Positions 1 to 64,000 of a stretch of 64,000 bases of DNA are shown here, one piece after another. Position 1 is the stretch's first letter. Every line of letters starts with the position of its first letter. Below the pieces are notes generated by a model. It was not told the origin of the DNA. It did no database searches and was given only the letters and a program-made list of their open reading frames with translations. The translations under genes and the position numbers were made by a program. Origin of the DNA: Inonotus obliquus (Eukaryota; Basidiomycota; Agaricomycetes; Hymenochaetales; Hymenochaetaceae); contig JAJHTX010000002.1 of the NCBI GenBank assembly GCA_032164295.1, forward strand, positions 4,092,001-4,156,000, in the 5' to 3' direction.

Positions 1-764
1 CATCCTGTGATGCATCAATCAACAAAAGCTTGATTTAGAAGGGTGCTTGCGGTGTAGACGTACCCGCCTGATGCTACTCGGCTTGGGCCTTCGCTTGATG
101 TTTAATGCGAAAGTATGGCCCGTTTTCTCGACATGTGTCCGTGCATGGTGACGTTCCGGACTGAGGCAGCCACCGTTGAAGCAGGAAAGACAAACATCGA
201 TGCCCGCTTCGCCGTCCTAAGCACTGCTTGAGTGTGGCGCAGATGACCAGGACTGGAATTCCGCACCTGATTGTCAAAGCACTGCGTACACTCTTCTCGA
301 TGAACAGACTGGGATAATTTCGGACCCGAGAGCTGAGCTAGAAGAGATATGTGCGTACATCCTGCAGTCATTTCGCACCTAGGCGTTCTACAGATGAGAC
401 GATGATGGATGTAAGAAACGATGTGCCTTTGAATTTTGATTGTGACCACGCGTCCATCACGTGGCCATCGTGTCGCGACGCGCTCAGCTTCAATTGTTTG
501 TTTATTTTATTATTTGCTCGTTACTTGACCTGGAAGGACTCCATGGGTCATAAACCACGATCAGAGTGAGGAACAGTGGCACGCGTTGGTGAAAGGCTGA
601 ACAGACTCCTCTCAGAAAAGAACCCACACAAGACAAGAACTCCCGATGAATCAACCAATTCGTTTTCGAGTTCAATGAAACGTTAGTACAAGAGATACGC
701 AGTACTCGCATCGCAGACCGGATAGTCATCAATACCGATACGAGATTGACCAGAGCTGGGTTGA
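1..764. other. Left-edge region, no gene supported
   Basis: Short ORFs occur on both strands, but none has composition, splice structure or family resemblance that I can support. It is treated as intergenic sequence downstream of the minus-strand gene that ends at 765. Confidence 0.4.
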
Positions 765-1543
765 TCATTCTGTGGCCGTTTCAGCCTTGTCATCCTCCTT
801 CGTGCCTTCAGCCTTGTCATCCTCCTTCGCGTCTTCAGCTTTCTCAGCTCCCTCATTCACCTTCCCGGCCTTTTCAACTTCTTCATCTGTTTCTTTGGAA
901 CCCTTCTCTTCATCATCTACGCTATCTTTAGCGTTCTTGCTTCCAACAACTGTAGCATTGATCCTGTTTATAGACCATCAGTATGAAACAACGGAAGAAT
1001 CAGAGAGATGCAAACGCACGAAATCATAACTTGCACCTTCTCAGGTTCACCACCGTCTGGGTTCGGTATCTCAATCGTCACACGCTTGCTCCCCTTCCAG
1101 CCATAGCTGCCTGTGCTGAACTCCGTGGGGATCAACGTGGCTGATCCGATGGCACCTGGATCCACCGCAGTTGAAGGCACAGTATTGTCATCAGCGGTGA
1201 TAGCTGGTGGCGTGTGCGTGAAGTTTACATGCAATGGAAGGGCCTTTGATTTGAAGGCCGATGGTGCAAGCGATGCCTATGGATGTGCAAACTGTTAGAC
1301 AACAGAACTACTGAGCGAATAAGCTATGATCAAGTACCTTCGGACCCTTCTTGCCTCCCCTTGACGTAGCCTTTCCGTTCCTCGGCGATTCGCTGGTCTT
1401 CTGATTCTTTGATGAGCGGGTTGCTCTCGGTTCGGGAGCACTGCGTTTAGTTCCTGTAGATGATGGCAAAGAAAATCGTGTTGAGTCGCTTCCTGAACGA
1501 AATACATGCGTGAAATGCGAAAAGGAGCGGACGTACCAGCCAT
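765..1543 (-). CDS. Conserved basidiomycete-type protein of unknown function
   Basis: A spliced minus-strand model gives 205 residues from four exons: 1543-1537, 1492-1338, 1276-1020 and 963-765. The first exon is only 7 nt (ATGGCTG before a GTACGT donor). The last intron has a GTGCGT donor and a TACTGAT branch site. All phases close. The N-terminus is basic and Ser/Lys-rich (about residues 10-54) and could be a nuclear signal. A central segment with the core GSYGWKGSKRVTIEI and an INATVVGSK stretch looks globular. The last 50 residues are Glu/Lys/Asp-rich and contain a duplicated KEDDKAE unit. I do not recognise an assigned function; the GWKGSKR core resembles proteins annotated as hypothetical in Agaricomycetes, from memory. 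The model is firm, the role is unknown. Confidence 0.75.
782..835. repeat. 27-bp tandem duplication in coding sequence
   Basis: Two near-identical 27-bp copies (782-808 and 809-835) encode the repeated acidic KEDDKAE unit at the C-terminus of the minus-strand gene. Confidence 0.8.
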
Positions 1544-3420
1544 GATCGTGGTTTGTGTGTAAGAAGGGAGTGAATAGCAAGAAAAAATATGAACACATAT
1601 AAACAAGAACTCGGCTGGGCCGCATTGAATTGTGGCCGTGAGGGCCGAGGTCGACAGAGCAACCAAACCACCACCACGTGCCAACCACGTGTGTGGGATC
1701 AACATACACAAATAGAACATGATAGACGCTTTTGAAATCTCAAATACTTCAAATTACGGTCTTTGATAATTATGAGTGCATACAGCGATAGCAACCGGCA
1801 TACAGAAAGCGTATATATATAACAGATGATTGATCATACGGATCCTGCTTCAGGCCGACTGTTCGCCAAGCTGTAATCCCGAGCAACGCCCTGTCTGCAG
1901 CCATCTATATAACACCCTGTGTGCGACTAAAAGTGTCCTGATTCGCGCAAGTAGGGCAGACAAAATCTATCTGAGGAGCTAAATGAAAGCGTGAGAAACC
2001 GAAGCTCACATCCTTGTGGAATGTGGAGTTCATGACTCACTGTACTGCTCGGGATACTGGCGACTAGAAAGTCGATCATAAGCGCGATTTCTGGAGGATC
2101 AGGATCGGAGGATACAAAGCGGTAGTACGTACTATTGCCAACATGTCCTCTGACAACTGGGAGGAAGGCAGTCTATCGGATGGTTGGGACTGAACTTGCA
2201 TTTTGGATTAACGCAGTAGATCTTTTAGAACTGGTCAGATATAAATTCTCCCTGAACGGTGCCAAGCTCCCCGGTACCATTTCGTCAGCCTACAGTATTA
2301 GTTAGCTATAATTGATTATATTCCCTGTCGCAATACCCACAAGAGGAATCCTATGACCGCATTTCAAGTAGACGTTTGTGACTCTGAACAGAGTATAGTC
2401 AGATGTAGCTCGTAGTGAGTGCACGTCCCAGACGAACCTTCTCCAGTGACACATTTCTGGTTAAGTGTGGTCTCTGGTGCGGAAGGATGAGGTATAGTGT
2501 GGAGTTTGGTATAGCTGAGGAGACGTCGCTCGGTTGCTGCCTCACTTCGCTTTTCCTCACCGCACTTTATACCCGAGAAATTGAGGCATAGCCAGCACTA
2601 GCTGTCGGAGTGGAGAGTTATCGCTGATTTCCAGTATTCTTCCCAATCAGGTCTGAGAAATCATATACCACATCGCGTCAACAAAGCTCAGGCCTCAACA
2701 AAATGAAATTTCATCGAAGCTTGCGGCGAAAGCCACAGAGCTGAGGGTGGATGCTTCTGAATTCCTGAGACAAATTTTAACGGTGCTCCGCACGTCCCGA
2801 GGAGACCGTTAGTTAAGGCTGTGAAAGGATCAATATACCGTCCGGGAAATAGCCTGAAAACACACCTCGAGTACTGTACGCAGCAGGAAAGGACCGCAGT
2901 ACTGATCGGTCAAGAGTCTGCTTTGTAGGAGCGCCGCTTCTTTCACTGCTTTCGACCCTTACATTCTGACCATTCCTTGGCACGCCGGACTAGCCACCAT
3001 ACGACGAATTCATGGCCCATGCGGCGCCCGAGCAAATATGAAAGAGCTGCATAGCAGTGGATTGTTACTTCGCTGGGTACTCGGAACAGTCTCCAGTATG
3101 AGATGAGTCAGAACACTGTTGTACGAAGGGAAGTACATCTTGAAACGAGGCAATCACCAGAACAACGCTTTTCCCATATCAAGCCTACAGTCAAGTAACC
3201 TTTCGAGGGCCCGAGAATCCATATGGTACAAGTGCCCCCGCATCTGATGTATCAAATATTGCATAGGGCCATTAATTGCTGAGGAGCCGAGGTGCTGCAC
3301 AGAATTGGAAAGGTGGAGGTTTGTTGCTACCAAGAAAGGGAACTTGATAATATAGTAATACGAGATTCTCGACATATCACATGACTACTGGACTCTGTTT
3401 TGGCATTGGACTCCATCGTC
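1544..3420. other. Gene-free stretch
   Basis: About 1.9 kb with no ORF or spliced model that I can defend and no clear transposon protein. It includes the upstream region of the minus-strand gene that starts at 1543. Confidence 0.4.
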
Positions 3421-3936
3421 ATGGCAAGAAAGGGAAAACGATTCGTTGAATCAAAAGTAGGTTCCTATCTCTTTCATTTTGCGAATGCGACTTATCTTGG
3501 CTGGATCGATCACCTTATCTCCAGAATGAAGCGCTGTCGCTAGCAGTATCCATCGGAGAGTCCCAGGAAGAGAAAATCCTGGTCAAGAAAATGCAAAACA
3601 ATGTCAGCTCCCGTTAACTACGCGCAGGATTCTCCGGAAGGCTCACATATTATTGCAACTATCAACAACAATATGATAGGGACGGCTAGAAGATCGTCGA
3701 AACAAGGAAGAACGCCGCGGTTCGTCTAACAACAGTCGACTCGTAAGTAATGAAGTTTGATCTGGTCACAAGCATGGAATTTTCAAGGTCTCTTACAGGA
3801 GAAGGCTAAAGAAGTAGTCCGTGCACGGTCGGCTCGGGTGAAGAAGCGGAAGGCGAAAATGCGAAAAATTGCCGACGGGGTTGAAGAGCCATCCGAAACG
3901 CAAACTCCCCGAAGAAAGGGTGTATCGTTTGCTTAA
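3421..3936 (+). CDS. Small basic conserved-looking protein, four exons
   Basis: The gene has no long ORF but assembles cleanly: exons 3421-3456, 3525-3602, 3680-3742 and 3799-3936, all joined in phase 0, give 104 residues. The last intron has a perfect GTAAGT donor. The second intron donor (GTCAGC) is weaker. The protein begins MARKGKRFVESK, has a short hydrophobic helix (LSLAVSIG), then a long Arg/Lys/Glu-rich helical stretch with KAKEVVRARSARVKKRKAKM, and ends RRKGVSFA. That composition and the VSFA end recall small nucleolar ribosome-assembly factors; the end of yeast Loc1 is similar as I remember it. The functional link is inference only. Exon 3 (21 codons) is the least certain part. Confidence 0.6.
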
Positions 3937-5920
3937 TTGTGATCGAGTTCAGTTCCAACGATGCAAGGCCTCAAGTTAGATTCCAATATAACGTTATAGT
4001 CCAGTCATGCTTCTCAGGCGAAACGCTTATCAATAATCATTCCAAGCTCAAGTTTTGCTTCATTCCCGACCATGAGTCATGACCTCTGTACCGAGATTTT
4101 CGGGGTTACGTTACACCGCTCATGAGATTATCATCCATTTTTAAGCAGCTCCTTAGATTGTATCCCTTCTGCTGTACTTCAAGATCCGCCATTCGAGGTC
4201 CAATGATCGCAATGTGTTGATAAAGGTTGTCTGATACGACCATTGATCGTTGTGATCACACGGAATTGAGCCGTAGACGGGCTTTCTCCTCGCATGTGGA
4301 GAATCTGAGCTGATTGCTTCTTTTTCTTTTACTTATGTAGCATGGTGTGCGTCTAAATGTCGAGAATGATCTAATCCAACGTTCTTTCCAGCCACTGCAG
4401 CATAGGAAGAGCCGATCTCGCAAAGCTCCTTTGTACTGTCGTGATTGGTCACCAGTGTCCATCACGACAGAAACGTCACTGAGCTTCGGGCTCGGATGGC
4501 ATCTGTTTATGCCATGGTCACGGGGCAACAGCACACCCATTTGTCAAGGGCGCTAGCCACCGCAGTGCGGAGACGAGGTTGTCATGATTTCAGTGATGAA
4601 GTTGTATTGCGCGCAGCTGCAATCGGATGTCGAACAAACTGATGGGATCTTAACATATTCCGTTCTCGCTAGGTTTATTCTCGCTAGGGCCATCGGGCTT
4701 CTGCCAGTGGTTTCGACAATGAACCACCAGCAAAAGCTGCGGCGTCGGGAAAAGGTTCTAATCTCAAGTGTCGTACTTCTCACAAGTTTCATCAACAGGG
4801 TCATCGTATCTCAAGATTAGATTTGCACTGATGGAATCTTTCGTCATAAGTCCAGCGGATCACTCTTGAGATAGCAGGTCGACCGTAACAGGGAAGCATG
4901 ATTTTTCTCCTTGTATCTTTGGTGACTGGTGCAGCTGGTTTAGTAGACGAGGAAGAAAACAACACTGTAGGGTTGTCTTCGCTAAAATAAGATTGCTTTG
5001 GCAGTTTCCAAGTCGTTTTCAGCTCCGAAATCACACATCATCGCGTGGTTCAACCTTACTGCAATCTCAGTTCCGAAGTAAGTAGTTGGGATGTTTAATC
5101 AGTTCAGCCTTTGAGCATCCGCGCAATTTCGTTGTTGCGGTGCCACTGTTGTACCGATGTGCTTCCATGCAATTCGCAATACTGTAAGTGCTATCTCCGG
5201 TGCAGAAACAAGGGCAACCTATGAAGGACGCATGCCACTATCCCAGAATACGCATGTCGTGGCACGACTCGACCTCACCTGCAATCCTTCCATTGAGTAA
5301 TCTCGCTTGGAGTGAAACAGCGGGTAATAATGTAGATCACTTACCAAATGCTTCTCAATGATCTTGTATCATATCAGGTTTTCAATCTCCTACAAGTCCG
5401 TTGATCTTGAGGCATATACGAAGAACAGAAGGCGATTATAGATTCCTTTCGGATATCAATATCAATCCTATCGGTCAGAAGCACACTGATGACCATGGCC
5501 ACAAACATGAGACTGAGATATAACAAATGATTCGAGTTACACCATGTTCTCAAATGTACCGGGGGAGTTCGTGATTCCCGCCCCTTCAGGTGCCCATCTG
5601 GACTCGTGAGCTGGCACCGCGATACGCCGCAATCCGGTCAGTGATGATGTCCCTCTTCACTTTCATTCGAGGTGGTTGAGCCATGGAGATTAAGAGACAC
5701 AGCATTCATTTGAAGCAGCGTCCGACGAGACGGGTAGGTGTGATTTTTTGAAAAGCACAGTCAACCCTGAGATCGTTTCTCGCCTCGTTTCACAGCTTTT
5801 GCCTACGGCAGTCTGGGGTGACATCCGCAGTCTCCGATTTTCACAAGGGCTATACTCCTTTCTGATTTCAACGTGATTAAATTGCATAGGTTAGTACAGT
5901 TTGCTTATTTCCTCATTACT
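3937..5920. other. Gene-free stretch
   Basis: About 2 kb. Several ORFs of 60-95 codons lie here on both strands, but none shows family motifs, and no consistent spliced model emerged. Confidence 0.35.
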
Positions 5921-6876
5921 TCACAGATCAAAATCAGAGTCCGAGTCGTCACTCTTGCGCGTAGAATCTCGAATGTTCTTCGGCGTGCGTACGTTTGTCT
6001 TTGCTACCGATAACCTCGGGAACCTTTCGTCATCCGATAGATCGTCCTCATCATTGTCAGATAGTTTCCGAGTAGGCTGTGGAAGACGAGAGGGAAGTAC
6101 GGCTCCGCAGCTTACAAGGAGAGTCTCGAGCTCTGTGAAGCCAATCAAACAATGTTAATGGAACTAGACTATTGACCCAATACCTTCAAGATCTCGTTCT
6201 CTATCGATCCCCCATGCAATCTGCTGGTTGATTATTTCTCCGTTACGATAGACGAAGAGAGTGGGTAGATGGCGATCCGGGTAGTTTGGAATGCATTTAT
6301 CTCCGACGATTGAGACGAATTTTGTGCGTGGATGGCGAGTAGCTAATGTACGAATATGATTGAAGGCTCGTTCACTCGGTGTGTGGCTCATGGGAAGAGT
6401 AAGAATAGTTGGATCAATCCAATAGCGGAAAACTTACCCGTCCTTGTACAAGAAACATACTACCCCTGTACCCTTGCCGCCCATCTCTTCACCTTCTTCA
6501 CCAATTTTGCTTGCTTCTGTCACCTCTCTCGTGTAATCGTCACGTCCAATTGGATATACTCGTCCAAATCTCTCTCGCATTTGCTCTTTCTGCATCTCAG
6601 CGATACGTTTTCGTCGGTACGCCTCAATGGCACGCGCTTCATCATCATCACGGGCCTCGTCAGCTCGCTCTTTTAGTTGATGTGGCTCATAATCCTCCAG
6701 TAACTCCTCTAATGAAGGCGATGGTGGAGGAGATGGTGTGCGTGGTGCTTCCGGCTTGGGAGGCAGTATCCCATGTTTGCGAAGAGCATCATTACTGGGA
6801 CGAGTGTTAATTGTGACCAGAACGGAAGGAGGCTCTGAGCTCACAATTCGGTATCCTCATCGGGGTTGATGGCCAT
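5921..6876 (-). CDS. PLP2: Phosducin-like protein (PLP2/PDCL3 type)
   Basis: Four exons (6876-6845, 6794-6438, 6386-6184, 6132-5921) encode 267 residues. The start was placed at 6876 because this exon gives MAINPDEDTEF joined to NDALRKHGILPPK, the conserved N-terminus of phosducin-like proteins. The GTG-led ORF at 6844 is intron read-through. Residues 50-90 are an acidic-basic helix (AIEAYRRKRIAEM), followed by the thioredoxin-like phosducin domain with FGRVYPIGRDDY and the hallmark CIPNYPDRHLPTLFVY. The tail is Asp/Ser-rich (DDSDSDFDL). Family members are cytosolic co-chaperones of the CCT/TRiC chaperonin that assist folding of actin, tubulin and related clients. The gene is divergent from Dicer, with 267 bp between the starts. 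Confidence 0.93.
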
Positions 6877-7143
6877 CGTAAAATAGCAATGTGAATGAAG
6901 AAAACTTCAGAGCTCCCCCGTTTGCATTCAAATCTGTTCGTCAGCTGCGGTGAAAGAGTGAACAACGAAATGGTAGTGAGATGCGCAGTGCGCAGTGAGC
7001 GCAGGCGACAAAAATTGCCTTCGGGCGTCTGCGAGGAAAGTTGCGGCGCCTAACTTTCTTTTATCTGACCAACATCATGCATATGGTCCAGGCATACATG
7101 AATAGCACGTTCCTATACTTTCTTCTCCTCTCCCATTGTCCTT
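6877..7143. promoter_or_regulatory. Shared divergent promoter, phosducin-like gene and Dicer
   Basis: The 267-bp gap between two outward-facing start codons must carry both promoters. It has a pyrimidine-rich tract just upstream of the Dicer start. No operator-like motif could be assigned. Confidence 0.45.
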
Positions 7144-10100
7144 ATGTCTAACAGCGACGAGTACCTCCAATTAGTCCCTCGCGAGTATCAGGAGGAGATA
7201 TTTGAACAGGCGCGACAGGAGAATGTCATTGCAGCACTCGAAACCGGCAGCGGAAAGACCCTCATCGCGGCGCTTCTCATCAAATGGGTAATGGCACAGC
7301 CGTCGTTGGTGGGGAAAAAGGTTATTTTCCTGGTGCCGAAGGTTCCCCTTGTCGATCAGCAGCGCGCCTTCCTCGCCCAGCAGACGCCTCTGGTCGTTAG
7401 TGGTTATACGGGCGCTATGGGTGTTGAATCTTGGGACAAGTCAAGATGGGCACTCGAGTTTGGCCGGTCAGATTGTCTTGTGATGACAGGTATATCGAAA
7501 TCTTCCGCGTATTCTACCTGCGTTTCAAGCTATCCCAGCGCAGGTCTTCAAGAATATTCTTGTGCATGGCTATTGGAACTTGAGTCAGGTCTGTCGATGG
7601 ACAATCTGTTCATGACAAAATCGAACTGACGCCGACTTTCCTAATCTAGATTTCGTTGTTGATATTTGATGAATGCCACCATGCACAGAAGAACCATCCG
7701 TATAGGATGATAATGACAGATTTCTACCATCTCAGTGGCGAAAAACCGAAGGTATTCGGTATGACAGCGTCCCCGATATGGAATTCAAAGAGACCATCAG
7801 CTTCAGTAGAGGCTTTACAAGAAAGCCTGTCGGCGAAAGTAATCGCTGTTCGTGAGCACTCTGATTCTCTGAGACAATACATGAACCGTCCAACCGAAGT
7901 ACGTGGTGTGCTTTTGATGCATGATGGGGGGTCATTTAATCTTCTTAGATTATTGCGACATTCCCCAGTGCAACAGAGGATCGCTATACGACTTACTACA
8001 AACCGACGCTGTGGGAGGAGCTGCTGTCAGATAACCTCGCCGAAGTTGCACGCCTCCATGTAAAGCCATTGCAGAATCGACACAAGCACACATTAGACGC
8101 CGTTGGTCCGGCAGGTGCAGACTACTTTCTACTTGTGCATACGAAAAAGGTGGTGGAGAGCGTATCTCAGGTTGCGGCCATGTCTACCACTCCTGGAAAC
8201 AAGGTAGATGTAGATGGAACGGTCGCTGCTGGAGTAGACAGATTGCGCGGAGTAGTCGCTACTTTCGAAAGGCGGCTACTATCAGACAAGCGTGCATTGC
8301 CGTCGGAATGGATCGCACCGAAGCTTCAAGCAGCCGTTGACATTCTGGTCAAGCATCGGTCACCGACATTTCAAGGCATTATTTTTGTCAGTCAGAGGCA
8401 GCTTGTGGCGGCGTTGTCGTGGATTCTTGGTCGGATTCCCGAAACGAGGGATTGGATCCGCTGCGGAGAGCTAACAGGACATGGGCAAGGAGGATCTTCG
8501 TCAACCGGAAATGCCGAAGGGGCAATGGGAATGGCCATCAACGCACAGCGCGAGGTCGTACAGTCATTCAAGGCAGGAAAACTCAACCTTTGTAAGGCTT
8601 TCTGGCTCACATTTTCTCGAGCATGTCCTCATTTGGGATTACTTTAAGTGATCACGACGTCTGTTGGAGAAGAGGGGCTTGATTTTCCGGTAAGTTTACT
8701 TTCAACTCGGCTTCGTGAAATACAACTTCACGATAGTCATGAACAGGCTTGTGAACTTGTCATTCGCTACGATCCGGTCCTACATATGGTCGGATACGTT
8801 CAATCTCGTGGACGGGCACGGCATCAGAAATCCACGTTTGTCGTTATGATCAACGAGAACGATGCAACTGAAATCGCTCGATATCGCGCTTTTCGCGAGA
8901 TCGAACCGAACTTGAAGGCAGTGTTTCAAACTATGGACATTACTCGGCCCATCCCACCGGATTCGGAGGTCTTGAATGCAGCGGACACCGTGGAGGACGA
9001 TCCTCTTGATCTAGCTTCTCGAGAGACCTATGTCATACCATCGACTGGAGCGATGCTGACCTACAGCTCTTCCATTTCTTTGCTCCACCATCTGTGTTCT
9101 TTGATCCCAAAGGATGGATATACACCGCCTATGAGACCAAAGTTCAGCGGGACCTTCCAGGCTACCGTGAGATTACCAAAAGCATTACCACTCCCGACCG
9201 ACAAGCTCACATTCCACGGGCCGCCGAAGCGAACGAAACGAGAAGCAAAACGAGCCGTTGCCTTCGTAGCCGTGCGGGAATTGCATCGCCTAGGTGTATA
9301 TGATGACCATCTATCTCCAATCACGCCTCAAAAGGGCGAGATCATCAAGGATGCTGATGGACGTGCTATTTCGAAGGTCAGCGATGTGGCTGTTATGATG
9401 GATGTGTTTGTTGCGAGTCCGTGGAATCCTGGACCGCCTTGGCATCTCTACGCAGTTCTCATTGACGGTGTGGTCCGCTCTGGGTTAGTCTGCGGAAATG
9501 CCCTTCCAGAAGTCGATTTGACAGTACGAGGCCAGAGCATCCAGGTCCGGCGTCAATCGCCAGTTGCGGCCCTCGGTCTGTCGCCAATCCAAGTAGACTT
9601 ACTGGAGAATTTCACGAGGGCTGGTATCCGGTGGTGTCTCACGGGGTGTCCAGTCGTGTTACCCTTGGCTTGCTATTTGGTCCCATTGGATGCGCTCGGA
9701 GCAATCGATTGGCATGCGGTGAAGGAGGTGGTAGCGGGCGAAAAGGGTACAACCGATTGGAGCGGCATCTCGGAAAAGGATGAAGGCAAGATTGTAGTCA
9801 TGAACACTAGGAAGCTAGGACGACCCATGCGTTTCAAAGGAGTGCGGCAGGATATATCTTTACACGACAAACCACTTCATCTAGAGGAAGTTCAAGGACC
9901 ACATGGCACCTACTTCGACTATTTCGAACATAAGTACCACGTACGCATAAAGAACCCCAAGATGTTGGCAATCTTTCCTCCTCCAGATGGTCGCATCTTT
10001 GAGCTACAGCAAATCCCTCGACACCCCTCTTCCTCCTACGATATCGGTGCTAGCAGAACGATAATATCTGGAGAATGCCATCCAGAGCCAAGCCCAACTA

Positions 10101-11980
10101 TTCTGCTCCCTGAATCTTTTTGCATATGGGTAGCACTGGACGCTAATATGGTCGATGCCTTCGGGGTGTTCCCACCCATTTGTCAACGTCTGTGTGACGT
10201 GTTCCGCGCAAGGGTTGCTCGGCGATGCCTGAAATTTCCACCAATCCCAGATGATCTAATGATGGAAGCCCTAACTCTGCCATGCTCGACGAAGGATTTT
10301 AATAATCAGCGTTTAGAGACCATAGGGGACAGCGTTCTAAAACTATCCGTCGTGGTGTATCTATTCAACAACTTCCCGACGAAGCATGAAGGTCAATTGA
10401 CTGCTTTGAAATCTAACAGCGTGAGCAATCGCCTACTATTGGCTCGTGCGAGGGACGTGAAGCTAGAACGTTTCTTGTCTTCCGAGGTCAGAAAATTGCG
10501 TTCGTGGCCATTCGTCATACCTTCGACCCCCGATTCCAGGAAGCGCATACTTGATGGTGAAGAGGTCGCTTTTGTTCGTAGGTGCTTTCCTCGAAGAAGT
10601 CTTCAAGATTGTATGGAAGCTTCGCTCGGGGCAGCGTACGTGACAGGCGGGGTCGATATGGCGTTACAGACAGGGGCTGCACTAGGTCTCTGCTTTGGCG
10701 GTCCTGTTCCTTGGCCCGAACGGTATCCGCTCTCTGAAATGGTCACTCCGGCGGCTATATTCCGCCAGTTACAGGAGGACCTTCATTATACTTTCCGCAA
10801 TGGGAACCTCCTCGTCGAGGCTATCAAGCATCCATCCTTTGATGCCAGTGAAGGTGGATGTTGCTACCAGAGGCTGGAGTTCTTGGGAGATGGTAAGTTC
10901 TGACTTGCACTTGTTTTCAGTCTGCAATCCGCTAATCGGTTCCGGTAGCTGTCGTGGAACTCGTTGTGACCACGTATCTCTACAACAAGTTTCCGGAAGC
11001 CACATCAGGTCAAATGTCATGGTCACGCGCCAGGGCTATTTGCAATGCCACTCTCGCCGCCGTAGCGGTGAAGCGACTTTCGCTGCATAAATACATATTG
11101 GCGAATAGCGTTGACCTCAGTACGGACATTGAGAAAGAAGCCGGGTCACTTATGGCTTCTTCATACGAAGACGTAGCGATTAATGATTGGAAATACGACC
11201 CTCCGAAAGCCCTCGCTGATGTCTTTGAAAGCGTGATAGGCGCGGTATTCGTGGATTGCGGATTTAGTTACCCTACAGTGGTGCCTATCATCGAGAAAAT
11301 TATGGAGGATGTATTGAAATTACTCCATCCGGACATGCCCCGCGATCCTGTGACAAGACTTTTACAGTTTGTCGCGAAAGCTGGTTGTATGAAGGCTAAG
11401 TTTACGTGAGTTTCCTACATAAACCCCTGCCGATGCATTGACAAGACAGCCTCCCATTAGGAAAGGACAAAGTAACCCCCATGTGAAGATAAAAGACACC
11501 GTAGCCGTCTTGATTCACGACCAAATGGTAGCAGGACCACTCATCTCAGTGAATAGACCACTGGCGAAAGGTCTCGCAGCAGAAGCGGCTCTGAAAGCAC
11601 TTCAGGACAACTCATCCGAATTTCACTTGAGTAAGATCTGTACATGTATGCGTGCGGAAGATGAAGACGAGGAGGAGGCGAGTGATTTGCCCGAGAGGAA
11701 TGTTAGAGAGAAGGATATTGATGTAGAGACGATCGAGGGATTTGCCATTGCTGGGCGTGTGAGGTTGGGAGAGATCGAGAATGAAATGATTAAGGTGGAT
11801 GGGGATGAGGCGGAAACGGAGATGGGGGATGAGGAGCTGGATGAGTTGGAGAGACAGGAGGTTGAGCTGCTCCTTGCTTCACCATCTACTGTTGCGAGCG
11901 ACTTGAGTCGTAAGTTTCCGTGCTGACCTGCCGCGACTCCTAATTTTTCTGATGTCTACTTAGGCATGGATATTTCCTAG
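7144..11980 (+). CDS. Dicer (RNase III ribonuclease of RNA silencing)
   Basis: Nine exons (7144-7489, 7539-7588, 7650-7898, 7949-8591, 8649-8689, 8747-10892, 10949-11405, 11461-11909, 11964-11980) give an intact 1465-residue frame. Domain order: superfamily-2 helicase with Walker A ETGSGKT (about 34-40) and DECH box; helicase C with GYVQSRGRARHQ (about 460); Dicer dimerisation domain (about 546-640); platform and PAZ-like region with TYFDYFEHKYHVRIK (about 830); RNase IIIa with RLETIGDSVLK (about 965) and DCMEA; RNase IIIb with CYQRLEFLGDAV (about 1150) and ADVFES; then a weak dsRBD (about 1310-1360) and a long acidic tail. The signature acidic residues of both RNase III sites are present, so both cleavage centres look intact. 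It cuts dsRNA into small RNAs. The helicase, often lost in Dicer-like proteins, is complete here. No frameshift is seen. Confidence 0.96.
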
Positions 11981-12075
11981 CCAATATCTAGAAACCATCA
12001 ACTTATAAAACATCCAACCAATCCGGATTTCCAATATCCAGTTCCTGCAATTAGACAAGCACAATAGATGTAATT

Positions 12076-13894
12076 CTACTTGATCATTGCCAATATACGC
12101 CGATAATCCTGGGTTACATTCTGGAATGTCTCGTCGAGCTTTTCCAGGCGTTCATTTTTCTCCATCTGAGCCAAAATTTCCTGCAAAAATTTCGTCGGTA
12201 TACCTGAATACGGAGAAGACAGAGGGAGAAAGAAGACGCACGAAGTTGAACTTGTATAAGCGCTCCTTGACCTGAATCCTATAAGCCCGAACCGCTTTAC
12301 CGTCGCCAAAGTCAAGATGCGTGAGGGTGAGCATCTCAATGAGACGATGGAATTGGCGCTATAACGTCCGACAAAGGTGTTCAACATTAATGATCAACCA
12401 AACCAGGGATTAGGAAAAAGAAAAGCGTACTGCTGCCATCTTTAGATCCTGCCTCCACTTCTCCACCCATCCCTTATCTGCTGGCGGTCCTAATTTTGCT
12501 TTCCCTCTCACAAGTTTCCCCTCCTCCTTCTTCCCTCCAAGCGCCTCGGTGATGAATTGTTCGTGAGAGAGGAGCATGTGAAGGTCATTTCGATCGCGGA
12601 GATCTTCGAAGGCCTCTGCGGGATCCTCAACCGTTAGTTCGGCAATACGGGATTGGGAAAGGATATAGCGGTAGATGGCAGTGTACAGAGCAGCTAAAGT
12701 GAGGAGCCGGTGGTGAGATAATGACGTTTTGGGAGCAATGTGATAAGACGAAGAGCTTACAACCATGTCCTGCGTGTTGGTAAGGTGGGAGAATTACGAA
12801 TTGACTTCGAGAATGGTTAGAAAATCGCAGATACACTTTAGCGAGGGGCAGAAAACTAACCTTAGCCGCATTCGTACCCTGTCGGGGAAGCAGAAGAACG
12901 GGAATAGTGTGGAGTATCCAGCAAAGTGATAGGTAGGAGTCCCATCTCGTCGCTTTCGTTTCTCATATCTGAGCGCCAGTATCAGCTACCGGGAACGAAG
13001 TATAGAAGGCAGCTTTCACTCACAGGACCAAGAATTCCCAGCCTTCTTCATCTTCTTTAATGTATGAGCCTGCCTCGATATATAGAAGAATGAAAAGTTG
13101 CATTAACTGGTGATACTCTCGAAAGCCAGGTGTATCCCAGGTAGCCTTTGGGACGCTTGATGAGTGCGTGATGAAAGAGATGGGGAGAAGTCCTTACGTG
13201 ATAGACCTCAAACACAACGACATCCTCACTGGTTTCATCCAAGTCTTCGCCCGAGTCGAATGCTTTCTTCTTTCCCTTGGGAGGTCCAAGTTTCCTCTTA
13301 TATAAGAATACTTTCACTCCGAGAGGTTTAAACTCTGTAGCATCCTTCTCAACACGTGCAAAGAACTCCTGTTCGTCTGTGTAATAATCTATCAAGACAG
13401 TTGACAACTGTTCATCCTCTGCAAGCATGGCGATATGGGCTTACCAGGCGGCACGAATTGCTTAAGCGTTCCTTCTACATCATCCACAGTTGACGATGAC
13501 TCCAGCTTCTCCGAATAGCTTATATTGAGATATTGCACGAGAGATCCGGACGCGAAACGAAGCTAGTGGACGTATAAAGTGAGAATCCCCTGCATGATTA
13601 AAGCAATTTCTACTCACATCAATTGAGAGGTCGCGATAGCCATATATCTTTTCTTCTTCACCGTATATCTGAGTATATGTTAGGATACGTCTCCCAGTGA
13701 TAACCGGGACAGTCCATACGGGATACGTGAATGTTGGCCTGAAATCCTCGTAGGATTCTTCCTCCGTCAGGATCTCTTTGTCTGAAGGGGCGCGAACTGT
13801 TGATGGATTCAGATTGGATTCACTGGCAAGAAGGATAAACCACACCTAAGGAAATGCCTAGCGCTTCATTTGCGTCGACAGTCCAGTCAGCCAT
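12076..13894 (-). CDS. HAT1: Histone acetyltransferase type B catalytic subunit
   Basis: Eleven short exons starting at ATG 13894 assemble into about 414 residues. Order: N-terminal HAT1 domain (MADWTVDANEALGISL..., FTYPIYGEEEKIYGYRDLSID, YLNISYSEKL, EGTLKQFVPP), then the GNAT fold with the acetyl-CoA loop SQFVILPPYQHAGHGSALY (about 239-257) and the catalytic-region AELTVEDPAEAFEDLRD, then a C-terminal helical region ending in LDETFQNVTQDYRRILAMIK. The family acetylates newly made histone H4 at Lys5 and Lys12 before chromatin assembly, with an Rbap46/Hat2-type partner that is not seen here. Introns are about 50-75 nt. One splice choice (GHG-S through a GTAAGC donor near 12755) was preferred because it restores the GSALY motif. 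The gene is convergent with Dicer, with only 95 bp between the stops. Confidence 0.95.
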
Positions 13895-14772
13895 AATGCT
13901 ACACGGTCAGTATTGAGTCGTGAATACAGGTTACCGAGGCTCAAGTACTTAGGTTGCCGTTGATCATGATGACCACGTCTCGTGATTCTCAGTCACGTGT
14001 TCGCGTTCCACGGCCACGGCCCCCCAGCCAGGTTCTTTCTTGGGAATCTCGTAGTTTCCGCTCCGCTATCCAATCCAGAGCTAGGGCTGTGTCCCATACA
14101 GAAACGTACTTCAGTCCAGAGCATCTCTTTGCGATCAGCAGTAAAGATGCGGCTTGGAAGTTCTTCTCTAATGAGGTTTATGTAACGACAGAGACAGACT
14201 TGTCCTCTGTGCATTCCTTGGCCTTGGTCGGGCTAGACCGAAGGCGTACATCCGGCATGCCTGCTCGGTTACTCCAGCCCAGTACAGCAAACTTGAATCC
14301 AAATCTAGAGGGTAATACCAAAGAAAGAATTTTGCGGTGCGTAGAACCCAAACTTTGTATGAAAGATTGAAAAGACATCATCTCTAAGGAAACGACGGCA
14401 AGCTGCGGTGTTCATGAAGTACGGTTCATCAATCGCGTGTGGCAAAAATCATACACGACAAGTTTAGTCTCGCTTATGTTGGTGACCGATTTGGCCGTGC
14501 ATCTCGCCACGGTCACGATGTTTGCGTCCGGCAATTACTCGCAATAACTGTCCGCAAAGGTGTCCAACAACGAACTCTTTCACCTTTGCATCCTCGTCTC
14601 TGTATTCCACTTTTCTGCTCTGCGGCAGATATAACATCCCCTCTGTTTGCCAAGGACCTTCTCCTCCATCGTGGCGACCCGTGCATATCGACGACGCTCA
14701 TACCGCCCGGTGTTCATCCCGGTTGTGGTTGCTTCTCTTCAGTCGAGCCATTGGAAAAGGAAACGAAAGCTT
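13895..14772. promoter_or_regulatory. Divergent upstream region, HAT1 and first F-box gene
   Basis: An 878-bp spacer between outward-facing genes. It contains a palindromic CACGTG (13994-13999), a typical fungal bHLH site, about 100 bp upstream of the HAT1 start. Short ORFs here look like noise. Confidence 0.35.
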
Positions 14773-16143
14773 ATGGAGACGGACTTTTGTGAAGAAAAGC
14801 TTGAAGTATGGGCAATTACTCCTTCTGGGCCATGTCCCATGCGCAAGCTTCCCTCCGAATTGCTCAACGAGATCTTTCTGTGGACCCTACCTCCCGTTCC
14901 TTCCTTCAAGTCAGCGGATAGCCCCTTGGTGCTGACGCATGTGTGCAGCTGGTGGCGAGAATGTGCAACAACGCAATCGACGCTTTGGGACACCCTTTAT
15001 CTGCCTTCACCTGTGGAGGGGATCTCGCAGGGGATCGTGGAGCTCTGTAAATTATGGCTCGACAGGTCGAAGGCTCGTCCTTTGTCTATCGATTTTCATT
15101 TGGCTAGCGATTATCAGCCATGGAAGGTGTCTGTTGAGCATGCCTTTGCGATACAAGAGGTAGTGCGAATACTTGCTCCTCATGCACAACGAATAACGAA
15201 ACTTCTACGGGTCTTTCCTCGTTTTCTTCTGGACGAACTGCGACTGGAGGAAATGATCAATTTGGATGACCTGTTTATATGCGATATTACCGACAATGTA
15301 GCTGGGCAAACCCGCGTCGCGCCACAGACGTTCAAGGTTCCTGATACGCTGCGTTGCTTGTCTCTCCGACAAACATTCTTTGACATGAAAGCATTCACAT
15401 CTCTCAAGGGCATCTCTCATTTGGATCTATGGCAACTTCAAGGAGAAGGGCAGATGTCAGTTGGAACCTGTCTCAAATTATTACGAGAACTGAACTGGCT
15501 GGAATCGTGCACTCTGGATGTTGCTCAGGGAGACTATAACCGAGAAATCCTACTACAAGAAATAACCATGCCGAACTTATCCTTCTTCTTCATTTCATGG
15601 GACTGGCTAGTGGACGTAGGAGCAATCCTGGACGTCCTCATAGCACCTAATGTCCGACGTCTCGGTCTGCGCGGTCCTCCACCAACAAGACGTCAGTGGA
15701 CACACCTCCGGAGATTCCTAAAACGCAGTCGACCGGCACTCACTCAACTTTCGATCAAAGAAATCGGTTTCACAGATATTCAACTTATTGATTGTTTGCG
15801 ACTTGTACCGACGCTGACGAACCTCTCATTGAGTCACTGTTCTGTTGATGGTACATTCGTCAAATCTTTACGTCTCGATCCGCGCCTTCCGGTCATGCAC
15901 AATGTCGTGCCCTTGCTCGAGTTTCTCTCTCTCGAGGCATGTGATGACTTTGAGGTGAAGGACCTCATCTCTATGTTGTACACGCGAGGGAAGGGCAGGC
16001 AGATAGCTGCGCGAAGGTTACGTGGCATTCGATTGAGTTTCTGCAGGAGGATACAGGAGTCACACCGTAAAGACATCGAAAACTCTGGAATTGAGAATGT
16101 CATCGTCCGGGTAAATCGTTCTCCACGGAACATGCCTAGATGA
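14773..16143 (+). CDS. F-box/LRR-like protein, copy 1
   Basis: A single-exon gene. The ORF is open upstream to 14647 without an ATG, so the first in-frame ATG (14773, METDFCEEKLEV) is used, giving 456 residues. Residues about 22-70 form an F-box of the Agaricomycete type: RKLPSELLNEIFLWTLP, then SPLVLTHVCSWWRECA and STLWDTLYL. The rest is a degenerate leucine-rich solenoid (LRCLSLRQ, ISHLDLWQLQG, LTNLSLSHCSV, FLSLEACDDFEV). F-box proteins bind Skp1 and bring substrates to the SCF ubiquitin ligase; the substrate cannot be read from sequence. The gene is paralogous to the F-box gene 1.4 kb downstream on the same strand. Confidence 0.88.
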   Translation: METDFCEEKLEVWAITPSGPCPMRKLPSELLNEIFLWTLPPVPSFKSADSPLVLTHVCSWWRECATTQSTLWDTLYLPSPVEGISQGIVELCKLWLDRSKARPLSIDFHLASDYQPWKVSVEHAFAIQEVVRILAPHAQRITKLLRVFPRFLLDELRLEEMINLDDLFICDITDNVAGQTRVAPQTFKVPDTLRCLSLRQTFFDMKAFTSLKGISHLDLWQLQGEGQMSVGTCLKLLRELNWLESCTLDVAQGDYNREILLQEITMPNLSFFFISWDWLVDVGAILDVLIAPNVRRLGLRGPPPTRRQWTHLRRFLKRSRPALTQLSIKEIGFTDIQLIDCLRLVPTLTNLSLSHCSVDGTFVKSLRLDPRLPVMHNVVPLLEFLSLEACDDFEVKDLISMLYTRGKGRQIAARRLRGIRLSFCRRIQESHRKDIENSGIENVIVRVNRSPRNMPR

Positions 16144-17558
16144 CTATTTGCGACTGAGATCCTGGAAGACCCCTCGAACCTCAAGCGGTTCATGCTACGC
16201 TGGTGGTTCTGGTACTGGACTTGGGAATCTTCACTCACTAGCAAGTCTGCTCGTTCGACCTGGCCTTGGCCTTTGCTTTGCTCCTTGCTTTCGCACCGCG
16301 CTTTGCACAACGTACTCACGTTCACGATCTTGCTGCATACGCTATCGTCTAGTTTCATCTTGGTCATTCGACTACAGTAACTACTCTGGTAGATTGGTGG
16401 ATACATTGTATATAATCTTGCATTGTTTTTTATGGATATTCATGAATTCGATTAACTACCTACATATCACAGAGTGACTCGTGCGATTGAAACGTCTCGC
16501 CTCAAAGAAGCTGATCCACAGACGTGAAACTACTTCGTTCATAATAGAGCTGAGATGAGTTCCGCGAAGCTCTCGGTGTGCTTGAATATCTCTCTCGAGA
16601 TGTCTCGAACGGGACCACCCACTAATACCAGCAAACCAACGCCTTTTCCTTCAGGAGCTCAGTTTATAACAAAAGAACCAGGGTGTCGGGAATGGATTTC
16701 CTTGTTCCAGCCAGGGTCACAACTAGTAAAGCAAAGTTGAAGCCGGGGAGCCGGAAGGCTTCCGGTATCCCGGCCGGTGGAGAGGAGGGTACGAGTTTGC
16801 TTCGTGCCACTACGAGCTTTCCTCCTCTCTCTTGTTCTCCCATCCTCTGTCTAGTCGAGGAGTCGAGTATTAATCTTGGACCCGCTGTAATAATGAATTC
16901 TGCATTCATGAAGATCATCAATCATCAACTGAGATGCCCGAACTGTCTTCAGGGGAGGGAGGATAATGGACACTCTGTTGGAACTTGATTCCACAGCCTG
17001 GAACAATGCACAAATCTCTCTAGCCAAGCCAGCATCGAGTGAGGTGAGTGATAATTGCTGTTTCGCCCTTACACCATTCCATCAAGCTGACATCGGCTCC
17101 TCTACGTTTGCATGTTTGCATACTTGAACGAATACGTACAACTTCAAGACAAACGCAACCTGTCAAGATATTGAGAAAGCAGATTACACGTAAGCCAACG
17201 CATAGAGAGTCGCAATGCCACGTATATTGCACAGAGGAGACGAATGCATTGGGAGTGGTGAGCATAGGGAGGCATATGAGGTGGACCGTCTACGACGTGC
17301 TGTGATAGAGAGAGACGTCCCCTTTGACTGAAGCCATCGTCGTCGGGAACGTTTCTCTGACTGTTGAGTGAATATCTTCGTTCTCTCACACTTGCGCTCG
17401 CTCTCCACCTCCTGGTCACGTTCGTCGCCCTCTATCTTTGCTTGCGTCTTGCTGCCACTGTTGCCACTATTGCCGTCGCTACACCTGACGCTCCCTATCA
17501 TCGCTCATCGTTCATTACCTCAGACAGTTCACTAACCGAACCGAGGAGAATTAGAAGA
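16144..17558. other. Intergenic spacer between F-box paralogues
   Basis: A 1.4-kb spacer. ORFs of 60-100 codons overlap on opposite strands around 16555-16990. Neither strand shows a recognisable domain, so no gene is called. The 3' part is the promoter of the second F-box gene. Confidence 0.35.
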
Positions 17559-19424
17559 ATGACTTCAATCGAATTCCCTCCTTCTCCACCTTCTTCTCCA
17601 GCCTCTCTCTTTCCACCTACCCCTCCCCCAACTGCAATCTCATACCCAACAACACTCTCTCACCTCCCTTCCGAACTCCTGAGTCAAATTTTCACACACA
17701 CTCTCCCTGAAAAGCCCTCATTCAAGTCTTCCGACTCTCCCCTCCTCTTAACCCAAGTTTCATCTCAATGGCGTTCAGTTGCTTTGGCCACTCCAAGACT
17801 ATGGTGTCGTTGGATTATTCCAGACTGGGAAGAACTTCCGAAGAATGCTCTGGAACTGGTTAAGATGTGGGTTGAGAGATCTGGTGGAGGTGATAAAGTA
17901 GGAGAGGAAGAAGGAGGAGCGGTTAACCTAGAAGTGGGCATCACGTTATTCAACGAAGACATGTTGGTTTTTCCCGACTCCGAAACATTGAAAGAGTTGT
18001 TCCAACTTCTTCGTGCCACCCTCTCGTACCTCAAACCTCATCGCCAAAGATTCTTGAAATTCAGAGGAGTTTTCCCCGAACATCTTATGAACGAAGTAGG
18101 AGTTTCAGAGATGATAAACGCGGAGAATATCTATTATTGTGGGATGTTAGGTGATAGGATAGGTTTGGATTTGGATCTTCAAGATGCTGATACCGAAGAA
18201 GAAGTCAACAACCGTCTCAACGTACATACCAAACTCAATATCGGTGATCAACAACACCCATCTCTCAAAACTCTAGTAATATGCGGATGCGCGGCATACC
18301 TACCACCCATATCACTTCAAACCCAGTTAACACATTTGGAATTGTTAGATTTACATCGAGGAGGTGAATTATGTCAAGAAAAGGCTTTCCGAATCCTTCA
18401 ATCTTTACCTTTACTCAAGACGTGTGTTTTGGATTTGACGAAATTCGAAAGCACAGATTGGGATGCCCCTCCTCAACGACACATTCTCGAGAACCTCGAA
18501 CTACTTTTTATATCATGGGTATTTCCAGCTGATATCGATACCCTATTAAAAAGTATCGCAACACCGAATTTAGGCAAGTTGGGGTTGAGAGGGACACCGA
18601 TGGTAGCTCAAAGGCCTTGGTTCGGATTATGCGACTTTTTAGCATCTTCGAAAGCACCTATTTCGAGAATTTCTTTAGGGGATTTTAGTGCTGTTGATGC
18701 TAATTATCTGGAATGTTTTAGACAGACGCCTGATTTGGTTCATTTGACTATAAATCATGCGGAGTTGTCGGATGAGTTTTTTAGAGCGCTTACTCCTGGT
18801 TCTGGTTCTGATGCTGCTGCTGCTGCTGCTAGTACTGGAGATGATTCTACACTTCTTCGTCACCTGCAGATATTTAACATGGGTTGTTGTGAAGGGTTTC
18901 ACATCGATACTTTTATCAACTTTTTGAAAGCTAGAGCACAAGATCATCCTACTCCTCATCCTCATCCTCATCCTCCTTCTCCTCCTCCTCCTCCTCCTCC
19001 TTCTCCTCTTCCTCTTCCTCCGAATGAGACAGAGAAAGAGAAAGAGGGAAATATCGAAAAGTTGAGAGAAGTAGCTGTTATGTATTGTATGGAGATTGAA
19101 GAACGACATGTTGAGATGTTGGAAGGATGTGGGGTTGAGAATCTAGTTGTTGAAGCTGCGGAGGATGATTCGGTGTATCCTTATGCGAGGGTTGTTGAGA
19201 CGCATAGGGAGTTACTTGCTGTGTTGTATAAGAATGAAGAGGGCGGAGATGGCGGAGATGGCGGAGATGGCGGAGATGGCGGAGAAGGTGAAGAAGGTGA
19301 AGATGGAGGAGATGGAGGAGATGGAGGAGAAGATGAAGATGTGGAGATGAGTGAAGCTGGGGACGAAAGTGAAGTACAAGGAGACGCGGCAATGAGTCGG
19401 AGAGTAGAAGAAAACCGGCAGTGA
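17559..19424 (+). CDS. F-box/LRR-like protein, copy 2, with repeat-expanded C-terminus
   Basis: An intronless gene of 621 residues. ATG 17559 (MTSIEFPPSPPSSP) is the first ATG in a longer ATG-less open frame. After a Pro/Ser-rich lead comes the F-box (LSHLPSELLSQIFTHTLP, SPLLLTQVSSQWRSVA, PRLWCRWII), then leucine-rich segments (LTHLELLDLHRG, LGKLGLRGTP, LVHLTINHAELS) and a VENLVVEA strand. It shares block-by-block similarity with copy 1, for example PSFKS-DSPL-LT and VFP..L..E....EMIN. The C-terminus carries three low-complexity tracts absent from copy 1: poly-Ala, a His-Pro/poly-Pro tract and a Gly-Asp-Gly-Gly repeat ending in acidic residues. Predicted role: SCF substrate adaptor. The repeats are probably disordered. 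Confidence 0.88.
   Translation: MTSIEFPPSPPSSPASLFPPTPPPTAISYPTTLSHLPSELLSQIFTHTLPEKPSFKSSDSPLLLTQVSSQWRSVALATPRLWCRWIIPDWEELPKNALELVKMWVERSGGGDKVGEEEGGAVNLEVGITLFNEDMLVFPDSETLKELFQLLRATLSYLKPHRQRFLKFRGVFPEHLMNEVGVSEMINAENIYYCGMLGDRIGLDLDLQDADTEEEVNNRLNVHTKLNIGDQQHPSLKTLVICGCAAYLPPISLQTQLTHLELLDLHRGGELCQEKAFRILQSLPLLKTCVLDLTKFESTDWDAPPQRHILENLELLFISWVFPADIDTLLKSIATPNLGKLGLRGTPMVAQRPWFGLCDFLASSKAPISRISLGDFSAVDANYLECFRQTPDLVHLTINHAELSDEFFRALTPGSGSDAAAAAASTGDDSTLLRHLQIFNMGCCEGFHIDTFINFLKARAQDHPTPHPHPHPPSPPPPPPPSPLPLPPNETEKEKEGNIEKLREVAVMYCMEIEERHVEMLEGCGVENLVVEAAEDDSVYPYARVVETHRELLAVLYKNEEGGDGGDGGDGGDGGEGEEGEDGGDGGDGGEDEDVEMSEAGDESEVQGDAAMSRRVEENRQ
18813..18830 (+). repeat. GCT triplet repeat (poly-Ala)
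   Basis: Six GCT codons in a row inside F-box copy 2, coding for alanine and flanked by Ser/Gly codons. Confidence 0.85.
18944..19021 (+). repeat. CCT/CAT microsatellite (His-Pro and poly-Pro)
   Basis: A pure-pyrimidine-biased tract of CCT, CAT and TCT/CTT triplets coding for alternating His-Pro and then poly-Pro in F-box copy 2. Confidence 0.85.
19242..19335 (+). repeat. 9-bp minisatellite coding for Gly-Asp-Gly
   Basis: Tandem GGCGGAGAT units pass into GATGGAGGA-type units, all in frame in F-box copy 2, giving an acidic Gly/Asp/Glu tail. The homogeneous first copies suggest recent slippage. Confidence 0.85.
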
Positions 19425-19973
19425 ACAAAGAACAAAGCAGTAGTTCACTTTCAGACGATAAGACGATACTTAGCTCGCCGCTGGCCTAACAACTTGCTTT
19501 TAAAAAAATACACGGGATGTTGTAGGTGCAGTTGCAGTTTGATATAGATTGCTCCGCCTAATATATTCGCGTTGAAAAATGGTTTATCTGATGAGAGAGA
19601 TATCCGGATTGAATGGCCTCGACTTGCTAGGGTCGTCTACTAAGCGAACTCAACCAACAAACCTTCAGCCACTCGCTTGATGGCATGATAATGGTGTGGT
19701 TGATATAAATTTCACCGGGCATAGAAGACAGTGCAGTGAGGCTTTCTTCCCTGAATGATCCATGTTGATGATCTCATTTCTTCCTTTGCGCTGACTCGAG
19801 GGACTTGCATGTGGACAACTCGAGAAGTTTTGACTTGGATCTTTCCGTCACTCTCCAAAATATCACCCAACATCCATTCCATTGTCTCTGTTAATATAAT
19901 ATTAAATTAAATTACAGATTCATCTACAAACGCATCAGCCATCACTCCATCAAAAAAAAGACGATTGGAACAC
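19425..19973. other. Convergent 3' region
   Basis: A 549-bp spacer between the ends of F-box copy 2 (plus) and the dioxygenase gene (minus). It is partly AT-rich, presumably 3' UTRs. No gene is seen. Confidence 0.4.
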
Positions 19974-21318
19974 TTACTTACTCAATTCCTCACTCAGTAC
20001 ACGCATCCTATCCAATACAGGGTCCTCCTCAAGGTAGCACCCCTTCAACCACCTACTCGTATCCCCGTCTTTCCCTCCCTTCATCCCGGCAACCTCTTCA
20101 AACCCCGCCCGTCCATGTAATACCCGCCGATTATCAAATACCACCGCATCCCCCTCGTGTAAAAGACGTGTCACACACGCGGAAGGGTCGTTCAAAAGGT
20201 CTTCAAACTTCGCTAGTGCTTCGTAGAATGATTGTGGTGTCTGTGCGGGAAGGGGTGCTTGGAAGGGCGGGGAATAGTTTATACTTGTTAGTTTTTGCGG
20301 CCTTTCCCCCTTCACTACTGTCGTAGAGTCTTGTTTCGCATCGCCACCTGGCCAAGAAAGATGAGAGACTTCGAATGTTGGATGGGAGTGATGTAGATGG
20401 TGTCCGTCGTTGATGTAGTGGAATGGTACGGGTGTGGTTGCAAGGATCTCGAAGGCCTTGGGTGAAATGGATCGAAGACGGTATGCAGCATAAAGCGCGT
20501 CTACAAAGAGTGATTGACCACCGTGTACTCTATTCCGTAGTGAGTGTAGGATTTGATACCGAGGTGGTTCTTTGAAATACCTTTTAGAAATATCAGAATA
20601 GAGAAAGCTAAGAAAGGAAAGAGAGAGAGACATACATAAGATCCATATGAAGACCCAAATCCAAATTTGTATAAGCGATGTTTTTACTATTCCTGACATT
20701 TCGCACATCCCATGTTTCTCCGTAGAACGTTCTTCTTAGAACACTCAGACGTTCTGTAACTTTCCGAAGCTCGCACTTTTCATCCGATGTCTCCTCTGTT
20801 GGGATACCAGAAACGAAAACGAGGCCGTCGCGTCGGAGGAGTTTGTATGTCTCTAGGAGCGTTCCGGGATGGTTGAGGAGGGAAGGATAGGGTATGACGA
20901 CGGATCGGGATGTGAACTGCACCGCCGTCCAGGGATCTGGCGACACGTCTCGGTGGAAGGTATGAAGAGCGGAGGGTGAAGCGTGTCGAGCTAGGAATTC
21001 CGCAGAGTAGAACGACTCGTGTTGGCCAGAAGGGGGATCCAAGCTGCTAGGTGACCAGGAGATGCAAAGTCCACCATTGACGGCTTGAGCGGATAGAGGA
21101 GTTGGAGGGATGTCCCGGACAAAGTCAGATGAACGATGGAGTTTCTGACGAGTTGATGGGTGGACGCAAGATGGACATTGACACGAGTCGCGTAGCCAGA
21201 CGAGGGGGAAGGATGTGCGTAAGGAGGGGACAGAGATAGCATCCCGTTCAATCACGAAGGAGGAGAAACGTCGTTGTCGGACATGGTGGGCAATGCGGGC
21301 GATAGTACGCAGATACAT
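19974..21318 (-). CDS. Gamma-butyrobetaine dioxygenase-like 2-oxoglutarate oxygenase
   Basis: Two exons (21318-20636, 20580-19974) encode 429 residues. The arginine-rich amphipathic N-terminus (MYLRTIARIAHHVRQRRF) looks like a mitochondrial presequence. It is followed by the small zinc-binding N-terminal domain of this family (PLVWLRDSCQCPSCVHP) and a TauD/TfdA jelly-roll with iron ligands H224 and D226 (LGLHMD, just before the intron) and the distal His at about 383 (NRRVLHGRAGF). Family members hydroxylate gamma-butyrobetaine or trimethyllysine with Fe(II) and 2-oxoglutarate in carnitine biosynthesis. The two activities cannot be separated by eye, though the overall pattern looks closer to the butyrobetaine branch. 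No other carnitine gene is nearby. Confidence 0.85.
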
Positions 21319-24300
21319 GGTCGTCGATGATGAAGACGATGAGGAACGTCTGGGAAATGTTTAGGGGGGAGGAGGAGGGGATAGGAATGGAGTGCGATAG
21401 CGGGAGAAGAAGTGTCAGGGCAGAGAGTAGCTGCAGTACTTACTAGTACAATGCATCGTGTTCGTCATCCCGTAGAAACCATCGGCAGTATTACTCTTTA
21501 GCCATTGCTACCGTCCTGGACATCACCGTCCGACATTGAGAAGGAGAGTGAGTGGATGGTAAGAATAGCCAGGGACGGATCCATTCCACTCATCCGATCA
21601 ACAACGAGTAGCCAGTACCTTGACTTCTTTGATTTCCCATTCAATATTGTCCACTTGTCGACTTTTCACTATTTCACACGTTCATAATATCTTCTAACGA
21701 CCACAATTCTCTTCTCTAAACGTAATCCGGCTCGTCCATCTTGCCGCCCTCATTCTCCTCATAGTTTTCAGGCGGAGTTTACTTTTCGTCTGCCGAACGT
21801 TCGGCCCGATACCACTTCGCTTCGCTCCTACCTCAGGCTGGACCCGGACTCGGTGGATCTATCATCTAATGTCGGGACGCAACTGTAACAAGTGCCCACT
21901 ATCTATCAATATCGATACCAATATAAAAAAACAAAGACTATAACTTCTTCCCGTCTTGCGCATCTTCCCTGAGATTCTAAACTTTTAGTGAGATCACAAC
22001 TCAACTCATTCACTTCTCCGTCTAGATGTTTTACAGTAAGCGCGCAATATGTGTAATTATCACTGGTGATGACAATCATAGGACGAATCGCCTTTTCGCT
22101 TCCGCTCGTGCTTCCCTTCAGATTATTGTATTATCTGCCGACTTCCGCCCTCCGTCCTCCGACCACCGCTCCCTGCCAACACCAACTACAACGCCTTCTT
22201 TTTCTTGAAAAAAAATGAACTTATTACACGCGTCAGCGACTGGGCCGCAAGTGCGTGGCTAACTACAGGATGGGGGGGCTCTATATTAGGCAGGTGTGGG
22301 AACAAAAATAGAGAGGATGATGTTTATTTTGTGCCCCGCCGTCAGCAGGAGTACATATCCGGGAATCCGGAAGCACGTCGAACGCAAATGGGACCAAGAA
22401 AGAAATGAAGGAAAAGATAATAAGGGCATTTACTAGGGATGTATCATAGGTCTATGGTCATGCCGTCTGCGCGATAGCGCGGGTACAGCACCTTCTACAA
22501 GCTAAGAAATTCAAATTGAAGTTTCTTAGTCCTCTTGGGATAATTTCATTGGGAATGGTCGCGGTGTCTACTATCCTCATTGATGGGATGATGGAAGGAC
22601 AGGGACTCTATTGACTGGCAACTGACGAAAGCCGATACATTCGGAAGCGATATAGCCTATGATGTATACGTATGCTTGGTGGCCCCGGAGCGGCGACGAG
22701 CTGGATAACGTATCAATATCATTCTCAAAAGGTTTCTGGATTCCACGACGGTCGGAGGCGCTTGTTAGTCCTTATTGGACAGGGTATGCCAGTGCTCACT
22801 CATGAATACACGGTTTGTTCTAGCTCGTCGGGGAATCTATTATGTCGATGAGAGACTGACGATCAGACTCTGCGGGGTCCGCCTGTCCGACTGGTCAGGC
22901 CACCCTAATACCCATTCGAAAAATCTTCAGCTTCAGATCCGTCTGGCATAATATGATTTTAGAGTTCATCAAATACCCACATAATTTACTCCGAAGATTC
23001 AAAGGAAAGGATCTTCTATGCTGAGATCTAGATACTCTCGTGTAAAATAAATCGATCATCTGGAGTCTGGAGTCTAGAGTCTTGAATATTGAATATTGAA
23101 TCTTGGATCTAGGATCTAGAAGTTGCGTAGATTATCCCCACCCCCAACGCCGTGATACGATATTCATAATTTAAGGACTAGTACTCACGCTGGACTCGGA
23201 CTTCAATGTCCAGTCCAGTGACTCGGGATCACACGATCGACTCGGACTCGGTCACTCAGAGTCCACCACTGGCATTATTCATCTTCATACATCTTCATAT
23301 ATATTTATAAGTTATAATCTATGTTCGGACTCAGGCTATCGAGCTATCGGAGAGTTCTAGTGTATGTTATTTGTCAAATGGAATGCCAGGGGATCATTGA
23401 ACTTTAAGTTTGATCGTTATATCCGTCTGAACCAGTGAACAATGAGCAATGAGCATGAGAATATGGAATATGGAATGGCGAATATGGAATTCCGAATGAT
23501 GAAGTTGAACGTCTGATCTGGCAGACTAGCTGAGAGAGGAAAGTGACTGGATGGGGAAGATCTACTGGTCACTAGTTACCAGTCATCAATCACCAGGTGG
23601 CCGCGGTCGTAGCTTCTGGATATAACAAGCATGCATATGCATATGTTCTACCCAAACCGACATATGATCGGGGTCCAAGTCGATCCACTTATGAGAAAAA
23701 TTTGAAGGTGGATCATAGAACCTTGAAGCGTAAAAGGCTCAGAGGCCACCTCTTCCATTGGATTCCAGACCTAAGACCTAAGACCCATGTAGTAGTACCG
23801 ACCTTTTTCTTCTTCTCCCTTCTCCCTTTTGGTTTTAAAATTCTTGATGTGATCCGCATTCGAGTCCGCGAGTCCGTATGTCCGTATCATCGGCAAAATC
23901 GGCAATCGTTCATCGTTCATCGTTCATCGTCCAACACAAGTAAACAATCTTCCATTCCTGTTTTTCTAAAGTTCCTAAAACTTCTCATCTATCCGACCAC
24001 CCATCCTTCCTTCCTTCAAGTTTTAAGTTTCCTCAATGGCTCTGCAGCGACTCGGAGCCACCACTGTGGCTCACAGAGTAAAATTTTAATACAGAGTTCA
24101 ATACACTAGTAGTAATACTCTCCTCCCCTCAGATTTAGTCGGGAACGAGTAGTCACGTAAAGGACGTAAAACGCATAGTCATAATCCATGATCATCACGG
24201 TGGAGCTCTCCTCCTCAGGCTGACATACCGAGGCCGAGAATCCCCCTGTTCTCAATAACAAAAGGCACAAGGGTCCAGGTATTCAACTAGAAGCATTCGA

Positions 24301-24967
24301 TTGATCAGCCCTACGTCCGTCGTCCATAGGTATGGATAAACGATGAGAAGTGAAAAGACAGTGATTCCAGCACATCGTGTAAACTATCTACAATCTACAA
24401 CCCGTGCTAGTTCGAGAGTTCGAGTCCATATACGTGTTGCCGTGATGCCATGTTGCAAGAAAAAAGAACGGAAAAAACATCAACATCAACGTCAACATCA
24501 ACTTCGGCACTAGAATAGATGCAAGTAAGTACCTGTAATGACAGAATAAAAAAAGAATAATAATGATAACGTCCAGAATCGTACGATCGTGGAATTAGAA
24601 AAGGCGGGAAAGGGGTGAAAGGGGAAGGGAGTAAATGATAATGATACAACTTCGATCTTTGTCGTGGGTATAGTCCACGGCCACGTCCATCTGATGAGAC
24701 CCAACGTAAATGAAAAAGGAATAGAAAGCATTATGCAGGCGAGAAAGCAAGAAATGTGATGGAAAAATTAATGAAAGCAATGAAAGTAAAGCGTAATTAT
24801 TTGACAATGAAAATGAATGTGGTAGACAGCGGCAATGTTCGCGCAAGGGAAGAAAAACAGACAAGAAAATCTGCGCACGAGTAAACGAGTCCGAGTTGAA
24901 AGGTCAAGCAAGTGTCCGCACAAAATAAGCTAAAAAGTCCAAAATCCGAGTCGCAAAGCGAGGTCAT
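21319..24967. other. Long intergenic region with simple sequence
   Basis: About 3.6 kb without a defensible gene. It holds short repeated words (around 23040-23115 a run of related TCTGGAGTCT and TTGAATATTGAAT words; around 23190-23270 repeated GACTCGGACT words; around 24480-24505 CAACAT repeats). Its left part is the upstream region of the dioxygenase gene. The ORF at 23597-24109 has no domain-like features. Confidence 0.4.
23191..23275. repeat. Palindromic GACTCGGAC repeat cluster
   Basis: TGGACT-C-GGAC and GTCC-AGTCCA flank a 6-nt loop (about 23191-23217), forming a hairpin with one bulge. They are followed by further GACTCGG copies and GAGTCC in the next 55 bp. Confidence 0.5.
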
Positions 24968-26282
24968 TTAATACTGTTGGTTTTCGTAAGGAGCGACTAG
25001 TGGTGGTTGTACTTGTCCGTGAATTTTGAGCATCGACGGGTCATGTTCGTATGGCGGTGCAGGGATAGATGTAGGCCATTGAGCTTGAGCCCACGCGTAT
25101 GTGAGCATGGCGAATTCGTTATATGGCGTTTGGCAGACATGGCACATAGGTAGGGCAGGTAGGTTCAGGCTATATGCGTCGTACGGGACATATATGAATA
25201 AAGGCAATACGGACATGTACGAGCGGTAATGGCATACCTTGGATTGGACTGCGGGATATGGAGAGGAAGATGTAGCCCGGCACCATTCTGTGGTTGAACG
25301 GGCTGTTGTCCTTGGGTCACATAGAATGGCTCATACTGACCCAAGTCAGCAGAACTCGGACTGCCCTGTCCCTGAGCCTGGCTCTGCGCCTGTGCCCACT
25401 CCTGATACGCTGGCGTATCCGCATACATCCCGTGTTCACTGGGGGGACTTTGAAATACCGCAGGATACGCGACGGGTGACTTGCTTGCACCTGTATAGCT
25501 GGGACTAGTGGAGCGGGAAGAAAATGCGGCATCATCGAGCTGTCAAACCAAATAGTTAGTCCAAAGTTAGAGGCCACGGGGCGAAAAAATTCATTATCGC
25601 ACCTCGAGCGGCGAGAGACTCCCACTCTCCACCATATTTTGTTTTCGTATCGTCCATGAGATATGCGGCGGACACTCCGTACGTCCCTGGCTCTTGCATC
25701 GTTCGCACAGGTTCGGCATGCCCGGAATCAGTTTGCACTATACAGCGTAAATGAGATTTTAGCTCAACGCCACCAAAACATGGGGGAAAAAAGATGCCAC
25801 ACCTTGCGTTTACTGCCTGAACACTTCCCGCAAGGCTTTCGATTCCTGTCGATGCTCGATCTCTTCCCGCTAGCTCGAGAGGAGCTGGGCCTTGTGGTCG
25901 AGTCTGCAGACAAAGAACGAGTGGCATTTGATTGACCGCCCTTTGGGGAGCCAGAGCTAACCATGCTCTGCGGTGAAGTGGCGCGACGCGCCACGTGTGG
26001 TAGTGCCTTTACACTCAAGCCTTGATCTAGGCTTGGGTTCGGACTTGGAAGAGCGCTGATGGATGCGCCAGCACCGGATGTCGTGTGCAGCCAATTTTGA
26101 TCTATGGGTGTGGTAGATTGACCATTGTAGAATTCCAAGGCGGAGGCGGGAGAGGAGTGAGGTATGGGTTGTAGGGGAGAGAGCGAGAGCGGATCCGAGA
26201 GGGAGTGGGAGCGCCCGTGAGAGTGGACAGAGGCGGAGGGGGAACGGCGGGCTGTGCAAGAACTGGGATGTAAGGCGTGCAT
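24968..26282 (-). CDS. Zn2-Cys6 zinc-cluster protein 1
   Basis: Four exons (26282-25803, 25737-25603, 25539-25238, 25169-24968) sum to 372 residues with closed phases. The N-terminal 145 residues are Ser/Pro-rich and probably disordered. A fungal zinc cluster follows: C151-C154-C161-C171-C174-C182 (CGKCSGSKRKC, a 9-residue loop, CERC, 7 residues, CPPH). The intron falls exactly before Cys161. The C-terminus is Gln/Pro/Ala-rich (WAQAQSQAQGQG) and has a further CHVC pair. Zn2-Cys6 domains bind DNA, usually CGG half-sites, so a nuclear transcription regulator is likely. No fungal MHR regulatory domain is visible. An upstream exon beyond 26282 is possible. Targets are unknown. Confidence 0.82.
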
Positions 26283-29200
26283 GATGATGATGGTCGTTGT
26301 GAGAAAGACTCAGAATGGAGCGACGGTCGTCGTCTCCAAGGGAGGGGAGACTAAAAATGACGGACGCAAAAGGGAGAGACGGATAACCATCCTCCGCTGG
26401 TTCGTGCATTATAAGTATGAAACATGGCAGTGGTCAATAAGTTGGGCCACCCAACAAAATGCTGTCCGTGGTCCATCTCCGGCGTGCCCGCTACAGTAGG
26501 CTTCCTTCCTGGCAAGCTCTCATTGATCGGCACCTACAACTCGATATGAAAACAGTTTAGTTCTGTAGATCCGAGAAACAAGCCCTGAATGGGCCCGAAG
26601 TACGTGTAGTGTGTATGTGTGTAAAATTCAATTTCGCTCGATAGATCTCGGCACATCTCCTAGGCTAGGAAAAGGTCAACATAAACCAAATCATTACGAG
26701 AAATAATGACGAAAAGGCCGCGTTATGTCCCCAAAAGGTGCTCCTAAACTGGACGCATCAGTCGGGCTCGTCGGATCCAAATCAAGGCGAGATTTGAAGG
26801 GAGAAGGGCTTTGACCTGTCGAAGAAAGACGCGCATTGAACTCATTGCGCAGCACAGAAGCTCAGGTCTGTGCGGCTATTCGTGATTTCAACCATCCTGA
26901 GGCTCTCAAGGTCAGTCTTAAACCGATGATGCTCGGTGTTCCCGGTCAACTGCCAACAAAAGGATATCTTAAAGAAGAGCGATTGGGCACTGCCCATGCC
27001 TCCGCCTCTGGGACACTGTACACCGCCTCGGTGCAATACCAGTACATAAACGGAGAGCGTGATGGGCGGTGCTGACGAAGAAGTGGTATTCTCGGGCAAG
27101 GCGATGCACGCAACATGAGGAGGGGAAACGCGTGATCGTGAAATGTGCGTGACGAATGATGCGTGATCCTGGGAGTGTTCCTCTTTGGACGGAAGTTCCC
27201 TAATTTGGTATTCGAACTTTATTTTTCACACAGCTTTGCATAGCCAAGAGGAAGGTAGACGATGGAGAATAAGGGGTGGTAGACACCTGATATCACTTGG
27301 AAAAGAAGACGCTGAGCCGTGGATGCAGCCCGGCTGTTAGCAATGATGCGAGAGCAATCACCCTGCCTCGAGGTTCACACGTAGCTCGTTCTTGACTTCT
27401 AAGCTGGTAATACTCAATAGGTCGAGTGGATATAATAAGGATCAATAACTTTTCATCCGCGATCGTTTACACTGACGGGATCTCTCCGCATATGAGACGG
27501 AGATGAAAGAAATCTAAAATGAAAGGACAGAAAAATCTACCAGGAACCGTACCCACGTTGAGTATCGCATCTAAGGAGGACTTTGGGGTCAAGACGAATG
27601 CGGGTATCACGACTGATCCCTATCGCTACGGGAACAATACAAGTCCCCAATAGATCGTCAAAAATCCCCGCTACTTTCCCGCCTTCCAGAGTTTCTAAAA
27701 ATAGCACCGGATAAGCGAGATAAAATCGGTAAAAATCAATTCAATATTACACCAGTACGAATGAAAGATTATCGAAATGAAAATCAGGGAAAGGCTTTGA
27801 AAACACGCAACGATCTAATACATATCAGAAATACTTCGAAGAATCCCTGGGTGGATCTATGGAAGATCGAAGGGGAAGAAAATATTCACACTGGGAATCT
27901 CCCGAGATGTCGTGACCAGGGGAGACGAATCTTATTTGCTGATTTCTATGAGGCTGAAGGTGAACAAATGAACATGTAATCTGATCCCCCGACTAATTGA
28001 CTTCAAAAAAGCCCGAGAAAGAAGCGATGCGAAGAGAATATCAATTATAGTACAGTACCACAAACTGAATTGCCACTGTGCGCCGGAGAAATGAAGTGTG
28101 GTGGGATTGGCCGTTGTTTATTTGGTCATTGATCATTGGATTGGAATGCCGATTCACTCGCACCATCACGACCATAACAAAAGGATCCGCGTAGTAATTG
28201 TATCCGCTTCTTCCTACCTTCTCCGAGCCCCTCCCCATATTCGTTCGTTCGAATGAATACAACCTTACATAGGGGTCGAGTGAAACAGGGAAAGATACAC
28301 GGATCCTTGCTTGAACTTTGAATTACATCAAGCTTGGTATTACGTTGGTAGTAAGTACATTCAAGCTTCTCTGAAACGTCAATGACGGTCTTTCTGATTC
28401 TTGAGTGGAAGTATACTCATACTGTGCATACAGAATAAGGATCTTCAGTCACCCGGTTTGGTGTTCCCTTTCCTTTTATTTCTTACTTTCCCCGATTGAG
28501 AAGGACTCGGAATAGGCTTTGAGGCAAATCGGCTGACATGATCCCATATTGAGTATTAACAAAACAAAACAAAGCAAAACAAGTAAAGGTGTCTCAACCC
28601 AGACGAACCCTGATATTGTAGATACGACTATATTCTTCTCTGAAACAGCCTTCTTGATCAGAGGGGGCCGTAAGCAGCCTCTGGCAAAGCTTCTAGTCTT
28701 CTGCGCCCTTGATGTTCTGTACATACTACTTTCTGAAGTTTCTGATGTACCGTACGGTATAGTTTATTTCCAGAAATTAATCGCGACTGATGAGACAGAT
28801 CTTCGAACATCTAAATGTTTCGTTCCTTTTCGAGCCACTCGGAAGCCACAAGAATGTTTTCACACCTCATTGCACCTTCTACAGATGTCAGACGATCTTA
28901 GAAGTGTTACATCTCTTATCTTTCGAAGGCACGAGGCCAGGCAGTTGTGTTGCAACCATGTACTAGTAGTAAGAAGCAGCATCATTCTCAGATTCGAAGA
29001 ACTTCGAGGTTGCGAGGCACATGAACCATCACGTCCATTCAACCATTCAATCAGTTCATTAAATTGATTGTTTGAGATTAGCGCGGGTGGTGTCGAAGTG
29101 GGGGGATGGTTCTGAGGTAAATCGGCTGGTCGAAAAGGTCATGGTTCAACAAAGGAAAGAGAGAATCAGGAGTCGGGAGCCTGCCGTCCTCGCGTGTGCA

Positions 29201-29429
29201 AGACACGCGTATGGATGTGAGGGTTAACGTGTAAAAATGAAACTCGAGGTATCATCTCACCTTCTCCTTAGTCTTTACGCTTCGTTGACAGTTTAGCCGG
29301 TACCGCTATTCGTCAGAGAATTTATTTTGACACGACTAAATAATAAAACAGATAGAACGAACAGATCAAACAAGTCAACAAGCATGAGAAAAAAGAAAGC
29401 CACACAGTGACATGATTAGAGGAATGTAA
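26283..29429. other. Gene-poor intergenic region
   Basis: About 3.1 kb. It includes ORFs at 26351-26533 (minus), 26836-27075 (plus), 27761-27979 (plus) and 28549-29067 (plus). None shows a motif or supported splicing. The left end is the upstream region of zinc-cluster gene 1. Confidence 0.35.
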
Positions 29430-31793
29430 TTATGACTTGATCAACCAAGGTTTATTCGCCAACGTCCACGCATCAAGCGTCTTCCAGAAATTCGCGACAA
29501 CGGATTTGTCAACATGTCTCCGGTGCGGATCGATCTGCGAAGAGACGTAACACAAGGTGTGGATCATAGCCGCAAGAAGAGTGAGAAGTAAGAGCGCGGT
29601 TTCACGGGTCAAGATTATCCATTATCCATTTTCAAATAGGATAGAAGATGGTTGTTCCCGCGAGTTTCGACCCGTTGTAGTCGCGTCGCATCGAAATACG
29701 TCGAGTTACAGACGTAGAAATGCGGTGATAAGTGTCAAGTACCGAATTTCATACGTCGTGCGGGCGGAATTCGTAATTTTATTCGATATTGTTTTTGCCG
29801 CCATATAAATGTTTCGTTTTGTTTCGTTCAGACAATCGGTAGATTCGGTTCGTTGGCGGTAAACGGCAGTGAAACCGGAATTCCGTAAGAACACGGTGCA
29901 CACACATTTTAGTCGCGTGGTTTAGGATGAGGGTCGAGGAGGTGAGTAGAATGACGGTTATTAGAAAGGATGCAATTAGCCGCGATGTACCAAGGAGAAG
30001 AAGTAGAGGGATGGAACTTGCCTTGAGTTCTGATACGTTCCAATTCGTAATTTTATGATTAGGAGGATCATTTGCCCAACTAACATAGAATCCCTTCACT
30101 ATTCACGTCGAACCACCGTATCAACAATAAAAAAGGGGGGAAATCAGATCCAAACCGAAAAACATAAACAAAACGTAACGCACCGTGATGAAAAAGAGTC
30201 ATCGGCTCCGTCCACTTGTACGGTTTAAACTGCCACGCTTGGCCCGTCGTCAACACACAAACCACCCTATCCCATGCATCACTGCCAAACTTGGCCAACG
30301 CATCCACCCCATCGACAACGTAATACCGAGATTGCGTGCGTCGTTCTTGGCCGGAAGGATCAATGTGAGTATGTGTACGGTAAATGGGAATGACATCATC
30401 TGGACGTGTATTCCCTTCAGCGGTGGCTCGTGAGCGAGCTTCCGCGGGGTCTTCGAACCTGAATGAATGGGAGACGTTTGTAAGCGTCAATAAAAATTTA
30501 ATTGGATAATTGGCGATATTTCAATTAAGGAAGGGCGGAAGACGGGAAAATGGAGAGAAAAGATGCGCGGGAAGATGTAAGCGCGAAATGATGAGGTTGA
30601 TGTATCAAGGCTGTGTTGTATTGAAGTACTCACGTTGCATCCTGCAAGAACTTGCGGACGTTGTACATCGTGATGAGGGAGGTTGGAGATGACGATATCA
30701 TAATGATCGGAAGCATGTTCTCTGTAGTGCCAACACGAGCACGAGCAATCAGAATTGAACAGTGCAATGCGATGAATCACGGTGAATATGTTCCGATATT
30801 CCATTAGCATCATTTCGTTGGAGAAGAAAGAAGGAAACGCACTAGCTTTTCGAGCTTGGAGTTTCGGATCTGTTCGAAGAAGTCCAGTCAGTTCCACAGC
30901 CACATGAACCGGGAGAGAGAGAAACGAGCACGAACCGACTTTAGTTGCAACGGTTGAAGAAGGAACAGCTCCGTTTTTGGACGCTTCCTTAAGCTTCTTG
31001 ATTCGGTCGGCAAACATCAATCGGACATTGTTGAAGTCCTGAAACGGGACCGCGTTCTCAGCTCCGTAGTTCTCCCGTTTGTAAGGTCGAGTAGCACTCA
31101 CGTTCGGCTTCGTTCCTCGTAGCACACTCGTCCGATCAACCAACTCAATCTCATTCGCTTTAATCTTCTTAACAACGTCTACATCCGCGGGGTCTGCTGC
31201 AAGACGTCTTTTTGACGGTGAGGTCGTGGACGCTGAGCCCTGTGCACCACCCGCTTTTGGCAAGGTGATACTCTGAGAGGGGGGTGTACCGGGTGGGGTG
31301 TGCGAGTCCGCTGAGCAGCCACGAATACATCTTGGTCAGCCTACCGAAAGAAAACAAAGCAAGGAAAAAACGTACACTCTAAAGGAACCACACCCTTATA
31401 CGTCTGTGTTTTCCCATCCAACCACTCTGCTAACCCTTTCCTATCCGTATTACTCACAAACGCTCCGAGGAGCTTACACTCCCTAACACGCAACATATAC
31501 TCCCCGACACTCTCATTTCTCAACAACCACGCTAACAACACTGCATCTAGCCTGAAAAACGCATTCGGTTCTGTCGATGGGTTGGAGGTTGAAGTGGATT
31601 TGTCGGGTTTACTGATTCGGGTGGGGGTGTCTTTTGGAAATGATACAATTGTTGAAGAGGATGGAGGATGAAAGACGATGGCTGTTGCGTCTGCGATAGA
31701 TTGGCATGGCCCTGAGTCTTTTGAGTATGTTATCGAGCCTTTTGTGCGAATAGCGTCGCGGAGTACGTTGAGCGGGTCTGAAGTTGAGCTCAT
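29430..31793 (-). CDS. CDC73: Paf1 complex subunit Cdc73/parafibromin
   Basis: Eight exons (31793-31376, 31310-31102, 31038-30936, 30869-30843, 30721-30634, 30458-30184, 30098-30022, 29534-29430) sum to 433 residues. The N-terminal part has the Cdc73 start (DPLNVLRDAIRTKGSITY) and the conserved VDVVKKIKANEIELVDR helix with LRGTKPN. The C-terminal Ras-like domain (about 254-433) has PIIMISSSPTSLITMYNV, RYYVVDGVDALAKFG, WDRVVCVLTTGQAWQFKPYK and DKSVVANFWKTLDAW. Cdc73 joins RNA polymerase II in the Paf1 complex for elongation and histone modification. Two oddities: exon 4 is a 27-nt micro-exon, and the last intron (487 nt) has a GC donor (AAG|GCAAGT), needed to keep the ELK-ID junction conserved in the family. 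Confidence 0.95.
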
Positions 31794-32205
31794 GGTGGTG
31801 CAAGTCAATGAGTAGCGTCGAAAACGCGCGTTGCAATTCACAAGACCAGACCACAGTGGTTCCGTGACTCTTGAGAGATGCAAGAAAAATTATGTCGTAA
31901 TGGCACAGGCTGTAATGGCCCACCCTAGGGAATGTGAGTTGGTTACTTCCAACGGCTGACAGCCTCTGTGCGCTGGGTTCGACTCGCCCTCTCCCGAAAA
32001 CTTGGACTCCATTTCTGCCCGACGCAGCGGAGGCTGTGTCACTTATATAAGGCATGGATTAAAGTTTGTTGATGACAGGCCAGGGAAGAAATTCTGCAAC
32101 CTGCTCAACCGTCCGAGTTAGTCGTACAGTGAGATCGGGGCTTGTTGTCTGCATATTCGCGCGAGGTTGCGTGCCACTCACAAACCTTTTTATTATTACA
32201 AGTAT
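31794..32205. other. CDC73 upstream region
   Basis: A 412-bp spacer between two minus-strand genes. It must contain the CDC73 promoter and the 3' end of the inositol kinase transcript. No further gene is seen. Confidence 0.4.
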
Positions 32206-33543
32206 TTACTTTTCTTCCAACTCTCCAATACGTCCTTCGAATAGTCTAATAACTGTATCAATACCCTTCAAAACACCTTCGTCTGCTCCTTCCCCAGGAG
32301 TCAATATCGTATGAGCGAAATCAATCAACCGCACAGAATATGCGGGCGCTACTTCTTCCTCACTTTCCATATCGCTATCATAGCCCATCTCATCTTCGTT
32401 CTCCTTTGCAGATTCAACTCCAGCAGAGTTCGTCGGCTCACTCTCATTCGCAGCCTTCCTTGCATTCGCATCGGAAGTGTCAAGTGCCGTCCTCACCGCG
32501 TTCCAATCCGCTTCGTACACGATCAACAAACTCCCACCGACCATGCGTAGTTCTGTTCCAGCCATTGCATTTCGTATTGCGCGGATATCGTTGAGTAGGC
32601 CGTGCATGATCGGGAGAAGGATGGGTTTGGGGAGACCTTGGCCTTGTGGTGTGGTACTGTCGGGTGGGGAGGAGGAGAGAGGGAAGAAGCGACGGATCCC
32701 GTCTGGTAAGTCGGATAGTTTGATAGATTTTCCGTAGGATTTGGGAGTTATGATTTGTTCGTTTTTCGTATGGTCATATACCTATAACTCAAACATGAGT
32801 ATATGCGTATAATAGAAGAGAAGAAGAGAGATGGTGTACCTGAAACCCAGTTAACCTAATACCAGTCTCAAGAGATGTGGTATTCCTTGCTGTCGCGAGC
32901 ATACGTTCTTTCTTTTCTGGGGTAGCAGTTTCGTCGTAGAGGACTGTACCGAGTTTGACGTCCAAGATGTTGGGTTTCGTGAAGAGAGAAGAGACGTTCT
33001 CAAGGACTATGGACTGTGCAAGAGGCGAATAGAGACGGTAAGTACGGACCAGATAAAAAAGGGGAAAGCTTTGTGCTTATCTTTCTGTTCACATTCGACC
33101 TCTGGAATATGTTCAATTCCGCCTTGTTCAATACCAGTAGCCCCCTCACCCGTAACCCTCCCCTCCAACCTCAACGTTCCATAAAACCTAGGCACCCACT
33201 CACTCAATTTCCCAACTCTCTCATCCTCCACAGCAAGCAGCTCATAGAAAGCTTTCTCACCAGGTAAACAACTCTTAACAATCAACAAGTTATCTTCAGA
33301 TTGCAAGACGCCTGGATGACCGCCAACTTGGGAATCGAGAGTACGTGTACGTATTGCGTGAAAAGCGGATTCTCCTGCTGTTATGGCTGAGATGGCTGCG
33401 TTTGAGAGTTTACGGACTGGTTTTGAGAGGGAAGTGGGTAAAGGAGAGGGGAGTGGGGATGGGGAAGGAGAAGGCGTGATGCCGTGAGGTGTAGACGCGA
33501 GACCTAGGGAGAGTGGTGTTGATTTGGGCTTTGAGTCGGACAT
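32206..33543 (-). CDS. Inositol polyphosphate multikinase (IPK/Arg82 family)
   Basis: Three exons (33543-33046, 33013-32840, 32781-32206), all phase 0, give 415 residues. The family signature PxxxDxKxG is present as KPNILDVKLGTVLYDE (about residues 179-194), spanning the substrate and ATP site. The downstream GGSLLIVYE and RLIDFAHT segments match the SLL and IDF (metal-binding) motifs. The N-terminus is a Pro/Ser-rich repeat (SPSPSPLPSPLP), and an acidic insert lies between the SLL and IDF motifs. Enzymes of this family phosphorylate IP3/IP4 toward IP5 and feed inositol pyrophosphate and PHO/nutrient signalling. Specificity between multikinase and IP6 kinase is not settled by eye; size and the ILDVKLG form suggest multikinase. 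It is divergent from the OPA3-like gene. Confidence 0.88.
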
Positions 33544-33767
33544 TGGATGTGGTGAAGAGTGAAGATGAGATGAATGGCTGTGTAGATAGATGGTAGATGG
33601 ATGCCGAGAAGAAACGCGTTCTCTCACGTTCTTCCGAACCGGTGACTTTCACATAAAAATAGCCATAAATTCTCCCAATAAAAATGAGCCGACGGGCGCC
33701 CGCCAGTCACAGTCCCGGTTCTGGTCCTACGCTTAGTTCGAGTGCGTTTAGAGCCGGTCCTCCTGCT
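33544..33767. promoter_or_regulatory. Compact divergent promoter
   Basis: 224 bp separate the start codons of the inositol kinase (minus) and the OPA3-like gene (plus). An in-frame ATG at 33684 could extend the OPA3-like protein by 28 residues, which would leave only 140 bp. Confidence 0.4.
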
Positions 33768-34724
33768 ATGGCTACCACAGCTAAGCTTCTAAGTCTTTTC
33801 GTTCGTGTAAGCTGTCTGCTCTGCTTTCTTCGTTGGCTACTACTGACATGCAATGTGTAGACGCTAGCTAAACCCATTGCGAACCAGCTTAAACATCAAG
33901 CTAAAGAGTTCGTCTGTCCTCATGCTCATGCCCATTCTCAGTCTGCCACTTTGTGATTGTTGCTGATCTATGTGATACTAACAGGCATGAGACGTTCCGC
34001 CGTTTATGCGTCAACCTCGCTCAAAGCAAGCATCGTGCCGAAATGAAACTACGCACGAACCTCCTAGGCGAACAAAAGCCTAACATTCGTCCATTGTCCG
34101 AAGCTCGGTGAGTCATCCGTCCATCTCACCCAAACCCAACGCATCAACCCATTCCTTCAAATCAACAACCAGAGCTATCGACTCAGGCTCAAACGCCATA
34201 GCCGAGGGTTTCCTCTTCTCAGTCGCCGCTGGCCTCATCCTAGGCGAATCCTACCGTTCTTCACGAAACACCGCAAAACGTCGAGAAGCAGTTGATGAGA
34301 AGATTGATGAGTTGAGTGATAGGATGAGTGAGATGAGAGAGAAGATGGAGAGGTTGGAAAGGAGGTTTGAGGAGGAGTGGGTTGGGGAGAGGGAGAGGTA
34401 CGCTGTTTTCTTTGAGTTTTGGTGCTTTTGGGTGCTTGGGCTGAGATTATGCTTTGAAGGAATGACGAGCTAACACGGGTATTGAATCGAATAATTGACG
34501 TCGGGCTTCGCGGGGGATGGACGCAGCTTGAAGATACACCTCTTCGAGTGGTCAAAGTCAACAAGGAGCATTTATCGACTTCTTCCAAACTTTCCCAGAC
34601 TGAGCCCATTCAATCTCAAACCCCTTTACCGTTACACTCGCCTTCATCTTCGACTCCACAACTAACTTCTTCTGAAGGAACAAGACGGAATGATGACTCG
34701 GAATCCCCTGAACGATTGGTTTGA
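33768..34724 (+). CDS. OPA3-like mitochondrial protein
   Basis: Five exons (33768-33806, 33861-33907, 33985-34107, 34173-34397, 34460-34724) give 232 residues in a closed frame. The N-terminus MATTAKLLSLFVR...LAKPIANQLKHQAKEHETFRRLC matches the OPA3 family. A hydrophobic segment (AEGFLFSVAAGLILGESY) is followed by a heptad-rich coiled coil (about 110-160, DELSDRMSEMREKMERLERR) and a conserved-looking GLRGGWTQLEDTPLR near residue 175. OPA3 proteins sit in mitochondrial membranes and affect mitochondrial shape and lipid handling. The last intron uses a non-obvious acceptor (GAAG|G at 34460), chosen because it joins the coiled coil to the in-frame RNDELTRVLNRIIDVGLRGG. Start 33684 is an alternative. 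Confidence 0.85.
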
Positions 34725-34994
34725 TAATGATATCTCACGATATAATACATAATTCTCCAAGTAATCTTAGAACTTACGCTCTTATCCCAGTGTAAGGCAC
34801 TTCGTTGGATTCTTTTGGACATTATTAGGCATCGGGATTGAAACAAGCATAGGGCACCTTTTCATTTGGATTCTACATTCCAAGCATGAGTGGATAGATG
34901 TATCATACATGTATTTGCTCCCGAGTTCTTGTTTAACCACACCTTCCCTGGCTCCCTTACACTACGAAAGCCTAAAGGTGATATCATCAGCAAA

Positions 34995-35934
34995 CTACTC
35001 CATCAAGAAACCTCCACTTTGAGATGTTAAACTCACCCCGTTAACCATAATAACCTGACCATTGACCCAACTCGACGAAGGTCCAACAAGGAAAGCAACA
35101 ACACTCGCAACTTCCTCCGGTGCCCCGATCCTCTTCCCAGGATGTAAATTAGTGAAGAACCCAATTTGTTGTTCCGTCTTTCCAGCATGGAATAAATCTG
35201 TATCGATGGGACCCGGAGCGATACAGTTCACTGTGATTGAACGTGTTCCGAGATCTTTAGCTAGGATTCGGGTTATTTGTTCGACTGCACCTTTTGAGGC
35301 GGCGTAGACTAGGGCTGTGGCGGGAACCATTGAGGCATGGGCGAGGGATGACGAGAAGAAGATGATTCGTGAACCTGTGGGTGAGAAGTTAGCACTGTGA
35401 AAGCTGACGGTGGTGAGGGCTTCACGTACCTGGAGCGAGGGACGGCCCCGACTCCTTAACAAGGAATAAAGGTCCCTTCACGTTAGAGTTGAAATGTCTA
35501 TCATAGAACTGCTCATCAATCTCGCTGAGCGTCTCCGAGCCCATAATCCCCGCATTCAAAACTATGATATCCGGTATACGTCTTTGTCCTTGTCCTGTGC
35601 CCGCACCGGCACCTCCTACTCCACCAAAGTTACTACCAACGCCCCCTGCACTGGTATCAGCACGAGGAAACGCTTTAACACTCTCCTCCCAAAGATACTT
35701 TGCCTGTTCTACACTCGACACATCCGCTTTAATCGCTACGGCCGAGTTAGGGCGATTCGCAATGAGAGAGGCGACCAATTGGTTTGCAGCGGTTTCGTTA
35801 GTGAGGTAATTGATTATGACGCTCGCACCGTCTGAGGCGAGTTTGCGAGCAATGGCTGCGCCGATTCCGCGAGAAGAACCTGTAACGAGGGCGATTTTGC
35901 CGAGGAGCGGTTGAGATTGAGAGGTCAGAGCCAT
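34995..35934 (-). CDS. Short-chain dehydrogenase/reductase (classical SDR)
   Basis: Two exons (35934-35430, 35374-34995) encode 294 residues. The cofactor motif TGSSRGIG is at 18-25, an NAG motif follows IPDIIVL, catalytic Ser177/178 and Tyr192-x3-Lys196 (LVYAASKG) are present, then CIAPGPIDTDLF and the C-terminal GQVIMVNGV typical of 3-ketoacyl reductase-like SDRs. NADPH use is suggested by the SSRG arginine. A Gly-rich insertion (GGVGSNFGGVGGAGAGTGQG) interrupts the domain just before the NAG strand; it is absent from typical members as I know them. Substrate is unknown. It lies divergent to SSZ1 without apparent functional link. Confidence 0.9.
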
Positions 35935-36671
35935 TTTCTTCGACTCAAGCTAGGTTGATCGGAAAGGAATTGATAGAAAGTCTTAAACGACCAACAGGGC
36001 CGTTCCAGCTTGTTATATACGCCACAACTTCTCCCTATCCAGCAGCGCCGAGCACGATCGTACGGTACGTATCCATCCGGCCCGCAAAACGGAGGTACAT
36101 GGGTAAAGGGGGGTGGATTTCTAAGGAATTTCAGGGTGTACGGCGTTGGACGGAAAACCTGTGATCAAGGTATGATATGCAGATTCGAGACAATACAGTA
36201 GACGTATCGCGAAATTGAAAGCAGATCGGAAACAGTTCACGGATCCGGGAGGCTGTCGCGACGAAAGACACTGAGAGTGGAAATAAGGTCAGGCAAGAGT
36301 ATTGAATATTGTAGAATTCCCAATCATGTCTACAAAGTCTCCTGGGTGAAAGAGCGGAGGACAAGCCCAGAGCGATAAGTAACAGAGAATCCGAGTCGGA
36401 AAAGTCGTCCGGGAACTTAGTCACGATAGAGATGAAATTTTCGAGCGTCTTCATAGCAAGGACGTTCGGCAAGAGGTGAGAGTGAGACGGCGGCCTCAAT
36501 GTTATGGTAGGTACTGTAGCTGAGCCTGAGTTGAGTTGGAAGGACAGTACCTCCTGCTTAGTCAGACTTACCATATACGCATACTCGCCATTTCCAAAAA
36601 ATTTGAGGACATCGCCCAATGCCCAAGCTTTCAAGTTGAAGCACGTTCCCTCTGCCTTTCACCTCCTTCCT
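35935..36671. promoter_or_regulatory. Divergent upstream region, SDR and SSZ1
   Basis: A 737-bp spacer between outward-facing genes. A 167-codon minus-strand ORF (36131-36634) overlaps it, but has no recognisable motif and is not called. Confidence 0.35.
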
Positions 36672-38790
36672 ATGACGACTCCGCCTCCACCCAACGCGGC
36701 TAGACAGCCGAAAGAATCTGTACAAATGAATGGGTCAGCTCGAGTATCACCGAGAAATCCAACGGTGGTTGGAATCAACTTTGGTAACTCTTACGCGTCC
36801 ATCGCTGTCATTAACAAGGTCAGGATCTATTGAGCGTCGAGAAGTGTTTGATGGACCGGGATCTGATATGTACGGCAGGAAGGACTGGCGGATTGTATGG
36901 CTAATGAAGATGGAGAAAGACAGATTGCGTGTGCAGTGTCCTTTCATGGTGAAGAAATCGTGAGTGTTCTATCTCTCATCCATGCCGTTTTAGTTGACCC
37001 TCTTTCTATCAATAGTACATTGGCAATCAAGCAAAACCTCAACTCGTAAAGAACTCACAAAATACTATAATAAACTTCCGTAACCTTCTCGGAAAGAAGT
37101 TTGTTTCGCATATTTCTTAGTTCGTTCGGTATTCAGTTAGGCTTACAACACACGCAGATTCTCGGAGATCCCAAAAGATCAGCCTATCATCTCAACTCCG
37201 GTCATTCAGCATCCGGAACAGCCTGACGTAGCAGCATATAAGGTTGCTATCCTTCAACCTGCACCCACTCCTTTGCCGCCTGCCTCAGTCAAATCAAGCT
37301 CGAACACGCCCGCCACATCCGTCCTTCCTACCCCTCGGTCTGAACCTATTCCTGCAGAACGCATACTGACAGTTCAGGAAGTCACGTCGATCTTTCTGCA
37401 GTCTCTAGTCAAGTCTGCACAGGATTTCTTGGGGAGAGACGTTGATGGTGCTGTGATTGCGGTACCTTCGTGGTTTGATGAGAATGCTCGTGCGGCGTTG
37501 GAGGCCGCTGCTGAAGATGCAGGTGTGCATGTATTACAGCTACTTGACGAAGCGGGCGCCGGGGCACTGGTTACTATCACCGAACCTGTTGAAGGACTCG
37601 ACCCCGACCGAACCTCACTTTTCGTCGATCTCGGACAGTCTTCACTAACGTTGTCGATCCTCTCTATACGCCACGGTCTCATCTACACAATTGCTTCCGC
37701 ACATCATCCCGACATAAACACCGAACAGATCGACGCGAAACTCGTGAAGTTCTTTGCAAAAGAGTTTACGCGGAAAACGAAGGTTCCGTTATCTGTCTGT
37801 CCGTCTACTGAGACTGCAGACAAACGCGCGGAAGCGAAGCTTCGACTAGCTTTGGAGCATACGAAACGAACAATCAGTGCCTCTCCGGTTGCTGCTAGCT
37901 GTTCGGTCGAGTCATTGAAGGAAGGTGTTGACTTTACTGGTTCAATCAACCGTATGCGCTTTGATTTGGAAGTGCGCACCGTATATGACTCCATCGTGCG
38001 CGCTGCGATTGAGTTATTAGAGAGCGTCAGCATGGAGCCCTTACACGTTGACGAAATCATCTATGTCGGTGGCTCTGCATCACTTCCCGGCCTTGACGAG
38101 ACCTTCTTCGCAAAGGGCTTTCCAGAGAGTATTGTCACTCCATTCACTGCCGGAACAGTTATTGGAGGTGGTGTAGGCGACCCAACGACCTTACTTGCAC
38201 GCGGTGCAGCGCTACAAGCACGGTTACTCGGCGAGATCGCTGCTGAAGAAGATCAACAGCTTCACAACGCATTCCGACCTGGTAGCGAACATGGCGAAGT
38301 TCACGCGACTGCGAAAACCATTGGTATCTTACTCCCTGAGCTTGATGGCGGTGAGGAGGATTTAGGTGGACAGTGGGTACTGGGTGTGCCACGCGAAACA
38401 CCTTTACCTTATCGGCGTGTCGTACAATTTGATTGCGACCTTGGGGAAGAAGAGAAGGATGGACGTATAGTCGGTTTGGAGTTGTGGGAAGTAAGCGAAG
38501 GTGTGAAGGTCGAGAAAATCGCTCCGCCAAAGCGCGAGAAGGAAGAAGGGGAGGATGATGAAGAGGAGGAGGAGGAGGAGGAAGAAGAAATTCGAGAAAA
38601 ATCAGTCACAAAAGAGAAACAACTTGGCGCTCTAGCCGTTCGTGCAACTGACGCACGAAAGGAGAATGGTCGCTGGAAAACGCGTATCCAAGTCCAATTC
38701 GTTGCAAGTCACTCTGGTGGAGTAGTCCTCACTGCTGCAGAGCTTTCAAAAGATGGTACCGGACTACCTACATCCGTACACGTTTCGTAA
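36672..38790 (+). CDS. SSZ1: Ribosome-associated Hsp70-like protein Ssz1
   Basis: Four exons (36672-36818, 36879-36959, 37016-37098, 37158-38790) give 647 residues. The Hsp70 nucleotide-binding domain is clear: phosphate loop GINFGNSYASIAVIN, then AVPSWFDENARAALEAAAEDAG, LLDEAGAGALVT, FVDLGQSSLTLSIL and IIYVGGSASLPGL. The Ssz1-specific form of the first loop (NFGNSYASIAV) separates it from ordinary Hsp70s. Ssz1 pairs with zuotin in the ribosome-associated complex that drives Ssb folding of nascent chains. The C-terminal part is short and Hsp70-like but carries a pure acidic run (about 14 Asp/Glu) near residue 560. A Pro/Ser/Thr-rich insertion lies near residues 120-140. No zuotin gene is in the window. 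Confidence 0.93.
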
Positions 38791-38994
38791 TTCGTTGCTA
38801 GATGGTAGCTATCGTTGTCGATTAGAGCTAGATGCTTGATACAAGATTAAATTGCATTGATTTTCTTGTAGAAAGTTGTACTTTGAGTGTTTGGTTGTCA
38901 TTCGTTACACGTGACATGTCGCGTCTCGGCGCGGCGCGTCCGTTTTCGCGTGCCTCATGCCTTTCAACAACTCACCTCAACGCCCTCTAGCACA
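38791..38994 (+). promoter_or_regulatory. Short GC-rich promoter of the RAP1-like gene
   Basis: The 204-bp spacer to the upstream gene contains CACGTG (38908-38913), followed by a run of CG-rich words (GTCTCGGCGCGGCGCGTCC) just before the start. Confidence 0.35.
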
Positions 38995-41900
38995 ATGGCC
39001 CGCCCGTAAGGTCTTCCTAGTCACTACCAATTAACTCATTCTTTAACGTCCTCATCGCCAACAGCCGCATGCCATACACCGAAGATGAGGACAAGCTCCT
39101 TATGAAATACATCGCAGTGTACAACCCCCCTAAAGCAGGCAGGATGGGTAACGTGCTATACCAACGTCTCGTCGCAAATGCAGAAGGAAAATGGAAATGG
39201 TCAGAGAGGCATAGCTGGCAGAGCTGGAGGGAGAGGTATAAGGACAATGAGAAGAGATTTGACGCGCTTATTAGAAGGTACCAGAGGAAGAAGGGAATTC
39301 AGGTGGACGCGAATGTTGAGGGGAGTAGTCAGGTGAATCAAATGCAGCGTTCGACTGCGAATGGCCAAAATGTGTCTACCAACACGGTCGCGTCAAATTC
39401 AAGTCCCCGGGTTAGCCCCAAAAAGGAGCCGGGCCCTTCATATCCCTTAAGTAGCGGAGAACAAGAAAACGCGAATGAAGAATCGCTTCCAGGTGGCTCC
39501 GGCAACCGACAGCCCTCTCCCAAGATGCGCAAAGGAATAGCTCGCAAGACTGCTCGTAAAACGGCCGTTGTATTTTCTTCCGAGCCTGAGGATGAAGAAG
39601 TGGATCAGCTCGCGTCCGATCAGGAGGGACTCGTGGAAGCAGAAGAAAACGCAAGAGGCAAGAAACGGAAAGCTCACGAAATAGATGTGATAGGCGAGCC
39701 TAAACGGCAAAGAATCAATGAGCACTCACCTGATGAAGGACGAGTTGATCGAAATGCTTCTTCTAAGCAAAAGGAGAATCATTCCCGCACAGGACCTCTT
39801 GTACCGAGCACGCCTAGCGCTAATCGGATACCATCCTCTCAACCACCTGTGTCCCAAGCGTGAGTAGATTCTTATCTTATGGCAACGTTTGTTCCAACTA
39901 GTACACCTCTAGACCTGCCTCTACTGCTATGGAAATACTATCTTCTTTCGGTGACAACGTACTCAACAAGCTAACGATCTCGCGCTTAATGAACGTTTTG
40001 GGATCGAAGCCAGAAGTACAAAGGGAAGTAATGGAGTTCGCTAAGGTGTGTATTACTTTGATTTCATCATTCACCTCAGTTCCTATACAATCTATCTAGG
40101 CCAAACTCAACCAAGCTGGTCCCTCCTCTATTGATCCTGATAACGCGCAAGAACAAGGGAACTTGTATCCTCGTCTCGGAAAGGAGGACCTCAGAAAAGG
40201 TGATTTTGGAAACCAGGACGAGTTCATGCCCGGGTCCTGGGATGATACGCAAGGACCTGTTGCGAGTACCCCTGCTAATCCACCGAAACAAAGCAACGGT
40301 GTCGTTTCGCCGATAGGGGATCCCACCATTGAGGCCGAGGGTTCTGGCCACCGTCATGACAATCATGGTGGATCGACGGATAACAGACCTGCGTTCACGC
40401 CGCGTCCACGAGCGTCGAAAAAGACCATTGGAGAGGACTTCTTCAAGACACCTTCACCGTCACCCCAAAAGACCAGCACCTTACATTCGGACCAACCGAC
40501 TCCGAAAGCTCAAGTCACTCGCGAGCAGCCACAGAGCAGCCCTGAGAATCGACCTTCGCTTCCAAAACGTGATCCTCCTCAATTCCCGAAAGGCGGATTC
40601 TCGAATTCTTTTGTTCCTTTCTCCCAAAGACAGGTGTCATTTCAGAGAAGGGGACGTGATGTCGATTCTGAGTCCGATACCGATGTTATACCGGATGAAG
40701 AACATCCCAGGAAGATGATGAACAGAGATGCTACCCCGAAAGCTTCGTGGCCGCCGACGAGGAAGGTGAACAGAACGGAAAACAAAATCTCGCCTGTTGG
40801 TATCAGTAAGCCTATCCAGAAGACGACTGCAGCGGCTTCACAAAAGCGACCTTCCCAGTCGATTCCTACCGCGAAGCCTACACAGACAGCTTCCAAGGAA
40901 GTACCGAAGGTGGCTCTAAAACCAAACGGTTCCAAGGACCTGGGAGTTGCTTCACTGACTTCTGTCAATAAGCCACAGCCAGAGGCAAGTACTCTAAAAG
41001 TTCGGAATAGCCGAGTACTACACCGTGCGAACCAGAATAAACCTCGGCCTCAGAAAGCAAGCGTCGAAACGCGAATAATACCTGAGGCTGGTCCATCTCA
41101 AGCCAACGGTCCCCCTCTTCCACGTGCCTCAGTGGAAGACATCGATAAAGCAGAAAGCATCCACGCTTGGCGCACTGAGGCACAACTCACCGAGAGTCGA
41201 AGTGCTAGTGTCTCTATCACTACCGAAAGCGATCCTTTCCTGACCAAGGATCATGCGCTTCGTCTGCGCCAACTAGAGAAGGGTAAAGGCAAGGAGAAGA
41301 CGAAAGTTGTTGTCTCTACTAGGGAAAATGCGAAGTCCGAAATGGAGGCTGAAGCGAGAGCGAGGGCAAATCGTAGGAAGACTTTCGCGGGCTTCCCTAC
41401 TCAGAGACCTCCTGAAATTGATCTAAGGAAGAGGGCATTGCAGAGTAGCTTTGCGGGAAATGCACAGCGTTTGAGTCGTCGGTTGTCCTTCTCGTCCGCG
41501 TTCTCTCTTCCGCGTGACGCCGAAGACAATGAAAATCAACCGCAGGATCGGGACCAAGAGCCAGACCAAGACGAAAGCCGAATCAATCGTCGAACATCCG
41601 TAACAGCAACGATCGACCTCTCCCAAGAATTCCCATCTCCGCACTCAGAGATCCCACCAACTGATCATGCTTATATCATGCGCGCAGGGATACAGGTCCT
41701 AATTCAATCCATGGCCCAGAATCATCTTGTCACGGAGGACTTCGTACGTGGAATTTACGAGGAATTGGGAGATTTGAGGGCGACAGATAGGGTCATTTCG
41801 AAGATGAGGCAAATTGCTGAGAAGGCGGTTGAAGAAGAACTTGAGAAGGAGAAGAGGAAGAGACGGGAATCTGATTTGAGTGTTGGGACCATTTCGGTTT

Positions 41901-42559
41901 CTCAAATACCTGGAAGCTCGAGCCGACAATCAAACCAAAGAGTACAAACCACTCCGGAACGACGCGAGGCTGAAAATGTGTCTCCTGGACGACACCGATC
42001 CATCTCGGGCTCAGCCAGACGTCGCTCCGAACTGCAAATCACACCGGCAGACGAAGACCCAACTTTCACCCGTTTACGAAATCAATACATCCCTCCAAGT
42101 TCTTCTCGTGCTGCTAGGATAATGCGCCATCGAGTTCGTAGAAGTTCTGGATTGGCGAGTAGTCCTCCGTTGAATGGGTTTGATTTGGATCCGGAGGGAG
42201 AGCTGCAAGTTGACGTGGATATGAATGAGGATAGTGAGAAGGAAGAGGAAGAAGTCACGTTGGCGTTAACTCCCGAACGGTCATTCCTGAATCATTCTAC
42301 CAGCTATTCCAACCTACACCGTCCTATACAAGATCGATCTACTCTTGCAGGTCCCTCAAACGCGGCTAGTACTCATATGGAATACGAGGCCCAGCCTCAA
42401 AACGAGGAAGCCCCGAAAGAACAACCTTGGACTGAGGAAGAGGATAGGATCCTTGCTGCTGGTGATGATGAGGAAGCTATCAAAGCGATTAAGGAGAAGA
42501 GGGGCAAGAAGGCTGTGAAGTGGAGGTTGGTTGAGCTGAGTGGTGACCTCGATTCTTGA
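38995..42559 (+). CDS. RAP1: RAP1-type Myb telomere protein homologue
   Basis: Four exons (38995-39005, 39065-39859, 39913-40045, 40100-42559) encode 1132 residues; the first exon is 11 nt. Residues about 6-75 form a Rap1-type Myb domain: YTEDEDKLLMKYIAVYNP, GNVLYQRLVAN, KWKWSERHSWQSWRERY, ALIRRYQRKKG. The rest is mostly Ser/Pro/Lys-rich and disordered, apart from a short helical block after the Myb (AMEILSSFGDNVLNKLTISRL) and another at about 840-890 (LVTEDFVRGIYEELGDLRATD). The C-terminus PWTEEEDRILAAGDDEEAIKAI is a further helical unit starting like a Myb. Rap1 binds telomeres directly or through TRF. Unlike canonical Rap1, no N-terminal BRCT domain precedes the Myb, since the ATG lies 5 codons before it. 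Telomere role is inferred from family. Confidence 0.8.
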
Positions 42560-42756
42560 GACCCGCATCTCGCATTCTTGCATCTTGTTCCGATATGCCT
42601 GAATGTTTGTTCTATAATGTATAGTTATAACGTGTTCTGATGGATGAGACGGATGGATGAAATCATAAATATTACCTTGCAGAATAAATAAATCTAATAC
42701 TACAAACGCAGCCGTGATGCAAGACAAGAAAGCTACTAGTAGTCGAAAATACCATC

Positions 42757-43810
42757 TCATCGAAGACCGAACTTGACTTTCTCTGCTTTATCCCTCTCCA
42801 ATCGTGAAATTTTGTCCTCTGCGGTTGATAACACATCGTTCCATTCTACGAAGAGCTCCGAAAGAGCATCGATCTAATCCAGAATAAATGAATGAAAATG
42901 CTGGTTAGTGAAGACTCGGAAGATATGCTTGAGCAGGGAGATGGACGTACGCGTGTCGTATATTGTCTTAGAACGTTTGCTATCCGTCGTTCGATGTCAG
43001 CGACGGTAGCAGAATCTTCTGCATGAGCTTTTTGTAGGGCCTCTATTCGCGGAGCTAGGGATTGATACTCTATCAAATCATAGTTAACACATCAGAACAG
43101 AACAATAAAATTCTAATAGGAAAAGGGGAGATAATGACGAACCTGATAACTTCCCGGCACCAAGAACACCTCTCTTCTCGAGGATATCAATTTCTCGCAG
43201 GTCCCTGTCAGCCTCTCGGATCTCAGGTTCCATCTCTGCAAGAAGCGCGTCGAGTTCTTCCGAAGTCATGGATGAGTATGAAGGTGGAGTTGAGATCCCA
43301 GATAAAGCGAATGAAGGTGTTAGGATTTGAGCGTGTTGGTCATCTGCAGCAGGCATGTTAACGTGGTTCATTTCAGTCTATGGTGAGGAGAATGGGGTTG
43401 GAGGCGCAGGACGAGAGAATTCACTCACACTTATCCATAAACTTTCGTAATCCATCATTGCCTTCCACAATCGTATCAAGTCTCTTCTGCGTCTTCTCAG
43501 CTTTCGAAACTAACGAATTCTTCTCTCTTACTCCCTCCTTCCCTCTGCCTTTCACACCAACTTTCAAACTATCCTGTTTAACTCCTAGAAGTAACACCTC
43601 CAACCAGCGTATACGTAGTTCAAGGGATAACTGTGGATCGATAGGCTGGGGTCCACTCGTTGTCGCCGCCGTCGAGCCCAAACGGGTCTGATGTTGTGAT
43701 GTATTAGTACCTATGTTTGGGATGGGAGAGGTTGGTGGTGAGGTCGGTGATGGCGATAGGACACGTTGGCGGGCCGCGTCGCCGAGGAAGACGCTCCCTA
43801 GTACGTTCAT
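42757..43810 (-). CDS. Dynactin p24 (DCTN3)-like coiled-coil protein
   Basis: Four exons (43810-43429, 43343-43143, 43079-42961, 42873-42757) give 272 residues with closed phases. The order of elements follows the dynactin p24 family: a short N-terminal helix LELRIRWLEVLLLGV, then KAEKTQKRLDTIVEG, a central EMEPEIREADRDLREIDIL coiled coil, LAPRIEALQKAHAED, and the C-terminal DALSELFVEWNDVLSTAEDKISRLER, which resembles the LSKQFVQWDELL end of mammalian p24. Dynactin p24 sits in the shoulder of the complex that links dynein to cargo. Resemblance was judged by eye and coiled coils can mislead, so this is probable rather than certain. It is convergent with the RAP1-like gene (198 bp between ends). 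Confidence 0.65.
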
Positions 43811-46783
43811 TGATGTTGCTAATGGGCAGTTTGTTGGACTGGTGCTTCAAGAACGATGGTGAATAGTGATGAAGTAAGAATGGTAATGTGCTCACGTGCA
43901 GCTGCGACACGCTTCTTATTGAGATTGAGGATCTAAGTTGCATCCACTCATGAGAACTTCTTACTGCTTCACCTCATCTGCTCACAACTTTGTCTGTATC
44001 CGATGCACATCGCTACTGTGATTTATGGATTTTTTGGCCATTCTAAACATCGTAACCTCTTCCTTTTTCAAGGTCCTTAGCTCTGCGATGCAACTTACTC
44101 AATGAAAGCCTACCCCTCCGAAATAGACATACTCCCTGGATCTCGCATACATCATACATATGAAGGATCCTTAAAGTCTGGACTACCATCAAAATCAATA
44201 TCCTCTCAGTGAACTTTCATGCTCTTAACCTTGAAGTTACTCCCAAGAATTGCTGACTAAGGATCTGGGTCTCGAGTTTTCGCTCTTCGCCGAGGAGGTG
44301 GCTTCAAGCACATAAAACAAAGCTAAACAAGCCCGCATATTCTACAGCTGCACATACCCCTTTCACTCACAAATCGCTACCTGAGCTCCCCCTCTGCTAA
44401 TCGCTAATCCTTTTAGGTTACACTGATGACGGCATTTACCTTTCCGATCGTAGATGGATTCAACTAGTTGATTATCTGAGAGACCTGTCCCAGAGAGGTG
44501 AGCACTACGTCGTACCTCAAATGGACTTTGTGGCTGGGACCGATTTCGGCCAAAGCTAGAGTTTTACATCATGGAGCACAGAATGAAGTTGGCGAATGGA
44601 GGCAAGTAACAACGTTGGTCACGCCCTTCATCTAGCTGGGAATTGAAGGCGACCGGGACAAGAAAAGCTGGCGACCTAATTCCGTTGTTCAACGCGGTTT
44701 CGTGAAGATTCATCGAAATCTCTTCATTTCATTTCTTTATCAACAACAAAGCGCTTGGAGGAACTTTCGTTTTGTAAGTAGATTGAGACTCTTTTAGTGA
44801 CCGCTCTACTAATACTACTTCCCTCGGAGTCCCCGAAGTCCTCGTATGCATTTGGAAAGGTTGTACTGCCTACGGGTGAGACAATGGAGCCATTGGCGTA
44901 CGGTGTACCACACAAAGGACCACGACTTGTATTTCAGAAGCAGGCGATTAACTGGCTGATAATTCACATAGGTATGAGTCCATCTTGCTACGATGCCTCA
45001 TGAAGGAAATCCAGCAATCAGCCAACCGATGCCTTGATTGCAGTAAATCATGCCAATTGATGGAACGAGGGAGAATCGCGGAGAATTACAAGGTGGTCTA
45101 AGGTGGTATGCAATAGTAGTGATGAATTGAATGAAACACAATTGTCAGGAGAAGATAGGTTCTGTTTCTGACTCAAGCTGCCTATCAAGAGATCAAACTT
45201 GTCACTCTGTAAGCCTCCTTGAAATTGAAGCTCACTAAACGTTGTGATGCTTCCTGCCTTGCGAAAGACGTCCCAAAGACAAAATCATGAATATTGCTAA
45301 GATGAAGGGAATGGCAGTTCGGATTGAACTCCGGACAAGCTAGGTTTGAAGCTTATGTAAGTTATGCAAGGTGTGCGGAAGTAAATCGTACCTCCTTCAT
45401 TCATTCGTTCTGTTGTTCCTGATTGCCTGATCATTCTCAGAACGACCTCGGCGATTCGAAGTATGTAAGGGGCTATTCAAGTGGCCGCACCCCACGCGAA
45501 TACAATGCGGCGGCAAGAAATTTAATACCTCGGAGAAGCTCTCCTGTGAAATGAGTGTCTAGACTCCGATTCTAGAGGCGTCAATGAGTCTTGTTCATCT
45601 GTATTGTTCAAGTATGTGGCATACACAGAACGCTCAGGCGGATAACTCATACCCGATATCTGCAAGCCGAGGAAGTCCATATAAACATTTTCAGGAGCAC
45701 AATCGCGAAGGTCTTTTGAGTCCAAGACTCCGAGTTGACCGTGATCTGTGAAGACCGATACAATGCCAATGACGAAAGCACCTGTGTGGCTCATATTGTT
45801 TCTGAACCGATGAGACGCAAGAAAAACATAGGGGTTAGCTTAAGCTTGTTTCGACTTCCAACACCACGACCCTTACGTGATACCTATTATGTAATCACAT
45901 CCGCCAAGCTCAGGATCTCAAGTTTTTGTTTTTGTTGGAGTTGTTGGTACGTGCATCTCATCCACCTAATCCACGCACCACCGGCCGGCTTGGAAAACAC
46001 CATGGCAATAGCTGAGAGCCACTCCGCGGTGATATAAGATATGAGCTTGTACGAAGCTCCTCAAAGGCCACGGTTGAATTAGAAACTCTGTCCTGATGTT
46101 TCGTAATCTTCGACCATTCCCCGACCCTCGCGTATCAAAGACAGTCGCGTTACCGTCTAATTAGAGAACAAAATCAATGTTCAAGTTTCACAAGCTTCTT
46201 TTCCTCGAAGCAAAGGATGAAATAGGCGACTCCTTTCGGGCACAGTGAGGGCTTCTTAGTGGACAAATATTTGTGTAACGTAGGTCTTCACACAGCTTTG
46301 ACGAATCACTTTAACAGGCAGCGAAATCTAACTGATTTTCTCACATTCCAATTTTCCAATTCAAAGTGTCAGTTCCTCCTCCACTTGCTTCTGTGATTGA
46401 TAAATTCATTCATTCTGGAGTTGCATCGCAACTTTACAACCACCAGTATTCCTTGTCAGACTCTGATCCCATTAGGATTCGACGAGGGTCAGTGGTATTC
46501 GTACATTCCATTCAATTTGACGTTCTCAATCGCTTCCATGTCTTGCCACCGTGCGAGCACTTGCTTTCACTATTCCCGCGAGCCTCTTGCGCTCCAGTGA
46601 AAACATGCGATCCTTGGATGTGAAGGATAGAGGGAAGATCGAACCGGCAGCCTAAGCGCTTCAATGGAGTGGGGATTGTAAAGACTACCATACATACATG
46701 AGACCGATGTGGGAACCAATAACAAAACAAAGTTGGCACTATAATAGGAAGGGTATATTTCATAACGCGCCACAGGAACGGTC
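43811..46783. other. Gene-poor intergenic region
   Basis: About 3 kb. The ORF at 45522-45794 (minus, 90 codons, starts MSHTGAFVIGIVS) has protein-like composition but no recognised family and no clear 5' exon. ORFs near 46366-46763 overlap on both strands. None is called. Confidence 0.35.
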
Positions 46784-47515
46784 CTAGTTGGGCTTGAGGA
46801 CGCCTTGGTGTTGAGTCGACGGAATGTATAATAGCTCCGACGTCTACTCAGTTGGTTTCGTTAGCTTTTCGGCTCGGCAGTCAACCGGAGAATGCTTACG
46901 TTGGTCTTTTTCTTCTTCCTAGAAATGTGTGGAGGACAGGGGATCCCATTCGTCTCGCAACGTTCGCAGGTGCCCGGATTTTCACGTACGGGCGTACACT
47001 ATGATGAATTTAGTATTGTGTCGAGAACGACATCAAGCTACCCATGGGAAGGTCCGAGACTCACTTTCTTATGATCATGCTGGCAATGGCCGCATGGGCT
47101 GCAGTTCTTTCGCTTTTTTGACCGCTTTTTTGACCGCTTTTTTGACCCCTCCTCACTCATGTTGAGTCCACCCTGTTCACCAGTCACGGACGGGGTGGAA
47201 GCGTCTTCGCTTCCCTCTCGGTCCTCAGCAGAGGTAGTACAGGCAATGTCAATTACATGGGGAAGTACTTGTGAATTGATGGTTGTTGCAGCCTCTCTAG
47301 TCACCTCTTTGTCGTTCCCGTCAGAGGCAAGTTGCTGAAAATCGTGGTAGTCGTCGCCTACGAACATCGAAAATGCGTGTATGTCGGAGAAAGTCTCCTG
47401 GTTGCCCAGGAGTGCAGTTGCTAGAGCATCTGGGTTAGCGAGACACGTATACGCGTTGTCGTAGAAGTAACGACACACCAGTTACTTCGTCGACCTGATG
47501 GAGGGTACGATCCAT
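46784..47515 (-). CDS. Zn2-Cys6 zinc-cluster protein 2
   Basis: Four exons (47515-47479, 47420-47065, 46998-46900, 46843-46784) give 183 residues in a closed frame. The zinc cluster is C122-C125-C132-C142-C145-C152: CGHCQHDHKKC, a 9-residue loop, CERC, 6 residues, CPPHIS. As in zinc-cluster proteins 1 and 3, an intron sits exactly before the third Cys. The cluster lies in the C-terminal third, after an acidic Ser/Thr-rich half (DIHAFSMFVGDDYHDFQQL) and a basic KKRSKKRSKKRK repeat that may be a nuclear signal. Only about 30 residues follow the cluster, so there is no room for an MHR regulatory domain. The last exon rests on a GTAAGC donor, a CTAAC branch site and a TAG acceptor. A small DNA-binding regulator is likely; the target is unknown. 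Confidence 0.75.
47111..47146 (-). repeat. Three 12-bp tandem copies coding for KKRS
   Basis: Three perfect copies of CGCTTTTTTGAC on the plus strand encode the Lys-Lys-Arg-Ser basic repeat just before zinc cluster 2. Confidence 0.9.
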
Positions 47516-49384
47516 GCAGAGGGACAGAGGGATAGAGGGGGAAGCGTCAAGAGAGGGAGAAGTAGATAGGTGACTCACTCACCCAACTGCCTCAGTGGCT
47601 CTGGAATATAAAGAAAAATGACCCGTCGCCGTGATCTTGCAAGAAAAGGAAAGACGGTCCCGGTGAAAAATATCTTGTTCATCTCGAGAATTTATGGATA
47701 TGCCATGCCGAAGGCGCAACATTTTGTGGTGGAAGCTAGTCACAAATCATGACGCGTCCATCATTCAATGAAAAGCGGTGATTACATCAGTACTGGTCAC
47801 AAAACGAGAAAGTGGCAGTACTTGCGCTTGGTGCAAGGCCCTGCTGTGTAACGGACTACCTTCATACTCGAATTCAGCGTAATCATCGCATTTTCTCGAT
47901 TCTGCAATAAGAGCCCAATGCAGTCGAAATTCTTGATAGCTCGTATCTAAGATCGACCCGTCAGCCCGAAACGAACACATAGGGCTCGGAAGCGGCGGAG
48001 ATGAACATCCTCTACTCTGGGCTCTGGGTAGGCTTCTACGCAAAGTTGGTTGCCATAGACCGAATCAAGTGCCTAACACGCCATGGCCATCGTGGTCAGC
48101 TCAGGCCGGCATGACCTCTCTCTGAAACGCGATCATAAAGATAGAAGCAGCACTCTCCTCAAAAGCGGCGCGAACATGGACTTCCCGCAAATTTTTACCG
48201 GGACGTATTTTTGGGGAGCAATCGGGATGTATGGCGCGTGGCAGCAGGATGATATGAATGACTGTTTTACAGGGTGACTTGGCTCTACACGCGTTTGCGC
48301 GCAAAGGACCAAGCTTCTCGTTGAGAAGCTTGATAGGCCCTAGTTAATGCAGTTTTCAGATCCGCAAGATTGTTGACGAAATTCCACGAGGCAACAGCAA
48401 CGCATACAGTCGATGCACATTCTTTTCCAACTCCCTTCTAAATCTTGTTGGGTGTTCCGGCCCCCGAAGAGAGTGCAGCTGTGGCTCTAGCGAAGGAAAA
48501 GGGGAAAACAACGTCAGACCACACTTCTCTCGAGTGAGAAAAAAGTTCAACCTAATTAGTCTGCAACCTCCCAATAGAATGGGCCTGGTAAAATCCGAAA
48601 AGTGAGGCGCCGGCAGGAACATTCGACGCAGAGTTAACGACCCGCGCATCAACATCAACTTCCTGTTTTATCCCACTCAGCCCTTCGCCCTCGGTGGTAG
48701 AGCAGATCAAATAGAAACGCAGAATGCCCAGCATCGTAAGAAGGGAAATTTTCCTAGGACGGGCCACCAGCGCGTAGAAGCGGCGCCGTGTCTTTCGGTT
48801 GTTTTTATAGGTTGATCATGCCGGAGACATATCACCTTGATATCAGAAGAAGATACAAACGCGATATTATCCGCAACTATCACAGTATGTGTTTGAAAGA
48901 CTCGTGTTTGTGCTAGAAGCAAGGGTATGCTACCACCCAGTCACGAGCGCAAGCTCTTCAAACAGACTTAGCAAAGAAGTCCCAACTAATATTGCAAGGC
49001 AGCTGTGCCCTGATCGCCAGGGAAACACCTACAACTCGCTTGACGAGTAATGCCGTCTTAATTTGTGCACCTTGGCTGTTCTTGAAGCATCCCGCAGACG
49101 CACCAGACGGTCTATGCCACAAGGTCGAACGCCGAAGAAATGCGTCCTTGACCTCAATTCAGCATACACCTAATCCCAATTCTTACACAACAGGACACCT
49201 CTAGCGTGGCGAGAACGCACGCATCTGAAAATGAAACAGTAATTATCATCTGTCATCCAATAGCAAACACAGAACATGACACATGAACCTCAAAACACAA
49301 CAGGCTGGAAATACAACAGAATATTGAGGCGGAACGTGGTGTCTAACAGTCGGGGCTGTGACTGAATGGGCCGAGATGGGAACG
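47516..49384. other. Intergenic region without a supported gene
   Basis: About 1.9 kb. Minus-strand ORFs at 47765-48043 and 48552-48767 have no recognisable motif or convincing splice partners. Confidence 0.35.
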
Positions 49385-51680
49385 TTAGCTCGCAACAGGA
49401 ATCCCATTCTGGAGGGAGAGTTTTTCCAGTTCCTCGTGTATAGAGTTCTCCGCCTCGATCTTCTTGATCTGTGTATCTTCAAGGCGCTCTCCCCTTTCCT
49501 TCCGCTCTTTCAGCTCATCAATAGCCTTCAACTGATGAAAGCAAAAGTAAGTGCTATCCTCGTGAATACGAAACATTAATTGCGAACCTTCTTTTTCAGA
49601 TTGCGCATTTTCTTAGAGACCGCATCAAGTCCGCTTCCATCCGCGCCAGGCGCTAAAGAGGTCTTATCCATCTCTTCGGTGACCGCCGTAGCTACAGCCT
49701 GTCTAAGAGGCTCCGTACTTTCGGGGCCTACGACAGAAGCGGCTGAGCCCCCAGCCTCCCTTTCTGGCTTTTTATCGCCCTTGTTCTTCTTCGATCGGCC
49801 CTGCTTCTTCCCGCCGCCATCTTTGTTTGGAGTTGGTGAGTTGGGTGCCGCACCCGGAACGTAACGGCCCCTCCCTCGTCCCGAACTATGTCCACCGTAA
49901 CCGTTCGCACCTGGAGCCGGGCTACGATTATATGGGCGATTTGGCGTGTTCGCGCCGCTGTTGGGTTCACTGTCGCCTCGCTGATATACGGGGGATGCGT
50001 CCGTGCCTCGTGCTCCCGGTGGACGATACGCCCCCACAGGCTTAGAGGCCGCCGGTTTCGCCCCGGCAGTGAATAATGCAACGCTCGGGTTTGGTGCAGG
50101 TGCGGATGGAACGGCCTGTGGGAAGGCACCCACCGCATCCACAGGAATGGGCCGCCACGATGCCTGGTACAGCTCATCAACAAGCTGAACGTGCATCAAC
50201 GGCCCACTGCAGTGCCAAATCTTGATGCAGTTGTCAACGCGTAATCGCGGGGATAAGGTTGCGGTAAGGATGAAACGACCGCATGGAGACCATTCAAAGA
50301 GCGTTGTATTGGGTGCATCAATGGTAGTAATCTTCTGAAGAGAACGTCGGTCGTATACAATGATCTTGCCAGACATGTTTCCGAAACCAGCGAGCGCTAA
50401 CAATCGACCTTGTGGATTGAAGGAGATAAAGTTTTGCGGAGCAGTCCCAAAGTCGTGGATGATTCTGACGTGACTGTCAAAGAGAACAGCCCTGGTTGGC
50501 GTGACTAGAAAAAATACGGTCTTAGCTCAAACATCATTACACTGTACATTTTCACGCTTACATCCGCAGACAACCCCAAACTCCTTCGAGTTCGGGCTCC
50601 ATGCAAAGTCATGGATAGGTCCTTCCTTCGGTGCGGCCACATGACAATCAAAATTACCTGCTGAGCTCAGCAGGTACAACCTTGTTTCTCCATAGTAGCT
50701 CTTGTTGGTCTGGTCGACATCTGTCCGTACGAGCGCGAGGACCTGAGTCCCGATCGTATTCCATTTAAACTGCGTATGCTCAGCCCGAAAGGTTGATTTT
50801 GAGCACGTTGGAGGGCTGGAGAGATTTAGAAGACTGTAAACCCTTAAGTTGGCGGGCTGACCCTTAGTCCCCTTGTGAGCGCAATTCGAATAGCTCACAA
50901 GTGACCACCTACATTTTTTTCAGAAACGAATGCTGCCACATGTGGATTTAAGCCAGGGCTCAGGGAGATAGTTGACAAACCCTCGACTCTAAGTTTGTCC
51001 ACAACACCTTTCGACCACTCTGCGGGATGGAAAACCTGCATCTCATGCCCTACGAGACGTACGGCGTGCGATTCGGATATCGTAAACTGAAGCTCCCAGG
51101 TATTCTGGGACTTTTGGGAGAACGAGGCCAGTTCCTCCCCACTCGAGACGGAAAAGACACGCAAGTTCTTGTGCTGCGCATCATTCTCAAGCTTCACTGG
51201 AAGAACTACGGAGTCAGGCCTCGTATCCTTCACAAAACTCTTCACAAACGTACCTGGGCGCTCCCATGTTGAGATATAGGTTCCGCGCGGCGAAAAGCTG
51301 ATCTCCGTGACGTTGGGTAAGGGCAATTCGCGCAGTAACTCAGCACTCTCGGCGTAATGAACGCGTACGCTAGTCAGAGTAACAAAACGAAGCTGAGAAC
51401 AGGATGCGAGCTATTGTGGGAGAAGAATCGCCTACCAGTCGGGTAGAACAAAGGCGAATAATCGACCGTCGGGACTGTAGATGTACTTACGGGTAGCGAA
51501 CTGCGTCTCGAAACCCTGCACTGATTCATAATTGGGAGATCCACCAACAAGACCGAGACTCTTCTGGGACCGAACTGTAGCGGGTAAAAACAGTGAAAAA
51601 TGCATCAGTACTTCAGCTGCTCTACAAACGCTTGCATCACGAGACGTACATGCGTACTGTTGCGACATGGGAGATGTCAT
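49385..51680 (-). CDS. Eukaryotic translation initiation factor 2A (eIF2A)
   Basis: Six exons (51680-51650, 51574-51436, 51369-50913, 50871-50562, 50504-49588, 49531-49385) give 666 residues. The start at 51680 was chosen because the first splice yields QQYAFRSQKSLGLVGGSPN, the family N-terminus. The first 400 or so residues form the WD-repeat beta-propeller: YIYSPDGRLFAFVLP, TEISFSPRGTYISTWERP, HDFAWSPNSKEFGVV, IIHDFGTAPQNFISFNPQGRLLALAGFGNMSG (given here in short pieces of one continuous segment set), LFEWSPCGRFILTATL. Then comes a Pro/Gly/Arg-rich linker (RGRGRY, KKQGRSKKNKGDKK) and a C-terminal coiled coil (KAIDELKERKERGERLED). eIF2A can deliver initiator tRNA to the 40S subunit independently of eIF2. 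All phases close. Confidence 0.94.
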
Positions 51681-52492
51681 GGTGAGCAACAACAAGATCA
51701 ATAAAGATGCAGACCAAGGCTAGGCTTAGAAGCAAGCTAATGCTTCAGTTGGGGACGTGCAGGGTATTGGCGAGAGGGGAGCGGTGGGACGAGGAGGCGG
51801 GCGGTGAGCGTGTAGATGAGAGTGTGCCAGGGATCATGCCCAAATTTGCAAATTTGAAAAAATGTGCCGACCGATGTTTAGGGCCAGTCAGAAAGACATC
51901 AATCACGTGGTCGATCTTTGGCTAGTCCTACAAAAATCATAGCTGTTCAAAATACATGGAATAGATCTCTGCGAAATGTAATTACTTAGCACTGTGGTTG
52001 AAAATCTATAGTCTTTTTGCTTCAATTGACACAAATTTTCCTCTAGTACGCTACCTTGTTGGTCTTAAAGGGTCATAATAATTGATCCTATTTCAAGATT
52101 AGAAAACACAGTTTAATCAAGAAATTATCACTGGGAGAGCGGTTCGAACTTGAAGATCCGAGAAGATTATGTAATATACTTCCTAATTGGGTCCACTGTA
52201 CTTCCGATTGGCGGGGCGATTGTCGGTCTTCCACCGACACCCACGTCGACAACGACGAGATAACGATGGTTTGTCCTCATCATCCATCACAACGCATATA
52301 GACACTCATAAATCCTGTTAGATTGACGACCTCTGACGGACGAGGGGCGACGCGTTGCACTTGCCGCTGAGGTCATCTGCAACCTTTTGTGCAAGTGGAG
52401 AGGCGCGGCACGGAAGCAGGGCAAGCACTCGTCATCCGCGATAACTCAGCACTCTCGTCGCTGCGCAGTACATATCCACTCTTGTAGATATA
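51681..52492. promoter_or_regulatory. Divergent upstream region, eIF2A and kinase
   Basis: An 812-bp spacer between outward-facing genes. The middle (about 51940-52200) is AT-rich. No gene or defined operator is seen. Confidence 0.35.
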
Positions 52493-54964
52493 ATGGTTTC
52501 TGTCGACCTCCGCCGTACTATACACACTATACCCGACGACTCTGACCCAGCGATGTCACGCTGGTCTCGCCTCCCTAGTCCCATTCCCCATCAGGTCGAG
52601 CCCGCCGAGATGCTAGCGGAAAGTGCCTCGACAAGTTCCGCAAAATCATCTCTCAAGTCGTTATCCATATTCACGGTCAACGTCGCGGAAGGACTTCTCC
52701 CATCGCCGCTGCCGTCGCCTCGGGAACTACCAAGCAATACCAGCAAGACTGCCGCCTTCTTTGGCTCTCCTTTCTCAGCGACCGGTCCGCCCACCCCCGC
52801 ACCCCCACCACCCCCTTCACGTAGTGACACGATTACTGCCGCTCCACAATCTAAAGAGAATATGTCCGGGCGCTCCGCCACTGCTGACTTCTTTGCTTCT
52901 GGTGCGTTGGGGACACGTCCCACGCCCCCGCCCAGCATAAAGTCCTCGGCTAGTTCACGTGAATCGTCCCCGCCACGTCTTCCGCCTCTCTCCCGGTTTT
53001 TCCCTTCACGTTATACTGCAAGTCCCACCCTCGAGGAACAGAATGAAGAGCTCTTACACCACCGTAGGAAAGGTACTGATTGGGAAACGAGCTTCAAACG
53101 GGAGTTCATTAGTCTCTCGAAAAAGGTGCCCCAGCAACCGCCTTCGCCACCTCTTCTGATGCAACCGATTTCCCCACCTGTGGAGCACCACCAACTACCT
53201 GATCTGAGAGCTTCTAATGCAGGTGCTCACACCTTACCAATTCGACGCGAGACTCATTTAGTTGGGGCCTCACGCGGTAGCGGTGACTCAGGTTTTGAGG
53301 AGGCAGTTTCCGGACCAGGATCGTCGAACCTTTCTGCAGGCATGCGCCTTGAATCAGGTTCCGCGAACCTTAAGCTTGTCTATCCTCTTGGAGAAGGAGC
53401 CTTTAGTGCCGTCTGGCTTGCAACAGATGAGACAGGCAGTCTTGCCCCTCTGGTTGATCCTGATCCACGGATTAGGCCCGAGACGCTCAGAAGGAAAAGC
53501 TCTAGCTGGGCCAAGAAGGGTCGCGATAGACGAATGCAAGGAATCAAGCCTTTGACGACAGTTGGTGTGGGCATGACCTGGAAGGGCGAATCTCAGGACG
53601 CGGATAGAAGCGTGGTGCTGCATGAGCAAGACGGGGAGGGCGCCACCGCTGCCCCCGAAACTTCTGCTCAAGTGACCAAGCCGAACGGAAGACTTGTCGC
53701 TGTAAAAATGATTGATCGAGCTCTATGCGCAGCAGACGACAGGACACGCATTAGCTTTGTGCGTGAAGTCGAGGTTCTAAGAGTAAGTCTTTGAAGTAGA
53801 AATCTTTTTCCCAACTAGTAACCCGTTTTGAAATCTCATTAGCATATTGCACATCCATCAATTATTGCGTACTTGCATTCCTTTGATACCTCCACTCATC
53901 ACTGCCTCGTGCTTGAGTATATCGGCGGCGGGGAACTCTTCGAACTTGTTAACTCTGACAAGCAATACGCGTGCGTGACAGAACCGGCTGTCCGTCGAAT
54001 GTGGGGTGAATTGTGTCTTGCTGTTGGATGGATGCACGGTGTTGGCCTCGTCCATCGTGATATCAAGCTTGAAAGTAAGTCGACTCTCCCATCTTCCGCG
54101 GAGACCGCCAACTGAACTTCAAATACCATTTTAGATATCTTGCTCACACAGAATATTTTTACTGTGGATGATCCGCTTCCTCCTTCCAATATGCCGCTCA
54201 TCAAGCTTACGGACTTCGGCCTAAGCCGCTTCATTGATCCATCATCACCATTACTCTCAACACGATGTGGCTCTGAATCATATGCTGCTCCAGAGCTCGT
54301 GCTTGGCGCAAGTCGTGTGCGATGTATCGCATCGGATGGTGATAGCCCCGAATCAAGCGAGGCAAAAGCCAAGGGTTATTACGATGGCCGCCAGACGGAT
54401 GCGTGGGCATGCGGTGTTGTTTTATACGCGCTTGCTACACGTCAATTGCCCTTTGACTCACCGCCACCCTTGCTAATGTCGACAAGCACAGCACCCTCAC
54501 GTGCGGGAAGCGTACGTAGCACGCGCAGTAATCGCAGTGTGGGATCTGGATCTATACGCTTACGCCCCAATCGCAGACGAGATATGCTTATGCGAATCGC
54601 GCAGTGCGAGTATTGGTGGCCGGACGAAGTCACTGAACCTGATGCCGAAGATGAAGAGGTTGACGCACAAGTCGAGGCAGCTCGAAGGCTTGCTTCCCCA
54701 GAATTGAAATGCATCGTTCGAAGGCTACTGGAGCGTATCCCGGACCGACGGGCACGGATGGTTGACCTCTGGACTGAACCGTGGATGCGTGGTGAAGGCG
54801 CGCCTGCTCCACCCCTCTGCGCCTCGTCTTCCAGATCCGCGGACAAGGTGAATGGTGAACTTGGTGACGACGAGGGAGAAGACGAATGGCACTCGCATGA
54901 TGGTGTTCTGCTTGATGGAGAGCACATCGATTCTGTCGCAACCCAGGAATTGGATCCCTTATAG
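52493..54964 (+). CDS. Ser/Thr protein kinase with a split N-lobe
   Basis: Three exons (52493-53782, 53843-54074, 54135-54964) give 783 residues. The first 290 residues are Ser/Pro-rich and disordered, with repeated PSPLPSP and PPP tracts. The kinase domain has the glycine loop LGEGAFSAV (about 300), the VAIK lysine in RLVAVKMIDRAL (about 402), VHRDIKLEN (about 500), TDFGLS (about 533) and AAPEL (about 558), all intact. About 100 residues are inserted between the glycine loop and the lysine (with RRMQGIKPL), and a basic Ser/Arg-rich insert follows LPFDSPPP. The C-terminal tail is acidic. The fold looks CAMK-like, and the RRMQGIKP insert suggests a conserved fungal family whose name I cannot give. 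Substrates are unknown. Confidence 0.9.
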
Positions 54965-55780
54965 AGCTAGACGACCCCGCTATCTCCCAACCTTTGTGCA
55001 ACTCGACAATGCATGACATTCCTGTCTAGGACGCTACCTCTGCCATCCCATAGAAGAAATCGTGTCTCCCGTAATATGCTTCTCAAATTCTCGGCATTCT
55101 TTCTCTGGGCTCGTTGCTTCTCCCGGTCTTCAATTGACTCTATTTCGAAGGTTTCTCCTCTCCATCACTCAGGTAACAATAGATTTTGTATATACAAGCG
55201 CAAGCCATTCTGTCTGTTTTTCCCGTGTCTGTCTGTTTTTATAATTTCTTCCTAACTAATATTCAACCAACTTCCTCGCCAACAACTTTTCGTTTTCCCT
55301 TCTTGTGTCCATTCTTTCTTTGCGATGCTTATATGTTGTTCCGTGTAGGTCTATGTCGCTAGGTAAACGTGTGCGATTAATCTTGCATTTTTTGACCCTG
55401 CTCGCACGTTCGTATGTTTTATTCATTATTAGATGTTGTATACATTACAAATCCTGCATGTTTCAGTCGATTAATTTTCTTTCTCTCTTCTCCGCTGTTG
55501 ACCAATGAAATGACACACGTGTCTAGAAGCAACCCTAATAGATCTGTGGCTTTTACCGAAATGTGGTAGACTCATTGCCTATTCTGATTTGTCACGCGAA
55601 GTCTGAAGTTTGTTGTTTGAATTGTGGCTGGCTTCGAGAAGGTGCCGGGTGGGAATCAATTAGAGGATTATCGATCTGATTATCGATACAAAAAATACCG
55701 CAGGTAATTGAATGTCACAATCGAGGGAGCAGCGGCGGGTCACAGCCCCCTTCTAAAAACAGACAATCCTGTGTGGATGA
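54965..55780. other. Convergent 3' region, kinase and ATG15
   Basis: An 816-bp spacer, pyrimidine-rich on the plus strand after the kinase stop. It is presumably 3' UTRs. No gene is supported. Confidence 0.4.
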
Positions 55781-57408
55781 TCATAACTGTTCTATAAGCA
55801 TCTGCTTGAAATCTCCGAATTCCCAATTAAAGCAATCCTATACCAAAAGTTAAGTCAGAACAGTAGGGCACGAATTCATTACGTACCACGCAATCTTTTT
55901 CGTAACCTGGTTCCGGGACAGCACGTCCTGAGTAGTCTTCACTGGGTGGCTCCCAGTCCTCTGACAATACGCCGTCGATGACCCGTGCGATAGAATGCGT
56001 GCGTATGTCGACTGCCCAGCCTTTCTTTGAGACCGTATCATATTTGATGACTTGACCAAGGTGACATCTTAAATAAGGCGAGTTCATCTGGATTGGTACT
56101 TTAACAGCCAGGAGATGTGATGTCGAAACTTACTTTGATTCCATGGCGTACCCAGCAATGGCACAGGAGGATGTCACGCCGTTGCACACACCCATTGCGA
56201 TTGGATCAGCAGTGTGATAGATGTGGGTAATATGAAGGGTGGAAGGCTGGATAGAAAAAAGTGCCAGTTGGTATCTGAATAGTCAAACACGCGTAGAACG
56301 TGAAAAGACCCACTGGTGAAGGAAGGTGTAGTCTTGCAGCAGCCATTTTCTCTCCTGGAGCCTCAAATGCAATAACAGGAACACCGAAGGTGGCTCCCGT
56401 TAACGAGGCGAGTGAGCCGCCGAGGGAATGTCCTAGCATGTCCAGAATATGTTGGTAAATAGTCTGTCGGATAGTCTATCTGGGTTGAGACTGACCAGTG
56501 ACCCAGATATCGGCATCGGGGTACAGATATGTGACGTTATGGTAAAGATTCTGAAGAGAGGGGTCATCGACTACTATAGGAAGAGACTCGACAGAAACTT
56601 ACGACTGCAACATTATAGAATATGCTTTCATCCGTTAAAGCTGTCTGGAGACAGTTTTGATCACACTTGTAGCCTCCAGAGTAACAATCGCAGACAGGAG
56701 ACCACGTGGGACCGACACGAGCGCAGCAGCACGAGAACAGGAGGTTGTCGTTTAGCTTGTCCTTCCTCACAGTGGGACCTCCGCCTCCGACAATCCAACC
56801 GCCCGAAGTACCCTTAATGGAGAGTACGACAGTGGAATTATCTTCAGACACGAATATATGACCTCTGAATCCATCAGCATCTGGCTCCCAACCGAACGGA
56901 TAGCTCTGGGATGACTAACATCAGTACTTACTAAGGAAATAGAGGAACTAGTACTCACGTCGTTTCCCCAATCCGGGCCAAGTGCATACCATTCTTTGTC
57001 CTTGCGTTCGTAATAAGCATTATTGGTCATTTTTGCAAGCGTCAGAAGAGTGTTCCGGTTCTCCACATCCGGAGCAGGGATGTTCGATTGTATCCAGAGG
57101 TCCACGTCCGTTTGTCCAGTCAAGAAAGGAGAAACTCGCGCCTTCGAAAAGGCATCGAAAGACTTCGGACGATGAGTTTGTATTCTTCTTGAGTTGATTA
57201 CATGCTGCTCAAAGGAAACGAGCGACTGCGGAACGTCAGCAAAGAGTACGCGTGAGTCGTTTGCGATTGCATGTTCATGTCTTAGCGTGAAGGTGAGCGA
57301 CGGTGGGTTCTTGCTCAGAATTGCCTGGTCGCTGCGTACATATGGCCTTGATACAAACAGCAAAGGAGCCAAGAGGAGTTGTAGAGCACTCGGAAGGGTC
57401 GCGAACAT
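55781..57408 (-). CDS. ATG15: Autophagic lipase Atg15
   Basis: Seven exons (57408-56959, 56905-56603, 56550-56496, 56432-56314, 56246-56134, 56067-55887, 55837-55781) give 425 residues. An N-terminal hydrophobic signal anchor ([13 protein letters not shown]) precedes the lipase class 3 domain: [20 protein letters not shown], the Cys-rich [18 protein letters not shown], the nucleophile elbow GHSLGGS with Ser272, [15 protein letters not shown] with the catalytic Asp, and [11 protein letters not shown]. Atg15 is a vacuolar phospholipase that breaks down autophagic bodies after delivery by the multivesicular-body route. The last 57-nt exon ([10 protein letters not shown]) was added because a GTACGT donor precedes an earlier in-frame stop and it restores a [11 protein letters not shown] end. 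GGWIVGGGG is slightly longer than the usual GGWVGGG. Confidence 0.95.
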
Positions 57409-59903
57409 GGTTGTCGAAGGTAAGTCGCAGGACCGCGCCTCGATGTGCTTATTTTGGAGAAAATGAGGCGTCGATCAATCCCACGATTCGATTCTCGTCG
57501 TCGCGTTCGTCTCACGTCCTGACTCCTGACTCCCACGGCGCCATCTGGCTCTGGCAAAGATACAGCGGCAAAAGCGCGGCGTGTGTATGTCTTAATCATT
57601 AGAAAGCTCCCAGTTGCAGATGTAGTGGCCTGACCTTTCCCGAAAACCTTTTAAGGGATCCGTGGTCTATAGGAGAGATATCAAGCTGGCATTACGATAG
57701 CTTGGTGCTGGGGATCAATACTTTACGTCGTCACGAGCGTTCGTGGATGAGGCTACTATATGATGGTTCTTGGTTTATTTTCCAATTCCGAACGTGCGTT
57801 GGGTCATCTCGACTCTTGACATAGATTATGACTACATTCCATCCGCACTGTTTCCGCCTAGCGAATTGTTGTGGAATGGATCCGCATTTCTCAGATGCCC
57901 AGTCACTTCTGAGTATACTGCGTCCCGCCACAGTGAGGGCACTGTTTTACGACACTACTGCAGGATATTTCGGGAATACATAGTTCTCCGAACAGCCCTC
58001 TTGGCTCCCTTCTATGTTTAATCTACCGGTGGAAAAAACAAGAACTGTGGTGCGGTACAGTATGTGCGATCGAACAGGAGCAAGAGTGAGATGGGTGCGA
58101 CATTCGTGTCGCAAGCTAAAGCGGGAGCCACTCTAATAGGCGCCAGTCGCAACCGCCGCGTCAAGTACAAGGAAGCTCCCTTACATGGAGCACGGACCAA
58201 AGTGAGCTAAATGCGATCTCAGGGGGCAGGGGGAATTTTCTCTTTGACATGCGACCTCGGCTCAGCCGGAAGCTGGAATGTATGCGTAACCCCCCCCCCC
58301 CCAGTACTGTTCGAGCGGATAGGACTCAACGTGTCTGTGAGCATGACTACCTCTAACTTTCAAGAGCTCAGCTATCTCGGTGACACAGGACCTGAATGCC
58401 AAAGCTCCTCAACACGCTGGCATCCAGTTGAGTTAAGGTGAAGGTTTGTATGCCTCAGTGTGAGCAATCACTGTAGTTGCAAGCATAGGAACCGCAGTAA
58501 GATATGTGATCGTTTCTGATGGTAGATGACTATTTACTCTTCTTTTGTGAGTTGCCAACTACAGACTATTTTTGTTGAGGGACGGGAAGAGTACGCGCGA
58601 AGGAGTTGTGGAGATCAAGAAATGATACTCACGCTGATACTCAGGCTGCTCCTCCGCCTACATACATACTTTGAGTGGAAACTTGTATAAAATATTATTA
58701 CAACCTTGGCCTTTTCCAAAGCCGAAGTACTGATTAATTGAGTACAGGACTCATCGGACTGCGCGTTGTGCGTTTAAAAGTCCCGAAAACACACGCCGCG
58801 ACGCGCGGCCACCTTAGTGAAGCAAGAAAATCTACCGAACCGTTACTTTCGGGGCCTCCGAGTTGGTCAAGGGTTGCACTTCGGTGGACCTTACCGGTGG
58901 TTTTCCGATGTCATGCGGGATGCTCAGTACTCTCAGTCGGTTTACCGGAATTCCAGAAAGGTGCCATGACGTCCAGTTATTAAATGTAATGCTGGCTCCG
59001 GTTTTCGCGGCACATTGAGAAGAATAGTAAGGAGCGAGAGTATCCAGTTCTATAGGTTCTCGAATGGTAAGTAGATAATTCGTCTGGCGCATATTGGTTT
59101 ACATTTGTGTTTCTCCAGGGCCGCTCTACCACCGACATTTTGCGCGCTAATCAGACCACCAGATGAGCTTTAATTTCATTGAACGGAATTGTTGCAGATG
59201 CATAAGTACGGGTTACGCGGTAATTCGGGTTCGGCAGAGGAACAGGTACAAAACGTTTTGCGACGTGATGCCGTTGCAGGATGGAAGGTCCTCATTGAAT
59301 TCCGTACCAAATCTTGTTGATCTGCTTGAAACCGGATCACATTTCGCAATCCGACAGGTTCCACAAAGACTAGCAGTAATCCTCATGCCACGACGAAGAA
59401 CAAAGCTCGCGTTTATCATCTGGCGGGTCGTTCGTGGTTCCAAGTTGCCCCAATTGCTCCTTAGGAGGGACAAGAGTGAAACGAGGAGAACTTTCCTGGC
59501 TTCTTCCTTCAGCCACCTGCCTCAATTGATGTCTTATGTTAGAGTGGAAGTCTGATTGGTTCATCATGATCTGTCGTAACCCTTATTTTCATAATGCCAA
59601 AATAATCAAGCTCATTGGCAACGTGAAGTGAAATGCAATGCTACAAGGCCAGTCCTTTGTCCTTTTCCCATCTCTCGTAAGAAGCGCCGCCAATCTAACC
59701 TCGCATTCCGAGTTTAGCAGGATGACAGCGATATGGTTGCCATCTAAACACACGATCCACATATAAATCATGTAGCCAGTCAACTTCATCTCGCTATCCC
59801 TTCCCTTTGCTTCATTTCATTGCCTCTAATCCCCATAGATTCTTCTAACTACTCATATGTGGTTCCCTTCAGTGGGGGCGAGGATAACTCCTTATGCTAT
59901 GGC
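57409..59903. other. Gene-poor intergenic region
   Basis: About 2.5 kb. ORFs at 58738-58983, 58832-59092 and 59163-59555 lack family motifs. A 13-C homopolymer lies at 58290-58302. The left part is the ATG15 upstream region and the right end is upstream of zinc-cluster gene 3. Confidence 0.35.
58290..58302. repeat. Poly-C homopolymer (13 nt)
   Basis: Thirteen consecutive cytosines. The length is likely polymorphic or prone to sequencing error. Confidence 0.8.
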
Positions 59904-60450
59904 ATGGTGGACTCGTTACTTCCGGCATTCTTATTGGACACGAATATACGAACAGCCGAACTCCCCATGTCCGCTACATTTCCATTTCCTGAGGCTCTGG
60001 CAGCTGTTCCACTTCACGGCGCTGGTGAAGCAAGCTGGGTCGGGAGCAATCGGATGGTTGATGAGAATAACTCTCTTGAGAGTAGCAATAGGGTTGATGA
60101 AGGCATGATTCCGAGGCAAACGAAGAATGATAGTCCATGCGGCACCTGTCAAGCACGGAAGAAAAGAGTAAGCACGGACTTCTGATTATGCTGTTATGTT
60201 TCCATGCTACATAGGTTACTATCTAGTGCGTGGTGATCAGGCAAAACCCTGCCCTGTGCATGTTGTGCGCGAAGGGCGGTGAACCTCAATGCCCACCACA
60301 CGTGTCGGGAAAGGCCACAAAGGAAAAGCGCCATATGGGATTTTCCAATGTGCGTGTATAATTTAACTTCTGTAACTATGGTTAGAGATAATAATGCCCA
60401 ACTTTCAGATGCAGAAAGAAAAACAGAACCACGACACAAGTGCAGAATGA
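59904..60450 (+). CDS. Zn2-Cys6 zinc-cluster protein 3
   Basis: Three exons (59904-60167, 60227-60349, 60409-60450) give 142 residues with all junctions in phase 0. The cluster is C79-C82-C89-C99-C102-C110: CGTCQARKKRC, a 9-residue loop, CMLC, 7 residues, CPPHVS. The first intron again falls exactly before the third Cys. The N-terminal 75 residues are Ser/Asn/Glu-rich with no fold I recognise; the tail (KEKRHMGFSN, QKEKQNHDTSAE) is short and charged. The open frame continues upstream to 59820 without an ATG and a CATAG acceptor-like sequence lies near 59840, so an upstream exon is possible. It is probably a small DNA-binding protein lacking a fungal MHR domain. The cysteines are clear; expression is unproven. 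Confidence 0.7.
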
Positions 60451-62620
60451 ACAGTCGTTTATCTTTTCACCGAATTTGATATATTTTCTCAAATTTCATT
60501 AGTTGATTTGATTTAGTCCACTTCCTCCCTTCTTCATGTCACCATTCGGGCAGTATTTTTGCCTTTGCCTTTCCTCTCATTTAATTGGCGAACGGTTGTG
60601 ATCCTTCAACTGTTCGCATCGTAGTTCTTGCTGTAACCTTATCATTCCTGCCGCGTTTCTCCCCTTTTTTTTCTAATGCGTACCCTCAATCATTGATGAA
60701 GTAGTATAGGTGCTATGCTACATGCCTGCACTACGGAAGAGGATCCGACTAAGAGTTCTTTCGGAATAAGAATCCGATTCATCAGCCTTGATGACCGTGA
60801 GCTGACGATTCAATTTCTACATCTCCGAACATAGGACAAATGAAGAATATAATAATAGCGCTCACTGTTACGCTTTCTAATCACCGAGGTGAGAGGCTAC
60901 AGTGGGCTCGATAGCGGTCAAGTAACATAGATGGTCTACGACCCTCAGCTTTACTGAATGTGATTAAGAACATTCATGCGATGCGAACTTCTCCATCTGA
61001 CCCGGACCAGAAAGCAGAAAGGGTCAAATACAAAGAGAAGGTGAAGCTAGGCTCAATAACTTCAAGAAGTCTACTTTAGGATGTAGGCGAAGGAGGAATA
61101 AGGAAGGTAAACAACGCGCTCATAGACAAAAGCCGGTAACTTCTCTGATAGGATCGCGGCTGGAACTTCCTGTACCCAACCATCTATCAACAAAGGATCA
61201 ATAAAAATGCAAAGAACGGAGAGTACTCCGAAAATCAGATGAGAATCATACAATGCTTCCAATCCTACCGGGTTCTGTATATCCGACTCCGGGGAGGAGG
61301 GGGGGAGGGGGAGGTTTGCTTGTAATACGCACGTATTTCCCAGAGCTCATACGTAATCTGAGTTGTACTTAACAAACACAGGGTATAGGGCAGTTATGGG
61401 ATATGACAAGAGCCAGATTCACCCCCCACTCACCCCCCACTTTAGTTCTTTTTATCTCATAAAGAGCGTAAATAAGGTGTGTGAGAGACGGCCGTGAGGG
61501 ATGTGGGTGGTCTCGGATGTGGCATCTGGATGTTGCCGCCAGTTTGCAAGCTCGAGTGTATTGGGATCGAATCCACGAAGATGAAGCATTAGTACATTAT
61601 CTCCGCCTGAGTGCCAAGATTCACGTAATGATTTAGCTATATATAGTTCCTGATCGCTGACAAGTTAAAAAAACATAAATAGGTCACGATATACCAAAAC
61701 GAGGATAACAATAAACAACACAAAGGTTTTATCCAAATCTTCCATCTGGGGAGATAAGACGTTTATCGGGTTATAAATCAAGTGTAGAAACTCTCACAGC
61801 TCTCACAGTTCTGATTTGGGAAAGCAGCGTTCGGCTAGTTCTGGTTCTGAACAGACTCTGAACATCTGAACATACGTTTTCCCGAGCCCTCGGTGGCCGC
61901 ATTCATAGCATTGTCCAGATCATTTAACTGAATGAACTGAATGCAAATTGATGGATGGGCACGGTTTTCATGAGCGGAGGCGAATTGTGGTTTTCGGTGT
62001 TGGCGACACCGTTCGTGAAAGGCCGATTCTCATGACACCTAGAATAGTCATGGGAGCGACCGGCAGACACGAGTACTTGAGTTTAGACGCCAACTCTAAT
62101 TGTTGTACTGGCTTGGTAAGATCGGGGGTGCAAGCTTCTGTACAAAGGTGGACCACTCTTAGATCACATTTAGTAATGCTCTTCTACGTCCTGTTTGTGT
62201 CGGGTGACGGGAATAAGGGCAACGGAGGCTCTGCCAGTCGACACCCAGCACACATTCAACTCTCGGGCCAAGACCTAGCAAGAAACGATGTATATAGTTC
62301 CAGATGACTCATGCTCGCCAAAGACCGAATAGGGACATCCTTGAGACTAGCGCCCAATGGCAGCTTGCCTCACGAGCTCCTTCCAATTAGGCGCTTGCAG
62401 GCACGGCGGTCCCAAATGTCTTCTTCACGCATGCTTCCTGTCTTCAAACTTCCCGGATGGCCACCTTGCTTGCGAATACCCAGGTTAGCAACTTTTTGGC
62501 GGTTCTCGGACTTGCCTCGAACGGTTGTGCTGCACGATCGCGGAACAAGTTCTTGCTGATACTCTGTGAGATCGAAGCGGATGATACTTGAGTGTCGTGA
62601 CGAGTGAGACAGTATATTGT
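60451..62620. other. Gene-poor intergenic region
   Basis: About 2.2 kb. ORFs at 61071-61262 (minus) and 61948-62307 (plus) have no supported function. A purine-rich GGGGAGGAGGGGGG tract lies around 61291-61313. Confidence 0.35.
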
Positions 62621-62978
62621 CACGGCGGGCAAAATATAGAATATCAGAGGGTGCGGTATTTAAAATTATTTTTTTGCCGAAATTTTAAATATCGGCAAGC
62701 ATATCAGCACGTGATTTATATTTATAATACCGGCGGGATTGATATACTTACCGATATTTAAAGTAGATGTTTAGACTATCTTTCAGGAAGATATGCATAA
62801 AAACAGATGGGAATTTAAAATATCAACCCAATCGATATCCATATCGATATAAAAAATATGGGCACGTGGTTTATATAAATAATATCGGCAAGGTCGAAAT
62901 GCTTACTGATATTTAAAATAATTGCGAGAAAAATTCTTTAAATTTAATGCCCGCTGATATCCTATTTTGCCCGCCGTG
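62621..62978. mobile_element. MITE-like non-autonomous DNA element
   Basis: A 358-bp AT-rich block bounded by inverted repeats starting CACGGCGGGCAAAATA at the left end and its complement (TATTTTGCCCGCCGTG, with a 1-nt shift inside) at the right. Similarity of the two arms continues imperfectly for about 85 bp (shared ATATCAG, TTTAAA, ATTTTAAATATC, AAGCAT words). The 3 bp TGT flank both ends (62618-62620 and 62979-62981) as a possible target duplication. Two internal segments (62707-62767 and 62862-62922) are direct near-copies that start GCACGTG. It has no coding capacity. Size, TIRs and AT content fit a miniature inverted-repeat element; a 3-bp duplication would suit a PIF/Harbinger-type transposase, which is inference. 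Confidence 0.7.
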
Positions 62979-63433
62979 TGTTTGTATAAAAGATCACGTG
63001 CAGGAAAGTCGTGGCAATGAGCAACTTTCTAACTTTCTTTCTCGTCGATTTCTTGCTGCACTATTGCTTGTTATACATTTCAGAAATACTTAGCTACATG
63101 TCTCAGTAATTATTTATAGATATTACAAACACCTTGAAGGAATGATGCGTCCGTACGCCATGAGAAATATACATGCAGGCTTGGAGTCCAAGACTTCTCT
63201 TCGGATTGATATTATGCTGATAAAGGGTATGTATCGTCGAGCAGTCGAGTGAAGCTGGACGGCAAGAAGTTAGTCAGACGATTTAAGAAAGAATCAAATT
63301 TCAGAAGAAAAATCAGAGAACATTTGGCAATATCGGTTTGTCCGCAGATCCAAATATCGGATTCGGTACAGGTCTGATGAAGGTTCATCACAGAGAAATA
63401 AAAGGATCACGAATACTTACATACGAAAACGGT
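62979..63433. other. 3' flank of calcipressin gene
   Basis: 455 bp between the MITE-like element and the calcipressin stop codon. No gene is seen. Confidence 0.4.
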
Positions 63434-64000
63434 CTAGGCGGAAGTTGGCATAGGTGGACGCATCGTAGCAGCGGAGACAAATCGCTCGTTTCGAAACTGA
63501 GATGACTGCCCATAGAACCATCCCTCCTCCACAAATTTCGATTCGCCATCTGATCCGTCAGAGTCAACATCAGGTTCTCCACAGTCCTCAACATACACGC
63601 CTACACCAGGTCCTTCTTCTGGCTCGATCAGTACAGACACCCCCGCCACATTTCCTCTCTCCTCATATTCTTGAGAGATCTGGAGGCGTCGCAGTGCAGA
63701 TATAAGGTCCTCTGCAAGCGGCGAGTTATTTGGAGGACCTTCGCGTGTTGATTCCCAGCCCACGGGCGGAGATCCTGGAGGAGAGATGAGGAAATTCCGC
63801 TCGACTGCAGGGGGGCGAAGGTGATGTGGTGAGAACTTGAAGTGCGGGTTCGATGGCGTCGATGAACCAGAGGAGGAAAGGATGGGGGTGGGATCAGCAC
63901 GATACACACGCAACAGTGTTTCCGGACTACATAACTTCAGTCTCGTTGATACAGACGAGAATGGACAAAGAAGTCTGACCTTGCAAGGGTAGCCTCAACT
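63434..64000 (-). CDS. RCN1: Calcipressin (calcineurin regulator), N-terminus beyond the window
   Basis: The gene is truncated by the window edge. The last exon is 63941-63434; a 38-nt intron with GTCAGA donor separates it from an exon that starts at 63980 and runs off the right edge. The visible C-terminal part begins RLKLCSPETLLRVYRADPTP and has the family hallmark FLISPPGSPPVGW, then LAEDLISALRRLQ, the PxIxIT/TxxP-like region SVLIEPEEGPGVGVYVEDC and a C-terminal PPMPTSA. The N-terminal RNA-recognition-like domain is outside the window. Calcipressins bind and modulate calcineurin in Ca2+ signalling. The intron is at the short end for this genome, so that junction is less certain. Confidence 0.88.

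What the first reader, a model, noticed from the sequence alone, without database searches (positions are those of the whole stretch)
24968..60450. Three small Zn2-Cys6 proteins sharing spacing, a CPPH tail and one intron position
Genes at 24968-26282, 46784-47515 and 59904-60450 each encode Cx2Cx6Cx9Cx2Cx6-7C followed at once by PPH(I/V)S. In all three a phase-0 intron sits exactly before the third cysteine. Outside the cluster they share nothing obvious, and all lack room for or signs of a fungal MHR domain. Ordinary Gal4-type clusters vary in the loop and intron positions. The shared intron and tail point to common descent and dispersal within 35 kb, a candidate lineage-specific family of minimal DNA-binding proteins. 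No single frame spans the motif, so ORF-based annotation would miss all three.
Basis: partly seen in the sequence, partly recalled or inferred. Interest (0 to 1): 0.75.

Follow-up and report, generated by a model that had tools for sequence, protein, structure and literature searches.

The report
Divergent fungal zinc-cluster gene family
Three neighbouring genes in a wood-decay fungus encode related, divergent versions of a common fungal DNA-binding zinc module and belong to a small family of at least seven genes, five of them near one end of one contig; this is a new branch of a well-known kind rather than a new kind.

Summary
The three spliced clusters lie at the stated places, with the stated spacing, the PPH(I/V)S tail and a phase-0 intron directly before Cys3. 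They are the only clusters my one-intron scan finds in the window; 60 shuffles gave none with a PPH tail. I found seven such genes in the genome, three of them by weak hits then read by eye. All seven can be spliced directly before Cys3, and five lie within 192 kb of contig C2. Leave-one-out profiles rank each of the seven above 34 ordinary clusters. Common descent is well supported.

Two claims fail. The intron is not special: 6 of 44 ordinary zinc-cluster loci read have it at exactly this place. What marks the family is CG at Cys1 (6 of 7; 0 of 34 controls) and a CPP tail (5 of 7; 0 of 39). And gene 1 is neither minimal nor missed: relatives of 342-370 aa are annotated, unnamed, in five Hymenochaetaceae. 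Genes 2 and 3 gave no hits.

Most likely these are divergent Gal4-type DNA-binding proteins, nearest to LEU3. DNA binding is inferred, not shown.

The parts
24968..26282 (-). Gene 1, 372-aa model: exons 26282-25803, 25737-25603, 25539-25238, 25169-24968; conserved relatives in Hymenochaetaceae
   Evidence: Splice model; Fomitiporia protein P0003 aligns to this locus in 4 pieces (E 5.5e-20 to 8.2e-8); relatives
25657..25832 (-). Gene 1 zinc cluster plus PPHIS tail, split by phase-0 intron 25802-25738 before Cys3
24968..25169 (-). Gene 1 last exon: conserved C-terminal P-x-CHxC-x-TPY-x7-Y region
   Evidence: Conserved in 5 of 5 NCBI relatives (four of them with gene 1); no Pfam match in gene 1 at that place; one weak PDB profile match (thioredoxin domain protein 3gnj, E 0.34)
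46784..47515 (-). Gene 2, 186-aa model: exons 47515-47479, 47429-47065, 46998-46900, 46843-46784; KKRS repeats just before the cluster (NLS-like)
   Evidence: no hit in the protein search
46921..47094 (-). Gene 2 zinc cluster plus PPHIS tail, intron 47064-46999
59904..60450 (+). Gene 3, 142-aa model: exons 59904-60167, 60227-60349, 60409-60450
   Evidence: no candidate in the protein search
60138..60307 (+). Gene 3 zinc cluster plus PPHVS tail, intron 60168-60226

Best explanation
The three genes are paralogues in a divergent Gal4-type (Zn2Cys6) family, marked by CGxC at Cys1-Cys2 (6 of 7), a proline three residues before Cys4 (7 of 7) and a CPP(H/Y) tail after Cys6 (5 of 7). The genome has at least seven members, five of them in the last 240 kb of contig C2, which suggests old local duplication followed by fast divergence. 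Gene 1 is the conserved full-length member of Hymenochaetaceae: probably disordered serine/proline-rich arms around the cluster and a conserved C-terminal CHxC segment. Mechanism (inferred): six cysteines hold two zinc ions; the basic stretch before Cys3 reads a short DNA half-site, as in LEU3; the PPH(I/V)S segment starts the linker; the arms recruit or repress transcription machinery. Genes 2 and 3 keep the DNA-binding part and the linker start but lack gene 1's C-terminal region. The intron before Cys3 is an old slot also used by some ordinary zinc-cluster genes. Shown: spacing, possible splice position, family grouping, gene 1 conservation. Inferred: expression, actual splicing, zinc and DNA binding, regulatory role.
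For: Cluster and phase-0 junction before Cys3 in all seven (for three, for four). Leave-one-out profiles built without the tail rank each of 7 first of 35 (23.7-40.3 bits against 18.1 at most for a control). CG at Cys1 in 6 of 7 against 0 of 34 controls (lists). CPP tail in 5 of 7 against 0 of 39. Clustering. Profile of 11 clusters matches LEU3 at E 3.4e-4, then CYP1/HAP1 at 0.04-0.07; with the five CPP members alone LEU3 is still first, E 0.013. AlphaFold of P0003 puts its best-scoring island on the cluster (mean pLDDT 79 and 82 in residues 161-180); Foldseek's top row is LEU3, not significant. Relatives. P0006 carries, by its letters, what looks like a read-through of the intron at the same place, a second-species sign of it.
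Against: None of the six full-length proteins scanned (genes 1-3, P0001, P0003, P0005) reaches Pfam's Zn_clus cut-off; for gene 1 Zn_clus is not listed at all, the only row being GRXCR1-2_C (E 0.66), which also scores slightly above Zn_clus in P0005 (18.0 against 17.4 bits) and matches 6 of 11 bare clusters. As bare clusters 2 of the 7 in-genome members pass (23.6 and 22.3 bits), both without the CPP tail, and 5 do not. Three members came in by weak hits (C2:735 kb E 0.09, C2:4309 kb E 0.13; C2:4259 kb E 0.56), and exon 2 of C2:735 kb and of C2:4259 kb finds only itself. Gene 1 exon 2 did not find gene 2. Members were collected mainly by exon-2 similarity, so the exon-2 part of the leave-one-out test is not independent, and 10 of the 44 control loci were left out of it because their clusters were not resolved. 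At C11:943 kb the scan also lists a second possible intron that does not end at Cys3. No relative for genes 2 and 3. The structure model is poor overall (mean pLDDT 45.6). No expression or binding data.
Confidence: 0.7

Rival explanations
1. The clusters are a zinc-binding module that no longer reads DNA: a structural or protein-protein module derived from Zn2Cys6.
For: Most members lie under the Pfam Zn_clus cut-off; GRXCR1-2_C, a cysteine-rich module (recalled), matches 6 of 11 clusters (best E 1e-4) and is the only match listed for full-length gene 1; gene 1 relatives have a second conserved CHxC site; no recognised effector domain.
Against: Basic residues before Cys3 are kept (K or R directly before Cys3 in 11 of 11 clusters); Zn_clus matches 11 of 11; LEU3 is the nearest solved sequence; gene 2 has an NLS-like KKRS repeat.
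Confidence: 0.15
2. No special family: three ordinary zinc-cluster genes that share an ancestral intron by inheritance and a tail by chance.
For: 6 of 44 ordinary loci have the same intron; the C2C6C9C2C6C spacing is also that of LEU3 (alignment).
Against: Leave-one-out 7 of 7 first; CPP tail in 0 of 39 controls; no PPH-tailed cluster in 60 shuffles.
Confidence: 0.08
3. Genes 2 and 3 are decaying relics of once full-length members and make no working protein.
For: No relatives found; short; the member at C2:4309 kb stops two residues after Cys6 and the one at C2:735 kb lacks PP, so the family does lose parts. Codon usage does not separate their exons from stop-free null stretches.
Against: Both keep all six cysteines and the tail, and their models close without internal stops across GT-AG introns. 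Codon usage of the main 5' exon is best of six frames in the proposed frame for both (gene 3, 0.11; gene 2, 0.123, printed as the first of the other frames because I entered that exon one base off), but the null median is 0.08, so this is weak.
Confidence: 0.2

Closest known systems
LEU3 DNA-binding domain (S. cerevisiae; PDB 2er8, 2ere, 2erg)
   Same: Cx2Cx6Cx9Cx2Cx6C spacing, proline three residues before Cys4, basic residues before Cys3; best sequence match in the PDB (E 3.4e-4 with 11 clusters; 0.013 with five)
   Different: No CPP tail and no CGxC start in the aligned stretch; LEU3 is a large yeast regulator (recalled)
Pfam PF00172 Zn_clus, Fungal Zn(2)-Cys(6) binuclear cluster
   Same: Six-cysteine frame; 11 of 11 clusters match at E up to 10
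   Different: 5 of 7 in-genome clusters under the cut-off of 21 bits (gene 1 16.2; 17.9, 13.9, 14.8 and 11.3); CPP tail in 5 of 7 against 0 of 39 ordinary clusters
ACEPAF_5227, ACEPAG_4883, FOMMEDRAFT_145452, M0805_005500, DFH11DRAFT_1868163 (hypothetical or uncharacterized proteins, Hymenochaetaceae)
   Same: Gene 1 relatives: 60-72% identity over the 76-residue cluster region searched, and conserved motifs along the whole length
   Different: None found for genes 2 and 3

Membership tests
Gal4-type Zn2Cys6 cluster | CX2CX6CX5-12CX2CX6-8C spacing (recalled) | tested here: met
   for the three; for the other four (Cys3-Cys4 loop 7-10)
Gal4-type Zn2Cys6 cluster | Proline in the Cys3-Cys4 loop (recalled) | tested here: met
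   Invariant in 11 of 11, three residues before Cys4; aligned with the LEU3 loop
Gal4-type Zn2Cys6 cluster | Basic residues between Cys2 and Cys3 (recalled) | tested here: met
   K or R directly before Cys3 in 11 of 11
Gal4-type Zn2Cys6 cluster | Score over Pfam PF00172 cut-off (a curated threshold, not a biological feature) | tested here: inconclusive
   0 of 6 full-length proteins; as bare clusters 2 of 7 in-genome members
Gal4-type Zn2Cys6 cluster | Two zinc ions bound, DNA half-site recognised | not testable with these tools
   needs protein
Zn2Cys6 with fungal MHR domain | MHR/Fungal_trans domain | tested here: not met
   No such Pfam match at E up to 10 in genes 1-3 or three relatives
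   Possible in 7 of 7, but also in 6 of 44 ordinary loci read, so not diagnostic
   Three window genes. Wider family: CPPHIP at C11:943 kb, CPPY at C2:4259 kb, absent at C2:4310 kb and C2:735 kb

The most novel reading that the evidence does not exclude
Genes 2 and 3 are natural cluster-only competitors of the conserved gene 1: they keep its DNA-reading cluster and linker start but not its C-terminal region, occupy the same sites and damp its targets, and a nest near one contig end keeps making new ones.
Probability: 0.1. Interest if true: 0.55.

Novelty: new member of a known kind. Interest (0 to 1): 0.35.

Why it matters
Counts of fungal transcription factors usually rest on Pfam hits (recalled). 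This family falls mostly under the cut-off, so such counts would miss most of it even where the gene is annotated: the six relatives found carry no Pfam label. A conserved gene 1 with fast-diverging short neighbours is also a tractable case for how short regulator paralogues arise.

Tried and rejected
Intron as a family mark: rejected after reading 44 of the 51 PF00172 matches that one search lists for the genome (7 weaker ones not inspected; the list itself is a lower bound). Six have the intron at 0 nt from Cys3 (L064, L066, L076, L081; L079 with a GC donor and L080, read by eye). About seven more lie within 3 nt (read by eye), and in 17 the intron is 10-27 nt upstream (counted). L081 seems to belong to the same multi-cluster gene as L007 and L039, so the 44 are loci, not 44 genes. 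The exon-by-exon search disfavours clusters split at Cys3, so six is likely low.

Dispersal by DNA-level repeats: the three neighbourhoods share only 13-23 nt matches. Relatives of genes 2 and 3: none (114 candidates, none at E up to 10, no candidate); the search needs shared 5-residue words. Fold search of P0003: no significant match. C-terminal region: one PDB profile match, 3gnj at E 0.34, taken as noise. Codon usage: no real support. Literature: eight answered searches (one search returned nothing), seen as capped listings with abstract starts only; none of the listed titles or abstract starts deals with this family. One paper (PMC2447501) was queried for five terms and gave none. The library lacks most subscription papers.
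Full report
What was checked. The window is C2:4092001-4156000 of a 36.07-Mb, 30-contig assembly. A two-strand scan for Zn2Cys6-like clusters, unspliced or across one GT-AG intron of about 40-130 nt, finds no unspliced and exactly three spliced clusters, those of the finding, each with a phase-0 junction directly before Cys3 and a PPH(I/V)S tail. In 60 first-order Markov shuffles of the window the mean number of spliced clusters is 0.08 (maximum 2), and none carries PPH.

Gene models. Gene 1 (minus, 26282-24968) has four exons and 372 aa; gene 2 (minus, 47515-46784) four exons and 186 aa; gene 3 (plus, 59904-60450) three exons and 142 aa. All close without internal stops over GT-AG introns of 49-68 nt. 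There is no transcript evidence. Pfam lists no MHR domain at E up to 10, and Zn_clus stays under its cut-off of 21 bits (gene 2 14.2, gene 3 10.6, gene 1 not listed).

How many in the genome. Six-frame searches used exon 2 of each gene. Gene 1 exon 2 found itself, C11:943769 (E 6.5e-5), gene 3 (0.02) and two weak places, C2:735404 (0.09) and C2:4309653 (0.13), but not gene 2. Exon 2 of gene 2 and of gene 3 each found the three window genes and C11:943769 and nothing else. The Fomitiporia protein added a weak exon-1 match at C2:4258601 (E 0.56). Reading the four extra loci shows a six-cysteine cluster that can be spliced at phase 0 directly before Cys3 in each (at C11 a second possible intron is also listed). 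Exon 2 of C11:943 kb finds the three window genes and C2:735 kb; that of C2:4309 kb finds gene 1 weakly (0.05); those of C2:735 kb and C2:4259 kb find only themselves. No eighth appeared. Tails of the four: CPPHIP (C11:943 kb), CIGHVP (C2:735 kb), CAA-stop (C2:4309 kb) and CPPYKA (C2:4259 kb). The search scores only the best candidates, so seven is a lower bound. Five of seven lie within 192 kb of C2, between 239 and 47 kb from its end; 0 of 400,000 random placements of seven genes on a line as long as the genome put five within 192.0 kb, and 53 of 400,000 put three within 34.6 kb. The window was picked because three were seen in it, so the second figure is flattered.

Is it a family? Profiles of the cluster from Cys1 to Cys6, tail excluded, were built from six members and scored on the seventh and 34 ordinary clusters of the same genome. 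Each of 7 came first of 35, at 23.7-40.3 bits, with the best control at 18.1. The 34 are those of the 44 loci read whose cluster I could write out; 10 were left out, and two of the 34 (L080, L082) lack a clear Cys6. Members were collected by exon-2 similarity, which favours this result; but G after Cys1 lies in exon 1 and is found in 6 of 7 members and 0 of 34 controls. None of 39 control tails begins with PP (three begin with a single P).

Is the intron special? No. PF00172 gives 51 matches in the genome at E up to 10; I read 44. Six have a phase-0 intron exactly before Cys3 (L064, L066, L076, L081; L079 and L080 by eye), about seven more lie within 3 nt (by eye), and in 17 the intron is 10-27 nt upstream. 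The search handicaps clusters split at Cys3, so the true share may be higher. The intron is thus an old slot, found in every family member read but not its own.

Relatives elsewhere. A protein search with the cluster region of gene 1 returned 6 proteins among 10 candidates: Sanghuangporus sanghuang, S. baumii, Fomitiporia mediterranea, Coniferiporia weirii, Phellopilus nigrolimitatus and one unnamed ENA sequence. All five named species are Hymenochaetaceae. The five NCBI proteins share conserved motifs along their length, with a C-terminal P-x-CHxC-x-TPY region. The ENA protein P0006 reads SKRK-VNSF...LLIMQ-CTPV, which looks like read-through of the same intron, has a CPPYVS tail, and departs from the others after SPLE, where gene 1 has its second intron. 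Gene 2 had 114 word-sharing candidates and no hit at E up to 10; gene 3 had no candidate. In the cluster alignment the six in-genome paralogues are 35-51% identical to gene 1, and the four relatives from other species included there 65-80%, so the duplications look older than the split of those genera, unless genes 2 and 3 simply evolve faster.

What it does. The 11-cluster profile finds LEU3 (E 3.4e-4 and 8.4e-4), CYP1/HAP1 (0.04-0.07) and, weakly, other zinc-cluster proteins and one unrelated enzyme among solved structures; with the five CPP members alone LEU3 remains first at E 0.013 and 0.052, followed only by rows of an unrelated protein at E 2.6 or worse. Against this, the Pfam model GRXCR1-2_C competes with Zn_clus for these clusters. 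AlphaFold of P0003 gives two better-ordered islands, one on the cluster and one on the C-terminal CHxC segment, in an otherwise low-confidence model (mean pLDDT 45.6); Foldseek's top row is LEU3 at E 3.7, not significant. I take the proteins as divergent Gal4-type DNA-binding regulators. Zinc binding, DNA binding, splicing and expression are inferred.

Verdict. A real, small, divergent zinc-cluster family with local concentration, in a lineage where gene 1 is conserved and already annotated without a name. I saw no description of it in the listings (one search was empty); it is ordinary in kind.

Noticed in passing
L007, C3:1627.6-1628.4 kb of the same genome: At least four Zn2Cys6 clusters follow one another within about 0.7 kb (one unspliced at L007:1504, three spliced starting at 1687, 1882 and 2068), apparently in one gene, with a possible fifth upstream; ordinary members carry one cluster (recalled)..
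   Followed up: partly
window 7102-11926: Dicer-like gene on the plus strand (Dicer dimerisation and RNase III domains in the frame 8648-10900; the other frames by eye).
   Followed up: no
window 14635-19424: Two neighbouring F-box-like proteins (E 2.9e-4 and 9.9e-5, both under the Pfam cut-off).
   Followed up: no
window 25169-24968 and relatives P0001-P0005: Conserved C-terminal P-x-CHxC-x-TPY-x7-Y segment of gene 1 without a recognised domain.
   Followed up: partly
C2:4309653 (L043): Family member whose frame stops two residues after Cys6 (CAA-stop) but whose bare cluster scores best of the seven against Pfam Zn_clus (23.6 bits); perhaps a truncated or decaying copy.
   Followed up: partly
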